From contig NZ_JACSQJ010000003.1 in the NCBI RefSeq assembly GCF_014836665.1, positions 186,001 to 250,000 on the forward strand: a stretch of DNA of 64,000 bases, given 5' to 3'. The stretch is from Luteimonas colneyensis (GTDB lineage: Bacteria > Pseudomonadota > Gammaproteobacteria > Xanthomonadales > Xanthomonadaceae). The notes under the pieces are model-generated. The model saw only the letters and a program-made list of their open reading frames with translations, made no database searches and was not told where the DNA came from. Positions 1-64,000 of the stretch are shown here, in pieces (position 1 is the first letter of the stretch; each line of letters begins with the position of its first letter). The position numbers and the translations under genes are program-made.

Positions 1-699
<699 letters not shown>

Positions 700-786
700 C
701 CCGGCAGTTTACCGGGCTGCGCGGTCCTGCCGGCCTGCGGTAACGTCGGTTCCGTGCCGGAGGGGCGCGTGGCGGAGGGCAAGGCG

Positions 787-1725
787 ATGGCGATGCAGCT
801 CAGCGTACAGGTGGCGTCCTGGCTCCACGCGCAGGTGACCGGCGGCGCGCCGCTGGACCAGGTGCTGCCCGCCCTGCTGCGCCAGGGCTTCGACGAACTG
901 CAGGTGCGCCGGATCTACAACGCGGTGCTGTCCGATCCCGACGGCTTCAAGGCCGGGTTCTCGCGCGCGGCCGCCGGCCAGCCCGCGGTCGCCCACCGGC
1001 TGCCGCAGGGCCAGGTCACCGCCCCCGTGGCCCCGGCGGACGGCACCGTCCCGGCGCAGCTGCCGTTCCATCCGGTGGCGATGATCCCCGCCGACGCCCG
1101 CACCATCGCCTGCGACCACGGCGGAGTCCACGTCGCGTTCCGCCTGCAGCGCCCGCACGTGGTCCTGTTCGAGAACGTGCTGACCGGCGAAGAGTGCGAT
1201 GCGCTGGTCGCCGAGGCCGGACCGCGGCTCCAGCGCGCCGGCGTGGTCGATTCCGAGCGCGGCGGCAGCAGGATCGACGAGCGCCGTACCAGCGAACTCG
1301 CCGTGGTCCGACGCGGCGCCTCGCCGCTGGTCGCGCGCCTGGACGCCCGCATCGCCGCGATCACCGGCGTGCCGCTGGCGCAGGGCGAACCGCTGCAGGT
1401 CATGCGCTATGGCGTCGGCGCCGAATACCAGCCGCACTACGACTACTTCGACCTCGGTCGCCCCGGGCAGGCCGCGCACCTGCGCAACGGGGGGCAGCGC
1501 ATCGCCAGCCTGGTGATCTACCTCAACGACGTCGAGGCCGGCGGCGAAACCACCTTCCCGCGCTGCGCCCTCTCCGTCGGCCCGCGCAAGGGCAGCGCCG
1601 TGTTCTTCGCCTACACCGACGCCCAGTCGCGCACCGACCCGATGTCCTTCCATGCCGGCGCCCCGGTGACGCGCGGCGAGAAGTGGATCGCGACGCGCTG
1701 GATGCGGGAACGCGAGTTCACCTGA
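787..1725 (+). CDS. 2-oxoglutarate/Fe(II)-dependent oxygenase, prolyl 4-hydroxylase-like
   Basis: A 312-residue protein whose C-terminal half (about 125-312) is a P4Hc-type double-stranded beta-helix. The iron ligands appear as H217 and D219 (PHYDYFD) and H289 (SFHAG), with K299 (GEKW) as the likely 2-oxoglutarate anchor. YGVGAEY before the first His and GGETTFP after it are typical of this family. The N-terminal ~100 residues are not recognised. The substrate cannot be read from sequence; bacterial members hydroxylate proline in proteins such as EF-Tu, or small molecules. ATG 787 is preceded by GGAGGG at 774-779; ATG 793 is an alternative. The gene is divergent from yheS and has no obvious operon partner. 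Confidence 0.85.
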   Translation: MAMQLSVQVASWLHAQVTGGAPLDQVLPALLRQGFDELQVRRIYNAVLSDPDGFKAGFSRAAAGQPAVAHRLPQGQVTAPVAPADGTVPAQLPFHPVAMIPADARTIACDHGGVHVAFRLQRPHVVLFENVLTGEECDALVAEAGPRLQRAGVVDSERGGSRIDERRTSELAVVRRGASPLVARLDARIAAITGVPLAQGEPLQVMRYGVGAEYQPHYDYFDLGRPGQAAHLRNGGQRIASLVIYLNDVEAGGETTFPRCALSVGPRKGSAVFFAYTDAQSRTDPMSFHAGAPVTRGEKWIATRWMREREFT

Positions 1726-1851
1726 GGGTCGTTCCACAAGCAGAACGACCATGCACAGGATCCTGGCGGATTGACCACCCGTTCAGCGGGTGTTAAAGCG
1801 AAGATGCCCCCGCCGGAACGCGGAGGGCCTCGTCCCCCACAGGAGTTCCGC

Positions 1852-4224
1852 ATGCCACGCCACCCGCTCGGCCTCGCCCTGCTTGCCGTCCTCGCGCCCG
1901 CCGTCGTCCATGCCCAGGACACCCGCCCGGCGACCAGCCTCGACAACGTCATCGTCACCGGCACCCGCGTCAGCGATCGCACCGTGGCCGAATCGCAGTC
2001 GCCGATCGACATCATCACCAGCGACGCGCTGCAGGCGACCGGCACCACCGAGCTCGCCACCGCGCTGGCGCGCGCCCTGCCCTCGCTCAACTTCCCGCGC
2101 CCGGCCCTGACCGACGGCACCAGCGCGATCCGCCCGGCGCAGCTGCGCGGCCTCGCCCCCGACCAGGTGCTGGTGCTGGTCAACGGCAAGCGCCGCCACG
2201 CGTCCTCGCTGCTGAATCTCAACGGCACCATCGGCCGCGGCTCGGCGCCGGTGGACCTCAACACCATCCCGGTCTCGGCGATCGAGCGCGTGGAGGTGCT
2301 GCGCGACGGCGCCTCGGCGCAGTACGGCTCCGACGCCATCGCCGGCGTGGTCAACGTGGTGCTCAAGGGCGCCAGCGAAGGCGGCAGCCTGGCGCTCAGC
2401 CACGGCCGGTACTCGGCCGGCGACGGTGCCCAGACCCAGCTCGGCGGCGATGCCGGCCTGTCGCTGGGCGATGGTCGCGGCTTCCTGCACCTGTCGGGCC
2501 AGGTCAACCAGCAGGACAACACCAATCGCGCCCGGCCCTTCGCCGGCACGCCCTCGCCGACCCAGCCCGAACCCGGCCAGAAGGCCTTCGTCATCGGCGA
2601 CCCCGAGGTCGATGCCGCCGCGGCCTCGTTCAACGCCGGCTTCGACATCAGCGACACCCTGTCGGCCTACGCCTTCGGCTCGATCAGCAACCGCGACATC
2701 ACCTCGTTCGCGTTCTTCCGCGCGCCGGGCAACCCGAACCAGAACATCCCCTCGATCCATCCGGACGGCTTCTTGCCCGAAATCAACAACGTCTCCCGCG
2801 ACCGTGCCATCGTCGCCGGCCTCAAGGGCCGCTTCGGCGAGGCCTGGGACTGGGACCTGAGCTTCAACCACGGCTACAACAACCTCGAGTTCTTCACCCG
2901 CAACACGCTCAACGCCAGCATCGGCGCCGACTCGCCGACCTCGTTCTACGACGGCGCGCTGGAGACCACCCAGAACATCGCCAACTTCGACCTCAGCCGG
3001 CAGCTCGACTGGGGCCTGGCCTATCCGGCCACGCTGGCCCTGGGCGTCGAGTTCCGCAACGAGAAGTGGAACCAGTCGCCGGGCGAATGGGGCTCCTACG
3101 CCCAGCCCGACCTCGGCCGCCCGGGCGGCGCACAGGGCTTCGGCGGCTTCGCGCCCGAAGTGTCGGGCGCGTACTCGCGTGACAGCCACGCCGTCTATGC
3201 CGGGCTGGAGGCCGACTTCACGGAGAAGTTCTCCGGCGGCATCGCCGGCCGCTACGAGGACTACGACGACTTCGGCAGCCAGGCCTCGGGCAAGCTCTCC
3301 GCGCGCTACGCCTTCACCGACGCGGTCGCCCTGCGCGGCACGGTGTCCAGCGGCTTCCGCGCGCCCTCGCTGGCGCAGCAGTACTTCCAGACCATCAGCA
3401 CGATCTACCTGGCCGGCATTCCCGAGCCCTTCGAGATCCGCACCTTCCCGGCCTCCAGCGCGGTGGCGCAGGCCTTCGGCGCCGAGCCGCTGCAGCCGGA
3501 GGAATCGCTGTCCTACAGCCTGGGCCTGGTGCTGCAGCCGGCCGACCGCCTGTACGTCACCATCGATGCCTACCACATCGAGGTCGACGACCGGATCGCG
3601 CTGTCGTCAAACCTCACCGGGGACGCGGTGCGCGCGCTGCTGGAATCGCGGGGCATCTTCGGGGTGAACGGCGGCCGCTACTTCACCAACGCCATCGACA
3701 CCCGCACGCAGGGCATCGACGTGGTCGCCAACTACGGCCTGGACGTCGGCGGCGGAACCCTCGACCTGACCGCGGCCTGGAACTGGACCGACACCGAGAT
3801 CACCCGCATCGCGCCCAACCCGGAGGAGCTGGAGCAGGCCGGGCTGAGCCTCGAGCGCATCGACCGCACCGAAATCGGCCGCATCGAGGACGGCTTCCCG
3901 AACACCAAGCTGCTGCTCTCGGGCACCTGGTCGCTGGAAGCCTGGGACTTCAACCTGGCCGCGACCCGCTACGGCAGCGTCACCACCCGCCCGGCCAACG
4001 CCGCCAACGACCAGACCTACGGCGCCAAATGGCTGCTCGACGCCTCGGCGGCGTACCGCTTCGACAGATGGACCTTCACGCTCGGCGCCGACAACCTGCT
4101 CAACGAGTACCCGGACGAGAACAGCTTCGCCAACTCGACCAACGGGCAGTTCCCGTACAGCAACCTGTCGCCGTTCGGTTTCAACGGGGCGTTCGTGTAC
4201 GGCCGGATCGCCTACGCCTGGTAA
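1852..4224 (+). CDS. TonB-dependent outer-membrane receptor
   Basis: A 790-residue TonB-dependent receptor. It starts with a signal peptide (about 1-22, ending VVHAQD), followed by a plug domain with the usual landmarks: DNVIVTGTR near the start, VLVNGKRR, IERVEVLRDGASAQYGSDAIAGVVN. A long beta-barrel follows, and the chain ends in an aromatic residue (RIAYAW), as expected for outer-membrane insertion by BAM. ATG 1852 was chosen because AGGAG lies at 1841-1845 and the signal peptide starts there; the frame is open further upstream. The ligand is unknown. No transporter, FecR or TonB gene is adjacent, so there is no context for iron, vitamin or carbohydrate uptake. Confidence 0.9.
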   Translation: MPRHPLGLALLAVLAPAVVHAQDTRPATSLDNVIVTGTRVSDRTVAESQSPIDIITSDALQATGTTELATALARALPSLNFPRPALTDGTSAIRPAQLRGLAPDQVLVLVNGKRRHASSLLNLNGTIGRGSAPVDLNTIPVSAIERVEVLRDGASAQYGSDAIAGVVNVVLKGASEGGSLALSHGRYSAGDGAQTQLGGDAGLSLGDGRGFLHLSGQVNQQDNTNRARPFAGTPSPTQPEPGQKAFVIGDPEVDAAAASFNAGFDISDTLSAYAFGSISNRDITSFAFFRAPGNPNQNIPSIHPDGFLPEINNVSRDRAIVAGLKGRFGEAWDWDLSFNHGYNNLEFFTRNTLNASIGADSPTSFYDGALETTQNIANFDLSRQLDWGLAYPATLALGVEFRNEKWNQSPGEWGSYAQPDLGRPGGAQGFGGFAPEVSGAYSRDSHAVYAGLEADFTEKFSGGIAGRYEDYDDFGSQASGKLSARYAFTDAVALRGTVSSGFRAPSLAQQYFQTISTIYLAGIPEPFEIRTFPASSAVAQAFGAEPLQPEESLSYSLGLVLQPADRLYVTIDAYHIEVDDRIALSSNLTGDAVRALLESRGIFGVNGGRYFTNAIDTRTQGIDVVANYGLDVGGGTLDLTAAWNWTDTEITRIAPNPEELEQAGLSLERIDRTEIGRIEDGFPNTKLLLSGTWSLEAWDFNLAATRYGSVTTRPANAANDQTYGAKWLLDASAAYRFDRWTFTLGADNLLNEYPDENSFANSTNGQFPYSNLSPFGFNGAFVYGRIAYAW

Positions 4225-4309
4225 GCGCGTGACCTGCGCCCGGTGACCGCCGTCCAACCGCGGTCACCGGGCCTCCTCTATCCTGTCCGCACCCCGACCG
4301 GACATCCGG

Positions 4310-6097
4310 ATGCCGCACCACACCGAGCTCATCGCGATCCTCACCGTCGGCTTCGTGCTGGCCTACGCGCTGGGCCTGGCCGCGCATCGCCTGCGCCTGT
4401 CGCCGCTGGTGGGCTACCTGGTCGCGGGCATCATCGCCGGGCCGTTCACGCCCGGCTTCGTCGGCGACCAGGCCCTGGCGCCGCAGCTGGCCGAAATCGG
4501 CGTGATCCTCCTGATGTTCGGCGTCGGCCTGCACTTCTCCATCCGCGACCTGATGGCGGTGAAGCACATCGCCATTCCCGGCGCCGTGGTGCAGATCACG
4601 GTGGCGACCCTGCTCGGCTGGGGCCTGGCGACGCTGATGGGATGGCCGACGCTGCAGGGCATCGTCTTCGGCTTCTCGCTGGCCACGGCCAGCACGGTGG
4701 TGCTCCTGAGGGCGATGGAGCAGCGGCGTCTGCTGGACACCACGCGCGGCCGGATCGCGGTCGGCTGGCTGATCGTGGAGGACCTCGCCTGCGTCATCGC
4801 CCTGGTGCTGATGCCGGCGGTGGCGAGCGTGTTCGGCGACGCCGCCGGCGGGCCGGTGCCGGCGGGCGCAGTGGCGCTGGAGATCGGCAAGACCCTGGTG
4901 CAGGTGGCGCTGTTCGTGGCGGTGATGCTGGTGGTCGGGCGCCGGGTGATCCCGTGGATGCTGGAGCGCACCGCGGGCACCGGCTCGCGCGAGCTGTTCA
5001 CGCTCGCGGTGCTGTCGATCGCGCTGGGCATCGCGCTGGGCTCGGCGGAGCTGTTCGGGGTGTCGTTCGCGCTGGGCGCGTTCTTCGCCGGCATGCTGCT
5101 CAACGAGTCCGAGCTCAGCCACAAGGCGGCGCAGGACTCGCTGCCGATGCGCGACGCCTTCGCGGTGCTGTTCTTCGTCTCGGTCGGCATGCTGTTCGAC
5201 CCGGCAATCCTGGTGCGCGAGCCGCTGCTGGTGCTGGCCACCACGCTCATCATCATGTTCGGCAAGTCCGCCGCGGCCTACCTGATCGTGCGCGCCTTCG
5301 GGCATCCGAAGTCGACCGCGCTGACGATCTCGGCCAGCCTGGCGCAGATCGGCGAGTTCGCCTTCATCATCGCGGCGCTGGGCGTGTCGCTGGGCATCCT
5401 GCCCGAGAAAGGCCAGGACCTGGTGCTGGCCGGCGCGCTGATCTCGATCATGCTCAACCCGGTGTCGTTCGCGGTGGTGGACCGCTGGATCGCGCGCCAG
5501 GAGGCCTCGGCCCGCGACGAGGCGAGCGTCGCGCGCGAGCGCGAGGTCGCGGCCGATGCCGCCAGCCACCACCTTCCGGATGCGCTGTCCGGGCACGCCG
5601 TGGTGGTCGGTTACGGCCGCGTCGGCCAGCAGCTGGCGAGCCTGCTGCACGGCCGCGGCGTGCCGGTGGTCGTGGTGGAGGAGGACGCCGACCGCGTCGA
5701 CGCCGCGCGCAGCGCCGGCCTGCACGCGGTGCGCGGCAACGTGGCCTCCGAAGCGGTCATGCTGGAGACCGCGCCGCGGCGCGCGGCGATGGCGGTGTTC
5801 GCCATCCCCAACGCGCTGGAGGCCGGCGAGACCATCACGCGGCTCAAGGCGCTGAACCCCGCGATCACCGTGCTCGCGCGCGCGCACAGCGACGCGGAGG
5901 TGAAGCACCTGCTCGAGCACGGCGCCGACGGTGCCGTGCTGGCCGAGCGCGAGCTGGCCTACTCGCTCGCCGAAATGGTGATGGCCACCCCTCCCTACCG
6001 CCCCGCCCGCCCGGACGCCCCTCCCACGCCGTCGCCTCCCGCGCCGTCGCCTCCCGCCTCGACGCCCCCCGCGCCTACGCCTCCCTCAGCACTGTAG
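4310..6097 (+). CDS. ybaL: YbaL/KefB-type monovalent cation:proton antiporter with TrkA-N domain
   Basis: A 595-residue inner-membrane CPA2 antiporter. Residues about 1-390 form the Na+/H+ exchanger-type membrane domain (SPLVGYLVAGIIAGPFTPGF, GVILLMFGVGLHFS, ALGAFFAGM, SLAQIGEFAFI). Residues from about 428 form a TrkA-N nucleotide-binding domain (VVVGYGRVGQQLA). The match to E. coli YbaL runs along the whole protein as I remember it. The extreme C-terminus is unusual: a low-complexity proline-rich tail (PPTPSPPAPSPPASTPPAP), and the TAG stop at 6095-6097 lies inside the REPIN starting at 6092. The original C-terminus may have been replaced when that repeat inserted. Confidence 0.88.
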   Translation: MPHHTELIAILTVGFVLAYALGLAAHRLRLSPLVGYLVAGIIAGPFTPGFVGDQALAPQLAEIGVILLMFGVGLHFSIRDLMAVKHIAIPGAVVQITVATLLGWGLATLMGWPTLQGIVFGFSLATASTVVLLRAMEQRRLLDTTRGRIAVGWLIVEDLACVIALVLMPAVASVFGDAAGGPVPAGAVALEIGKTLVQVALFVAVMLVVGRRVIPWMLERTAGTGSRELFTLAVLSIALGIALGSAELFGVSFALGAFFAGMLLNESELSHKAAQDSLPMRDAFAVLFFVSVGMLFDPAILVREPLLVLATTLIIMFGKSAAAYLIVRAFGHPKSTALTISASLAQIGEFAFIIAALGVSLGILPEKGQDLVLAGALISIMLNPVSFAVVDRWIARQEASARDEASVAREREVAADAASHHLPDALSGHAVVVGYGRVGQQLASLLHGRGVPVVVVEEDADRVDAARSAGLHAVRGNVASEAVMLETAPRRAAMAVFAIPNALEAGETITRLKALNPAITVLARAHSDAEVKHLLEHGADGAVLAERELAYSLAEMVMATPPYRPARPDAPPTPSPPAPSPPASTPPAPTPPSAL

Positions 6098-6168
6098 GAG
6101 CAGCTATAGCTGCGACCGCTGTTCTGCGCAGGACCATCCAGGGTCGCAGCTATAGCTGCTCCTACAGG
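6092..6168. repeat. REPIN, class A (two inverted REPs)
   Basis: Left arm CTGTAGGAG followed by the 14-base palindrome GCAGCTATAGCTGC and GACC; the right arm is its exact inverse, with a loop of about 26 bases. It lies upstream of the RAYT gene and carries the antiporter's stop codon. The GTAG at the foot of each arm is the tetranucleotide typical of RAYT-mobilised REPs. Confidence 0.93.
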
Positions 6169-6222
6169 AAAGGGGCGGGTTGGCTGATGGTGCCTGGCGG
6201 GTGGCGGCGACATGCTCGTCGC

Positions 6223-6702
6223 ATGCCCGGACAATGCTCGCACGCCCTCCGCCGCGGCCGCTGGTCACAGCCAGGAGGCATCTACCTGATCACCTTTGCC
6301 TGCGCGGGACGGCGGCCCTGGTTCGCGGAATGGGACGCCGCCTCGCGGGTCGCACGCGCGCTTGCCAGCGCCGAAGCCTGGGGTGACGCCAGCCTGCTGT
6401 GCTGGGTGCTGATGCCCGACCACTGGCACGGCGTGCTGCAGCTCGGCGAGCGCGAAACCCTTTCGCGCTGCGTCGGCCGTGCGCGGGCGCACGCGACGCG
6501 GGCGTGGAAGCCGAAAGACCAAGGCCGCCAGCTCTGGCAGCGGAGTTTCCACGACCGCGCGCTGCGGGCGGAGGAGCGGCTGGTGGACGTCGCGCGCTAT
6601 GTGGTGATGAATCCGCTGCGCGCAGGCCTGGTGGGCCGCATCGGCGACTATCCGTACTGGGATGCGGTGTGGATCACTCCGGACACTTCGCCGACGATGT
6701 AG
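6223..6702 (+). CDS. rayT: REP-associated tyrosine transposase (RAYT, Y1/IS200-like)
   Basis: A 159-residue single-domain Y1 transposase. The HUH metal-binding motif is HWH (67-69, in MPDHWHGVL) and the probable catalytic tyrosine is Y126 in ARYVVMNPLRAGLV, the hallmark RAYT motif. The family nicks and moves REP palindromes, which are non-autonomous; RAYT genes are normally single copy and not themselves flanked as an insertion sequence. A class A REPIN lies 54 bp upstream and another 73 bp downstream, as expected for a RAYT with its cognate repeats. ATG 6223 gives the family-like start MPGQCSHALRRGRWSQPG; ATG 6187 in the same frame is possible. Both key residues are intact, so the enzyme may be active. 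Confidence 0.9.
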   Translation: MPGQCSHALRRGRWSQPGGIYLITFACAGRRPWFAEWDAASRVARALASAEAWGDASLLCWVLMPDHWHGVLQLGERETLSRCVGRARAHATRAWKPKDQGRQLWQRSFHDRALRAEERLVDVARYVVMNPLRAGLVGRIGDYPYWDAVWITPDTSPTM

Positions 6703-6734
6703 CCCGGCGGCCACCTTCCCGGGATCATCTCCGC

Positions 6735-6774
6735 CGCGACCATCTCCCGCGACCATCTCCCGCGACCACATTCC
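6735..6774. repeat. Short tandem repeat, 13-bp unit
   Basis: CGCGACCATCTCC occurs at 6735-6747 and 6748-6760, followed by a degenerate third copy to 6774. It lies between the RAYT stop and the downstream REPIN. Its GCGACC core resembles the foot of a REP arm, so it may be REP-derived debris. Confidence 0.7.
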
Positions 6775-6775
6775 G

Positions 6776-6845
6776 CTGTAGGAGAGCTATGGCTGCGACC
6801 GGGGCCTGGGCCAGAAACGGTCGCAGCTATAGCTGCTCCTACAGG
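6776..6845. repeat. REPIN, class A, left arm imperfect
   Basis: The right arm is intact (GGTCGCAGCTATAGCTGC then TCCTACAG). The left arm has lost one base and carries a substitution (GGAGAGCTATGGCTGCGACC). It lies between the RAYT gene and the 3' end of clpB. Confidence 0.9.
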
Positions 6846-6880
6846 GGAGGGGAGCGGGGGGCCGGGGAGGGATCGGGGGG

Positions 6881-9466
<2,586 letters not shown>

Positions 9467-9513
9467 CGGAGTGCCTCGGAAGTCGGGGCCGGCGCCCGCC
9501 GGCGATACCCGGG

Positions 9514-9541
9514 ACATGCGGTCCCCGGCGCTTGATTCAAG
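9514..9541 (-). promoter_or_regulatory. Heat-shock (sigma32-type) promoter for clpB
   Basis: On the minus strand CTTGAAT (9541-9535) is separated by 13 bases from CCGCATGT (9521-9514). The E. coli sigma32 consensus is CTTGAAA, 11-16 bases, CCCCATNT, so both boxes differ by one base. The position just upstream of clpB fits its known heat-shock control. Confidence 0.72.
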
Positions 9542-9571
9542 GCGCCGAAGCGCAGGGTCCCCGCGATCCCC

Positions 9572-9645
9572 CCTGTAGGAGCAGCTACAGCTGCGACTGC
9601 AATCCCGTCGTGGCCCGCCATCGCAGCCATGGCTGCTCCTACAGG
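9572..9645. repeat. REPIN, class A variant
   Basis: The left arm has an ACAG core (GCAGCTACAGCTGCGACT) and the right arm a CCATGG core (CGCAGCCATGGCTGCTCC). Both outer ends keep CTGTAGGAG/CTCCTACAG. It lies between the divergent clpB and otsB genes, upstream of the clpB promoter. Confidence 0.9.
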
Positions 9646-9679
9646 AAACGCTCACATCGCCTCGGCCAGACTCGCCCCC

Positions 9680-10435
9680 ATGGCCGCGATCACCGCGCTC
9701 CCGCCACCTCCACCGATCGACGACGGCTGCGCGCTGTTCCTCGACGTCGACGGCACCCTGCTGGAGTTCGCGCCCCGGCCGGACGAGGTCGAGGTGCCGC
9801 AGCAGCTGCGCGAGGCGCTGGCGGCGCTGCATGCGCGCCTTCAGGGCGCCGTGGCCCTGGTCAGCGGACGCTCGATCGCCGTGCTCGACATCCTGCTGGC
9901 GCCGCCGCGGCTGCCCGCCTCGGGCCTGCACGGCCTCGAGCGCAGGCACGGTCGCCGCATCCACCACGCGCCGCGCGCCCCCGAGGCGCTGGACCGCGTG
10001 CGCAGCGAGGCGGTGCGCGTGGCCGCCCGCCATCCGGGCGCGGTGGTCGAGGACAAGGGCGCGGCACTGGCGCTGCACTGGCGCGCCGCGCCGCAGGCCG
10101 GAGGCGAGCTGCAGGCCTTCGCACGCGCGGCGCTGCCACGGCTCCCCGGCTATCGGCTGCAGCCCGGCAACGACGTCATCGAGCTGCGCCCGGCCGTGCG
10201 CCGCGGCGTACGCGCGGACAAGGGCGCCGCCATCCTGGCCTTCATGCAGGAGCCCCCGTTCGCGGGTCGCCGTCCGGTGTTCGCCGGCGACGACATCACC
10301 GACGAGGCCGGCTTCGCCGCGGTCAACTCGCGTGGGGGCATCAGCGTGCTGGTCGGCCCACCGCGCGAGAGCGCCGCGCACTTCGCGCTGGCCGGCACGG
10401 CCGAGGTGCACGCCTGGATCGGAGCATCGGCATGA
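9680..10435 (+). CDS. otsB: Trehalose-6-phosphate phosphatase
   Basis: A 251-residue HAD-superfamily phosphatase. Motif I is [10 protein letters not shown] (nucleophile D22, acid D24), motif II is VSGRS, the conserved lysine is in RADKGAA, and motif IV is [12 protein letters not shown] near residue 203. This set is diagnostic for OtsB, which dephosphorylates trehalose 6-phosphate to trehalose in the cytoplasm. The start at 9680 precedes [12 protein letters not shown]; longer in-frame starts would lie within the preceding REPIN. Its stop overlaps the next start in an ATGA, so it is co-translated with a GH15 enzyme. The expected partner otsA (synthase) is not downstream, where gloA follows instead. 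Confidence 0.92.
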
Positions 10436-12213
10436 CGACCACCGCCGCCCTCGACCTCGGGCTGGTCGGCAACGGCAGCATCGCCGCGCTGGTCGATGCC
10501 CGCGCCTGCGTGAACTGGTGCTGCATCCCCGCCTTCGACGGCGACCCCGCGTTCTGCGCGCTGCTGTCGCCGCGGGCCGGCGGCGGCGACTACGCCATCG
10601 AACTCGAGGACTTCGAAAGCGCCACCCAGGAGTACGTCAAGAACACCGCGATCCTGCGCACCGTGCTGCGCGACCGCCACGGCGGCGCGGTCGAGATCAC
10701 CGACTTCGCGCCGCGCTGGCGCCAGCACGGTCGCTTCTACCGCCCGGTGATGCTGGTGCGCCGGCTGCGGCCGCTCTCGGGCCGTCCGCGCATCCGCGTC
10801 GTGCTGCGGCCGCTGGCGAACTACGGCGCCGACGTGCCCGCCCAGACCTGGGGCAGCAACCACGTCCGCTACCTGCTGCCGGACTTCACCCTGCGCCTGA
10901 CCAGCGACGTGCCCGTGCGCCTGCTGCGCGAGTCGCTGCCGTTCGAGCTCGACGGCGAGCGCCACCTGGTGCTCGGCCCGGACGAGACCCTGGCACAGCC
11001 GGTGGACGGCTTCGCCCGCAGTGCCGAGCGCCAGACACTCGAGTACTGGCGCGACTGGGTGCGCTACCTGTCGATTCCGCTCGAATGGCAGGACGCGGTG
11101 ATCCGCAGCGCGATCACGCTCAAGCTGTGCCAGTACGAGGAGACCGGCGCGATCGTCGCCGCCATCACCACCTCGATTCCCGAGGCGCCGCACAGCCAGC
11201 GCAACTGGGACTACCGCTACTGCTGGCTGCGCGATTCGGCCTTCGTGGTGCGCGCGCTCAACCGCCTCGGCGCCACGCGCACGATGGAAGGCTACCTGCG
11301 CTACGTGCTCAACCTCGCCACCGGCGCCGACGGCCTGCAGCCGCTGTACGGCATCGCCTTCGAGAAGGAACTGGAAGAGCACGAGGTGCCGGACCTGGCC
11401 GGCTACCGCGGCATGGGCCCGGTGCGCCGCGGCAACCTGGCCTGGGTGCAGCGCCAGCACGACGTGTACGGCAGCGTGGTGCTGGCCGCCACCCAGCTGT
11501 TCTTCGACCAACGCCTCGCGCGCCCCGGCGACATCGACGCCTTCCACCGGCTGGAGCCCGTCGGCGAGCAGGCCTGGGCGCTGTACGACCAGCCCGACGC
11601 CGGGATCTGGGAATTCCGCGGCCGCGCCGAGGTGCATACCTATTCCAGCGTCATGTGCTGGGCCGCCTGCGACCGCCTGGCGCGCATCGCGACGCACCTG
11701 GGACTGGCCGCGCGCGCCGCGCATTGGCGCGGGCGCGCCGACGCGATGCGCGAAGCGATCCTGGCCCGCGCCTGGGACGCGGAGCTGGGCCACTTCGTCG
11801 AATCCGCCGAGGGCCGCCGCCTCGATGCCAGCCTGCTGCTGCTTGCCGAGCTGGGCTTCGTGGACGCGGACGACCCGCGCTTCGTGGCCACGGTCGAGGC
11901 CATCGGCACCCAGCTGCGGCGCGGCGACGGCCTGTTCCGCTACATCGCCCCCGACGACTTCGGTTCGCCGGAAACCAGCTTCACCATCTGCAGCTTCTGG
12001 TACATCGACGCGCTGGCCGCGATCGGCCGCGTCGACGAGGCGCGCCAGCAGTTCGAAAGCCTGCTGGCGCGGCGCAACCACCTCGGCCTGCTGTCCGAGG
12101 ACATGGCCTTCGAGGACGGCGAGGCCTGGGGCAACTTCCCCCAGACCTACTCGCACGTGGGCGTGGTGATCGCCGCGATGCGGCTTTCGCGGCCCTGGTC
12201 CGACGCCGTCTGA
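10432..12213 (+). CDS. Glycoside hydrolase family 15 (glucoamylase/trehalase-like)
   Basis: A 593-residue GH15 enzyme: an N-terminal beta-sandwich (about 1-235; starts [17 protein letters not shown]) and an (alpha/alpha)6 barrel. [13 protein letters not shown] near residue 257 is the family fingerprint. GIWEFRG (about 390) and LLSEDM (about 556) supply the two probable catalytic glutamates. Bacterial members hydrolyse alpha-glucans or trehalose; the translational coupling with otsB favours a role in trehalose or compatible-solute turnover, but this is inference. No signal peptide is seen, so it is probably cytoplasmic. Confidence 0.88.
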
Positions 12214-12228
12214 CCTCCGCGCCGCGCC

Positions 12229-12762
12229 TTACGCGTCGGCGAGCGGCGTCGGCTGGATCACTTCCACCCAGTAGCCGTCGGGATCCTTGATGAAGGCGAT
12301 ATCGCGCATCCGGCCGTCGGTCAGGCGCTTCTGGAATGGCACGCCCAGGTCCTCGAAGCGCGCGCAGGCCGCACGCAGGTCGGGGACGCTCACGCAGATA
12401 TGGCCGAAGCCGCGCGGCTCGCTGTTGCCGTCGTGGTACACGGGTCCGTCCTGCGACTCGGTGCCGTGGTTGTGGGTCAGCTCGAGCACGCCCTGCAGGC
12501 CGGCCACCCAGGCCTTGCGCTGCGCATCATCGTCCGGGATCTCCGCCGGATCGACGATGGCGAGGAAATACAGCGAGAACGCCGCCTCGGGGAAATCGCT
12601 GTGGCGCACCAGGCTGAAGCCGAGCACGCGGGTGTAGAAGTCCAGCGAGGCCTTCGCGTCCTTCACCCGCAGCATGGTGTGGTTGAAGACGAAGCCCTGC
12701 GTGGCCGCCTCGCGCGCGGAGACGCCGGGGACGCTGGCGAGGGTGGCGGCGGTATCGGTCAT
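12229..12762 (-). CDS. gloA: Lactoylglutathione lyase (glyoxalase I)
   Basis: A 177-residue glyoxalase I of the longer, Pseudomonas/eukaryote-like type. It converts the hemithioacetal of methylglyoxal and glutathione to S-lactoylglutathione. The metal ligands are visible as H28 (FNHTML), E94 (VLELTHNHG), H121 (GFGHICVSV) and E167 (YWVEVIQP). TRVLGFSLVR and KDPDGYWVEV are typical. The start at 12762 is the only ATG giving a full N-terminus. It converges on the GH15 gene with 15 bp between the stops. Confidence 0.95.
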   Translation of the reverse strand: MTDTAATLASVPGVSAREAATQGFVFNHTMLRVKDAKASLDFYTRVLGFSLVRHSDFPEAAFSLYFLAIVDPAEIPDDDAQRKAWVAGLQGVLELTHNHGTESQDGPVYHDGNSEPRGFGHICVSVPDLRAACARFEDLGVPFQKRLTDGRMRDIAFIKDPDGYWVEVIQPTPLADA

Positions 12763-12799
12763 GGTTGGAATCCTCGGTGTGGGGGGGGGATCTTTCTTT

Positions 12800-12876
12800 C
12801 TGTAGGAGCGGCTATAACCGCGACCGGACGTTTTGCGGTACCGGAACGCTGGTCGCGGCTATAGCCGCTTCTACAG
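12800..12876. repeat. REPIN, class B (GGCTATAGCC core)
   Basis: Left arm TGTAGGAGCGGCTATAACCG and CGACC, right arm GGTCGCGGCTATAGCCG and CTTCTACAG. The core differs from class A by G/C in place of A/T next to CTATAG. It fills most of the gap between pgeF and gloA. Confidence 0.9.
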
Positions 12877-12900
12877 TGTCGGATGTCGGCGACGGCCAGC

Positions 12901-13773
12901 TCACGCCAGCCAGGCCACCGTGGCGAGGCGGCCGCTGCGGCCGTCGCGCCGGTGCGAGAAGAAGCGCTTCGGGTCCGAGATCGTGCACAGGCCACCGCCG
13001 TGGATGTCGGCGTCCGCGAGCCCGGCGGCGCGCAGCCGACGCCGCGCCAGCGCGTACAGGTCCATGCGCCAGTGCCCCGGGCGGGTGGCCACGAAGGCCG
13101 CCGCCGCTCCCGGATCCGGACCCACGAAGGCCTCGCGGACCTCGGCGCCGATCTCGTAGGCCTCCGGCCCTGCCGCCGGGCCCAGCCAGGCGAGCAGCCC
13201 GTCCGCCGGCACGGGCATCGCGGCGACGGTCGCCTCGAGCACGCCCGCGGCCAGCCCGCGCCAGCCCGCATGGGCCACGCCGATTGCGCTGCCGTCGCGC
13301 GCGGCGAACACCACCGGCAGGCAGTCGGCGGTCAGCACGGCGAGCACCGCGCCGCGGACCGTCGTCACCGCGGCGTCGGCCTCGGGCTCGGCGGCCATGC
13401 GCCGGAGCTCCGTGGTGGCGTCGCCTTCCGGAAGCGCCTCTTCGACGCGCAGCACGCCGGTGCCGTGGACCTGGCGCAGCCAGTGCGGGGCCGAGGGCAG
13501 GCCGGCGCGCAGGGTGAACTCGGCGCGGTTGGCGGCCACGACGATCGGGTCGTCGCCGGCCTCGCCGCGCGCATTGCCGAGGTTGAAGCGGTCGAACGGC
13601 ACCATCGAGGCGCCGGCTCCGTGGCGCAGGGTCGCCAGCGCGTGCACCCCGGGCGGCGCCGACCAGTCGGCCTCGAGCCAGGCCCGGCGCATCGCTTGCG
13701 TACCGCCACCGTCCGCCATCGCGCCCGCATTGGCGCCACCGGTCGGCCCGGAACCGGCGCCGTTCGCGCTCAT
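12901..13773 (-). CDS. pgeF: Peptidoglycan editing factor PgeF / multicopper polyphenol oxidase (YfiH, DUF152)
   Basis: A 290-residue member of the YfiH/laccase-domain family. Putative metal ligands are H103 (WLRQVHG), C151 ([10 protein letters not shown]) and H168 (GVAHAGWRG). The C-terminal [16 protein letters not shown] with SGR is also characteristic. Members have been described as polyphenol oxidases, purine nucleoside-acting enzymes and as a factor that edits mis-incorporated residues in peptidoglycan precursors. The first ~28 residues are Gly/Ala-rich and lie outside the domain; starts at MADGGG or MRRAWL are possible. Its ATG overlaps the rluD stop (ATGA), the usual rluD-pgeF arrangement. 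Confidence 0.92.
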
Positions 13774-14795
13774 CGCCGCGCCCCGGTGCCGGTCACGGCG
13801 TGCGCGGCGGCGTCGGTGCGCAACTCGCGCAGCAGGGCCTGCAGGTCGTCGGGCAGCGGCGCCTCGCAGCGCACCGGCTCGCCGGTCGCCGGGTGCACGA
13901 ATTCCAGCACCTGCGCGTGCAGGGCCTGGCGCTTGAAGCCACGCAGCGCCGTGGCCAGCTCGTCGGACGCGCCGCGGGGCAGCTTCAGCGGACCGCCGTA
14001 CAGCGGGTCGCCGACAATCGGATGCCTCAGGTGCGCCATGTGCACGCGGATCTGGTGCGTGCGCCCGGTTTCCAGCCGGCACTCCAGCGCGGTGTGCGCA
14101 CGGAAGCGCTCCTGCAGGCGGTAGTGGGTGGTGGCCTCGCGGCCGTCCTCGCGCACGGCCATGCGCAGGCGGTCGCGCGGATGGCGGTCGATGGGCTCGC
14201 TGACGGTACCGCCGGACACCAGCGCGCCCACCACCACGGCCAGGTACTGCCGGTGCACCTCGCGCGCGGACAGCTGGGCCACCAGCGCGGCCTGCGCCTG
14301 CAGGGTGCGGGCGACGACCATCACGCCCGAGGTGTCCTTGTCGAGGCGGTGCACGATGCCGGCGCGCGGCACCGCGGCAATCGCCGGATCCCGGAACAGC
14401 AGGGCGTTGACCAGGGTCCCGGTGTGGTTGCCGGCGCCGGGGTGCACCACCAGGCCCGCGGGCTTGTCGATCACCAGGACCTCGGCGTCCTCGTACAGCA
14501 CCGACAGCGGGATGTCCTCCGGGCCGGCGCTGACCTGGGGCTCGAGGGTGGCGGTGAGCACGACCTCCTGCCCTGCGCGCACGGCCTCGCGCGGGCGCAC
14601 GGTGGCGCCATCCAGCAGCACGTCGCCGGATTTCACCCAGGCCGACAGCCGCGATCGCGAGTATTCGGGGAACAGTTCCGCCAGCACCGCGTCGAAGCGG
14701 CGCCCGGCCAGGGCGTCCGGCACGCGGGCCGAACGGGGGGCGTCGGGGGCGGCGTCCGCCGCTTCGCTGGCGTCGGTGTCGTGGTCGTCGGTCAT
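13770..14795 (-). CDS. rluD: 23S rRNA pseudouridine(1911/1915/1917) synthase
   Basis: A 341-residue RluA-family synthase. An S4 RNA-binding domain covers about 28-90 ([20 protein letters not shown]) and the catalytic domain carries [18 protein letters not shown] with catalytic D152. RluD modifies helix 69 of 23S rRNA. The first ~20 residues are an acidic, Asp/Ala-rich extension. It is translationally coupled to pgeF and divergent from bamD; rluD and bamD are neighbours in many gammaproteobacteria, which supports the RluD assignment over RluC. Confidence 0.94.
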
Positions 14796-14814
14796 GGGGC
14801 TGGGTCCGGTTCAG

Positions 14815-14851
14815 GCGTGGCCGCTGGCCACGCGGGGCTGGCTGCTATTAT
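14815..14851 (+). promoter_or_regulatory. bamD promoter region with perfect inverted repeat
   Basis: In the 90-bp gap between divergent rluD and bamD, GCGTGGCC-GCT-GGCCACGC (14815-14833) is a perfect 8-bp inverted repeat. It is followed by a TATTAT -10-like hexamer at 14846-14851. No good -35 box is visible at 17 bases, where the palindrome lies, so an operator is possible. Confidence 0.4.
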
Positions 14852-14885
14852 CCCCGCTCCACGCCATCCCCGTCCCGGACGCACC

Positions 14886-15740
14886 ATGACCCGAAGCCCC
14901 ACCCTGTTCCGCCGCGCCCTGCTGATCGTGCTGCTGGCGGCACTCGCGACCTCCGGCTGCGCGCGGATGAAGGGCGCGTTCAAGGACGAGGATGCCAACG
15001 AGGGCGTGGCCGTCGAGGAGCTCTACGACCGCGGCCACGCGCTGATGCGCAAGGGCAACTGGAGCGGCGCCACCACCGTGTACCGCCGCCTGGTGGCGCA
15101 GTACCCCTACGGCAACCACACCGAGCAGGCGCTGATGGAAACGGCCTATGCCCAGTACAAGATGGGCCGCCACGACGACGCCGTCTCGACCATCGACCGC
15201 TTCATCCGCACCTATCCCACGCACCGCCACGTGCCCTACATGTACTACCTGCGCGGCCTGGTGAACTCGAGCCGCGACACGGTATTCCTGCAGCGCGCCT
15301 GGAACCTCGACGCCAGCCGCCGCGACCTGGCCACGCCGATGCAGGGCTACAACGACCTGCGCACCGTGACCGAGCGCTACCCCAACAGCCGCTACGCCGC
15401 CGACGCCGCCAACCGCATGGTCGCGCTGCGCAACATGTTCGCCCGCCACGAGATCGAGACCGCGCTGTACTACATGCGCCGCGAGGCCTGGGTGGGCGCC
15501 ACCGAGCGCGCGCGCTACCTGCTGGAAACCTACCCGCAGAGCGAGTACCAGAACGACGCCGTCGCCGTGCTCGCCGCCGCCTACACCGAGCTGGGCAACG
15601 ACACCCTCGCCGCCGACGCCCGCCGCGTGCTCGAGCTCAACGAGCCCGACCACCCGTACCTGACGGGCGACTGGCCGGACTACCCCTGGACCATCCGCAA
15701 GCTGAACCCCTTCGCGCCCGAAAGGACCGCGATCCAGTAG
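14886..15740 (+). CDS. bamD: Outer membrane assembly lipoprotein BamD
   Basis: A 284-residue lipoprotein: signal peptide with lipobox ATSGC (lipidated Cys25), then TPR-like repeats (ALMRKGNWSGATTVYRRLVAQYP; ETAYAQYKMGRHDDAV). It is an essential part of the BAM complex that inserts beta-barrel proteins such as the TonB receptor above. VPYMYYLRGLVN and the RYPNSRYAADA repeat are typical. The length is a little over E. coli BamD. It stands alone, ahead of the convergent nadE. Confidence 0.95.
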   Translation: MTRSPTLFRRALLIVLLAALATSGCARMKGAFKDEDANEGVAVEELYDRGHALMRKGNWSGATTVYRRLVAQYPYGNHTEQALMETAYAQYKMGRHDDAVSTIDRFIRTYPTHRHVPYMYYLRGLVNSSRDTVFLQRAWNLDASRRDLATPMQGYNDLRTVTERYPNSRYAADAANRMVALRNMFARHEIETALYYMRREAWVGATERARYLLETYPQSEYQNDAVAVLAAAYTELGNDTLAADARRVLELNEPDHPYLTGDWPDYPWTIRKLNPFAPERTAIQ

Positions 15741-15750
15741 CCCCCGCGCA

Positions 15751-15773
15751 GGCCGCTCCCCTTCGGGGCGGCC
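15751..15773. terminator. Hairpin between convergent bamD and nadE
   Basis: GGCCGC and CCCC pair with GGGG and CGGCC around a TTC loop. It lies between the bamD stop (15740) and the nadE stop (15776). There is no clear U-tract, so it is a probable bidirectional, imperfect intrinsic terminator. Confidence 0.55.
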
Positions 15774-15775
15774 GC

Positions 15776-17413
15776 TCAGTGGGGATAGCGGTTGGTGATC
15801 GGATACCGCCGCTCGCGGCCGAAGGCGCGGCGCGAGATCTTCGGCCCCGGCGCGGCCTGCTGGCGCTTCCATTCGCTGTTGCGCACCAGCTTCACCACGC
15901 GGTCCACCACGGCGGCATCGAAGCCAGCGGCGCGGACTTCCTCGGCGGACTGCTCCTGGTCCACGAAGCGCATCAGGATGGCATCCAGCACGTCGTAGGG
16001 CGGCAGCGAGTCCTGGTCGAGCTGGTTGGCGCGCAGCTCCGCCGACGGGGGCCGCGCGATCACCGCCGGCGGTATCACCGGCGCCCCGCCCACGGTGTTG
16101 CGCCACTTCGACAGCCCGTAGACCTCGGTCTTGTACAGGTCCTTGATCGGCGCATAGGCACCGCACATGTCGCCGTAGATGGTGGCGTAGCCGACCGCGT
16201 ACTCGCTCTTGTTGCCGGTGGTCAGCACCAGGCCGCCGAGCTTGTTCGACAGCGCCATCAGGATCACGCCGCGCGCACGCGACTGCAGGTTCTCCTCGGT
16301 CACGTCGACCTCGCGGCCCTCGAAGGCCTCGCCCAGGCTGCCAAGCAGGCCGTCGAACGCCTGCTCGATCGGCACCGTGATCATCTCCACCCCCAGCGCG
16401 CGGCACTGCTCGGCGGCCAGGTCGTTGCTGAGGCCGGCGGTGTAGCGCGAGGGCATGCGCACCGCGGTGACGTTCCCGGCACCCAGGGCCTCTACCGCCA
16501 TCGCCAGCACGATCGAGGAATCGATGCCGCCCGACAGCCCCAGCCAGGCGCGGCGGAAGCCGTTCTTGCCGAAGTAGTCGCGGATCCCTCGCACCACCGC
16601 GCGCCAGGCCAGGGCGTCCATGCTTTCGTCGCCGTCGTCCATCCAGACGACCGGCGTGAACGCACGGCTGGCCGCGTCGTAGTCGACCACCAGCCACTGG
16701 TCGGTGAACGCGGCCGCGGCCGGATGCACCGTGCCGTCGCCGTCGGCGACCACAGACGAGCCGTCGAACACCAGCGCGTCCTGCCCGCCGACCACGTTGA
16801 GATAGGCCAGCGCCGCGCCGGTGTCGCGCGTGTGCGCGGCGATCATGGCGTCGCGCTGGGCGTGCTTGCCGCGCTCGAAGGGCGAGGCGTTGGGCACCAG
16901 CACCAGCTGCGCGCCCTGCTTCACGGTGTCGGCGATGGGCTCGGCGAACCACAGGTCCTCGCAGACCAGCAGTCCCACCGGCACGCCCTTGACCTCGAAC
17001 ACGCAGCTGCCGCCGTCGGGATCGACGTGGAAGTAGCGGCGCTCGTCGAAGACGTTGTAGTTGGGCAGCTCGCGCTTGCGGTAGGTGCGCTCGATGCGCC
17101 CGTCGCGCAGCACGCTGGCCGAGTTGTACAGCACGCTTCCGGCCGATTCCGGCCAGCCGACGATGGCGACGATGCCGGTGGCGGCGTCGGCGATGGTGCG
17201 CAGCGCCTGCTCGCAGTCGGCCAGGAACTGCGGCCGCATCAGCAGGTCCTCGGGCGGATAGCCGCTGATCGCCAGTTCGGGGAACACCACGATGTCGGCG
17301 CCGTACTCGTCGCGCGCCTCGCCGATCATCGCGGCGATGCGCTGCGCGTTGCCGGCCACGTCGCCCACGGGAAAGTCGAACTGGGCCAGGGCGATGCGGA
17401 GGGTGTCGGTCAT
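15776..17413 (-). CDS. nadE: Glutamine-dependent NAD+ synthetase
   Basis: A 545-residue two-domain enzyme. The N-terminal nitrilase-type glutaminase has the triad E46 (FPELAISGYPPEDL), K113 (TYRKRELPNY) and C151 (LLVCEDLWF). The C-terminal synthetase has the PP-loop LSGGIDSS near residue 294. It makes NAD+ from nicotinate adenine dinucleotide, ATP and glutamine, and is usually essential. The start MTDTLRIALAQFDF at 17413 fits the family; ATG 17425 would overlap ccdB. Only one base separates the ccdB TGA from this ATG, so nadE probably depends on transcription through ccdAB, unless a promoter lies within ccdB. Confidence 0.95.
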   Translation of the reverse strand: MTDTLRIALAQFDFPVGDVAGNAQRIAAMIGEARDEYGADIVVFPELAISGYPPEDLLMRPQFLADCEQALRTIADAATGIVAIVGWPESAGSVLYNSASVLRDGRIERTYRKRELPNYNVFDERRYFHVDPDGGSCVFEVKGVPVGLLVCEDLWFAEPIADTVKQGAQLVLVPNASPFERGKHAQRDAMIAAHTRDTGAALAYLNVVGGQDALVFDGSSVVADGDGTVHPAAAAFTDQWLVVDYDAASRAFTPVVWMDDGDESMDALAWRAVVRGIRDYFGKNGFRRAWLGLSGGIDSSIVLAMAVEALGAGNVTAVRMPSRYTAGLSNDLAAEQCRALGVEMITVPIEQAFDGLLGSLGEAFEGREVDVTEENLQSRARGVILMALSNKLGGLVLTTGNKSEYAVGYATIYGDMCGAYAPIKDLYKTEVYGLSKWRNTVGGAPVIPPAVIARPPSAELRANQLDQDSLPPYDVLDAILMRFVDQEQSAEEVRAAGFDAAVVDRVVKLVRNSEWKRQQAAPGPKISRRAFGRERRYPITNRYPH

Positions 17414-17414
17414 G

Positions 17415-17729
17415 TCAGATTCCATGCGTCAGGAAGTCCAGTGCGCCCATGATCGCCGAGCGGTCGGCGGACAGGTCCGCCAGCTGCCTGCCGAGCATCT
17501 GCATCGGCACGTTCGTGATCTGGGCAGTGTCCATCACCAGCGCCTTTCCGGCGACGGTCAGGACCGGCATCAGGCCGGCGAGCGGCGTCCCCGCGCGCTC
17601 GGGCAGGATCAGGGGCACGACCACGCGGGATTCGGCGATGTCGATGAGGTCGCTCTGGACGTTGAGCCAGCAGGGGATGGCGCGCCGCGAGGTCGGGTCG
17701 GCGTTTGCGTGGACGCAAAACTGGCTCAT
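17415..17729 (-). CDS. ccdB: Type II toxin CcdB (gyrase poison family)
   Basis: A 104-residue CcdB. VQSDLIDIAESRVVVPLI and PVLTVAGKALVMDT align with E. coli CcdB (VQSDIIDTPGRRMVIPLA), and the protein ends DFLTHGI. In F-plasmid CcdB the last residues Trp-Gly-Ile contact gyrase; here Trp is His. The Vibrio fischeri CcdB, as I recall it, also lacks Trp at this place, so toxicity may persist. The ATG overlaps the ccdA stop (ATGA), the standard antitoxin-toxin coupling. Confidence 0.92.
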   Translation of the reverse strand: MSQFCVHANADPTSRRAIPCWLNVQSDLIDIAESRVVVPLILPERAGTPLAGLMPVLTVAGKALVMDTAQITNVPMQMLGRQLADLSADRSAIMGALDFLTHGI

Positions 17730-17992
17730 GGCTTGAGCGCTGCCTTGAATGCACGCACGTGGTCACCGGCCAGGCCGTCGCGCGCGATGCGCTCGTTGTA
17801 CGCGGCGATGGCCTCGCGATTTTCCTCCAGCCACTTCTTGCGCCTGCAGGCACGGACTTCGGCGCACAGCGCCTTTTCCAGCGTGGCGGACAGGTTGATG
17901 TCGAGCGCGCGCGCGGCCTCCAGCAGGCCCTCGTTGATGCTGAGGTTGGTGGCGCGCTTGCCGTAGCCGGCGTACTCGTCGCGGATACGCAT
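17726..17992 (-). CDS. ccdA: Type II antitoxin CcdA
   Basis: An 88-residue CcdA. The N-terminal half (GKRATNLSINEGLLEAARALDINLS) matches the ribbon-helix-helix DNA-binding domain, and the C-terminal half (KKWLEENREAIAAYNERIARDG) is the flexible toxin-neutralising segment, close to the F-plasmid NREGMAEVARFIEMNG type. ATG 17992 has GGGAGG about 7 bases upstream; ATG 18007 or 18076 would lengthen it without family support. CcdA should repress its own operon by binding the palindrome just upstream. Confidence 0.92.
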   Translation of the reverse strand: MRIRDEYAGYGKRATNLSINEGLLEAARALDINLSATLEKALCAEVRACRRKKWLEENREAIAAYNERIARDGLAGDHVRAFKAALKP

Positions 17993-18010
17993 GGCAATGC
18001 CTCCCATTCG

Positions 18011-18051
18011 ATGCGCATTGATCATGCGCATTGCCGTTGCCCCTGTCAAAC
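18011..18051 (-). promoter_or_regulatory. ccdAB promoter with overlapping operator palindrome
   Basis: On the minus strand TTGACA (+ strand 18045-18050) is a perfect -35 box, followed after 17 bases by CATGAT (-10-like, 4 of 6). Over the -10 lies the inverted repeat ATGCGCAT-TGATC-ATGCGCAT (18011-18031), a good candidate CcdA binding site. Confidence 0.6.
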
Positions 18052-18059
18052 AGCGGCCA

Positions 18060-18084
18060 AAAGGAAGGCCGCCCAAGGGCAGCC
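18060..18084. terminator. Probable intrinsic terminator
   Basis: AAGGCCGCCC and GGGCAGCCTT form a near-perfect stem around 18064-18085. On the minus strand it is followed by CCTTTTGG and would stop sucD transcripts before ccdAB; on the plus strand a T-run follows about 15 bases later. Confidence 0.55.
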
Positions 18085-18102
18085 TTCTTGTTCCGCTTTT
18101 TT

Positions 18103-18162
18103 TGTAGGAGCAGCTACAGCTGCGACCGGATTTGCAGGTCGCAGCTATAGCTGCTCCTACAA
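18103..18162. repeat. REPIN, class A, short loop
   Basis: Left arm TGTAGGAGCAGCTACAGCTG and CGACC, right arm GGTCGCAGCTATAGCTGCTC and CTAC. The loop is about 10 bases, shorter than in the other copies. It lies directly downstream of sucD. Confidence 0.9.
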
Positions 18163-18178
18163 GAGGGGCGCCGGGGCG

Positions 18179-19057
18179 TCAGCCGTTCAGGCGCTTCGCG
18201 ATCGCGGCACCCAGGTCGCCCGGCGAACGGACGGTGGTGACACCGGCCTTCTCCATCGCGGCGAACTTGCCCTCGGCCGTGCCCGAGCCGCCCGAGGCGA
18301 TCGCGCCGGCGTGGCCCATGCGCTTGCCCTTCGGGGCCGACGCACCGGCGATGAAGCCCACCACCGGCTTGGTCACGTACTCGGCGATGAACTCGGCCGC
18401 TTCTTCCTCGGCCGAACCGCCGATCTCGCCGACCATGATGATGCCCTCGGTCTGCTCGTCGTCCTGGAACAGCTTCAGGCAGTCGATGAAGTTCAGGCCG
18501 TTGATCGGGTCGCCGCCGATGCCGATCACCGTCGACTGGCCGAGGCCGGCGTCGGTGGTCTGCTTGACTGCTTCATAGGTCAGCGTGCCCGAGCGCGACA
18601 CGATCGCGACCTTGCCCGGCTTGTGGATGTGGCCCGGCATGATGCCGATCTTGCACTCGCCCGGGGTGATGATGCCGGGGCAGTTCGGGCCCACCAGCAC
18701 GGTCTCCGGATAGGTGTGCACCAGGGTCTTCTTGACGCGCAGCATGTCGAGCACCGGGATGCCCTCGGTGATGCATACGATGACCTGGATGCCGGCCTCG
18801 GCCGCTTCCAGGATCGCGTCGGCCGCGAACGGCGGCGGCACGTAGATCACCGACGCGTTGGCGCCGGTCCCGCTGACGGCATCGGCCACGGTGTTGAAGA
18901 CCGGCAGGCCGAGGTGCTCGGTGCCGCCCTTGCCCGGCGTGACGCCGCCGACGACCTTGGTGCCGTAGTCCAGCATCTGCTCGGCGTGGAAGGTGCCCTG
19001 CTGGCCGGTGAAGCCCTGCACGATCACCTTGGTGTTCTTGTTGACGAGAACGCTCAT
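18179..19057 (-). CDS. sucD: Succinyl-CoA synthetase, alpha subunit
   Basis: A 292-residue SucD. It starts [20 protein letters not shown] with the CoA-binding Rossmann fold. The phosphorylated active-site histidine lies in [10 protein letters not shown] near residue 247. [20 protein letters not shown] is a hallmark. The enzyme interconverts succinyl-CoA and succinate with nucleotide phosphorylation in the TCA cycle. It follows sucC on the same strand, but a 141-bp gap containing a REPIN separates them. Confidence 0.97.
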
Positions 19058-19093
19058 GTGTTTCCTCGATGGTCTCTTTCCCGTCCTTCGGTC

Positions 19094-19171
19094 CTGTAGG
19101 AGCAGCTATAGCTGCGACCTGCCTGGGCTTCGGACGGGGCTGTGGGTCGCAGCTATAGCTGCTCCTACAGG
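19094..19171. repeat. REPIN, class A, inside the sucCD operon
   Basis: Both arms are intact (CTGTAGGAGCAGCTATAGCT and GCGACC, inverted at the right) with a loop of about 26 bases. It lies between the sucC stop and the sucD start, so the sucCD mRNA should contain this hairpin. Confidence 0.93.
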
Positions 19172-19198
19172 AAGAAGAAGGGTGTGTGTGGGTTCGGC

Positions 19199-20365
19199 TC
19201 AGGCGGCCTTGGCCGCTTCGACGGCCTTGCGGGCACCGTCGTTGATGTTGTCGGCGGGGGTGATGGCCAGGCCGGAGTTCTTCAGCATCTCCTTGCCCGC
19301 GTCCACATTCGTGCCCTCGAGGCGCACGATCACCGGCACCTTGACGTCGACTTCCTTGACCGCGGCGATGATGCCCTCGGCGATCATGTCGCAGCGCACG
19401 ATGCCGCCGAAGATGTTGACGAAGATCGCCTTCACGTCGTCCGACGACAGGATCAGCTTGAACGCCTCGGTCACGCGCTCCTTGGTGGCGCCGCCGCCGA
19501 CGTCGAGGAAGTTGGCCGGCGAGCCGCCCTCCAGCTGGATTACGTCCATCGTCGCCATCGCCAGGCCCGCGCCGTTGACCATGCAGCCGATGTTGCCGTC
19601 CATGGTCACGTAGTTCAGGTCGTGCTGGCTGGCCTTGACCTCGGTCTCGTCCTCCTGGCGGATGTCGCGCATCGCGACCAGCTCCGGGTGGCGGAACGCG
19701 GCGTTGTCGTCGGAGTCGACCTTGCCGTCGAGCACGGCCAGGTTGCCGTCGGTGAGGATCGCCAGCGGGTTCAGTTCGACCAGCGCCAGGTCCTTCTCGT
19801 TGAACAGCTTGTACAGGCCCATCATGATCTTCGTCAGCTGGTTGACCTGCTTGCCGGTCAGGCCCAGCGCGAAGCCGATGTCGCGGCACTGGTAGGGCTG
19901 CAGGCCCTGGATGAAGTTGACGTTGAGCGACTGGATCTTCTCGGGCGTCTCGGCCGCGACCTGCTCGATGTCCATGCCGCCTTCGCTGGAGGCGATGAAG
20001 GTGATCGACTGCGTGGAGCGGTCGACCAGCACCGACAGGTACAGCTCCTTGTCGATGTCCGTGGCCTGGGTCACCAGCACCGAGTCGATCGGCAGCTCGA
20101 TGCCGGCGGTCTGGTAGGTGGCCATCTTCTGGCCGAGCATGCCCTTGGCGTGCTCGCGTACCTCGTCGAGGCTGCGGCACAGCTTGACGCCGCCGGCCTT
20201 GCCGCGGCCGCCAGCGTGGATCTGGGCCTTGACCACCCAGAAGTCGCCGCCGATGGCCTTGGCGGCGTCGACCGCCTCTTCGGGGGTGCGGGCAACGCGC
20301 CCGGCGGGAACTGCGATGCCGTAATCGGCGAAGAGCTGCTTCGCCTGGTACTCGTGGAAGTTCAT
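19199..20365 (-). CDS. sucC: Succinyl-CoA synthetase, beta subunit
   Basis: A 388-residue SucC, the usual length. It starts [17 protein letters not shown], has an ATP-grasp domain ([17 protein letters not shown]) and the C-terminal ligase domain with [19 protein letters not shown]. It binds nucleotide and, with SucD, makes succinyl-CoA synthetase. It is divergent from pilS; the sucCD/pilSR neighbourhood is typical of Xanthomonadaceae. Confidence 0.97.
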
Positions 20366-20403
20366 GTGGGGTCCGTCGTGGGAAAGTGGGACACAGCGCC
20401 AGC

Positions 20404-20409
20404 CATTAT
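20404..20409 (-). promoter_or_regulatory. -10 box of the sucC promoter
   Basis: A perfect TATAAT on the minus strand, about 39 bases upstream of the sucC ATG. No convincing -35 box is seen 16-18 bases further upstream, so activation or an unusual -35 is likely. Confidence 0.5.
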
Positions 20410-20437
20410 AGTGCCCCGACGCCCCCGGAGCCCGCCC

Positions 20438-22042
20438 GTGCCCCCAGATGCCCCCGATCGCGCCATGCGGCGCGAGCTGTACCTGCTGGCCCTGTACCGG
20501 ACGCTCGAGGCGGCGATGCTCGCGCTGGCGGTGTTCGGCCCGCTGAAGGGCGCCTTCGGCGGCGAGGCCCGCGACCAGGCCCTGGCCACCGCCGTGGCCG
20601 CCACCTACCTGGTCGCCGCCGCGGTGCTGCTGCTGCTGTCGGGGCGCAGGTCGGTGCCGCTGGCCTCGCACGTCGTGGTGGGCGTCCTCATCGACATCAC
20701 CGTGGCCACCCTGGCCACCCATGCCCTGCCCTTCGCCGGGCCCGGCATCGCGATGATGCTGCTGTTCAACGTCGGCGCCGCCGCCCTGCTGCTGCCGCTG
20801 CACCTGGGCCTGGCCGCGGCCGCGCTGGCCTCGGGCGCGCTGGTGGTCCAGTACGTCATGGTGCTGGCTGATGGCAACACGCTGCGCGAGCGCCCGCTGG
20901 CCGAGGTGCTGATGTTCTCGGTCAGCTACCTGGCCATGGCCACGCTGACCAACCTGCTGGGCCGCGACATGCGCGAAAGCCGCGACCTCGCGCACCGGCG
21001 CGGCGCCGAGGCCGCCAACCTGGCCGAGGTCAACGAGCTGATCATCCGCCGCATGCGCGTGGGCGTGCTGATGGTCGACGGCGCCGGCCGCATCCGCATG
21101 GCCAACGAGGCCGCGCGGATCCTGCTGGGCGAATCCGGCCCCGACCCCGAGGCCGCCCCGCGCACCCTGCCGCAGATCTCCCCGGCGCTGGCCATGCGCG
21201 TGGCCGAATGGCGCCGCAGCGGCCAGGCCGACGACACCCCGCTGACCATCGGCGACGACGGCAACGAGGTGCTGCCGCGCTTCACCCGCCTGCTGGCGAC
21301 CGACGACACCACCCTGATCTTCCTCGACGACACCGCCCTGGTCTCGCGCCGCGCCGAATCCCTGACCCTGGCCGCGATGGGCCGCTTCTCCGCCAGCCTC
21401 GCCCACGAGATCCGCAACCCGCTGGCCGCGATCAGCTACGCCACCCAGCTGCTGGAGGAATCGCGCGACATCGGCGACAGCGACCGCCGCCTGCTGCAGA
21501 TCGTCCACCAGCAGTGCATGCGCACCAACGCCATCGTCGAGAGCGTGCTGGGCCTGGCCCGGCGCGAGCGCGCCCAGCCCGAACAGGTCGACCTGGTCGG
21601 CCTGGTGCGGGCCTTCATCGCCGACTACCGCCAGACCTGCCCGGAGGAGAACGCCAGCATCCGCCAGGGCGGCCAGCTGCCGGAAGTGCCGGCCATGGTC
21701 GACCCGCGCCACCTGCAGCAGATCCTGACCTCGCTGGCCAACAACGCCGTGCGCCACGGCCACCAGCCCGGCGAGCCGGCGCGGATCACCATCCATGTCG
21801 ACCTGCTGGACGGCCGCCCGGTGATCGACATCACCGACCGCGGCCCCGGCATCCCCGATGCCGTGAGCCACCAGCTGTTCCGGCCCTTCTTCACCACCTC
21901 CGAGCAGGGCACCGGCCTGGGGCTGTACATCGCCCACGAGCTCTGTCGCGCCAACGACGGGCGGCTGGAGTATGTCTCCGTGCCCGGCGGCGGCGCCTGC
22001 TTCCGGATCACCCTGCGCGGGGGATCGGTGATGCTGGGCTGA
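20438..22042 (+). CDS. pilS: Type IV pilus sensor histidine kinase PilS
   Basis: A 534-residue kinase. About six hydrophobic segments in residues 10-180 form the membrane sensor, followed by a PAS-like region ([20 protein letters not shown]). The HisKA domain has H323 in [13 protein letters not shown], and the ATPase domain has the N-box NNAVRH and the G-boxes DRGPGIPD and [12 protein letters not shown]. PilS phosphorylates PilR to control pilin transcription. GTG 20438 was chosen for the GGAG seven bases upstream; GTG 20411 and ATG 20465 are alternatives in frame. Confidence 0.92.
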
Positions 22043-22123
22043 GCCCAAGCCTTTGACACTCGTCACAGTCTCGTGAAAAGTGCCAAAATTGGTCACCCGG
22101 ACCGGAAGCCAGCCTTTTCAACC

Positions 22124-23521
<1,398 letters not shown>

Positions 23522-23904
23522 TCCCGGAGCAGCGGATCAAGGGGCCGCTGACGCTGACGCTGGCGGGTCGGGACGGGCGCGGCGAGCTCTCGGGTTTCGC
23601 GCAAGCCATGACGACCGGATTCAAGATTCCGTGAAATTGGTCACAAAATCGCGTCGCCTTGTGCCCTTTCGCGTCACTTCAGGCCACAAAAAGTGACGCA
23701 TCGCGTCTGCAATTTCCCGCCAGTGACACTCCGGATCGTGAATCCGGTTGCATATCCGTTCATCCGCGGTCGAGAACCCACACTTGGCACGGGTTCTGCA
23801 TACACTTCCCTGCACGTGCGGCATCGCACGGCATCAGCGGTTCCGGAACCCAAGCCGGCACCGCCGCACGTGAAGTTCAAATCAACCCTAGGGGAGTTAC
23901 CCAA
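23522..23904 (+). promoter_or_regulatory. pilA1 upstream control region
   Basis: This 383-bp gene-free stretch contains, in order: GTGA-N6-TCAC (23631-23644), which includes AAATTGGTCAC, also present upstream of pilR at 22086-22096; an inverted repeat GCGTCACTT/AAGTGACGC (23671-23679 and 23691-23699); the sigma54 promoter listed separately; and in the 5' leader a perfect palindrome GGTTCCGGAACC (23839-23850). The first two lie about 90-155 bases upstream of the promoter, where NtrC-type activators such as PilR usually bind. Confidence 0.5.
23785..23800 (+). promoter_or_regulatory. Sigma54 promoter of pilA1
   Basis: TGGCACGGGTTCTGCA fits the -24/-12 consensus TGGCAC-N5-TTGCA with one mismatch and correct GG-GC spacing. 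It predicts a start site near 23811 and a leader of about 94 bases. Confidence 0.85.
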
Positions 23905-24333
23905 ATGAAGAAGCAGTCTGGTTTTACCCTGATCGAACTGATGATCGTGGTTGCGATCATCGCCATCCTGGCCGCGATTGCGCTGCCGGCTTACCAGGAC
24001 TATGTGGCCCGCTCGCAGGTTTCGGAGGCCAACTCGCTGGCATCGGGCGCCAAGACCGCTGTGGCTGAGGAGTACGCCAACACGGGTGCCTTCACGGGCA
24101 TCGATAACACCACCGCCGGCCTTGCCGTCGCGGGCAGCATCACCGGTGACTACGTCACCGGGGTCGCCGTGAGCGGCGGCGTGATCAGCGCCACGATGGG
24201 CAACAGCGCCAGCGCCAAGGTCAGCGGCGACAACCTCGTCCTGAGCCCGATCGACCAGGGCGGCTCGATCTCCTGGACCTGCACCGAGAGCACCATCGAG
24301 ACCAAGTACCTGCCGAGCGTCTGCCGCGACTGA
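23905..24333 (+). CDS. pilA: Type IVa major pilin PilA (copy 1)
   Basis: A 142-residue prepilin. The leader MKKQSG is cut before Phe7, giving [16 protein letters not shown] with the conserved Glu at position 5 of the mature pilin. The C-terminal disulfide loop is bounded by the cysteines in SWTCTES and PSVCRD. PilD (46.2 kb) should process it and PilB/PilC assemble it. AGGGGAG at 23890-23896 is a strong ribosome-binding site. Residues 6-41 are identical to the second pilin at 28.4 kb, while the central region differs. A strong terminator follows. Confidence 0.95.
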
Positions 24334-24359
24334 TCGCACAGCACTACTGTTGTATATGC

Positions 24360-24388
24360 AAGGGCCGCAATGCGGCCCTTGCTTTTTT
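24360..24388 (+). terminator. Intrinsic terminator of pilA1
   Basis: AAGGGCCGC-AAT-GCGGCCCTT is a perfect 9-bp stem followed by GC and six T residues. It is the clearest rho-independent terminator in the window and lies 11 bp before the next start, so downstream genes depend on read-through or their own promoter. Confidence 0.93.
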
Positions 24389-24399
24389 AGAGCCATCCA

Positions 24400-26334
24400 A
24401 TGTCCACCCGCGACCCAACACTCCGCCGCGTTGCTCCCCTGCTGCTGATTCCAGCCATCTGGCTGGTATGGCACATGGCGCTCCCGGGTGGATTTATTTT
24501 TGACGACTTCCCGAACCTGGTCCGGGCCAGCGGCTGGAAAGCGGATTCCCTGTCACCCCGGGCACTGCTTGACGCCATGAACAGCGGACTGACCAGCGAT
24601 GGTGGACGGCCGCTGTCGATGCTCAGCTTCGCCATCAACCACGCGACAACCGGCCTTGACCCCTGGTGGCTCAAGGCGACGTCGCTGGCGCTGCACGCCA
24701 TCAACGGTGTACTTGTCGCCCTGCTCGTTCACCGCGTTCTTGCAGCCCGTCCCTTGCCATCCAGCACGCCGCTGTCACTGGCGCCGGCAGCCTGGCTGAT
24801 CGCATTTGCATGGGCAGCCCACCCCGTCCAGGCGTCCACGGTCGCCTACACGGTGCAGCGCATGGAGATCGGCGCAGCCACCGGAGTCCTTCTCTCCCTG
24901 CTGTCCTACGTCACCTTCCGTCGGCGGCAACTGGCAGGCGACAGAGCCTGGCCATTCCTCGTGCTGACCGCGGCCACGTGGGCAATCGGGCTTGGCTTCA
25001 AGGAAAGCGCAGCCATAGCCCCCGCCCTGGCCGTGCTGGTCGAATGGATATGCTTCGGCTTCCGAAACCGGAGCGGCATGCCCGACCGCCTGCTCATTGG
25101 GGCTTTCGCGACAGGCGGCCTCGCTGCGCTGGCGGCGTTCATCATCATGGTCCTGCCGCTCACCAGCGCTGCCGCGTATGCGCCACGCGCGTTCGACGCG
25201 GCAGGGCGAACAAGCACCCAGTTTCCGGTCCTGTGCCACTACCTGGCCCTGATCTTCTGGCCGGCGTCCGACACCTTCCGGTTCTATTACGACGACTTCC
25301 CGGTTTCACTGACCCCTTGGCATGACGCCCGGACGATCCTGTCCATCGCGGCGATCCTTGCAGCCGTGCTCGGAGCCTGGGCACTGCGACGGCGCTGGCC
25401 ATTGGTAACGTTCGGCACGGCGTGGTTTTTCGCCTGCCACGCCATCACCAGCAGCCCGATCCCCTTGGAGCTTGCCTTCGAACACCGAAACTACCTGGCA
25501 CTGCTGGGTCCGCTGCTCGTCATTGCCAGCCTCCTCGCCACGGCCACGAAACGCCTGCATGGAGACGCCCGTCTCACTCTTGCGGCAACCGTGACCCTGG
25601 CGATTTCGGCCTTGGGTGCAATACAGGGTGCAACCTGGGGCAATCCAGCCAAGCTCGCGCTGACGCTTGAAAACCGGGCTCCCGGCTCCGCTCGGGCCGC
25701 GTATGGGTTCGCCACCCAGATGGTGGAAGCCGCACACGGTGACCCTTCCTCGCCGGCATGGTCACTCGGCATGGGCACACTGCAGCGCGCAAGCCACTTG
25801 CCCTCGGCATCACCGCTGATTCCGCAGGCGATCATCGTGCTCAGCGGCCAACAGGGCACCCCCCCACCCGCAGGCACCTGGGATCAGTTTCGTCGACTTC
25901 TGCTGCAGCGCCAATTGGGACCGGAAGGCATCGGGTCCCTGTACGCCGTCATCCAGTGCCGGGTTTCCGGTACCTGCCAGCTGCAGGACGACGAGCTGCT
26001 CGCCACCCTGCTCCAGGTCATCGCCGCGAACCCGCGCAACGCAAGGCTGCACACGTTGTATGCCAACGTTGCCTGGAACATCCTGGGCGACCGCGAGCTC
26101 GCCATCCGCATGCAGCGCGAAGCGGTCGCCTTGAGTGGGAGCGGCACATCCGCACTGCTTGGCCTGGCAGAGTTCCTGCTGGCCTCCGGTGAGCCCGACG
26201 CGATCGCCGAAGGACGGAACCTTCTGGAGTCGATACGCCGGAACCCGACAAGCGGCAGGACCTCGAGCGCCCTGTCCGCGCTCGAAGCCCGCTATCCGGC
26301 TTCATCTGCCCACTTTGACGATCAGTCTCCGTGA
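24400..26334 (+). CDS. TMTC-like GT-C membrane glycosyltransferase with C-terminal TPR-like region (paralogue 1)
   Basis: A 644-residue protein: about ten hydrophobic segments in residues 10-430, then a soluble helical TPR-like region. GT-C features are an acidic pair in the first periplasmic loop (GGFIFDDFPNL, about 30-40), GRPLSMLSF, HPVQASTVAYTVQRMEIG (resembling the HPV...R.E motif of TMTC/DUF1736 proteins), GFKESAA and FEHRNYLA. Such enzymes use a lipid-linked sugar and act outside the cytoplasmic membrane. The position directly after pilA suggests pilin as acceptor, which is inference. The gene at 28860 is its closest paralogue here. Its stop overlaps the next start (GTGA). Confidence 0.72.
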   Translation: MSTRDPTLRRVAPLLLIPAIWLVWHMALPGGFIFDDFPNLVRASGWKADSLSPRALLDAMNSGLTSDGGRPLSMLSFAINHATTGLDPWWLKATSLALHAINGVLVALLVHRVLAARPLPSSTPLSLAPAAWLIAFAWAAHPVQASTVAYTVQRMEIGAATGVLLSLLSYVTFRRRQLAGDRAWPFLVLTAATWAIGLGFKESAAIAPALAVLVEWICFGFRNRSGMPDRLLIGAFATGGLAALAAFIIMVLPLTSAAAYAPRAFDAAGRTSTQFPVLCHYLALIFWPASDTFRFYYDDFPVSLTPWHDARTILSIAAILAAVLGAWALRRRWPLVTFGTAWFFACHAITSSPIPLELAFEHRNYLALLGPLLVIASLLATATKRLHGDARLTLAATVTLAISALGAIQGATWGNPAKLALTLENRAPGSARAAYGFATQMVEAAHGDPSSPAWSLGMGTLQRASHLPSASPLIPQAIIVLSGQQGTPPPAGTWDQFRRLLLQRQLGPEGIGSLYAVIQCRVSGTCQLQDDELLATLLQVIAANPRNARLHTLYANVAWNILGDRELAIRMQREAVALSGSGTSALLGLAEFLLASGEPDAIAEGRNLLESIRRNPTSGRTSSALSALEARYPASSAHFDDQSP

Positions 26335-28190
26335 CGTACCCGCTTGACCAGAGCCCCGCCTTGCTTCCGGCACGCCGCAGGACCCCAAGCGTGGCAGCGG
26401 ACGACAAGCTCGTATTCGCATCGGCAGTTGTGGCCGCGACGGCCCTGGTGCTACTGGTCTACTGGCCCGTTACCAAGGCCGGCTACGTCTGGGACGACCT
26501 GCTGACGTTCCAGCAGCGCGGGTGGCTGTACCACGGCGATGCCTGGAAGCACTACATTTTCACCGGCTTCAACGAGTGGACACATTATTTCAGGCCGCTC
26601 GTCGTGGCCCTGTTCGTGCTCCAGGCCCGGCTGTTTGGCGGTGCACCCGAGCCGATGCACATGGTCACCCTGGGGATGCATCTGGCCAACGTCACCCTTG
26701 TGGCAGTGCTCGCCAAGTCGCTCACGCCCCCGGAATGGAAGTGGCGCAAGCTCCTCCCGCCGCTCAGCGGGCTGCTGTACGGCCTGCACCCCATGCTGGT
26801 CGAATCCGTCACCTGGATCGGCTGCCAGTTCGACCAGGTCCAGGTCATGGCGGCACTCGCAGGCCTGCTGTGCTCCCGTCGCATCGACAATCCCTGGCTG
26901 CGCGCGTTGGCCGTGGCCGGTTGCTTCCTGCTCAGCGCAGGTGCCAAGGAATCCGCGGCCAGCTTTCCCGCAATCGTCTTCCTCTTTGATTGGCTGCAGC
27001 GCAGCGATCGCAACCTTGCTCCTGCCACCCGGATCTTTGCACTGCTGCGTCGCAACTGGCCCGTGTACACGGCACTTTTGCTCGCAGGGCTCCTCTATCT
27101 GGGGCTGCGCCGCACCATGATGGGCGCAACGATCGCTGGCCTCGAGCCCTGGATGCTGACCCCCGACCAAGCCCGGCTGGATGCCATCGCCTATGTCTAT
27201 CTCAAGTACTGGTCGGTCGTGATCGGCATCCCGACCGACCTGAATCCGCTGCATCCGATCGGATCCGTGCAATTCGGCACCAGCGCTTGGCTGATGGGCC
27301 TGCGCATCCTTGGAGCCCTGGGTATTCTGGGTCTGGGCTTCCTGGCGCTGTCCAGGCGTTTCCCGGCGCTCGGGGTACTCGTGCTCGCCGCGACGGCCTA
27401 CCTCCTTCCCGTGCTTGGAATCATTCCGATCCAGTTCGACGGCAGTATCTACCACGAACGCTACGCCATCGGAGCGATTGCGCTCGCATGCACCCTCCTG
27501 CCCTTGATCATCCATGAGTTCCGCCACGTACTCGCCGGAATGCCCCTGCTTTCGAAGCTGCTGCCAGTCCTCGCACTCGCGTGGCTGGCCTGGGCAATCC
27601 CCAACATCCGCACCACCATCCCGCTATGGTCGAACAACGTGGCTCTTTGGGAATGGACCGTTCGGGGCAACCCCGGGAGTCCGCACGCGCTCGGGAACCT
27701 CATCAGCGCCTACATATTCGTCGGTGACGACGACAACGCGCGGAAGCTGGTCAGGCAGGCACTCGACGACGGAACGGCCTGCGACAACTGCTACGTCAAC
27801 GGCTTCATGATCGCCGTGCGCGATGGTGACACCGACATGATCGAGGGCACACTGGAGCGAATCAGGACCTCCCCGACCCTCTTCCAGGATAGCGGCCACC
27901 GCTATTTCTATTTCAGGGCGGTCGGCCACCTGGAACTTCGCCTCGGCAACCCGGAGTCTGCGATGAATGCACTCCGCGCCGCGATGGACATCGAGCCTCA
28001 AGAGCCTTTTGCCCACATGCTCATGGCAGAGGCCCTGATGGCTCGGGGCTCGGCCGCCGAGGCCAAGGCAGAGGCCGCACTGGCAGTGGAGCTGTCGCCC
28101 CCCAAGGACAGGAACGGCAGGCGCCAGCTGTCCCATCGCATTCTTGCAGGCGAGTCCGTACACGGCACTGCGCTCACACCCCCGGATTGA
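26331..28190 (+). CDS. TMTC-like GT-C membrane glycosyltransferase with TPR repeats (paralogue 2)
   Basis: A 619-residue protein. Hydrophobic segments occupy about 25-430, with the loop motif AGYVWDDLLTFQQRG, HPMLVESVTWIGCQFDQVQVM, GAKESAASFPAI and IYHERYAIG. These are the counterparts of DD, HPV, KES and EHRNY in its neighbours, but it is the most divergent of the three. The C-terminal ~150 residues form TPR-like helices (GNPESAMNALRAAMDIEPQEP; MARGSAAEAKAEAALAVEL). GTG 26331 overlaps the preceding stop. I infer a periplasm-facing glycosyltransferase, possibly acting on pilin or on the lipid-linked glycan. Confidence 0.7.
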   Translation: MTYPLDQSPALLPARRRTPSVAADDKLVFASAVVAATALVLLVYWPVTKAGYVWDDLLTFQQRGWLYHGDAWKHYIFTGFNEWTHYFRPLVVALFVLQARLFGGAPEPMHMVTLGMHLANVTLVAVLAKSLTPPEWKWRKLLPPLSGLLYGLHPMLVESVTWIGCQFDQVQVMAALAGLLCSRRIDNPWLRALAVAGCFLLSAGAKESAASFPAIVFLFDWLQRSDRNLAPATRIFALLRRNWPVYTALLLAGLLYLGLRRTMMGATIAGLEPWMLTPDQARLDAIAYVYLKYWSVVIGIPTDLNPLHPIGSVQFGTSAWLMGLRILGALGILGLGFLALSRRFPALGVLVLAATAYLLPVLGIIPIQFDGSIYHERYAIGAIALACTLLPLIIHEFRHVLAGMPLLSKLLPVLALAWLAWAIPNIRTTIPLWSNNVALWEWTVRGNPGSPHALGNLISAYIFVGDDDNARKLVRQALDDGTACDNCYVNGFMIAVRDGDTDMIEGTLERIRTSPTLFQDSGHRYFYFRAVGHLELRLGNPESAMNALRAAMDIEPQEPFAHMLMAEALMARGSAAEAKAEAALAVELSPPKDRNGRRQLSHRILAGESVHGTALTPPD

Positions 28191-28208
28191 GATCCCCGAC
28201 AAGGGGGT

Positions 28209-28224
28209 TGGCAAGCTTCTTGCA
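28209..28224 (+). promoter_or_regulatory. Sigma54 promoter of pilA2
   Basis: TGGCAAGCTTCTTGCA matches the -24/-12 consensus TGGCAC-N5-TTGCA with one mismatch. A start near 28236 would give a leader of about 155 bases before the second pilin gene. It begins 18 bp after the preceding stop codon. Confidence 0.85.
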
Positions 28225-28391
28225 CAGTCATTGATGGAGCAGGGGGCGCGATATGGGGTATCGACGCGGCATGCGTCGACGTCACGACCGCCGGGTCCCG
28301 CCTTTCAGTTCCGGTATGCGCCAGCAAGCGCAACGGCCTGACGCAACGCGTCGGATACAGACGAAGAATGGCAGCTACAGGGGGGGGCCAT

Positions 28392-28814
28392 ATGAAACGC
28401 GCCCAAGGCTTTACGCTGATCGAACTGATGATCGTGGTGGCGATCATCGCCATCCTGGCTGCAATCGCCTTGCCGGCCTACCAGGACTACGTCGCCCGCT
28501 CGCAGGTAAGCGAGGGCTTTTCGCTGTCCACCGACGCGCGCATGGCGATCGTGGTCTACCACGCCGACAGGGCCAGCTACCCCGTCGACAACACTCAGGC
28601 CGGCATCTCCACGGCAGCGTCGATCGTCGGCGATTACGTGGAGTCCGTCACCATCGGGAATGGGAATGGCCAGATCGACGTCCTGTTTGGCAACGAGGCA
28701 AGTGCAAAGATTGCAGGCCAGTCGCTGGTCATGACGATGGTGGACGAAGGTGGAGCCTTCCATTGGCGCTGTTCCGGGCTGGAGTCGAAGTACTTGCCTT
28801 CCGTCTGCCGCTAA
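28392..28814 (+). CDS. pilA2: Type IVa pilin PilA (copy 2)
   Basis: A 140-residue prepilin: leader MKRAQG, then [16 protein letters not shown]. Residues 6-41 are identical to copy 1, and the C-terminus (WRCSG ... KYLPSVCR) is very similar, but the centre is different. The ATG at 28392 follows a run of seven G. The second copy has its own sigma54 promoter and sits between the second and third GT-C genes. It could be an alternative major pilin or a minor pilin; I cannot tell which is dominant. Confidence 0.93.
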
Positions 28815-28859
28815 ACTGTCGGCTATGCGGGCCCCGCTACCCGCCAAGCCTTTCCGTCC

Positions 28860-30902
28860 ATGGCAAACCCACGCGTCCGCGCACGACTGCCGCTGTCCGC
28901 GCGTCCGCTGGTCTGGTGGCTCGGTGGGCTGATCCTCGCGTCGGCCGCAGTGCTCGTATACTGGCCGGGGACCAGCGGCGACTTCCTGTTCGATGACTTC
29001 GCCAACCTGCCCGCGCTGGGCCGCTACGGCGGCGTGCGCGACCTGCAGACTTTCCTGTATTACCTCGCTTCGGGCATCGCGGATCCGACCGGCCGCCCGG
29101 TATCGATGCTGTCCTTCCTGATCGATGCCAGGGACTGGCCTGCCGATCCCTTCTCCTTCAAGCGCACCGGCATCCTGCTGCACGCCGTCAATGGCCTGAT
29201 GCTCTACGGCATCCTGTCCGCCCTCGGGCGACGCCTGTCCGCGGACGCCACCCGGGTTCGCGCAGCCGCACTCATGGCCGCGGCACTGTGGCTGCTGCAT
29301 CCGCTGTGGGCATCCACCGTCCTGTACATCATCCAGCGGCAGGCGATGCTGGCGGCATTCTTCGTGCTGGCGGGCATTCGCGCCTGGATCGCCAGCCGCG
29401 ACGCCTTCGACGAAGGACGCCCCCGGGCCGGCTGGACGTGGGCCATCGCCGCAATGCCGTTTCTCGGACTGCTCGCAGGCTTGAGCAAGGCCAATGGCTT
29501 CCTGCTTCCGCTGCTGTTGCTCGTCCTGCAAGTAACCGTACTACGTCCCTCCCGGGCCGAAGACGGCCCTGCACGCAGGTCCCGGTTCCTGCTGGCAACT
29601 GCCCCGTCGATGGCCATCTTCGCCGCGCTGGCCGCGCTGGGTTGGGAGGCGTCCGGAGGCAATGCCCGGCGCAGCTTCGACCTTGGCCAACGCCTGCTGA
29701 GTCAGCCACGGGCGCTGGTCGATTACCTGCACCAACTGTTCGTCCCTGGCCTGGGCAACACGGGCGTGTTCGCGGACAGCTTCGTCGCCTCTTCAGGGCT
29801 GTTCTCGCCGTGGAGCACCCTTCCCGCGCTTTTTCTGGTCCTTGCGATGGCATTGACCGGTTGGGGACTGCGTCGATCCAGGCCCATACTGGCCTGCGCC
29901 CTGCTGTTCTTCCTCGCGGGGCACGCTCTGGAAAGCGGACCGCTTATGCTCGAACTCTATTTCGAGCATCGCAATTATCTCCCGGCGACCCTCATTTTCT
30001 GGCCTGTTGCGTGGTGGCTGTGCGCGCCCGGACGTTATCGAACCTTCCGAATCGCCGGCGGAACCGCGGCCACGTTACTGCTGTTGATGCTCACCTTCGC
30101 CCAGGCCACCCTTTGGAGCGACCCCCTCGCGCTCGCCCGGGACTGGGCCACCCGCAATCCGGAATCCGCAAGGGCACAGACCTACGCTGCGCAACAAGAG
30201 CTCTCGCACGGCCACGTGGCCACCGCCGAACGGCGCCTGGTCGACAACCTGGCCCGCCATCCTGGAGAAGCCCAGTTCGCCCTCAATCTCCTGAACCTGA
30301 GGTGCCAGAGAGAAATGGTTGCACGCTCCGACCTTGAGAAAGCCGGCCACGCCATCGGGGCCGAAGGCATCAGACTGGACATCGTCAACCAATGGCTCGG
30401 GAGCGTACTGGCGCCAGGCTCCCGGCATCCATGCACAGGCCTTCCGGATACCGCCGTGACCGAGCTACTCCAGCGCGCTATTCCCGAGCGCCCGGCATCT
30501 GCCGAGGAACAGGCACGCATCGCGGACCTGCTGGGCCTGCAGGCGCTGCGTCGCCATCAATGCCATGAGGCGGAAATGTTCTTCTCCGTTCGGCTGCGTG
30601 CGCAGCCCCGCCCCGAAGCTGTCCAGAACCAGACGGCCTTGCTGGCAACACATTGCAGTCCGGCGGTGGCACTGGGGCACCTCGAGCGCTACCTGGATGC
30701 CGGGGCCCCCGTGGCACGGGCCTCGAGCCCGGCCCTCCGGATGCGGGACAGAATGGCGGAATCGTCCTGGACGAGGCACTGGGACGAACTGCTGGAACAA
30801 TTGCGCGAAGACAGCTCCGCCAGCCAGACCGGAGGAGAGGCAGGACCACCCTCCCTGCAAGATGGTCCTGGCTCCACTGCAACCGGGAGCATTGACCCAT
30901 GA
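28860..30902 (+). CDS. TMTC-like GT-C membrane glycosyltransferase with TPR-like region (paralogue 3)
   Basis: A 680-residue protein closely parallel to paralogue 1: GDFLFDDFANLPAL, GRPVSMLSF, HPLWASTVLYIIQRQAML, GLSKANGFLLP and YFEHRNYLPATL. Hydrophobic segments cover about 15-430. The C-terminal part has helical repeats including RRLVDNLARHPGEAQFALNLL. KES of the other copies reads SKAN here. It follows pilA2 by 45 bp, so the arrangement pilin then GT-C gene occurs twice. The stop overlaps the next start (ATGA). Acceptor and donor are unknown. Confidence 0.72.
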   Translation: MANPRVRARLPLSARPLVWWLGGLILASAAVLVYWPGTSGDFLFDDFANLPALGRYGGVRDLQTFLYYLASGIADPTGRPVSMLSFLIDARDWPADPFSFKRTGILLHAVNGLMLYGILSALGRRLSADATRVRAAALMAAALWLLHPLWASTVLYIIQRQAMLAAFFVLAGIRAWIASRDAFDEGRPRAGWTWAIAAMPFLGLLAGLSKANGFLLPLLLLVLQVTVLRPSRAEDGPARRSRFLLATAPSMAIFAALAALGWEASGGNARRSFDLGQRLLSQPRALVDYLHQLFVPGLGNTGVFADSFVASSGLFSPWSTLPALFLVLAMALTGWGLRRSRPILACALLFFLAGHALESGPLMLELYFEHRNYLPATLIFWPVAWWLCAPGRYRTFRIAGGTAATLLLLMLTFAQATLWSDPLALARDWATRNPESARAQTYAAQQELSHGHVATAERRLVDNLARHPGEAQFALNLLNLRCQREMVARSDLEKAGHAIGAEGIRLDIVNQWLGSVLAPGSRHPCTGLPDTAVTELLQRAIPERPASAEEQARIADLLGLQALRRHQCHEAEMFFSVRLRAQPRPEAVQNQTALLATHCSPAVALGHLERYLDAGAPVARASSPALRMRDRMAESSWTRHWDELLEQLREDSSASQTGGEAGPPSLQDGPGSTATGSIDP

Positions 30903-32257
30903 CCGCCGATCCCGATCAGAACAGCCGTGGGTCCCTCCGCTGGTTTCCGGCTGCGGCGGCACTGGTCACGCTCGTCGCGCTGGCGATGCGCGGCATCTAC
31001 CTCATTGGTGCGGATACACCCATCCAGATCGCGGGTGATATCAACGACTACGTCAACTACGCAAGGAATCTCGGCGAGTACGGGGTGTACTCCTCCTCCG
31101 CGCCAAGCGCAGCGGCACCAACGCCGGATGGCTTCAGGCCGCCGGGCTATCCATTGTTCCTGCTGCTGCCGATGAAGCTTGCCGGCTTCGGGCCTGCGTG
31201 GCTGCCCGGTGCGCAGGCACTGCAGGTGCTCTTCAGCAGCGCAACGGTGCTGCTGACCATGATCCTGGGCCGGGAATGGCTGAAGCCGGGCTTCGCAGTC
31301 GCAGCCGGTGCGCTCCTGGCAGTCTGGCCGCACCATGTGGTATTCGCCTCCACGCTGCTGAGCGAGACCATGCTGGGATTCTCCGTGGTGCTGGCGCTCT
31401 GGCTGACCGCCGTCGCCTGGCGCAGGCAGTCACCCTGGCTCGCCCTCGCGGCAGGACTCGCGTTCGGTTACGCCTCACTTGTGAACACGCTGGTAGTCCT
31501 GTTCCCCGTTGCCCTGGTGGCCCTGGGCCTGCTGCGAAGACACCCGAAGATACCTCTCACGCTTGCAGCGGGGCTTGTAGCCGTGATGGCGGCATGGTCC
31601 ACGGTGAGCCCCGCACAGGTCGAAGGCAGCCGCTCGAACGCGCACCGGGCACAAATGAACTTCGTCCAGGGCTCCTGGCCGCTGTACCACGCCGCCTGGC
31701 GTGCCCGCCGCCAGCATGAGTCCGCGCAAAAGGTCATCGAGGCGATCGACGAGGAAATCATCCTGGTCACGCAATCTCCGCGGGAAGGCCTCGCCGCGAT
31801 CCATTCACGCGTGGCCCACGCCCCCCTGCGATACGCGAGCTGGTACCTTCTTGAGAAGCCATTTCTGCTGTGGGACTGGGACATTCGCCTCGGTTCGGGA
31901 GGCTTCCACTTCCTCCCCCCCCGCGCCAGTCCGTACGACAACCAGCCCGTCTTCAGGGCTACCGCGACGATGCTCAGACTGGGGAATCCGTTGCTGTTCG
32001 CATTGGCCGGGCTTGCCGCGTTGGCGTGCTCACGCGGATGGCTTCCGAAGTCCAGCATCCCCTTCGCGCCGGTCATGGTCGCAACCTTCGTGGTCTACGT
32101 CACCCTTGTCCACACCATTCTCCAGGCCGAGCCGCGCTACTCCATTCCCTACAGACCGGAACAACTGCTGCTGGCAATGGGTGGCTTGTCACTGCTGTCT
32201 TCCGCCACCGTGCGGCTGATTGCATGGACTTCCCGCAGGTGGAAAGGAAATGAATGA
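30899..32257 (+). CDS. GT39/ArnT-like GT-C membrane glycosyltransferase
   Basis: A 452-residue integral membrane protein with about ten hydrophobic segments. The first periplasmic loop carries AGDINDYVNYARNLGEYGVY and FRPPGYPLFLLLP, typical of PMT/ArnT-type (PMT_2) enzymes with an acidic pair and the following RPPGYP. AEPRYSIPYRPEQ near the C-terminus is also characteristic. Members transfer sugar from polyprenyl-phosphate sugars at the periplasmic face. It has no TPR region, unlike the three GT-C genes before it, and overlaps the following ABC transporter by 8 bases. Confidence 0.78.
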   Translation: MTADPDQNSRGSLRWFPAAAALVTLVALAMRGIYLIGADTPIQIAGDINDYVNYARNLGEYGVYSSSAPSAAAPTPDGFRPPGYPLFLLLPMKLAGFGPAWLPGAQALQVLFSSATVLLTMILGREWLKPGFAVAAGALLAVWPHHVVFASTLLSETMLGFSVVLALWLTAVAWRRQSPWLALAAGLAFGYASLVNTLVVLFPVALVALGLLRRHPKIPLTLAAGLVAVMAAWSTVSPAQVEGSRSNAHRAQMNFVQGSWPLYHAAWRARRQHESAQKVIEAIDEEIILVTQSPREGLAAIHSRVAHAPLRYASWYLLEKPFLLWDWDIRLGSGGFHFLPPRASPYDNQPVFRATATMLRLGNPLLFALAGLAALACSRGWLPKSSIPFAPVMVATFVVYVTLVHTILQAEPRYSIPYRPEQLLLAMGGLSLLSSATVRLIAWTSRRWKGNE

Positions 32258-33980
32258 AACACTGAGGAAGACATGGGGCCTGTTCACGCCGCCCGAGCAG
32301 CGCAAGGCCCTGCTGATGCTCGCCCTCGTAGTCCTGATGGCCCTTGTCGAGACCCTCGGCGTGGTCTCGATCATGCCTTTCCTCTCCGTGCTCGGCCGAC
32401 CCGAGGTCGTGGACGAGCACCCGTTGCTCCGGCAAGTGCATGCCTGGACGGGGGCCAACGATATCCAGACTTTCATCGTCATGCTCGGCCTGGCGTCCAT
32501 GGTCGTGGTCGTGCTGTCCTCGATCTTCAAAACGGTGACCATCCACCTGCTGAACCGCTTCATCCATCTCCAGCGCCACTCGCTGAGCAGCCGGCTTCTC
32601 GGTGCATACCTCCACCAGCCCTACGAATTTTTCCTCGGAAACAATTCCTCAACGCTGTCGAAGAACGTGCTGTCCGAGGTCGACCAGGTCACATTCGAAC
32701 TGCTCCAGCCGCTGTCGCAGCTGATCGCCCAGGGTGCGATCGTGCTGGCGATGGTGCTGCTGGTGTTCGCATACGACCCTCTCGTTGCCGTCCATATCGT
32801 TGCCACCGTGACCGTTCTTTACGGAACGATCTATCTGTTCGTACGAAAGCGTTTGGCACGCATCGGCGGCGAGCGCCAAGCCGCAAATGCCCAACGCTAT
32901 CAGGCTTGTAACGAGGCGTTGAGCGGCATCAAGGAGGTGAAGGTCACTCAGTCCGAAGCAGCGTGCCTTCAGGACTTCTCCGCGCACTCCCGCAACTTCT
33001 CACGACACTTCGCCACCGCTGAGACGCTGAGCCACTCCCCTCTCTATCTGGTAGAGGCCGTCGGCTATTCCGGCCTTATCGGAATCGCGCTGTATCTGCT
33101 TATCCGGTCGAACGACATCGCCCAGGTGCTTCCCGCACTCGGCCTGTATGGTTTTTCCGCCTATCGCCTGCTACCTGCAGTGCAGATCATGTACAGGGGA
33201 TTCGCCCGCCTCCGCTTCTCTTCCGCGTCCCTGCACGCGATCCATCACGATTTGAGTCTCCCGATAACACGGCACGCCGACGCGACCGAAAATGCAATTA
33301 CCCTGGCGAAAGAAATAAGGCTGCACGGCATCCATTACACCTACCCGTCAGCCCGCTCCAGACCGGTTCTCAAGGATCTCGATCTGCAGATCCCGATCAA
33401 TACCAGCCTCGGCATCTCCGGCCGCAGCGGCTCGGGGAAAAGCACGCTCATGGATATCCTGCTGGGTCTGCTCGAACCTCAAGCCGGCACGCTTACGGTC
33501 GATGGAATCCAAATAACCCGCAACAATCTACGCGCATGGCAGCGCTCCATCGGATATGTCCCACAACACGTCTACCTGACCGACGCGAGCATCGCTCAAA
33601 ACATCGCTTTTGGCGTCAAGCCGGAGGAAATCGACGTTACTTCCGTACTACGCGCTGCACGCATCGCCCAAATCCATGACTTCATCACGAAAGATCTGCC
33701 GGATGGATACGACACTAGGATCGGCGAACGGGGAGTCCGTCTGTCAGGTGGACAGAGGCAGCGACTCGGAATCGCTCGCGCGCTCTACAGAGATCCGCCA
33801 GTATTGTTCATGGATGAAGCCACCAGCGCCTTGGATCCCGAGACTGAAGCAGCTTTCAACAGCGCCATCGAGCAGCTGTCCGGCAGGAAAACCGTCGTCA
33901 TCATCGCGCACAAGGAAAGCTCCTTGCGCAGCTGTCAGGAAATCATAGAACTTTCGGACCTGTCCACACTTCGCTCTTGA
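32250..33980 (+). CDS. ABC transporter (membrane domain plus ATPase), PglK-like lipid-linked oligosaccharide flippase
   Basis: A 576-residue half-transporter. Transmembrane segments cover about 18-310; the ATPase has Walker A GRSGSGKST (391-399), signature RLSGGQRQRLG near 499 and Walker B VLFMDEATSALD. The membrane domain resembles PglK (VETLGVVSIMPFLSVLG; YEFFLGNNSSTLSKNVLSEV), which flips an undecaprenyl-PP-linked oligosaccharide in Campylobacter. Among glycosyltransferases this is the likely exporter of the locus's glycan. ATG 32250 has GGAAAGGAA just upstream. From about 33.3 kb codon use becomes AT-richer than in the preceding genes. Confidence 0.82.
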   Translation: MNETLRKTWGLFTPPEQRKALLMLALVVLMALVETLGVVSIMPFLSVLGRPEVVDEHPLLRQVHAWTGANDIQTFIVMLGLASMVVVVLSSIFKTVTIHLLNRFIHLQRHSLSSRLLGAYLHQPYEFFLGNNSSTLSKNVLSEVDQVTFELLQPLSQLIAQGAIVLAMVLLVFAYDPLVAVHIVATVTVLYGTIYLFVRKRLARIGGERQAANAQRYQACNEALSGIKEVKVTQSEAACLQDFSAHSRNFSRHFATAETLSHSPLYLVEAVGYSGLIGIALYLLIRSNDIAQVLPALGLYGFSAYRLLPAVQIMYRGFARLRFSSASLHAIHHDLSLPITRHADATENAITLAKEIRLHGIHYTYPSARSRPVLKDLDLQIPINTSLGISGRSGSGKSTLMDILLGLLEPQAGTLTVDGIQITRNNLRAWQRSIGYVPQHVYLTDASIAQNIAFGVKPEEIDVTSVLRAARIAQIHDFITKDLPDGYDTRIGERGVRLSGGQRQRLGIARALYRDPPVLFMDEATSALDPETEAAFNSAIEQLSGRKTVVIIAHKESSLRSCQEIIELSDLSTLRS

Positions 33981-33993
33981 CTCATCAGCAGAC

Positions 33994-34752
33994 ATGACAA
34001 AGCACATTACACGCGACCAGAGCGACGCAAAGCCCCGGATTCATAGGGATAACACGCTTAAGTTCTTCGAGCAGCGGGCAGCGAGAGCCCAGGAACTCGG
34101 AGCGATCAAAGCAGTCCTGTACCAGGACAAGCATCCAACCTTGGCGGAGGCACGCGACCGCGCGGAGAAGGAAGCCCTTCTACCGGTGCTGGATACCAGA
34201 CCCGGCGACCGAGTGCTGGATGTCGGATGCGGGGTTGGGCGCTGGACATCCATCCTGAGCGAGCGCTGCAGCTATTACCATGGCCTCGACTTCAGCCCGG
34301 GACTGATAGATTACGCAAGACGGTCCCACGCGCACCGAACCAATGTGCAATTCTCGGTTGCATCGGCTGACGATTTTTCGCTCAGTTCCCTAGGTTCACA
34401 GGCGCCGTTCGACCTGATTCTCTGCTGCGGCATCTATATTTATCTCAACGACGAAGAGATAGTGAGTTCCGGCCGCTGCATCGCCGACGCAGCCGGCCAC
34501 AACGCACGAGCGATCTTCCGCGAACCTATCGCCCTGAAGCAGCGCCTGACCATCAAAGATCACTACTCCGAGGAACTGGAGGCCGACTACAATGCGATAT
34601 ACAGGAGCAAGGAAGATCTGATGTCACTCCTTTCCCTACATATGGCTCCGGCCGGATTCAAGCTGATACACGATGCCCCTATGTACGACGACCCTGCCCT
34701 GAACAACAGGACGGACACCAAGCAGCACTTCTTCGTATTGGAGCGGTCGTGA
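33994..34752 (+). CDS. Class I SAM-dependent methyltransferase
   Basis: A 252-residue protein with a Rossmann methyltransferase core: VLDVGCGVGRW (motif I, about 72-82), YHGLDFSPG (motif II) and FDLILCCGIYIYL (motif IV region). The substrate is unknown. It is coupled by GTGA to the HAD phosphatase, next to a nucleotidyltransferase and a LicD protein, so it may methylate the small phospho-alcohol handled by that cassette, or a sugar; this is speculation. The gene is AT-rich relative to the chromosome. Confidence 0.75.
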   Translation: MTKHITRDQSDAKPRIHRDNTLKFFEQRAARAQELGAIKAVLYQDKHPTLAEARDRAEKEALLPVLDTRPGDRVLDVGCGVGRWTSILSERCSYYHGLDFSPGLIDYARRSHAHRTNVQFSVASADDFSLSSLGSQAPFDLILCCGIYIYLNDEEIVSSGRCIADAAGHNARAIFREPIALKQRLTIKDHYSEELEADYNAIYRSKEDLMSLLSLHMAPAGFKLIHDAPMYDDPALNNRTDTKQHFFVLERS

Positions 34753-35348
34753 GTACGGCGTACTGCTTTGATTATGACGGCACGTTGACAACGACGGAAC
34801 TTCTTCCCAGCATCGCCGCAGAACTGGGGTTGTCCGGGGAGATTGCCTTACTCACGAAGTTGACCATGGACGGTCTGATTCCGTTCGAGGACTCGATGCG
34901 GTTACGCGTTGCCCTGCTTTCACAGGTCGAGACATCGAAAGTCGAGGACATCGTCCAGGAAATCCCTGTCGATGAGCGAATAGCTTCCTTCATCGGCAGC
35001 AACCCAGACAATTGCTTCGTGATAAGCGGCAACCTAGACATCTGGCTGCGGAAGGCGCTAGCGCCACTGAATTGCGAATACTTCCTGTCCACCGCTTACA
35101 GATCCAACGGAAAGATCACCCTAACGAGCGTCTTGAACAAGGCGGCCGCGGTCACAGTCCTGCGCAAACAGGGATTTGAACGCATCATCGCGATTGGTGA
35201 CGGCGCCAACGACGTTCCGATGTTCGAGCGCGCTGATATCTCCATTGCCTACGGCGGCGTACACAGCCCCGCTGCCGCCGCGATCGCCGCATCCGACTTT
35301 GTTGTGCACGACGGAGGAACCTTGTGCAGCCTGTTGAGAACGCTGTAA
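34749..35348 (+). CDS. HAD-superfamily phosphatase (SerB-like subclass IB)
   Basis: A 199-residue HAD enzyme. Motif I is CFDYDGTLT (nucleophile D8, acid D10), motif II is VISGNLD, the lysine is in NKAAAV and motif IV is IGDGANDVPMF. The layout is that of phosphoserine-phosphatase-like HADs acting on small phosphorylated metabolites. GTG 34749 overlaps the methyltransferase stop. The 3' end overlaps the nucleotidyltransferase by 25 bases, a sign of tight coupling. The substrate may be the phospho-alcohol activated by the next gene. Confidence 0.78.
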   Translation: MSTAYCFDYDGTLTTTELLPSIAAELGLSGEIALLTKLTMDGLIPFEDSMRLRVALLSQVETSKVEDIVQEIPVDERIASFIGSNPDNCFVISGNLDIWLRKALAPLNCEYFLSTAYRSNGKITLTSVLNKAAAVTVLRKQGFERIIAIGDGANDVPMFERADISIAYGGVHSPAAAAIAASDFVVHDGGTLCSLLRTL

Positions 35349-36007
35349 TCGCAGCAGCCGGCCTCGGCTCCCGTTTGGGACATGGCCTACCAAAGTGCAT
35401 GCTTGAGATCGGCGGCAGGACGCTGTTGAGCAGGATGATCGACAGTCTGACGCCGCACGTCAGGCGGATCCATGTGGTTGTCGGTTACAGGGAAGATCTG
35501 GTCATCAACCTGTGTTCGAACCTTCACAGAAACGTGGTGATCGTCAGGAACCCTGATTTCCGCAGTACCAATACAGTTCAGAGCATGGCCTCGGGCGCCA
35601 GAGGATTGAGCGGAAAAACCATATTCTTGGATGGCGACCTGATCATAGATCCGTCCTCGCTGGGCGACTTCGCACGCATGGCCGCCGAACACGACACCGT
35701 CGCCGCCATTGCACTAAGCCGCAGCGAGAATGCCGTGAATGTCGACCTGTCCGCCCCCCCTGGTGCTGAGGAAACGACTTTCATTAGCGGCTTTACGCGA
35801 GAGGCGGACAGGCTTTATGAGTGGGCAAACGTTGTTTCTGGTGACTCCCGGCTGCTCGACCACGGATCAGGTTATGTCTATGAGGAACTCGAGAAACTCA
35901 CGCCACTATGCGCCAGCCTGCTTGAGCTGAGAGAGATCGATACACCGCGCGACTTGGAGATGGCAGAAAAATTTGCCAAGCACCTCGATGCCGGAAACCA
36001 GCTCTAG
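35324..36007 (+). CDS. Nucleotidyltransferase, LicC-like (small-molecule CTP/NTP transferase)
   Basis: A 227-residue NTP_transferase protein: AIAAAGLGSRLG-type phosphate loop (AAAGLGSRL, 10-18), PK at 23-24, FLDGDLIID for metal binding and the late REIDTPRDLEMA element seen in LicC and related sugar or aminoalcohol-phosphate cytidylyltransferases. It would activate a phosphorylated compound as a CDP (or NDP) derivative for the LicD protein encoded two bases downstream. GTG 35324 has GGAGGAA at 35313-35319. Substrate specificity cannot be read from the sequence. Confidence 0.75.
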   Translation: MQPVENAVIAAAGLGSRLGHGLPKCMLEIGGRTLLSRMIDSLTPHVRRIHVVVGYREDLVINLCSNLHRNVVIVRNPDFRSTNTVQSMASGARGLSGKTIFLDGDLIIDPSSLGDFARMAAEHDTVAAIALSRSENAVNVDLSAPPGAEETTFISGFTREADRLYEWANVVSGDSRLLDHGSGYVYEELEKLTPLCASLLELREIDTPRDLEMAEKFAKHLDAGNQL

Positions 36008-36009
36008 TC

Positions 36010-36957
36010 ATGCAGCAAAGTCCAGCCAGCCCGTCGATTCCCGACTTGGACCATACCGCACAAAGCACCCTGCGCGCGGTCCAACTCGTCCAACTCGGCA
36101 TACTTAGGATTATTGACCGCATTTGTCTTGAAAATGGAATCAGGTACTGGCTCGATGGAGGAACACTGCTTGGTGCCGTTCGTCATCGCGGCTTCATACC
36201 GTGGGACGACGATATCGACATCGCTATGCCACGGCCCGACTACGAGCGGTTTCTTAGAATCGCGCCAACTGTCCTTCCAAGCCATCTCCAGCTCGAAGAC
36301 TCGGATCAGATCGACGGACATGCATGCTATGCCGTGCCCTGCAAGATCAGGGACGTCCATAGCAAGATCACTGAAGCCCACCCTGAAAGCATGGCTGACC
36401 AGGGGAAAGGGCTGTTCGTAGACATCCTTCCCATCGATGCCTTCCACGCCCGGCCGATGGGCTTCAGAATCGACATGGCACTGAAATGGCTCTATCGCAA
36501 TCTATCAAAGATCAACGACGCCAAGGATTCATCCCTGCCTTGGACGTATAAGTTTGCGAACAGATGCCTGGAAGTTCTGCACCCTCTGGCCGGCGCCGGA
36601 ACGCCGATAAAAATGTATCGGTCGATACTCCGGCGAACGAGGCTGAATCGTGTTTTCAGAGGATCATCGCCGCTCGTCGGATACGGGTTTGACGTGCACT
36701 GGACGCGAGTGTTCAAGGCGACGGATATCTTTCCTCTGCAACGCATGGATTTCGAGGGGCTACAGTTCCTCGCCCCTAGGCGGCCTGACAACGTTCTGCA
36801 GGTTTTTTATGGAGCCGATTACCTCACCCCACCTCCTGCCATGCTCCGCTGCCCCAAGCACCTGTTCCTAGTCAATCTCGATACCAGATTGGGGAACAAC
36901 GTGAGAAAAGTAGAGTACGTGGATTATGGGATCGAGCGCCCGACCCGGCTTACATAG
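36010..36957 (+). CDS. LicD family phosphotransferase
   Basis: A 315-residue LicD/Fukutin-family protein. The family signature is complete: YWLDGGTLLGAVRHRGFIPW followed by DDDIDIAMPRPDYERF (about 47-81) with the catalytic aspartates D66-D70. Members transfer a phospho-alcohol, classically phosphocholine or ribitol-phosphate, from a CDP carrier onto a glycan. No licA kinase or licB transporter is adjacent, so the donor may not be phosphocholine. The gene is AT-rich: the line of 60 bases at 36481 contains 28 G+C. Confidence 0.88.
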   Translation: MQQSPASPSIPDLDHTAQSTLRAVQLVQLGILRIIDRICLENGIRYWLDGGTLLGAVRHRGFIPWDDDIDIAMPRPDYERFLRIAPTVLPSHLQLEDSDQIDGHACYAVPCKIRDVHSKITEAHPESMADQGKGLFVDILPIDAFHARPMGFRIDMALKWLYRNLSKINDAKDSSLPWTYKFANRCLEVLHPLAGAGTPIKMYRSILRRTRLNRVFRGSSPLVGYGFDVHWTRVFKATDIFPLQRMDFEGLQFLAPRRPDNVLQVFYGADYLTPPPAMLRCPKHLFLVNLDTRLGNNVRKVEYVDYGIERPTRLT

Positions 36958-37002
36958 ATTCCTCCCCCGACACCAGAACCATTAATAATCTTCCGGATCA
37001 CC

Positions 37003-37923
37003 ATGACCCACGTCACCGCCCTGGTTGTAACCTACAACCGCAGGGAACTTCTTCAGCGTTGTCTGGAGGCACTGACACGCCAGAGCCGGCTACCTGAACG
37101 AATTCTGGTTGTAGACAATGCATCCGACGACGGGACGCGTGAATTTCTCGAAAGTGACGGCTGGACGTCCCATCCCCGATTCGAAGTGATCGCTCTTTCT
37201 GAGAACACCGGTGGAGCAGGAGGGTTCTCTATAGGTCTTGAGAGGGCCATCGAGGGCGGGTCAGGTTGGACTTGGATGATGGACGATGATGCCGAGCCGC
37301 ATATAGACGCGCTAGAGCAATTGATGCGCGTAGCGGAAGACCCAGAACATATCTACGGCTCACTCGCCTCGAGTGGCGCGAGCACATCCTGGTTGACCAC
37401 ACTCATCACCCCCCTCCCGAAACGCGAGGTCGAGTTCGCGAGCGACGTACCGGACTGCGCGAAGGTGCAATCGCTTCCGTTCCTGGGCTTCCTGATACAT
37501 AGCCAACTGGTGGAGCGAATCGGCCTTCCAGACGCGGGCTATTTCATCGCAGCTGACGATGTGGAGTATTGTGTTCGCGCACAGAAGGCTGGTGCGGAAA
37601 TTGTGATCGCGGGGAAAAGCCGCATCGAGCATCCAAAGTCGAGGCCGTACAAGATCCAACTACCCGGCAGGACTTTGACCTGCCTAGCGCTTCCTCCCTG
37701 GAAGCGCTACTACGACACCAGAAACCGCCTGTTGATTTCGCGCACCCACTACGGCACGAAGCTGTTCACCCATACTCTTCCAGGATCTCTGGTTCGCTTT
37801 CTTGCAGCGATGTTGAAGGAGCCCAGGAGATTCGCTCAGGCCCATGCATTCGTTGCCGGATGCTTTGACGGCCTGCTTGGACTGAAAGGAAAAAGACATC
37901 AGAAATGGGGAATTCGCCCGTGA
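37003..37923 (+). CDS. GT2 glycosyltransferase, galactofuranosyltransferase (GlfT)-like
   Basis: A 306-residue GT-A enzyme: VVTYNRRELLQRCLEAL, VVDNASDDGT, SENTGGAGGFSIGLERA and the metal-binding WTWMMDDDAEPH (DDD at 94-96). NTGGAGGF and WMMDDD are typical of GlfT1/GlfT2-related galactofuranosyltransferases. It directly precedes and overlaps the UDP-galactopyranose mutase gene that would supply UDP-Galf, which strongly supports the substrate inference. It probably acts at the cytoplasmic face on the lipid-linked glycan. Confidence 0.8.
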   Translation: MTHVTALVVTYNRRELLQRCLEALTRQSRLPERILVVDNASDDGTREFLESDGWTSHPRFEVIALSENTGGAGGFSIGLERAIEGGSGWTWMMDDDAEPHIDALEQLMRVAEDPEHIYGSLASSGASTSWLTTLITPLPKREVEFASDVPDCAKVQSLPFLGFLIHSQLVERIGLPDAGYFIAADDVEYCVRAQKAGAEIVIAGKSRIEHPKSRPYKIQLPGRTLTCLALPPWKRYYDTRNRLLISRTHYGTKLFTHTLPGSLVRFLAAMLKEPRRFAQAHAFVAGCFDGLLGLKGKRHQKWGIRP

Positions 37924-39011
37924 ATGATTGCTTGGTCGTCGGAGCCGGCTTTGCCGGCGCCTCGGTGGCTCGCGCTCTTGCCGATGCCGGCCGACAGATA
38001 CGTCTAGTCGACAAGCGCACCCACATCGCCGGCAATGCGTACGACGAATATGATGCCCATGGCGTACTCGTGCACCGCTATGGTCCCCACATTTTCCACA
38101 CGAATGGGGAGAGAATTTTCCAATGGCTGTCACGCTTCACCGGCTGGCGGCCATACGAACACCGGGTGCTCGGAGTGGTCGATGGAAAGAGCTATCCCTT
38201 TCCCATCAATCGCGACACCCTCAACCAGCTGTACGGGCTGGATCTGGACGAGGCCGGCGCGCAGTCTTTTTTCGAGCAGGTGCGGGAGCCTCGCGACCAG
38301 ATAAGGACCAGCGAGGACGTAGTACTGAACTCGGTTGGACGCGACCTCTACGAGAAGTTCTTCCTCAACTACACGCGCAAGCAGTGGGGCCTGGAACCAT
38401 CCGCGCTCAAGGCCGGAGTTGCTGCCCGCATTCCCACCCGCACCAACAGCGACGACCGCTACTTCACCGACACGTTCCAGGCAATGCCCTCGCATGGCTA
38501 TGCCCGCATGTTCGAGAACATGCTCGACCATCCGAACATCAGCGTGGAGACCGGAGTCGACTTCCTAGACATCAGGAACAGCCATCGTTGCCGGCACGTG
38601 GTGTACACGGGACCCGTCGATGCATTTTACGACCACCGCTTCGGGCATCTTCCTTATCGATCCTTGAGGTTCGAACACGAACATCTGCCCGAGGTCGCCC
38701 GCTTCCAGCAGGTCGGCACGGTGAACTATCCGAACGACCACGCCTACACGAGGATCACGGAGTTCAAGCACCTCACGGGGCAGGAACATCCCGGCACATC
38801 CATCGTTCGGGAGTACCCCCGGGCGGAAGGTGATCCCTACTATCCGATTCCAAGCGATGCGAACGAGGCTCTCTACAAGCGCTACGAGGCACTGGCCCTG
38901 AGCGAGCCCGATGTAACGTTCGTGGGACGACTGGCGCAGTACCGCTACTACAATATGGACCAGGTGGTGGGCGCGGCATTGACTGCCGCGAAGCGGCTTC
39001 TGGAGCGCTGA
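37920..39011 (+). CDS. glf: UDP-galactopyranose mutase
   Basis: A 363-residue flavoenzyme: FAD-binding CLVVGAGFAGASVARAL at the very start, then IAGNAYDEY, YGPHIFHTN, and the conserved C-terminal GRLAQYRYYNMDQVVGAAL. It converts UDP-galactopyranose to UDP-galactofuranose. GTG 37920 overlaps the preceding stop (GTGA) and begins right at the first beta-strand as in E. coli Glf; ATG 37905 would add five residues. Its stop shares one base with the next start (TGATG). Confidence 0.93.
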   Translation: MNDCLVVGAGFAGASVARALADAGRQIRLVDKRTHIAGNAYDEYDAHGVLVHRYGPHIFHTNGERIFQWLSRFTGWRPYEHRVLGVVDGKSYPFPINRDTLNQLYGLDLDEAGAQSFFEQVREPRDQIRTSEDVVLNSVGRDLYEKFFLNYTRKQWGLEPSALKAGVAARIPTRTNSDDRYFTDTFQAMPSHGYARMFENMLDHPNISVETGVDFLDIRNSHRCRHVVYTGPVDAFYDHRFGHLPYRSLRFEHEHLPEVARFQQVGTVNYPNDHAYTRITEFKHLTGQEHPGTSIVREYPRAEGDPYYPIPSDANEALYKRYEALALSEPDVTFVGRLAQYRYYNMDQVVGAALTAAKRLLER

Positions 39012-40147
39012 TGCGAATCGCTTTCCTGTGCAAGCGCCGCTACATGGGCAAGGACGTGATCCTTGATCGCTATGCGCGACTTTACGAGATCCCGCGCCAG
39101 CTTGCCCGCCTGGGACATGAGGTCCGTGGCTATTGCCTCGATTACGGGCGCGGCGCTCCAGGTGAATGGATACACGACGGGAGCCCAGGCACTCTCCACT
39201 GGGAATCACGCCCCCTCGGCCGGCTTGGTCTACCCGGCCTGCTGCGCTATCCCGCCTCGCTGCTTCGCAGGCTTCGAGCCTTCCGGCCAGACATGCTGGT
39301 CGCGGCATCCGACATTCCGCACGTGGCACTGGGCCGACTCCTGTCGGATCGTCTTGAAGTGCCCTATGTCGTCGATCTCTACGACAACTTCGAAGGATTT
39401 GGACAAGCGCGCATTCCCTGCTTCGTCCCGATGCTGCGCTGGGGAACCCGAGGCGCGGCCTTGGTGACGACCACCAGTGAGCCGCTGCGGCAGCTTGTCG
39501 TCAACGGGTATGGGCTGCCTGGTGAATGTGTGGTCACCATGCCCAGCAGCGTGGACAAGGCGGTGTTCCATCGACAAGACGCGATAGGCGCGCGCCGCAA
39601 GCTCGGGCTTCCGCTTGATATGCCGCTGATCGGTACCGCCGGCGGCCTTTACCGCGACAAAGGCATCGCGGCTCTATATGCAGCATGGGAGCGCATCCGG
39701 TCCGGCAGGCCGGATGTCCACCTGGTCCTGGCCGGCCCGTATCGGGGCGAACTTCCGCCACCTCGCGACGAGCGCGTGCACTACCTGGGCGAGATGGCGC
39801 ACAACGACGTCGCCACCCTGTTCAGCGCACTGGACGTCGGCGTGATCTCCGTGCTCGACACCGCCTTCGGCCGCTACTGCTTTCCGCAGAAAGCCTATGA
39901 AATGCTGGCTTGCGGCCTGCCCGTGGCTGCTGCCGACGTGGGAGCCATGTCGGACCTTTTCCGTGACTGTCCCACGGCATTGTTTACTGCCGACGACCCG
40001 AGCGGGCTGGCCGATGCGGTACTGCGACAGCTTGCACGGCCAACCACCGCCGACATCGCCGTGCCGGACTGGGCGGCACTGGTGGGCTCGATCGAACCGT
40101 CGCTGCGTCGCCTGGCCGCTCAGCGGCACTTGGCCGTCGCCACGTAG
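39011..40147 (+). CDS. GT4-like glycosyltransferase
   Basis: A 378-residue GT-B enzyme. The N-terminal domain starts MRIAFLCKRRYMGKD and includes VPYVVDLYDNFEGFG. The C-terminal nucleotide-binding domain has GTAGGLYRDKGI, HLVLAGPYRGEL and the donor-site element GRYCFPQKAYEMLACGLPVAAAD. Sugar specificity is unknown. It is the last plus-strand gene of the glycan operon. Its 3' end overlaps the convergent methyltransferase gene by 28 bases. Confidence 0.82.
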   Translation: MRIAFLCKRRYMGKDVILDRYARLYEIPRQLARLGHEVRGYCLDYGRGAPGEWIHDGSPGTLHWESRPLGRLGLPGLLRYPASLLRRLRAFRPDMLVAASDIPHVALGRLLSDRLEVPYVVDLYDNFEGFGQARIPCFVPMLRWGTRGAALVTTTSEPLRQLVVNGYGLPGECVVTMPSSVDKAVFHRQDAIGARRKLGLPLDMPLIGTAGGLYRDKGIAALYAAWERIRSGRPDVHLVLAGPYRGELPPPRDERVHYLGEMAHNDVATLFSALDVGVISVLDTAFGRYCFPQKAYEMLACGLPVAAADVGAMSDLFRDCPTALFTADDPSGLADAVLRQLARPTTADIAVPDWAALVGSIEPSLRRLAAQRHLAVAT

Positions 40148-40851
40148 CCATCCCCAAGGTCGAGGCGATAGAAAAACCGCTGCACGACCTTGAAGGGCAA
40201 GACCAGGTTTCCACTGAACACCTTCAGCCAGCGCCTGATCGTGGGGGGCTTGCCCTGCGCGCTGCGGATGCTGCGCTGCTGGGGGCTCATGCCTTGATGC
40301 CCCGTCTCGTGGCGAACCAGGTAGTTGGAGAACCGCCTGGTGAGCTCGGTGATTGGGTATCCGTAGTTGACGATATGGATATCAACGAACCCGGCCGATT
40401 CGAGGAGGTCGCACAGCTGCCGCTTCTCGTAGCGCCGGACATGTCCGACCAGTTCGTCCGACTTGCCGTACTTTCGCTGGTGGGCCGGCACCGACACCAT
40501 CAGGCGGCCACCGGGCCGGAGATACGCCGCCCACTCCGTCAGCGCGGCGACATCGTCTTCGATGTGCTCCAGCACCTCGAAGGACAGGAGGTAGTCGAAC
40601 GAGGCTTCCGGCAGCAGCGAGAGGTCATCCACAACCCGGATGGCCTCCCCGTGGACCGCAAGGTTGTCGCGCATCATCTGTCGACTGTCCGCGCCGAGAT
40701 CATGGCAAACGCCATGAAAACCGCGTTCCAGCCACAGACGCGTCATGCCACCCGTTCCTGCTCCCGTTTCCAGGAAGCTGCCTGCGGACCAACCTGCGCT
40801 CATATCGGCCACACAGCTTTCACGAAGCACCAGCTTGGGCTGCTTTGCCAT
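40120..40851 (-). CDS. SAM-dependent methyltransferase (Methyltransf_11/UbiE-like)
   Basis: A 243-residue protein: FLETGAGTGGMTRLWLERG (motif I), the FDYLLSFEVLEHIEDD segment (motif IV, with the usual EVLEH) and LRPGGRLMVSVPAH. The C-terminal ~80 residues are basic. Located beside two glycosyltransferase genes of the same strand, it may methylate a sugar, but no specific substrate can be named. It is six bases downstream of the GT4 gene at 40858. Confidence 0.78.
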   Translation of the reverse strand: MAKQPKLVLRESCVADMSAGWSAGSFLETGAGTGGMTRLWLERGFHGVCHDLGADSRQMMRDNLAVHGEAIRVVDDLSLLPEASFDYLLSFEVLEHIEDDVAALTEWAAYLRPGGRLMVSVPAHQRKYGKSDELVGHVRRYEKRQLCDLLESAGFVDIHIVNYGYPITELTRRFSNYLVRHETGHQGMSPQQRSIRSAQGKPPTIRRWLKVFSGNLVLPFKVVQRFFYRLDLGDGYVATAKCR

Positions 40852-40857
40852 CCGTTG

Positions 40858-42096
40858 TTATCTCCCGTGAAAACTGTCGACGAGCAGCGTCGCATAGCCG
40901 TCCGCGATGCGTGCCCAGTCCACGTGCCGAGCGGCGGCGGTGCGGATACGACAGGCCCGCTCCTGGGCCAAAACCGGATCGGCAAGCACCTCGATGATCC
41001 TGGATGCCAAGGCTGCTTCATCCCGCGCATCGACGCAGACGTCTGCGCGATCGCGTCCCAACAGGTCACCGATTCCCGGTATGTCGCCTGCCACCACGGG
41101 GCAGCCGCAGGACACCGCCTCCATGAGGGCAACGGGCAAACCTTCCTGGTCACCGGATCCAGCCCGGACGAATGGAGCAACGAAAACCGCCGCGCTTCGG
41201 TAATGGTCGGGAAGCTCTGATTGCGGCAGTGCTCCCGTGAAACGCACTACCGACTCAAGCCCCAACTGGCGGACCTGCTCGCGCAGTGCCTCTTCATCGG
41301 GACCAAAGCCTGCAATGGTCAGGTAGGCATCAGGAATAGCATCGAGCAGGCGTGGCATTGCCGAAAGCAGGTGCCGGACGCCCTTCTTCTCCACGAGTCG
41401 GCCGACGAAAAGGATGCCGTTCCTGGACCGCTCTATTGCCGGATCCGGAGTGAATCGCCCCTCCACATCCACTCCCATGGGCAGGACATGGACCTTCTCG
41501 ACCGGCATTCCCGTCGACTCAAGCAGGTCGCACATGGCGCTGCTGACCACGGAGGCCGCGGACGCACGCCTGAGGACGAACCTCCGGATGCTGTTGAACA
41601 AACGCCCCCTGAGCGCGTACAGGTCAGCGCCATGGGAGGTGACGACAAACGGGACCGTCCGCCCCGGCAGCCATCCCAGGCAGGCCGCCATCAACCCCTG
41701 TGGAACCAGCCAGTGCGCATGCAGCACGTCCACCCTCAAGCGCCTGCACAGCCGCCAGCCGGCCCAAAACTGTGCCAGCACGAAGCCCGGGACCAGCAAC
41801 AGTTTCCACGGGTGCAGCTTGAGGTTGGTAACGATGCCACCGCCGTTGACCAGGGTTTCCAAACGGACGGGGGCATAGCGGTAGCGGTGCACTTCGACGC
41901 CGTCCATCACTTCCCTGGTGGCAGATCCCCGTGCGTGCGGGCCAAGGACATGGACGCGGAAGCGTGGAAGAAGGCGCTTCGCCAGCTCATGAACGAATCC
42001 GGGTTCGGGATCGCCAGGCCAGCGTGGATACGTCGAGGCGAGCACGAGCAGGACCGGACGGGCATCCGCTCCCCCGACGGGCAGATGCTCAGTCAT
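40858..42096 (-). CDS. GT4 family glycosyltransferase
   Basis: A 412-residue GT-B enzyme. N-terminal domain: LVLASTYPRWPGDPEPGFVHE, then DVLHAHWLVPQGL. C-terminal domain: ILFVGRLVEKKGVRHLL, GFGPDEEALREQ and the donor-binding EGLPVALMEAVSCGCPVV. It overlaps the upstream GT2 gene by 8 bases, so the three minus-strand genes (42940 to 40120) form one operon pointing toward the plus-strand glycan operon. Confidence 0.87.
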   Translation of the reverse strand: MTEHLPVGGADARPVLLVLASTYPRWPGDPEPGFVHELAKRLLPRFRVHVLGPHARGSATREVMDGVEVHRYRYAPVRLETLVNGGGIVTNLKLHPWKLLLVPGFVLAQFWAGWRLCRRLRVDVLHAHWLVPQGLMAACLGWLPGRTVPFVVTSHGADLYALRGRLFNSIRRFVLRRASAASVVSSAMCDLLESTGMPVEKVHVLPMGVDVEGRFTPDPAIERSRNGILFVGRLVEKKGVRHLLSAMPRLLDAIPDAYLTIAGFGPDEEALREQVRQLGLESVVRFTGALPQSELPDHYRSAAVFVAPFVRAGSGDQEGLPVALMEAVSCGCPVVAGDIPGIGDLLGRDRADVCVDARDEAALASRIIEVLADPVLAQERACRIRTAAARHVDWARIADGYATLLVDSFHGR

Positions 42097-42940
42097 CCCG
42101 CCGGTACGTCAGGGCCGTGATCTGCTCGGACACCAAGCCGACCAGGAAGATGATGACCGCGGCACTGAACAGCAGCAGGCTCATGTTGGTAAACCTGCCC
42201 TGCGTGAAATAGGTAAACAGGTAATAGCCCAATCCCGTCGCAAAGAACGCGCCAGACACCGGCACGAACAACTTCAACGGCGAATACAGCGTCGCAACCT
42301 TGAAGATGATCAGCAGGAACCGGATCCCGTCCCTCACCAGTCGGATATGACTCCTCCCCAGTCGCTTTGCTACCGGGATTGGCACGTAGGCTACCGGATA
42401 GGCACTCCTGAAAAACGCCATCGTGCTCGTGGTCGGATAGCTGAACCCGTTCGGCAGCAGGTGCAGGAATTCCCGGAACTTCTCCGCCCGCACCACCCGG
42501 AAGCCCGAGGTGAGGTCCTTGACCTCGAATCCCGTCATCCGGCTGGCCAGCCAGTTGTAGAAGGCATTGGCCGCCCCGCGGTGGACGCCCGCCTGCCCCG
42601 CCCAGTCGCGGGCGCCGACCACCATGTCGTAGCCCTCGCCCGCCTTCTCCAGCAGGCTGCCGATGCTCGCAGGGTCGTGCTGGCCGTCCGCATCCATGAA
42701 CACCAGAACCTCGCCGATCGCCGCGCGCGCGCCGCGCTTGATGGCGGCGCCGTTGCCCATCGAGTAGGGTGAAGAAAGCACGCGCGCACCAAGGCTGGCG
42801 GCTATATCGGCGGTGTCGTCGGTAGACCCATCATCCACCACAATCACCTCGGCGTCAGGCAGCAGTGTCCGAAGCGCAGGCAGGGTCCGACGCAGGCCTT
42901 CGGCCTCATTCTTGGCAGGCAGGATGACTGAAACGTGCAT
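42089..42940 (-). CDS. GT2 glycosyltransferase, dolichol/polyprenyl-phosphate mannosyltransferase-like, membrane anchored
   Basis: A 283-residue protein: SVILPAKNEAEGLRRTLP, VIVVDDGSTDDT, VFMDADGQHDP (DXD-like) and LTSGFRVVRAEKF. Two hydrophobic helices at the C-terminus (about 225-275) anchor it to the membrane. DPM-like enzymes make polyprenyl-phosphate sugars, which is the donor type that GT-C enzymes use; this may therefore feed the GT-C proteins of the island. ATG 42940 is preceded by GGGGAG; the longer open frame upstream lacks family similarity. Confidence 0.85.
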   Translation of the reverse strand: MHVSVILPAKNEAEGLRRTLPALRTLLPDAEVIVVDDGSTDDTADIAASLGARVLSSPYSMGNGAAIKRGARAAIGEVLVFMDADGQHDPASIGSLLEKAGEGYDMVVGARDWAGQAGVHRGAANAFYNWLASRMTGFEVKDLTSGFRVVRAEKFREFLHLLPNGFSYPTTSTMAFFRSAYPVAYVPIPVAKRLGRSHIRLVRDGIRFLLIIFKVATLYSPLKLFVPVSGAFFATGLGYYLFTYFTQGRFTNMSLLLFSAAVIIFLVGLVSEQITALTYRRDD

Positions 42941-43074
42941 GATCTCCCCTTTGCGGCAAGGGTAGCGGGATTCCCCGTCCCGCGGCAGGGTCATCGGCAG
43001 GAGCGTGACGCCCGTCGGGCTGTGGCACAGCGGACGCTTGCGCTAAAGTCTGCCCGTCGCGAAGGGGATCACCA

Positions 43075-44799
<1,725 letters not shown>

Positions 44800-44879
44800 G
44801 GGCAGGATGTCCGAACCCGGCAGCCCGTCACATACGGAAATTTCACTTTCAGCCGCAAGGGTTTAGGATGCATGCTTGC

Positions 44880-44901
44880 GGTCCGGCCGGGGTTCCGGAC
44901 C
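44880..44901 (+). other. Hairpin in the pilB-pilC gap
   Basis: GGTCCGG pairs with CCGGACC around an 8-base loop; TTTAGGGG follows. There is no U-tract. It is immediately upstream of the pilC ribosome-binding site and may act as a partial terminator or an mRNA end-protector. Confidence 0.45.
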
Positions 44902-44918
44902 TTTAGGGGAGTCCCAAG

Positions 44919-46190
44919 ATGTCAGTTACCGGTAGCGCCGCGCGATCCGCCGCGAAGAAGCCTGCTGCGCCCACGCGGCAGGGCGTGGACCTGACGCCCT
45001 TCGTCTGGCAGGGCACTGACAAGCGCGGCAAGAAGATGAAGGGCGAGCAGCAGGCGAAGAACGCCAACCTGCTGCGCGCCGAGCTTCGCCGCCAGGGCAT
45101 CACGCCGCAGGTGGTCAAGCCCAAGCCCAAACCATTGTTCGGCGCCGCGGGCAAGACGATCTCCGCCAAGGAGATCGCGGTGTTCAGCCGCCAACTGGCG
45201 ACGATGATCAAGTCGGGCGTGCCGATCGTGCAGGCGCTGGAAATCATCGCCAACGGCAACAAAAACCCCCGCATGAAGGCCATGGTCGACTCGCTGCGCT
45301 TGGACATCGAGGGCGGCTCTTCGATCTACGAGGCCATGAGCAAGCACCCGGTGCAGTTCGACGAGCTGTACCGCAACCTGGTCAAGGCCGGTGAAGGCGC
45401 AGGTGTGCTCGAGACGGTGCTCGAGACGATCGCCACCTACAAGGAAAACATCGAATCCCTGAAGGGCAAGATCAAAAAGGCGCTGTTCTACCCGGCCACG
45501 GTCGTGGCGGTCGCCCTGATCGTGAGCGCGATCCTGCTGGTCTTCGTGGTGCCGCAGTTCGAAGCGGTGTTCCAGGGCTTCGGCGCGGACCTGCCTGCGT
45601 TCACCAAGATGATCGTGGCTGCATCCGACTTCATGGTGGCCTGGTGGTGGCTGGTATTGCTGATTGTGGGCGGCACTATCTTTGCCGCGATTTTCTTCTT
45701 CAAGCGGTCCCCGGCTTTCCAGCACTTCTGCGACCGCATGATCCTGAAAGTGCCGATCATCGGCCAAGTGATGCACAACTCGTCCATCGCCCGTTTTGCC
45801 CGTACCTTGGCAACGACTTTCAAGGCCGGTGTGCCACTGGTGGAAGCACTGGACATCGTGGCCGGCGCGACCGGAAACACCGTGTATGAGAAAGCGGTGC
45901 ACAACATCAAGGACGACGTGGCCGTCGGCTACCAGCTCAACATGGCCATGAAGCAGGTCAACCTGTTCCCGCACATGGTCGTGCAAATGGCGGCCATCGG
46001 CGAGGAGGCCGGTGCGCTCGACACCATGCTGTTCAAGGTGGCCGAGTTCTACGAGGAAGAGGTCAACAACGCCGTGGACGCGCTGTCCAGCCTGCTGGAA
46101 CCGATGATCATGATCTTCATCGGCGGCGTGGTCGGCAGCATGGTCATCGGCATGTATCTCCCGATCTTCAAGCTGGCCGCGGTGGTCTGA
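44919..46190 (+). CDS. pilC: Type IV pilus inner membrane platform protein PilC
   Basis: A 423-residue GspF-family protein with two T2SSF repeats: FSRQLATMIKSGVPIVQALE and FARTLATTFKAGVPLVEALD. Hydrophobic segments are near 190-215, 235-260 and 395-420. PilC couples PilB to the pilus base. The leader TAGGGGAGTCCCAAG before the ATG resembles the pilA1 leader TAGGGGAGTTACCCAA. Confidence 0.96.
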   Translation: MSVTGSAARSAAKKPAAPTRQGVDLTPFVWQGTDKRGKKMKGEQQAKNANLLRAELRRQGITPQVVKPKPKPLFGAAGKTISAKEIAVFSRQLATMIKSGVPIVQALEIIANGNKNPRMKAMVDSLRLDIEGGSSIYEAMSKHPVQFDELYRNLVKAGEGAGVLETVLETIATYKENIESLKGKIKKALFYPATVVAVALIVSAILLVFVVPQFEAVFQGFGADLPAFTKMIVAASDFMVAWWWLVLLIVGGTIFAAIFFFKRSPAFQHFCDRMILKVPIIGQVMHNSSIARFARTLATTFKAGVPLVEALDIVAGATGNTVYEKAVHNIKDDVAVGYQLNMAMKQVNLFPHMVVQMAAIGEEAGALDTMLFKVAEFYEEEVNNAVDALSSLLEPMIMIFIGGVVGSMVIGMYLPIFKLAAVV

Positions 46191-46197
46191 CTCAGCA

Positions 46198-47058
46198 GTG
46201 GCCTTCCTCGACCAGAACCCCGAGATCGGCTACCCGCTGGTCGCAGGCCTCGGCCTGCTCGTCGGCAGCTTCCTCAACGTCGTCATCCTGCGCCTGCCGC
46301 GGCGCATGGAGTGGCAGTGGAAGCGCGACAGCCGCGAGATGCTCGGCGAGCCGGAGATTTACGACCCGCCACCGCCCGGCATCGTGGTGGAGCGCTCGCA
46401 CTGCCCGCACTGCGGCCACCAGCTGAGCTGGTACGAGAACATCCCGGTGTTCAGCTGGCTGGCGCTGCGCGGCAAGTGCCGCAACTGCAAGGCGCCGATC
46501 TCGATCCAGTACCCTGCGGTCGAGCTGCTGACGATGCTGCTGCTGCTGGCCTGTGTGTGGCGCTTCGGCTTCGGCTGGCAGGGCTTCGGCGCGGGACTGC
46601 TGACCTGCTTCCTGATCGCGCTGTCGGGCATCGACTTCCGCACGCAACTGCTGCCGGATTCGCTCACCCTGCCGCTGATGTGGCTGGGATTGATCGCGGC
46701 GGTGGAGAACCTCTACATCGGGCCCAAGGCCGCGCTGCTGGGCGCGATCGCCGGCTACGTCAGTCTGTGGAGCGTGTGGTGGGTGTTCAAGCAGCTCACC
46801 GGCAAGGAAGGCATGGGCCACGGCGACTTCAAGCTGCTGGCCGCGCTGGGCGCCTGGTGCGGCCTGGCGGGCGTGCTGCCGATCATCCTGATCTCGTCGC
46901 TGGTGGGCGCGGTGATCGGAAGCGCCTGGCTGTTCGCCAAGGGGCGCGACAAGGCCACGCCGATTCCGTTCGGCCCCTACCTGGCGATCGCCGGGTGGAT
47001 CGTCTTCATGTGGGGCGGTGACCTGATCGGGTGGTATCGGGGGATCGCGGGGTTCTGA
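46198..47058 (+). CDS. pilD: Prepilin peptidase / N-methyltransferase PilD
   Basis: A 286-residue integral membrane aspartyl protease. The cytoplasmic zinc-binding loop has C69, C72, C94 and C97 (HCPHC and KCRNC). The catalytic aspartates are D146 (SGIDFRTQLLPD) and D210 (GMGHGDFKLLA). It removes the short pilin leaders and N-methylates the new Phe1 of both PilA copies. GTG 46198 follows pilC by seven bases; no earlier in-frame start fits. Confidence 0.96.
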   Translation: MAFLDQNPEIGYPLVAGLGLLVGSFLNVVILRLPRRMEWQWKRDSREMLGEPEIYDPPPPGIVVERSHCPHCGHQLSWYENIPVFSWLALRGKCRNCKAPISIQYPAVELLTMLLLLACVWRFGFGWQGFGAGLLTCFLIALSGIDFRTQLLPDSLTLPLMWLGLIAAVENLYIGPKAALLGAIAGYVSLWSVWWVFKQLTGKEGMGHGDFKLLAALGAWCGLAGVLPIILISSLVGAVIGSAWLFAKGRDKATPIPFGPYLAIAGWIVFMWGGDLIGWYRGIAGF

Positions 47059-47264
47059 CCCGGGGCCCTGCGGCCAGCATCTGCCTGGGGCGCGCCCAAG
47101 GTCCGGCCTGAACATCGCGCCGTGCCAGGGCTGTACTGGCAGGCTTGGGATCAGCGGCCCGAATCACCGACGTCTGTTCCGCGCGCGGGACAGGCCCCGC
47201 CGGGTCGGGCGTTGCGGGTGAAGCGCGCTGGCGGCCCCGGGCATTTCCAGCCAGACTTTCCCGC

Positions 47265-47891
47265 ATGGCCCACTACACCGTTGCCCTGACCGGCGGCATC
47301 GCCTCGGGCAAGTCCGAGGTCGAACGCCGCTTCCGCGCCCTCGGGCTGCACGTGGCCGATGCTGACATCGCCGCGCGCGAGGTCGTGGCGCCCGGTACGC
47401 CGGGCCTGGCCGAGGTGGTGCAGGCCTTTGGCCCCGGAGCGCTCGGCCCGGACGGCACCATGGACCGCGCCGCGATGCGGCGGCGGGTGTTTGCCGACGA
47501 GGCCGCGCGCCGTCGCCTCGAAGCCATCATCCACCCCCGCGTGCGCGCCGCGCTGCGCGCCGCCTGCGAGGCCGCGCCGGGACCCTACGCGATCGCCGCA
47601 ATTCCGCTGTTCGCCGAAGCCGGCGCCGAGGCCTACGCGCCCTGGGTGGACCGGGTGCTGGTGGTGGACGTGCCGGTGGAGGTGCAGCTGGAACGCCTGC
47701 TCAGGCGCGACGGCATCGACGAGGCGCTGGCCTGGCGGATGATCCGCGCCCAGGCCACGCGCGGAGAACGGTTGGCAGTGGCGGATGATGTGATCGTCAA
47801 TGATGTGCCGCTCGAGGCGCTGGATGCCGAGGTGGCGTCGCTGCACCGACGCTACCTGCTCACATCGGGCGCGAAACCCGGTCAACCTTGA
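47265..47891 (+). CDS. coaE: Dephospho-CoA kinase
   Basis: A 208-residue P-loop kinase: VALTGGIASGKSEVERRF (P-loop 10-17), DADIAAREVVAPG and HPRVRAALR. It phosphorylates dephospho-CoA, the last step of coenzyme A synthesis. pilD-coaE adjacency is conserved in gammaproteobacteria. Its 3' end overlaps the convergent membrane-protein gene by 32 bases. The ATG at 47265 starts the family motif; the frame is open earlier. Confidence 0.94.
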   Translation: MAHYTVALTGGIASGKSEVERRFRALGLHVADADIAAREVVAPGTPGLAEVVQAFGPGALGPDGTMDRAAMRRRVFADEAARRRLEAIIHPRVRAALRAACEAAPGPYAIAAIPLFAEAGAEAYAPWVDRVLVVDVPVEVQLERLLRRDGIDEALAWRMIRAQATRGERLAVADDVIVNDVPLEALDAEVASLHRRYLLTSGAKPGQP

Positions 47892-48291
47892 AATTCCATG
47901 CCGCGGTCCAGGCCATGCCTATGGCCGCGCATGCACCGGACACCGCTGCAGCGATGACCTCGAGGATAGGAAGACCGTCGAAGATGACGCTGACGCTGTG
48001 GCCGAAGGGATGCGCCACGACGGCTCCTGCGAGTGCGGCTCCGAGGATCCGGAGGACGCGGCTTCGCCCCACCACTGGAATCCGCCACAGCACCGACACC
48101 AACGCACCGATGAGCGCGAACGGAGGCAACAACAGCCCATAGGCCAGCAGGACGATCTCTAAAAGTGACGGGCTGCGGGTGTCTCCCATCGGGGGGAACG
48201 CCATCAGCAGCGGTAACAGGGCCACGAGTGGACCGACCAGGCAGTACATCAACATGACCCGAAGGTTGAGCCAGGCGAGAAGCAGGCTCAT
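47860..48291 (-). CDS. Hypothetical small membrane protein
   Basis: A 143-residue protein with about four hydrophobic segments (MYCLVGPLVALLPLLMAF; VLLAYGLLLPPFALIGALV; ILGAALAGAVVAHPF; VIAAAVSGACAAIGMAW). I do not recognise a family. Its ATG overlaps the stop of the coiled-coil gene upstream (ATGA), and the cluster continues with the DUF2235 hydrolase, so it probably belongs to that module, perhaps as a membrane immunity protein (guess). It overlaps coaE tail to tail. Confidence 0.65.
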   Translation of the reverse strand: MSLLLAWLNLRVMLMYCLVGPLVALLPLLMAFPPMGDTRSPSLLEIVLLAYGLLLPPFALIGALVSVLWRIPVVGRSRVLRILGAALAGAVVAHPFGHSVSVIFDGLPILEVIAAAVSGACAAIGMAWTAAWNFKVDRVSRPM

Positions 48292-48755
48292 GGACCCGGC
48301 ACCGGTGGAAGTCTTGCCGCGACCGGCCTGTAATCCCCTGCCGCGCTGCCTTCGATGCGCGCGCACAGTCGCTCGCCGCACACGCTGAGGTCGGCCCCGT
48401 TGATGGTTTGCAGGAGCGCCCTCTCCCGATGGATGGCATCGAGTTCGCGCCTGGCCGAATCCAGTGCCAGACCCGCGCCGGTGATCGCCACCAGCGACCC
48501 GAGCAGCAGGGCGGCCGATGCGAGCCAGACCCACCGGACACGGGCCACGTGTGCCTGGTGCCCGGCGGCCACCACTTGGGTGCGTTCCACTGCCAGCGCT
48601 TGCGCGGCGGTCGCGCCTTGCCTCGCCAAGGCTGCACTTGCCGCTTCCACCTGTTCCACGGCTTGTGCGCTGCGTTCGTCCAGACGCGCAGCTACTGCAG
48701 CCAGCTGCAGGGCGAACTCGCGCGGGTCGGTCCCCTCCGGCGGCGTTGTATTCAT
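48288..48755 (-). CDS. Hypothetical coiled-coil/membrane protein
   Basis: A 155-residue protein. Residues about 13-65 are an Ala/Glu-rich helix likely to form a coiled coil (LDERSAQAVEQVEAASAALA), followed by one transmembrane segment (VWLASAALLLGSLVAITGAGL, about 76-96) and a ~55-residue tail with two cysteines (SVCGERLC). The architecture recalls relaxase-associated or MbeB-like small proteins, but I see no specific match. It overlaps both neighbours by 4 bases, so it is part of the DUF2235 operon. Confidence 0.65.
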   Translation of the reverse strand: MNTTPPEGTDPREFALQLAAVAARLDERSAQAVEQVEAASAALARQGATAAQALAVERTQVVAAGHQAHVARVRWVWLASAALLLGSLVAITGAGLALDSARRELDAIHRERALLQTINGADLSVCGERLCARIEGSAAGDYRPVAARLPPVPGP

Positions 48756-50281
48756 CGATGCGGGGAGGGAGCCACGTCGGGCTGGAGGCTGGGGGGCACC
48801 AGCGCGTGCCCCGGCTCAGTGAATCCGGCGATGTGTTCGGGGTTTGCGGACGCCCGCACATGCTCGCGCGAGTCCGACCAGGCGCGGGCCAGGCCATGAG
48901 CGGACCGGAAGACATGTCCACCGGGCACCAGGTCCACGTAGGTCCGGGCCACCTCCCACATGCCGGGAACATCACCCTGCTTGGCCGCATCGCCCAACCG
49001 ATCGAACAGCAGCCGTACATGCTCCCTTGCCACCAGCGCCTCCGCACGACCGGGCATCCAGCTGTGCGCGACCACCGCGTCGATCAGACCGGCGTCGCGC
49101 GCGTGCATGTCTGAGATCGCGGCCGCCGCCATCTCGAGCTTCGCATCGGTGCCACCCGGAGCCCGCGTCACCCTCACGTGGTGCCACTGCAGCCTGTCTG
49201 CCAGGTGCTGGTCGACAGGCTCTCGCAGGCACGGGGCCGGCGCGGTGATCCGGCACTCGGGCGAGATCTCCGTATGCATGATCCGACGCCCAAAGTGGGC
49301 GTGAAAGACCGTAGGCCAAGCGCCACCGAGGTGCTGGTCGGAGCTGTGGGCCACGTACATGCGCGGGTCCGTGGCCACCGGCACCTTCTGGAGTCGTGGC
49401 TCGTCGAGCATGGCGTTGAACATGTCGATGCCCATGTTCAGCACTTCGCGGCTGGTGCCGTCGATCAGATAGCCACCGCCGATGTCGGCGTGCGCGCCAC
49501 CGATCAGGAAGTTCGCCACCCGTCCGCGCGACGAGATGCCGAACGGCACGTGCAAGGTCGCAGTGAAATGATCCCTGGACTCCTGCAAGCTGGTGAACTG
49601 CACGGTACTCACGTTGGACGGCGGCAGGCGTCGATCGATGTCGCTCAAACCGGTCGCCACCGGGTCCAGCAGCAGCGCGACTTGCGCCGTCTGGCCCGGC
49701 GGAACGAGCAGCGGGCGGTCGGCCCAGCGGATGCGGGTCAGGACATTGTCGTCATCGAAGCGGACGTCGGCGCCGACGGGATCGCGGATACCACGATCGT
49801 GGACCAGACGCAGCAGCGCAGCGGCCGCTTCCGCGCCGCGACTGAAGCCGACGCCGGCGATGTGGATGCGGACGCCGGGATCCTCCTGGATCCAGGCGGC
49901 CGCCTGCTCGCAGAACCTCAGGTAGGCCTCTTCCACGCGAGCCTCGAACGTGGCGGCGGAGGCCGCGTCATGCGCTGCGGTCAGGAGTCCGCCCTGTGTG
50001 CCGACGCCCTCCACGTAGCCAATGGCGATCGCCGGATGCCTCAGCTGTTCCAGCTTCTGTTTGAGTTGCGCGACAACGGTGTGGTTGCCATGAAAGTCCC
50101 TGTATACGCTGTTGCCCGTACCATCGAGCGCGGCCACGAAAAGCCGGTCATTCGGCCGTTCCAGCAGACGGGGCACGCGTAGTTGATGCATCCGCGCCTT
50201 GGCTTGAAGCAGCAGACTCTGCTCTTCATCCGTCAGTTGACGTGCCTGGACGCCATCGGGGGTCAGCCTGTAGTCAGCCAT
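48752..50281 (-). CDS. DUF2235 alpha/beta hydrolase, Tle1-like phospholipase effector candidate
   Basis: A 509-residue protein. After ~45 residues comes the DUF2235 opening FVAALDGTGNSVY. The nucleophile elbow is IAGVGFSRGAEAAAAL (Ser147 in GxSxG), with LLLDPVATG (Asp206) and GGAHADIGGGYL (His264) as the other typical elements. Tle1-family proteins of this type are phospholipases delivered by type VI secretion; others have unknown roles. No vgrG, hcp or PAAR gene is nearby, so delivery is inference. AAGGAGG five bases before ATG 50281 is a perfect ribosome-binding site. Neighbours on the same strand look like accessory or immunity genes. Confidence 0.82.
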   Translation of the reverse strand: MADYRLTPDGVQARQLTDEEQSLLLQAKARMHQLRVPRLLERPNDRLFVAALDGTGNSVYRDFHGNHTVVAQLKQKLEQLRHPAIAIGYVEGVGTQGGLLTAAHDAASAATFEARVEEAYLRFCEQAAAWIQEDPGVRIHIAGVGFSRGAEAAAALLRLVHDRGIRDPVGADVRFDDDNVLTRIRWADRPLLVPPGQTAQVALLLDPVATGLSDIDRRLPPSNVSTVQFTSLQESRDHFTATLHVPFGISSRGRVANFLIGGAHADIGGGYLIDGTSREVLNMGIDMFNAMLDEPRLQKVPVATDPRMYVAHSSDQHLGGAWPTVFHAHFGRRIMHTEISPECRITAPAPCLREPVDQHLADRLQWHHVRVTRAPGGTDAKLEMAAAAISDMHARDAGLIDAVVAHSWMPGRAEALVAREHVRLLFDRLGDAAKQGDVPGMWEVARTYVDLVPGGHVFRSAHGLARAWSDSREHVRASANPEHIAGFTEPGHALVPPSLQPDVAPSPHR

Positions 50282-50311
50282 GCAATCCTCCTTGATTGCA
50301 GACGGTCGCGG

Positions 50312-50935
50312 TCAGTACGTTCGCGAGTGGACGTGCACCAGCCCGGTATGCAAGTCGCCCACGGGATTCCCGGGCTTACGGGATTCCTTCAGCGGGATCC
50401 ATGTGCTCATGTAGACATGGATGGTCCGGCCATCCACGACCAGGATGATTCCTGGAAACGGAATGTGGGCGTTCCGCATGATGTCATCGCGCGGAACTGG
50501 GTGCCGCACCAGACGGTCCGCGAAAATCTCCGCGATGTCGACAATGGCCGAAAGCTCTACGCCATCCAGCGTTGTCCAGGTCACTTCGGCAGGTGGCGGG
50601 AAGTTGCGTATCGGACCTGTACTGGCGCGCAGAACTTTTTCAACCGGCCGGCCCAGCGACTCGAACGTTGGCTGGCGCGTCTCGTACAAGTGCGGAAGCC
50701 CGCCATAGTCGATTCGACATGCCCTGACGGAAAAGCAGTCCGTCCCGAAGTAATGCCGCGGGAACCACAGCGGCCAATCCGCAACGGTGCCCGTATACGG
50801 GCCATGTCCCGGCGGAGGGCTTGTCGGGTCGGGCCTGCGATCCACCGCATTGCATCCCTGCACCAGCGCCACGCCGGCCACGACCGCGACCATTGCGACC
50901 AGCAGGCTTGCGCGCGTTCCGCGTCGTCTGCGCAT
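50312..50935 (-). CDS. Putative lipoprotein, DUF2235-linked (immunity candidate)
   Basis: A 207-residue protein with an N-terminal signal peptide and lipobox ALVQGC (Cys28). The rest is soluble (WFPRHYFGTDCFSVRACRIDYG; IILVVDGRTIHVYMSTWIP). No domain is recognised. It is 30 bp upstream of the DUF2235 gene on the same strand. Periplasmic lipoproteins are the usual immunity partners of Tle phospholipases, so an immunity role is a reasonable guess. AAGGA lies about 10 bases before the ATG. Confidence 0.7.
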   Translation of the reverse strand: MRRRRGTRASLLVAMVAVVAGVALVQGCNAVDRRPDPTSPPPGHGPYTGTVADWPLWFPRHYFGTDCFSVRACRIDYGGLPHLYETRQPTFESLGRPVEKVLRASTGPIRNFPPPAEVTWTTLDGVELSAIVDIAEIFADRLVRHPVPRDDIMRNAHIPFPGIILVVDGRTIHVYMSTWIPLKESRKPGNPVGDLHTGLVHVHSRTY

Positions 50936-50963
50936 GCATCCATGTCCTTATGGGGCTTGGGCG

Positions 50964-50992
50964 ACGCTATTCGGCTCCGGCAGGTCCGTCAA
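50964..50992 (-). promoter_or_regulatory. Putative promoter of the lipoprotein-DUF2235 operon
   Basis: On the minus strand TTGACG (50992-50987) is followed after 17 bases by TAGCGT (50969-50964). The -35 has 5 of 6 consensus bases and the -10 only 3, about 30 bases before the start codon at 50935. Confidence 0.35.
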
Positions 50993-51042
50993 GCCCGGGA
51001 TTCGCCCGCCCGCACCAGCAGTTCGATGTCGGCTGACGGCGA

Positions 51043-51855
51043 TCACCGCCCTGCCTGATCCGGCGGCGGCGTGCCAACGGGCATGCGCGCCCCCCCCATG
51101 GCCTGCACGAACCGGTTCATCTCCTCGCGCGCCTGCCTGGGCATGACCTGGCTTGAGCCGGGAGCCAGCGGCACGATGAGCGAGACCTCGAGCAGGTAGC
51201 GGTCATCGACGGCGAACTGGCTGATGCCCATGGTGGTCAGGATGTCTGGCTGGGCGTTGAAGCGGGATATCGGGAAGCACGGCGACGCGGCGCGGCCGAA
51301 AACGAGCATCTCCAGCCCCGCGACCGGGTACTCCGGGAGATGCACGAAGGTGACGGGCAGTCCCGCTACGGATCGTGCGCTATCGAGTTGCAGGGTCATC
51401 ATGCTGACAAGCGTGTCGATGGGGCGGCCTGTCTGCAGTCGTTCGGGCAATTCGGTCAACACCACGGCCGCGATCGGCGGAGCGTCGAGGTCGCGCGCGA
51501 ACAGGATGGAGTGATCGGTGAAGCCGCGCGAGCGGTCGCCCTCGACGATCGTCACGACAGGTTTCCCGCCTCCGGGCAGCTCGGGCACCGCGAAGCTGTA
51601 TCCCGTCCCCGGCAAGGTCACCCGCCCGGAGGCCAGCATGGCGGCTTCCGCAGGATGGCGAACCTGCTGGACCATGGCGTCACGGGCACAGTCCCGGGTC
51701 CCGATCCAGATGCTCTGCGCGCCGGCTCCGGACGCGCCGTCGGGCGTCGCGGCGCCGGTGGGTCCAGCGAACAGAGCCAGGACTGCCGTGAAGGCGAGTG
51801 CGGCTGGCAGGCAGGAGTGCACGCGATGTGCGCGACCTGCATTCGCGTCTTCCAT
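51043..51855 (-). CDS. Hypothetical secreted/periplasmic protein
   Basis: A 270-residue protein with a signal peptide (LPAALAFTAVLALFAGPTGAA, about 15-35). The mature part has no recognised domain; it includes SIWIGTRDCARDAMVQQVRHP, FVHLPEYPVAGLEMLVFG and a C-terminal proline-rich end. Hydrophobic beta-like strands alternate with turns. ATG 51855 gives the best signal peptide; the frame is open 39 bases further. It lies upstream of the DUF2235 group on the same strand, separated by 107 bp. Confidence 0.65.
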   Translation of the reverse strand: MEDANAGRAHRVHSCLPAALAFTAVLALFAGPTGAATPDGASGAGAQSIWIGTRDCARDAMVQQVRHPAEAAMLASGRVTLPGTGYSFAVPELPGGGKPVVTIVEGDRSRGFTDHSILFARDLDAPPIAAVVLTELPERLQTGRPIDTLVSMMTLQLDSARSVAGLPVTFVHLPEYPVAGLEMLVFGRAASPCFPISRFNAQPDILTTMGISQFAVDDRYLLEVSLIVPLAPGSSQVMPRQAREEMNRFVQAMGGARMPVGTPPPDQAGR

Positions 51856-51960
51856 GACAATCTCCATTGCGGGTGGAGGTCGAGCATGCCGCACCCAGCA
51901 GCGGACGCGCCGTCGGGGAATCCTGATTCGGGCGCCGGTCTGCGACGCGGCCGTGGGCCC

Positions 51961-53004
51961 CTATGCAGCCCAGCCACTCCACAATGCGCGTATCCCGGCA
52001 ATGCCCTGCGCGCCCTGGCGTCTGGCGTCGCCCCTGTCGTCGGGCTTCAACCCTCCGATCGCGTACACGGGCAAGCTCACCGACTCCCGCAACGCTGCAA
52101 ATGCCTCCCAGCCGATGCCCGGTTGGCCGGGATGCGTCGCCGTCGGCTTCACAGCGCCCAGCACGGCGAAATCGCAGCCCAGCCGGGCCGCATGCGCGAG
52201 ATCCCCGGCCGTATGGCACGACGCCGCCAGCAGCGCGCCTTCGGCCAGCACGGGACGTTCGGCGAGCGTGGCGAGCTGCGACGAGCGCAGGTGCACGCCG
52301 ACGCCCAGTTCGCAGGCCAGGGCCATGTCAGCGTTGAGCAGCAGCTCCGCGCCGCTGCGGCGGCAGCGTGCGGCGGCGGCGATCGCGAGTTCGCGGAACA
52401 GTCCCGGGGCGGCGCCGGGCAGGCGGAGCTGGAGGCGGGAGATGCCGGTAGCCAGCGTTGCATCCAGCCCGGCGAGCCAGGCCGTCGCGGCGGCGTCCGG
52501 GTCCGCAGTTGCAGGCGCGGCTGGAGACACGATTGCTTCACCGCAGGCGTGGTCGCGGCTGTGACCGCTCCTGCAGGAAGGGAGATCGGCGAGGCCCGGA
52601 GTGATGGCGTAGCGGTCGGGCTGAAGCAACGCGGCCACCACGGGGATGTCGGCCGGCGGCATGGCGTAGCTCGACAGCTTGTGCGGCGGTACCCAGGCCA
52701 GGGCCTGGCCTTCGCGGCCGCGGGGGACGCCGGTCCAGCGGGTGACGTGGCGCACGTCCAGGCGCAGGCGCTTGTCCGGATAGCGCTGCGGCACGGTGAT
52801 CAGGTGCGCGCCCACGCGGGCGTCGATGCCGAGCTCCTCGTGCAGCTCGCGCGCCAAGGCGGCTTCGGGGGTTTCACCGGGCTCGCGCTTGCCACCCGGG
52901 AATTCCCACAGGCCGGCGAGGTCCCGGCCTTCGGTGCGCCGCGCCAGCAGGATCCGCCCGCGGGCGTCGGTGATGACGGCGGCGACGACATCGACGACCT
53001 TCAC
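51961..53004 (-). CDS. Nudix hydrolase (MutT) fused to ThiE-like domain
   Basis: A 347-residue fusion. The N-terminal MutT domain carries the Nudix box from G38 to I60 (EFPGGKREPGETPEAALARE, with E56 and E57) and should hydrolyse oxidised dNTPs such as 8-oxo-dGTP. The C-terminal ~180 residues resemble thiamine-phosphate synthase (VHLRSSQLATLA; FAVLGAVKPTATHPG; PVYAIGGLKP), as in the MutT-ThiE proteins of many gammaproteobacteria. The linker contains a REP copy translated in frame (CRSGHSRDHAC, about 142-152). It is downstream of secA, as mutT is in E. coli. Confidence 0.87.
   Translation of the reverse strand: MKVVDVVAAVITDARGRILLARRTEGRDLAGLWEFPGGKREPGETPEAALARELHEELGIDARVGAHLITVPQRYPDKRLRLDVRHVTRWTGVPRGREGQALAWVPPHKLSSYAMPPADIPVVAALLQPDRYAITPGLADLPSCRSGHSRDHACGEAIVSPAAPATADPDAAATAWLAGLDATLATGISRLQLRLPGAAPGLFRELAIAAAARCRRSGAELLLNADMALACELGVGVHLRSSQLATLAERPVLAEGALLAASCHTAGDLAHAARLGCDFAVLGAVKPTATHPGQPGIGWEAFAALRESVSLPVYAIGGLKPDDRGDARRQGAQGIAGIRALWSGWAA
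52550..52577. repeat. Degenerate single REP inside a coding sequence
   Basis: GGTCGCGGCTGTGACCGCTC then CTGCAGG is a class B right arm with substitutions. It lies within the Nudix-ThiE gene, in frame, in the interdomain linker. Confidence 0.75.
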
Positions 53005-53028
53005 CGCGCCGCTCCTCCAACGCGGCTG

Positions 53029-53102
53029 TTGTAGGAGCAGCTATAGCTGCGACTGCCAGTCGTCGCGGCAACGTGGGTCGCAGCTGTAGCTGCTCCTACA
53101 GG
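53029..53102. repeat. REPIN, class A
   Basis: Left arm TGTAGGAGCAGCTATAGCTG and CGAC, right arm GGTCGCAGCTGTAGCTGCTC and CTACAGG. It lies between the secA stop and the Nudix start, overlapping neither. Confidence 0.92.
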
Positions 53103-53121
53103 AGAAACGGTGCTGGATGGG

Positions 53122-55857
<2,736 letters not shown>

Positions 55858-56019
55858 TGGGTGACCGGTTGGAGGAGTGGATGGCCCCGGGCAATGGCTT
55901 GCCCGGAAACGGGAAAAGGGCGCATGGCGCCCTTTCCTGCTGGCCGCGGCATTGTAGCGTGGGGGTCCCGGGACCGCCTATCAAGCCCTTCGCGACCGCG
56001 ACCCGACGCTTCGACCCTC

Positions 56020-56099
56020 CTGTAGGAGCAGCTATAGCTGCGACCACATCATCCGGAGGGCGTGGAGGCCGGGGTCGCAGCTATAGCTGCTCCTACAGG
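56020..56099. repeat. REPIN, class A, between secA and the M23 peptidase
   Basis: Left arm CTGTAGGAGCAGCTATAGCT and GCGACC, right arm the exact inverse, loop about 28 bases. It stands 162 bp upstream of secA and just downstream of the peptidase gene. Confidence 0.93.
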
Positions 56100-56115
56100 G
56101 TGGGACCGGTCCGGG

Positions 56116-57027
56116 TCAGTGCTGCTCGCCGAGGAACTTGCGCGGGTTCATCACCCGCCCGTTCTCCCAGACCTCGAAGTGGACGTGCGCGCCGGTGCTG
56201 CGGCCGGTGCTGCCGGCCTTGGCGATCTCGCCGCCCACGCGCACCAGGTCGCCCACCTGCACGGTGTTGCGCGAGTTGTGCGCGTAGCGGGTGACGTAGC
56301 CGTTGCCGTGGTCGATCTCGACCACGTTGCCGTAGCCCGAGCGCACGCCGGAAAAGCTGACCACGCCGTCGGCCACCGCCAGCACCGGGTCGCCGGTGCG
56401 GGCGTCGAAGTCGATGCCCTTGTGCCAGGCGGCGCCGCCACCGAAGGGATCGGCGCGGCGGCCGAAGCCGGAGGTGACGTAGCTCGACGCCACCGGCGAG
56501 CGCGACGGCACCGCGTTGCGATCGAGCTCACGGTTGAACAGCAGCGCCTCCAGCACCGACAACTGGCCGCCGGCGGCCGCGAAGTCGGCGTCGATGCCGG
56601 TGATGCCCTCGCGCAGCTCGCCGGCGGGCATGTCGCGCACGGGGCCGAGGCCGCCGACGCCGACCGGACTGTTGAAGTCGAACTCGCCGTCGCCAAGCTG
56701 GGCCACGCGGGTCAGGCGGTCGCCCAGGGCATTGAGGCGGGTGGCCTCGGCCTGCAGTTCGCCCAGGCGCGCGGCCAGGGCGTTGACCTCGCGCTGGGCG
56801 GCCCGGCGGGTGTCCTCGAGCTGGGCGTCCTGGCTGGCCAGTTCGGCGCGCAGCGCGTTGACCTCGCCCGCCTGGATGGCGGCCCCGAGGGTGGCCCCGA
56901 CGATGAGCGTCGCCGCGGCCACTGCCAGCGGCTGCCTGCCGACGAGGGCGCCGATGCGCCTGCCGCCGCGGCGGACGTAGTGCAGGATCCAGGCCTGCGA
57001 ATGAAGAAGCGTACGTTGTAAAGTCAT
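56116..57027 (-). CDS. M23 family metallopeptidase, membrane anchored
   Basis: A 303-residue peptidase: transmembrane segment about 33-52, coiled coil about 55-105, then a LytM domain with zinc ligands H202 and D206 (WHKGIDFD) and H281/H283 (GAHVHFEVW). All ligands are intact, so unlike EnvC-type activators it may be a true peptidoglycan endopeptidase. The gene sits between DUF721 and secA, a position conserved in Xanthomonadaceae as I recall. ATG 57027 starts MTLQRTLLHSQAW. It is only 27 bp from the divergent DUF721 gene. Confidence 0.9.
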   Translation of the reverse strand: MTLQRTLLHSQAWILHYVRRGGRRIGALVGRQPLAVAAATLIVGATLGAAIQAGEVNALRAELASQDAQLEDTRRAAQREVNALAARLGELQAEATRLNALGDRLTRVAQLGDGEFDFNSPVGVGGLGPVRDMPAGELREGITGIDADFAAAGGQLSVLEALLFNRELDRNAVPSRSPVASSYVTSGFGRRADPFGGGAAWHKGIDFDARTGDPVLAVADGVVSFSGVRSGYGNVVEIDHGNGYVTRYAHNSRNTVQVGDLVRVGGEIAKAGSTGRSTGAHVHFEVWENGRVMNPRKFLGEQH

Positions 57028-57054
57028 ATCACCATGTCTGCCGGCAGAGCCTGA

Positions 57055-57480
57055 GTGGCTTCCCCCAAAGGTCCGCGCGTCGCACTCGACGCGCTGGCGG
57101 CCGATCCAAACGGCCACTCCCCGATCAGGCGCGCCATGTGGCTCGACGCGCTCGACCGCGCCCTGCGTCCATCCCTTCCGGTTTCACTCGCCGCGCACGC
57201 GCGACTTGCGAATGTGGATGGCGCGAGGCTCGTGTACCTGGTGGATTCGCCACTGTGGAACGCCAGCCTCAGGCTTGCCGCTCCAGCGCTCCTGGACGCC
57301 GCCCGTTCGAAGGGGCTGGATGTCCGGGAGCTCAGGGTCAGGACGACCACCCAGCCGCTGTTCCCGCCTGCGCGGGTCGAAACGGCCATACGTCCGCTGT
57401 CGGCGTCCGCACCGGAGGGGCTGCGGGATGCCTTGGCGTCCCTGCGCATCCCGGGGGATGACGGCAGCGACGGGTCCTGA
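57055..57480 (+). CDS. DUF721 protein (DciA-like)
   Basis: A 141-residue protein with the DUF721 pattern: an N-terminal conserved core (LVYLVDSPLWNASLRLAAPALLDA) containing the W-x-xx-L-R element, followed by a variable tail. DciA-type DUF721 proteins help load the replicative helicase DnaB in bacteria lacking DnaC; this protein is short, so the assignment is by family. GTG 57055 is the only sensible start and has no clear ribosome-binding site. It lies next to secA and lpxC, a frequent place for this family. Confidence 0.8.
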   Translation: MASPKGPRVALDALAADPNGHSPIRRAMWLDALDRALRPSLPVSLAAHARLANVDGARLVYLVDSPLWNASLRLAAPALLDAARSKGLDVRELRVRTTTQPLFPPARVETAIRPLSASAPEGLRDALASLRIPGDDGSDGS

Positions 57481-57823
57481 ATTCGACGACCCGCTTCCGG
57501 GCCGACGGGGCATCCTAACGGCCATGGCCGCCCGAAACGTTAACCGCGACGGTCGTTTTGGCAGGTTTTTCGTTAATTTTTCATTAAAACGTGCGCTTCA
57601 CGGCAAGAACGCGTGAAGGCGGGACAGGCGCTGGACAGGTCCGTGAGGGCGGCTGACCGGCCTGGCGGGGGACGCTGCGCGCCCCCGCTTTACCTGTAGG
57701 AGCGGCTATAGCCGCGACCGGATGTCCCGCCATACCGGAACCATCCGCTGCACCGGAATCATCGGTGCGCCGGAGCGATGGTCGCGGCTATAGCCGCTCC
57801 TACAGGGAGACGGTGGACGCGGG
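57481..57823. other. Convergent gap DUF721/lpxC: AT-rich patch and REPIN
   Basis: The first half contains an unusually AT-rich patch (about 57545-57600), where CGTTAA and TTAAAACG recur, and a possible 30-codon frame at 57524-57616. The second half is the class B REPIN at 57694-57806. No terminator with a U-tract was seen for either gene. Confidence 0.6.
57694..57806. repeat. REPIN, class B, long loop
   Basis: Left arm CTGTAGGAGCGGCTATAGCC and GCGACC, right arm the exact inverse. The loop of about 60 bases contains two related pieces (ACCGGAACCATC and ACCGGAATCATC), which suggests internal duplication. Confidence 0.92.
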
Positions 57824-58735
57824 TCAGGCGGCGGGCTGGAGGGCGCCGTAGGTGACCGGACTGGACGTGGTCCCGGGGAAGGTGACCTCCTCCCAGGCGC
57901 CCTCCTCGGCCAGCAGCGCGCGCACCAGCTTGTTGTTGAGCGCGTGGCCGGACTTGTAGCCCTCGAAGGCCCCGATGATCGGGCGACCGGCGAGGTAGAG
58001 GTCGCCCACCGCGTCGAGGATCTTGTGGCGGACGAACTCGTCGGCGTAGCGCAGGCCGTCCTCGTTCAGCACCCGGAAGTCGTCGAGCACGATGGCGTTG
58101 TCCATCGAGCCGCCAAGGCCCAGGTTGCGGTCGCGCATGTACTCCAGGTCGCGCATGAAGCCGAAGGTGCGGGCTCGGCTGACCTCGCGGATGTAGTTCT
58201 CGGTGGAGAACTCGACTTCCGCGCGCGAGCGCGTGGTCGGGATCGCGGGGTGGTTGAAGTCGATGGTGAAGCCCAGCCGGAAGCCGTCGAAGGGCTCGAA
58301 GCGGGCGATCTTGTCGCCGTCGCGCACCTCGACCGGACGGGTCACGCGGATGAAGCGCTTGGGCGCGTCCTGCTCGACGATGCCGGCCGACTGCAGCAGG
58401 AACACGAACGGGCCCGAAGAGCCGTCCATGATCGGCACCTCGGGCGCCGACAGCTCCACCATGATGTTGTCGATGCCCAGGCCGGCCAGCGCCGACATCA
58501 GGTGTTCGACGGTCTGCACGTTGGCGCCGTCCGTGGACAGGCCGGTGCACAGGGTGGTTTCGGTGACCAGGGTGGCCTCGGCCGGGATCTCGACCGGCGG
58601 CTCGACGTCGATGCGGCGGAACACGATGCCCGTGTCCGGCGGTGCCGGGCGCAGGGTCATGTAGACCTTTTCGCCGCTGTGCAGCCCCACGCCGGTGGCA
58701 CGGGTGACGTTCCTGATGGTGCGCTGCTGGGCCAT
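57824..58735 (-). CDS. lpxC: UDP-3-O-acyl-N-acetylglucosamine deacetylase
   Basis: A 303-residue LpxC. Zinc ligands are H78 (TVEHLMSAL), H237 and D241 ([13 protein letters not shown]); the catalytic base E77 and H264 (KSGHALNN) are also present. VGLHSGEKV near the N-terminus is typical. It performs the committed step of lipid A synthesis. It follows ftsZ in the same direction, as in E. coli. Confidence 0.97.
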
Positions 58736-58924
58736 TCGCGGGGGCTCTGGGTCCGTTACGGCCGCATGCGGCGACCATAGATGAAAGCGGTTCGCAATTT
58801 AGCACGCGGCACGCTTGACCTGAACGGCGTCGGCGGGGCCTGCCGGACCGTCCGCGGGGACGCTGTGTCCCGGCGGCCCGCGGTGGCTATCGCAGCGATC
58901 TGCGCGTCCGATGCCGCCGTGCAT

Positions 58925-59006
58925 CCTGCAGGAGCGGCAACGGCCGCGATGGCCACGCGAGGACGGCCGGCCGTGCGCACCCGTGGCCGCTCCTGCGACG
59001 CAGGAG
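58925..59006. repeat. Degenerate class B REPIN
   Basis: CCTGCAGGAGCGGCAACGGC and CGCGA at the left, CCGTGGCCGCTCCTGCG at the right; both CTATAG cores are lost. The GTAGGAG foot reads GCAGGAG. It is probably an old, immobile copy. Confidence 0.6.
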
Positions 59007-59027
59007 CGACCGGGGCACGGGACACAC

Positions 59028-59048
59028 GGGGCCCGCTGGCGGGGCCCC
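59028..59048 (-). terminator. Terminator-like hairpin after ftsZ
   Basis: GGGGCCC pairs with GGGCCCC around a 7-base loop, six bases past the ftsZ stop. No U-tract follows on the minus strand, so termination may be partial. Confidence 0.5.
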
Positions 59049-59054
59049 TTCGGC

Positions 59055-60296
59055 TCAGTCGGCCTGGCGGCGCAGGAAGGCCGGGATGTCCAGGTAGCCG
59101 GAGTCGTTGCCGCCGAAGTCGGCGACCGCCGGGGTGGCCGGTGCCGCGGGCTCGGCGGAGGCGCGGCGCAGGCCGAAGCCGCCGGTCGCGGCCACCGGCT
59201 GCACCTCGTCCTCGATCAGCATGCCGGTGGTGCCGTCGCGGCGGCCGCCGGTGTTGATCAGCTGCACGTGCGGACGGCGCTGCGGCTCCTGGTAGCTGGA
59301 CTCGCCGCGGCCGTGGCCGGTGCTGCGGCCGCGGTTGGCGTTGAGGCCCGTGGCCACGACGGTGACGCGCACGTCGTCCTGCATGTCCGGGTCGAGCACG
59401 GTGCCGATGACGATGGTCGCGTCCTCGCTGGCGAAGTTCTCCACCGTGCGGCCGACCTCGTCGAACTCGCTCATGGTGAAGTCGGGGCCGGCGGTGATGT
59501 TGACCAGGATGCCGTTGGCGCCGGCCAGGTTGACGTCGTCGAGCAGCGGGTTCTGGATCGCGGACTCGGCGGCGGCCTGCGCGCGGTCGTCGCCGCGGGC
59601 GGTGCCGGTGCCCATCATCGCCAGGCCCATCTCGCCCATCACGGTGCGCACGTCGGCGAAGTCGACGTTGATCAGGCCCGGGCGGACGATCAGGTCGGCG
59701 ATGCCCTGCACGGCGCCCAGCAGCACGTCGTTGGCGGCGCGGAAGGCCTGGACCATGGTGGCGTTGCGGCCGAGCACGGTGATCAGCTTCTCGTTCGGGA
59801 TGGTGATCAGCGAGTCGCAGCTGGCGGCCAGCTCCTCGATGCCCTTGAGCGCGACCTGCATGCGGCGACGGCCTTCGAACGGGAACGGCTTGGTGACCAC
59901 GGCCACGGTCAGGATGCCCATCTCCTTGGCGAGCTGCGCCACCACCGGCGCGGCGCCGGTGCCGGTGCCGCCGCCCATGCCGGCGGTGATGAACACCATG
60001 TCCGCGCCCTGCAGCGCCTCCATGATCTGGTCGCGGTCCTCGAGCGCGGCCTGGCGGCCGACCTCGGGGTTCGCGCCCGCGCCCAGGCCCTTGGTGACGC
60101 TGGTGCCGAGCTGCAGCTGCAGCTTGGAGCCGCAGTTCTTGATCGCCTGCGCGTCGGTGTTGGCGGTGATGAACTCCACGCCGTCCACGCTGCTGTTGAC
60201 CATGTGGTTGACGGCGTTGCCACCGCCGCCGCCCACGCCGATGACCTTGATGACGGCGTTGGGGGCCATCTTTTCAACCAGTTCGAAGTGCGCCAT
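59055..60296 (-). CDS. ftsZ: Cell division protein FtsZ
   Basis: A 413-residue tubulin homologue. It has [17 protein letters not shown], the GTP-binding signature GGGTGTG (108-114), and the synergy loop with NVDFADV near 210. A variable linker is followed by the C-terminal peptide [11 protein letters not shown] that binds FtsA and ZipA-type anchors. FtsZ forms the Z-ring. The gap from ftsA is 126 bp and contains many GTT/TGT repeats but no obvious element. Confidence 0.98.
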
Positions 60297-60422
60297 GTCC
60301 GTAGTCCTCTCTGATGTCGTTATGTGGTGCTGGTTCTTGTTGTTATGTGTGTCGCGCGGTACTGCTGGTCTGCCGCTTCCGTTTTCGTCGTCGTCGCTGA
60401 TGTCGTGGCTGCCGGTCCATGG

Positions 60423-61658
60423 TCAGAACTCCCCCTGGAACCAGGTCTTGAGCTTCTTGAGCACGCTGCCCGCGCGCCCGGTGGGCAGCACGGGGCGGCG
60501 CGGATGTTCGATCTGGCTGCCCATCAGCAGCAGGCCGACGCCGGTGGCGTGCACCGGGTTGTTGACCACTTCGCCCAGGCCCGTGACGTGCTGCGGAATG
60601 CCCACGCGCACCGGCATCTGCAGCATCTCCTCGGCCAGTTCGACCACGCCTTCCATCTTCGCGGCGCCACCGGTGAGCACCATGCCGGCGCGCACGTGCT
60701 GTTCGAAGCCCGAGCGGCGCAGTTCGGCCTGCACCATCTCGAAGATCTCCTCGTAGCGGGCCTGCACGGCCTGGGCCAGCGACTGCCGCGGCAGGCGGCG
60801 CGGCGGGCGGTCGCCGACCGACGGCACCTGGATCGACTCCTCGCTGGTGGCCAGCTGCGCCAGCGCGCAGGCGTAGCGGACCTTGATCTGCTCGGCTTCG
60901 GGCGTGGGCGTGCGCAGCATGTGCGCGATGTCCTCGGTGACCTTGTCGCCGGCGATGGGCAGCGACGAGGTGTGGCAGATCGCGCCCTGCACGAAGACGG
61001 CCAGGTCGGTGGTGCCGGCGCCGATGTCGACCATCACCACGCCCAGCTCGCGCTCGTCGCTGGTCAGCACCGCGGTGCTGGAGGCCAGCGACGACAGCAC
61101 GAGGTCGTCGATCTGCAGGTCGCAGCGCTGCACGCACTTGGAGATGTTGGCGGCGGCCGACTGCGCGCAGACCACCAGGTGCGCGTGCACTTCCAGGCGC
61201 ACGCCGGTCATGCCGACCGGGTTGCGGATGCCTTCCTGCGAATCGTCCAGCACGTACTCGCGCGGGATCGCGTGCAGGATCTTCTGATCGGCCGGGATCG
61301 CGACCGCCTTGGCGGCGTCGAGCACACGGTCGAGGTCGGACCAGGTGACTTCGCCATCGCGGATCGGGACGATGCCGGGCGAGTTCTTGCACTGCACGTG
61401 GCTGCCCGAGATCGAGGCATAGACCGAGCGGATGTCGCAGCCGGCCATGAGCTCGGCTTCCTCGATGGCGCGCTGGATCGACTGCACCGTGGATTCGATG
61501 TCCACGACCACGCCGCGCTTGAGCCCGCGCGATTCGTGGCTGCCGATGCCGATCACCTCGATCGGGTTGCCCGGCGAATACTCGCCCACCAGGGCCACCA
61601 CCTTGGAGGTGCCGATATCGAGGCCGACGATCAGGGCCTTGTCGCCTTTGCGGTTCAT
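60423..61658 (-). CDS. ftsA: Cell division protein FtsA
   Basis: A 411-residue actin-like ATPase: IVGLDIGTSKVVALVGE (phosphate 1), VMVDIGAGTTDLAVF (phosphate 2), MVLTGGAAKMEGVVELAEE (adenosine motif). The C-terminal amphipathic helix (SVLKKLKTWFQGEF) anchors FtsZ to the membrane. It overlaps the ftsQ stop (ATGA). Confidence 0.98.
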   Translation of the reverse strand: MNRKGDKALIVGLDIGTSKVVALVGEYSPGNPIEVIGIGSHESRGLKRGVVVDIESTVQSIQRAIEEAELMAGCDIRSVYASISGSHVQCKNSPGIVPIRDGEVTWSDLDRVLDAAKAVAIPADQKILHAIPREYVLDDSQEGIRNPVGMTGVRLEVHAHLVVCAQSAAANISKCVQRCDLQIDDLVLSSLASSTAVLTSDERELGVVMVDIGAGTTDLAVFVQGAICHTSSLPIAGDKVTEDIAHMLRTPTPEAEQIKVRYACALAQLATSEESIQVPSVGDRPPRRLPRQSLAQAVQARYEEIFEMVQAELRRSGFEQHVRAGMVLTGGAAKMEGVVELAEEMLQMPVRVGIPQHVTGLGEVVNNPVHATGVGLLLMGSQIEHPRRPVLPTGRAGSVLKKLKTWFQGEF

Positions 61659-62362
61659 GCGTTGCTTTCCTCGGCCCAGGTCAGGGCGAAGCCATTCGTG
61701 TATCGGAGGTCGGCGCGCGACAGCGGCAGCTGCTTTTGCTGCAGCAACTGCGGCAGCAGCCGCGCGAAGCGCGCCATGCGGATGCGGGCCTGGTGGCTGC
61801 CGATGACCACTTCGGTGCCATTGGAGAGGACCATCGCCCAGCTGCCGCGGTTGTCGAGCAGCAGCGCGCGCACGCCGTAGCCGGCCGGGGCGAACAGGCC
61901 GCTGGCCTCTTGGTAGAGCTCGACTACGTCCTCGACGCGGCCGTCGGGACCGTGCAGCAGCGGCAGCCCCTGGGGCACGTCGACGTCGGCGGCCGGGAAC
62001 ACGCGACCCTGCTGCGACAGCAGGCGCTCGTCGCCCCAGCGCGCATACGGACGGTGCTCGCTGACGCGCACTTCGAGCACGTCCGGCCAGCGCTTGGAGA
62101 CCTCGGCCTGCTCGACCCAGGGCAGGCGCGCGACGGCCGCGCGGGCCTCGTCCAGGCGCACGGCGAAGAAGCCCTGCCGCGCGTAGGGCAGCACCGCCTC
62201 GCGCACCACGTCCGGGTCGACCTGCTGCAGGTTGTCGTTGATGCGCAGCGTGCGCAGCGGCCAGCGCTCGGCGCCGATCCAGCCCTGGACCACGGCGACG
62301 ACCGGCAACGCGACGAGCGCCACCGCCAGCGTCCAGGCAAGGATCCGCGCCAGCGCGTTCAC
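61655..62362 (-). CDS. ftsQ: Cell division protein FtsQ
   Basis: A 235-residue bitopic protein. One transmembrane segment (about 6-27, [20 protein letters not shown]) is followed by a POTRA domain ([19 protein letters not shown]) and the beta domain ([19 protein letters not shown]). It links FtsB/FtsL to the divisome. GTG 62362 overlaps the ddlB stop as GTGA and starts at the family-like [12 protein letters not shown] 62407 is an alternative that would overlap ddlB by 49 bases. Confidence 0.94.
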
Positions 62363-63297
62363 AGCGTCTGCTCCAGCACGCGCCAGCACAGCCCGGCGTA
62401 GTCGCATCCCAGCTGCGCGGCGGCCTTGGGCACCAGCGAGTGGCTGGTCATGCCCGGCGCGGTGTTCACCTCGATCAGCTGCAGGCCGCGCTCGCGGTCG
62501 CGCATCACGTCCACCCGGCCCCAGCCGCTGCAGGCGGCGGCGCGGAAGGCGCGCAGGGCCAGGTCGCGGATCGCCGCCTCGTCCTCACCGTCCAGGCCCG
62601 GGCACAGGTACTGCGTGTCCTCGGCGACGTACTTGGCGTGGTAGTCGTACCACTCGCCCGCGGGCACGATGCGGATCGACGGCAGCGCGATGTCGCCGAG
62701 GATGCCGACGGTCAGTTCGTCGCCGCGCACCATCTGCTCCATGAGCAGCTCGCCGTCGTAGCGCGAGGCGAACTCGATGGCCGGCGCGAGGTCGGCCTCC
62801 GACAGCACGCGGAACACGCCGACGCTGGAGCCTTCGGACGACGGCTTCACGAACACCGGGTAGCCCAGGCGCGCGGCCGCGGCACGGAGGTCGGCGCCCT
62901 TCGCCAGGCGCTCGTAGCGCGGCGTGGGCAGGCCTTCGGACAGCCACACCTGCTTGGTGCGGATCTTGTCCATGGTCAGCGCGCTGCCGAGCACGCCCGA
63001 GCCGGTGTACGGCACGCCCAGCGCGTCGAGCAGGCCCTGCACGGTGCCGTTCTCGCCGGCGCCGCCGTGGAGGATGTTGAAGACGCGGTCGAAGCGCCCG
63101 GCCTGCAGCGCGGCCAGCAGCGCCGGCACGCCGTCGACGGGCTGTGCGTCGACGCCGCGCGAGCGCAGCGCCTCGAGCACGCCCGCGCCGGAGTCCAGCG
63201 ACACCTCGCGCTCGCTGGTGTCGCCGCCCAGCAGCACGGCCACGCGGCCGAAGGCGGCGGGGTCGGTCACGCGCGGCGGTGGAAGCGACATGCTCAT
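62359..63297 (-). CDS. ddlB: D-alanine--D-alanine ligase
   Basis: A 312-residue ATP-grasp ligase: [54 protein letters not shown], and [21 protein letters not shown] for Mg2+ and ATP. It joins two D-alanines for peptidoglycan. Its ATG overlaps the murC stop (ATGA). Confidence 0.97.
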
Positions 63298-64000
63298 GCG
63301 CCCTCTCCTGCGGCCGGGAAGCCTTCGGTGGCCAGGCTCTGCGAGACCTGGCCGATGTCGCCGGCGCCCATCACCAGCAGCAGGTCGCCGTCCTCGAGGA
63401 TGTCGGGCAGGACCTCGCGCAGGTCGCCGGGGCCATTCACCACCACGGGGTCGATGCGGCCGCGGGCGCGGATCGCACGCGCCAGCGCGCGCGCGTCGGC
63501 GTTGGGCAGCGGCTGCTCGCCCGCCGGATAGACCTCGGTCAGCACCAGCGCGTCGACGTCGGACAGCACGCCGGCGAAGTCGTCGAGCAGGTCGCGGGTG
63601 CGGCTGTAGCGGTGCGGCTGGAAGGCGACGACCAGGCGCTTGTCGGGCCAGCCGCCGCGCGCGGCGGCGAACACCGCGGCGAGTTCGCGCGGGTGGTGGC
63701 CGTAGTCGTCGACCAGCTGCACCGTCGCGCCGCGCGCGGTCGTGAGTTCGGCGAGGCGGTTGAAGCGGCGGCCGACGCCCTCGAACTTCGCCAGCGCGGC
63801 GCGGATGGCGGCGGGCTTGACGCCCAGTTCCCAGGCCACGGCGGCGGCGGCGAGCGCGTTCTGCACGTTGTGGCGGCCCGGCATCGCCAGCTCCATCGGC
63901 GTGGCGGAGGCGTCGGGAAGCACGAGGTCGAAGTGCATGGTCGGGCCGTCCTGGCGCACGTTCTGGGCGCGCACGTCGGCGTCGGCATGGAAGCCATAGG
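63294..64000 (-). CDS. murC: UDP-N-acetylmuramate--L-alanine ligase (3' part; runs off window)
   Basis: The last ~235 residues of MurC. The C-terminal Mur-ligase domain is recognisable by [43 protein letters not shown] and [19 protein letters not shown]. The 5' part, including the ATP-binding site, lies beyond base 64000. It heads the murC-ddlB-ftsQ-ftsA overlapped series. Confidence 0.96.

Follow-up and report, generated by a model that had tools for sequence, protein, structure and literature searches.

A putative pilin-glycosylation allele with homologues of flagellin phospho-glycan genes between pilA and pilB of Luteimonas colneyensis

Glycans bearing a phosphate-linked amino acid are already known, so far from flagella. 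The product of the flagellin cluster of Pseudomonas aeruginosa PAO1 was assigned in a 2025 paper as deoxyhexose-phosphate-N,N-dimethylthreonine, and both the b-type flagellin genes of this species (PA1088-PA1091) and the Type A genes of C. difficile (CD0240-CD0244) associate a methyltransferase (MTase), a HAD protein and an NTP transferase with a PF04464 phosphotransferase/FgtA at the flagellin locus. On pilins, the arabinosyltransferase TfpW of P. aeruginosa group IV is classed as a GT-C enzyme and is encoded beside pilA, within variable pilin alleles in which pilA is followed by a terminator and accompanied by accessory genes (excerpts of PMC11841053 and PMC12369383), while the O-oligosaccharyltransferases TfpO, TfpM, PglS and PglL place glycans onto pilin or pilin-like proteins, the genes of the first three being linked to their own substrates (excerpts of PMC12645811). 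Furthermore, archaeal N-glycosylation (AglJ/AglB) and PMT O-mannosylation combine a polyprenyl-monophosphate glycosyltransferase with a PMT/AglB-like GT-C fold, and the Lic-1 phosphocholine locus joins LicD to a LicC/PntC-type NTP transferase. Finally, several horizontally spread pilA types have been reported from the corresponding pil locus of Xanthomonas vasicola, pilCABRS (PMC4235730, in part).

Here we present the pilR-pilB interval of a 64,000-nucleotide stretch of the Luteimonas colneyensis genome (hereafter the window), in which gene calls rest on Pfam/NCBIfam profile matches. This interval contains two pilins, three TPR-bearing GT-C proteins, one PMT_2-like GT-C and a PglK-like flippase, together with a Galf module, a run of MTase, HAD, NTP transferase and LicD genes, and three genes on the minus strand:

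19142-22042, plus strand: pilS sensor kinase (Pfam HisKA, HATPase_c, 6TM_PilS; long ORF, start uncertain)
22073-23521, plus: pilR response regulator (Pfam Sigma54_activat 2.9e-68, Response_reg, HTH_8; start uncertain)
23785-23800, plus: sigma-54-like site 5' of pilA1, one mismatch
23905-24333, plus: pilA1, major-type pilin (Pfam Pilin 4.8e-26, N_methyl)
24358-24382, plus: terminator/attenuator hairpin between pilA1 and GT-C 1 (11-bp stem and T6)
24400-26334, plus: GT-C/TPR 1, proposed pilin oligosaccharyl/glycosyltransferase (AlphaFold2 model, structure comparison, invariant residues)
26331-28190, plus: GT-C/TPR 2 (18% identity to GT-C 1; TPR match)
28209-28224, plus: sigma-54-like site 5' of pilA2, one mismatch
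28392-28814, plus: pilA2, second pilin (Pfam Pilin 1.5e-20)
28860-30902, plus: GT-C/TPR 3, homologue of GT-C 1 (1.3e-34)
30899-32257, plus: GT-C 4, PMT_2-like, 452 aa (PF13231 25.3 bits, below the cut-off of 26.1)
32250-33980, plus: PglK-like ABC flippase (ABC_membrane, ABC_tran; NF050066 1.1e-96, 324.6 bits, below the equivalog cut-off of 1000)
33994-34752, plus: mt1, PA1088-type N-methyltransferase homologue (37% over 242 aa to the MTase adjoining b-type fliC)
34749-35348, plus: HAD-IB protein, PA1089-type (48% over 201 aa; phosphoserine-phosphatase-like)
35324-36007, plus: NTP transferase (NTP_transf_3), PA1090-type, proposed CDP-(N-methyl)threonine synthase (40% over 225 aa)
36010-36957, plus: licD, proposed cap phosphotransferase (PF04991 6.4e-43, 147.9 bits)
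37003-37923, plus: GlfT1-like GT2 (NF050113 1.6e-31, 109.7 bits, below the cut-off of 330)
37905-39011, plus: glf, UDP-galactopyranose mutase (TIGR00031 362 bits, above cut-off)
39011-40147, plus: GT4 glycosyltransferase (Pfam)
40120-40851, minus: methyltransferase (Pfam)
40858-42096, minus: gt4b, GT4 glycosyltransferase (Pfam; frequently adjoins dpm by synteny)
42089-42994, minus: dpm, polyprenyl-phosphate glycosyltransferase, conserved partner adjoining pilB (AglJ model 6.6e-30, below cut-off)
43075-44799, plus: pilB (Pfam)
44919-46190, plus: pilC (Pfam)
46198-47058, plus: pilD (Pfam)
47145-47891, plus: coaE (Pfam)

These matches agree with a preliminary description of the same DNA as to the genes of an island between pilA and pilBCD, including the second pilin, the Galf module and the flippase, the latter being a PglK homologue by sequence rather than a proven equivalog. 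That description needs correction on three points: the last three genes (MTase, GT4 and DPM-like GT2; 40120-42994) lie on the minus strand, the second pilin is at 28392-28814, and a terminator hairpin separates pilA1 from the first GT-C.

With both flagellin clusters the island shares its MTase, HAD and NTP-transferase homologues and their vicinity to a filament-protein gene, and with the P. aeruginosa b-type cluster also the gene order; it differs in combining a pilin locus with LicD, and in having flippase and Galf genes attached. Compared by description with TfpW, the island has, in addition, dpm, a TPR domain and several GT-C enzymes, as well as a glycan cassette that is local and variable. 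TfpO, TfpM, PglS and PglL are WaaL-like, with an O-antigen-ligase domain, whereas the island proteins had no Pfam match to Wzy_C (E<=0.01) or Bac_transf. The likeness to AglJ/AglB and PMT is one of fold or of below-cut-off resemblance only, here in a bacterial, pilin-linked setting. Unlike Lic-1, the island contains an MTase and a HAD gene and gave no choline kinase or permease match; it also carries glycosylation genes, which the accessible part of PMC4235730 does not name for X. vasicola. No pilin system of matching make-up was found in the open-access literature searched, subscription papers being mostly outside it.

The pil cluster had been described as interrupted by this island, which is misleading: roughly half of the family sample has pilin, GT-C and dpm laid out in this way as a rule. 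The region is thus one allele of a variable pilin locus that is widespread, and no isolated island. Among 198 family genomes, GT-C (E<=1e-3) was present in 98 and dpm (E<=1e-60) in 90, with 88 carrying both, 10 GT-C only and 2 dpm only (Fisher 8e-42, the species not being independent). Within the genus, the surroundings of pilB were examined in 43 of 50 cases, window included: 17 regions had GT-C and dpm, 2 GT-C only, 22 neither (no GT-C >100 bits and no dpm >250 bits within the region, several regions such as L095, L099 and L106 being short), and 2, without pilin, were uninformative. A pilin motif also lies at most 2.5 kb 5' of the GT-C in 59/60 family regions (supplied by 60 of the 98 GT-C genomes), 15/16 genus regions and 74/80 named loci, against 125/1200 random positions; in the window, the GT-C directly follows pilA. 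In four of the six named loci without pilin (L138, L173, L174, L177, L185, L203), the first GT-C is at most 0.9 kb from the locus end. The constant core consists of dpm, whose PDB matches are ArnC, DPMS and GtrB-type sll0501, and of the GT-C, and the intervening stretch is variable, down to 1.7 kb. In a tally of 117 of 216 cassette genes, from 22 of the 40 regions in which both ends were present, GT4 and methyltransferases were the largest classes, then GT2, Polysacc_synt and DegT (among the families listed, best 25 of 64), and flippases were of several types. One of the 40 regions (L059) has pilB-pilD inside the stretch between GT-C and dpm.

The four GT-C membrane glycosyltransferases of the preliminary description are upheld to unequal degrees. 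For the three large membrane proteins, Pfam gave only C-terminal TPR matches in two cases and no match in the third. The AlphaFold2 model of GT-C 1 (pLDDT 91.4) nevertheless displays a GT-C membrane fold with acidic residues D35 and D36 in the first loop. Its residues 1-440 aligned in VIA-align with Pmt1-Pmt2 (Z 17.9), yeast OST (17.5), archaeal OST (17.2) and ArnT (15.2), values that exceed the stated level of 13-14 for mostly helical models, which may reach high Z without kinship. Foldseek alone gave no match to this model at E<=0.001 and listed TPR proteins on top, so that the GT-C relatives surfaced only in the VIA-align second look, itself blind to folds that Foldseek missed. In addition, D35, D36, R263, R270, D298, E361, H362, R363 and N364 are invariant in 61 sequences. 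GT-C 2 and GT-C 3 are sequence relatives of this modelled protein and probably share its fold, and the fourth is assigned by a PMT_2-like match that falls just below cut-off. The architecture of a GT-C with C-terminal TPR is presumably like that of the TMTC protein O-mannosyltransferases; the TMTC Pfam domain had no match in the island GT-C/TPR proteins at E<=0.01.

PilA and GT-C diverge together. Their distances correlate with r 0.60, or 0.59 when partialled on pilB (0/2000 permutations, n=57 after dropping loci without pilin, dpm or pilB and duplicate pilins), whereas r is 0.13 between PilA and pilB; in a second comparison, PilA reached 0.29 with pilR versus 0.53 with GT-C (n=48, after dropping duplicate pilins and six regions whose pilR has the opposite orientation). 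Part of this correlation can be linkage, the median spacing being 140 bp. By contrast, dpm divergence tracks pilB rather than PilA. GT-C presence follows pilin type no better than the backbone, because 11 changes are needed on both the PilA tree (59 rows, two pilins outside the pilR-pilB interval dropped) and the pilB tree (41 rows); although shuffles, made for PilA only, averaged 19.8 changes with 0/500 as low as 11, we therefore draw no support from the PilA tree. The Ser/Thr content of pilins with GT-C (0.220, n=30) and without (0.201, n=29) was uninformative. A terminator after the pilin, known from pilin accessory cassettes (PMC11841053, in part), recurs as a hairpin 3' of the pilin stop in 37/74 regions against 60/1480 random pieces; across the whole window, neither terminator-type hairpins (10 vs 12.9 in shuffles) nor sigma-54-like sites (3 vs 3.6 by chance) are in excess.

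What had been called a LicD cassette does contain a LicD, the sole LicD match of its genome, and is best read as a flagellin-type CDP-N-methylthreonine module. mt1, HAD and NTP transferase are homologous, in identical order, to the genes adjoining b-type fliC of P. aeruginosa, and the HAD and NTP-transferase genes overlap by 25 bp as in that cluster, if GTG at 35324 is the start. HAD (E<=1e-30) occurs in 6/198 family genomes, in all six inside the pilA-pilB cassette, with a seventh case in a second family; LicD occurs in 8/198, four of them within the cassette, and the pglK-mt1-had-ntp-licD block is present in G000, G037 and G087. A search for mt1 (E<=1e-25) across 369 genomes from the class retrieved the window's own genome only, and HAD relatives in three phage records show 27-28% identity, two being annotated serB. 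PF04464 has no match anywhere in the window's genome. Among seven other triad or HAD-NTP loci it is above cut-off in G037, G087, G042, G801 and Frateuria flava L171, and only a weak relative, below cut-off, is present in G197 and G072. The transferase following the triad in L026, L028, L171 and L226 (c66) matches PF04464 below cut-off in the first two of these loci and above cut-off in the last two; its profile retrieved nothing from P. aeruginosa proteins by hmmsearch, and hhalign against the PF04464 part of a large P. aeruginosa protein gave probability 31. In the window LicD takes the place that the PF04464 phosphotransferase has in flagellin clusters, and the transferred group could therefore differ. 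Computed residue masses are 195/209 Da for mono-/dimethylated phosphothreonine and 165 Da for phosphocholine, methylated phosphoserines being isomeric with the phosphothreonine values; a trimethyl-phosphoserine cap, isomeric with dimethyl-phosphothreonine, was dropped for the published assignment.

We consider it probable that the locus is a hypervariable pilin-glycosylation allele, in which a lipid-linked Galf glycan with a phospho-N-methylthreonine cap is moved to pilin by GT-C. The minus-strand dpm product would charge polyprenyl phosphate with the first sugar, and cytoplasmic transferases would lengthen the lipid-linked glycan, adding Galf made by Glf. The mt1-HAD-NTP transferase triad may produce a CDP-N-methylated threonine, from which LicD, as the candidate cap transferase, would place phospho-N-methylthreonine onto the glycan. 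After flipping by the PglK-like ABC protein, the pilin-matched GT-C/TPR enzyme would attach the glycan in the periplasm to PilA1, PilA2 or both, the remaining GT-Cs possibly adding further polyprenyl-phosphate sugars. As for the phosphorylated Galf glycan on PilA proposed in the preliminary description, comparative evidence argues for a pilin-directed glycan of lipid-linked origin with phosphate and Galf, while we infer its attachment to PilA, as well as the linkage, step order, sugars and cap.

Overlapping with this explanation, two systems might occupy one site, dpm and GT-C/TPR adding a single pilin sugar and the flippase, Galf and LicD genes serving another surface glycan. The constant dpm and GT-C core around a stretch as small as 1.7 kb and the divergence of dpm with pilB are compatible with such a division, which we hold unlikely given the confinement of the triad HAD to pilin loci (6/6 family genomes with it) and the several flippase types of the cassettes. 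Choline-independent phosphocholine, our initial reading of the LicD cassette and second choice after the flagellin homology of the triad, has the pilin part in common with the favoured explanation: mt1 would methylate phosphoethanolamine, the NTP transferase would form CDP-choline and LicD would place phosphocholine on a pilin glycan. Consistent with this, the nearest PDB entries to the SAM-binding part of mt1 are phosphoethanolamine N-methyltransferases, the best PDB match of the NTP transferase is 6pd1, the PntC described, as a relative of LicC, in excerpts of PMC6697681, and LicD is a known phosphocholine transferase (PMC10434233, in part); this reading appears rather improbable, since triad order and overlap match the b-type flagellin cluster, the PAO1 counterpart of which gives rise to dimethylthreonine phosphate, HAD is left unaccounted for, and the island has no LicA/LicB-type Pfam matches.

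The Xanthomonas lps locus is flanked by metB and etfA (PMC524487, in part), and the island is not such a metB-flanked O-antigen locus: a metB-like gene, then an ABC-transporter pair and GT2 enzymes, lie on another contig, C10, the Wzm-like membrane half matching ABC2_membrane in one search (31.9 bits, cut-off 26.9) and nothing in two further searches, including hmmscan. That an LPS/O-antigen or exopolysaccharide cassette landed at the pil locus by chance, its GT-Cs decorating LPS, is very unlikely: Galf, LicD, PglK-like flippases and GT4/GT2 are generally known as frequent in O-antigen and capsule clusters and the GC drop (to 0.56-0.57 around 33-38 kb, the GT-C part having 0.63-0.66 and the flanks mostly 0.65-0.75) suggests import, but the metB-linked cluster elsewhere speaks against it, as do the three above-cut-off Wzy_C proteins, all on contigs other than the window's (C8 and C9), and the adjacency of GT-C to pilin in nearly all relatives examined, together with its co-divergence with PilA.

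Under the pilin-glycosylation reading, the pili are most likely coated with a glycan bearing a phosphate-linked amino acid, and by analogy with P. aeruginosa the likely purpose would be to evade phages that bind pili and to tune the pilus surface. More tentatively, the locus may represent a new class of protein O-glycosylation, with an AglJ/DPM-like polyprenyl-monophosphate start, PMT/AglB-like GT-C/TPR oligosaccharyltransferases co-evolving with pilin and O-antigen-like cassette swapping between species, here with a Galf glycan, a phospho-N-methylthreonine cap and LicD as CDP-amino-acid phosphotransferase. If the pilin-glycosylation reading is true, the phospho-methylthreonine glycan would no longer be confined to flagella but occur on type IV pili as well, LicD would acquire a new donor, and a GT-C/TPR class would join the known pilin glycosyltransferases. 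Within one bacterial order, many species would then vary their pilus coat by cassette swaps at a single site, offering a ready system in which to ask how pilus phages shape surface glycans.

Between pilR and pilB, the pil cluster of Luteimonas colneyensis (genome of 13 contigs, 3.02 Mb) holds an island with the following gene order.

Plus strand, pilR to pilB, first half: pilA1, terminator hairpin, two GT-C/TPR genes, pilA2, third GT-C/TPR gene, PMT_2-like GT-C gene
Plus strand, second half: PglK-like ABC flippase, methyltransferase (mt1), HAD-IB protein, NTP transferase, licD, GlfT1-like GT2, glf, GT4
Minus strand, end of the island before pilB: methyltransferase, GT4, DPM-like GT2 (dpm)

The pilS ORF (19142-22042, 966 aa) has ~430 residues ahead of the PilS membrane domain, and tblastn matched this N-terminal stretch in numerous relatives. 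Adjoining the pil cluster, 48752-50281 (minus strand) partially matches a Tle1-like T6SS phospholipase-effector domain. Farther away, a 1176-aa ClpA/ClpB-type ORF (6881-10411, minus strand), with its best Clp_N stretch at residues 410-460, may possess an extended N-terminus or have its start called too far upstream.

The AlphaFold2 model of GT-C 1, the membrane protein encoded after pilA1 (61 sequences, pLDDT 91.4), comprises a membrane part (~1-440) followed by a C-terminal TPR part. The best matches to this membrane part were the following.

Structural matches of the GT-C 1 membrane part
Pmt1-Pmt2 (6p25_B): Z 17.9, rmsd 5.2, 356 aligned
Yeast oligosaccharyltransferase (8agc_A): Z 17.5, rmsd 5.2, 341 aligned
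Archaeoglobus oligosaccharyltransferase (3waj): Z 17.2, rmsd 4.9, 310 aligned
ArnT (5f15): Z 15.2, rmsd 4.8, 320 aligned

For dpm, its conserved partner, the nearest NCBIfam model was AglJ (6.6e-30, below that model's cut-off), and the nearest PDB entries were ArnC, dolichol-phosphate mannose synthase and sll0501. As a pair, dpm and GT-C look like the maker and the user of a donor, in which dpm would start the lipid-linked glycan.

The pilin glycosylation-type island proposed in the preliminary description is real, and wider than first noted: it is a variable, family-wide locus. Among 198 genomes of the family, relatives of GT-C 1 were encoded by 98 (E<=1e-3), relatives of dpm by 90 (E<=1e-60) and both by 88. 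Among the 60 of these 98 GT-C regions taken for neighbourhood analysis, 59 had a pilin motif at most 2.5 kb ahead of a GT-C, the exception being cut at a contig start, and dpm was commonly followed by pilB. Where both ends were present (40 regions), the GT-C-to-dpm stretch spanned 1.7-10.9 kb (median 6.6) with differing gene content; 22 of them supplied 117 cassette genes for classification, among which were 29 Glyco_trans_1_4, 23 Methyltransf_11, 9 Glycos_transf_2, 8 Polysacc_synt and 7 DegT_DnrJ. A survey of the genus covering 43 of 50 pilB places, the window counted, found GT-C with dpm at 17, GT-C only at 2 and neither at 22, with 2 uninformative. Named relatives with the locus included Luteimonas, Lysobacter, Stenotrophomonas, Pseudoxanthomonas, Dyella, Rhodanobacter, Frateuria, two Pseudomonas species and an Acinetobacter, among others, with a pilin directly upstream in 74 of the 80 kept. 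Outside the order, Acinetobacter sp. HR7 again grouped pilin, GT-C, pilin, dpm, a PglK relative, glf and GT4.

The glycan acceptor is probably the pilin. Across 57 loci, PilA and GT-C distances were correlated (r 0.60; 0.59 after removing pilB distance; 0 of 2000 permutations), whereas PilA and pilB gave 0.13, and dpm distances tracked those of pilB (0.49). In a set of 48 loci, PilA gave 0.29 with its neighbour pilR against 0.53 with GT-C. Part of this can be explained by linkage. Mapping the presence or absence of GT-C took 11 changes on the PilA tree and equally 11 on the pilB tree, and this simpler test therefore lent no support to a pilin link. Of 74 regions, 37 had a hairpin plus T run after the pilin stop, versus 60 of 1480 random pieces; PMC11841053 describes this feature in accessory cassettes of pilins. 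Horizontal pilA exchange at the corresponding locus of Xanthomonas vasicola was already reported (PMC4235730).

A role of the island in LPS is possible, but not needed, since O-antigen-type genes lie elsewhere in the genome: the sole Bac_transf match on contig C9, Wzy_C proteins on C8 and C9, and a metB-like gene, an ABC-transporter pair and GT2 enzymes on C10. This C10 group, in which the membrane half of the transporter pair is uncertain (over cut-off in one profile search, without match in another), resembles the Xanthomonas lps locus, described in PMC524487 with metB and etfA as flanks and wzm and wzt inside.

Within the pilin glycan locus, the triad formed by mt1, HAD and NTP transferase pointed to flagellin. 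Searched against plasmids, mt1 had a single hit, on a megaplasmid of P. aeruginosa. There flgL precedes genes for the methyltransferase, the HAD protein and the NTP transferase, and these are followed by one for a large protein of the CDP-glycerol-glycerophosphotransferase family and then b-type fliC. This record (NZ_CP131792.1, 847 kb), from a blood isolate, is typed conjugative and carries a flagellar cluster. The three homologues share 37, 48 and 40% identity with those of the window, in identical order, and HAD and NTP transferase overlap by 25 bp in both, provided that GTG at 35324 is the start. Because they adjoin b-type fliC, the megaplasmid genes are taken as PAO1 type. According to PMC11833859, PAO1 pa1088-pa1091 mutants have a truncated or absent flagellin glycan, whose cap is assigned as N,N-dimethylthreonine phosphate-linked to deoxyhexose, with CDP-N,N-dimethylthreonine as proposed donor; a C. 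difficile counterpart is given in PMC10714395. From this homology to b-type fliC neighbours, the LicD cassette of the preliminary description is most plausibly a flagellin-type phospho-methylthreonine module.

HAD (E<=1e-30) occurred in 6 of 198 family genomes, from six genera, and always between GT-C and dpm, in spans representing 0.3-0.6% of the respective genomes. A screen of 250 genomes of the order gave three matches: the window's genome, G087 and a seventh case, which likewise lies in a pilin locus. The pglK-mt1-had-ntp-licD block was common to three genera (the window, G037 and G087), and in two further genomes (G197, G801) the triad was preceded by a Polysacc_synt flippase and followed by a transferase with weak or clear similarity to PF04464. 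PF04464 had no match in the window's genome, which makes LicD the obvious candidate for transferring the cap. Other pilin loci held other phospho-modules. In G037 (L048, 3763-6330), an IspD/short-chain-dehydrogenase fusion, which we read as CDP-ribitol type, and a PF04464 phosphotransferase suggest ribitol-phosphate decoration; in G042 (L030, 9486-18107), a PEP mutase/CTP-transferase fusion, a LicD-like protein, a HAD-NTP fusion and a methyltransferase make a phosphonate-decorated pilin glycan possible.

With pilin attachment, step order and cap chemistry as predictions, the island is a real feature, a pilin glycan locus with exchangeable contents that here carries a flagellin-type phospho-methylthreonine module with LicD.
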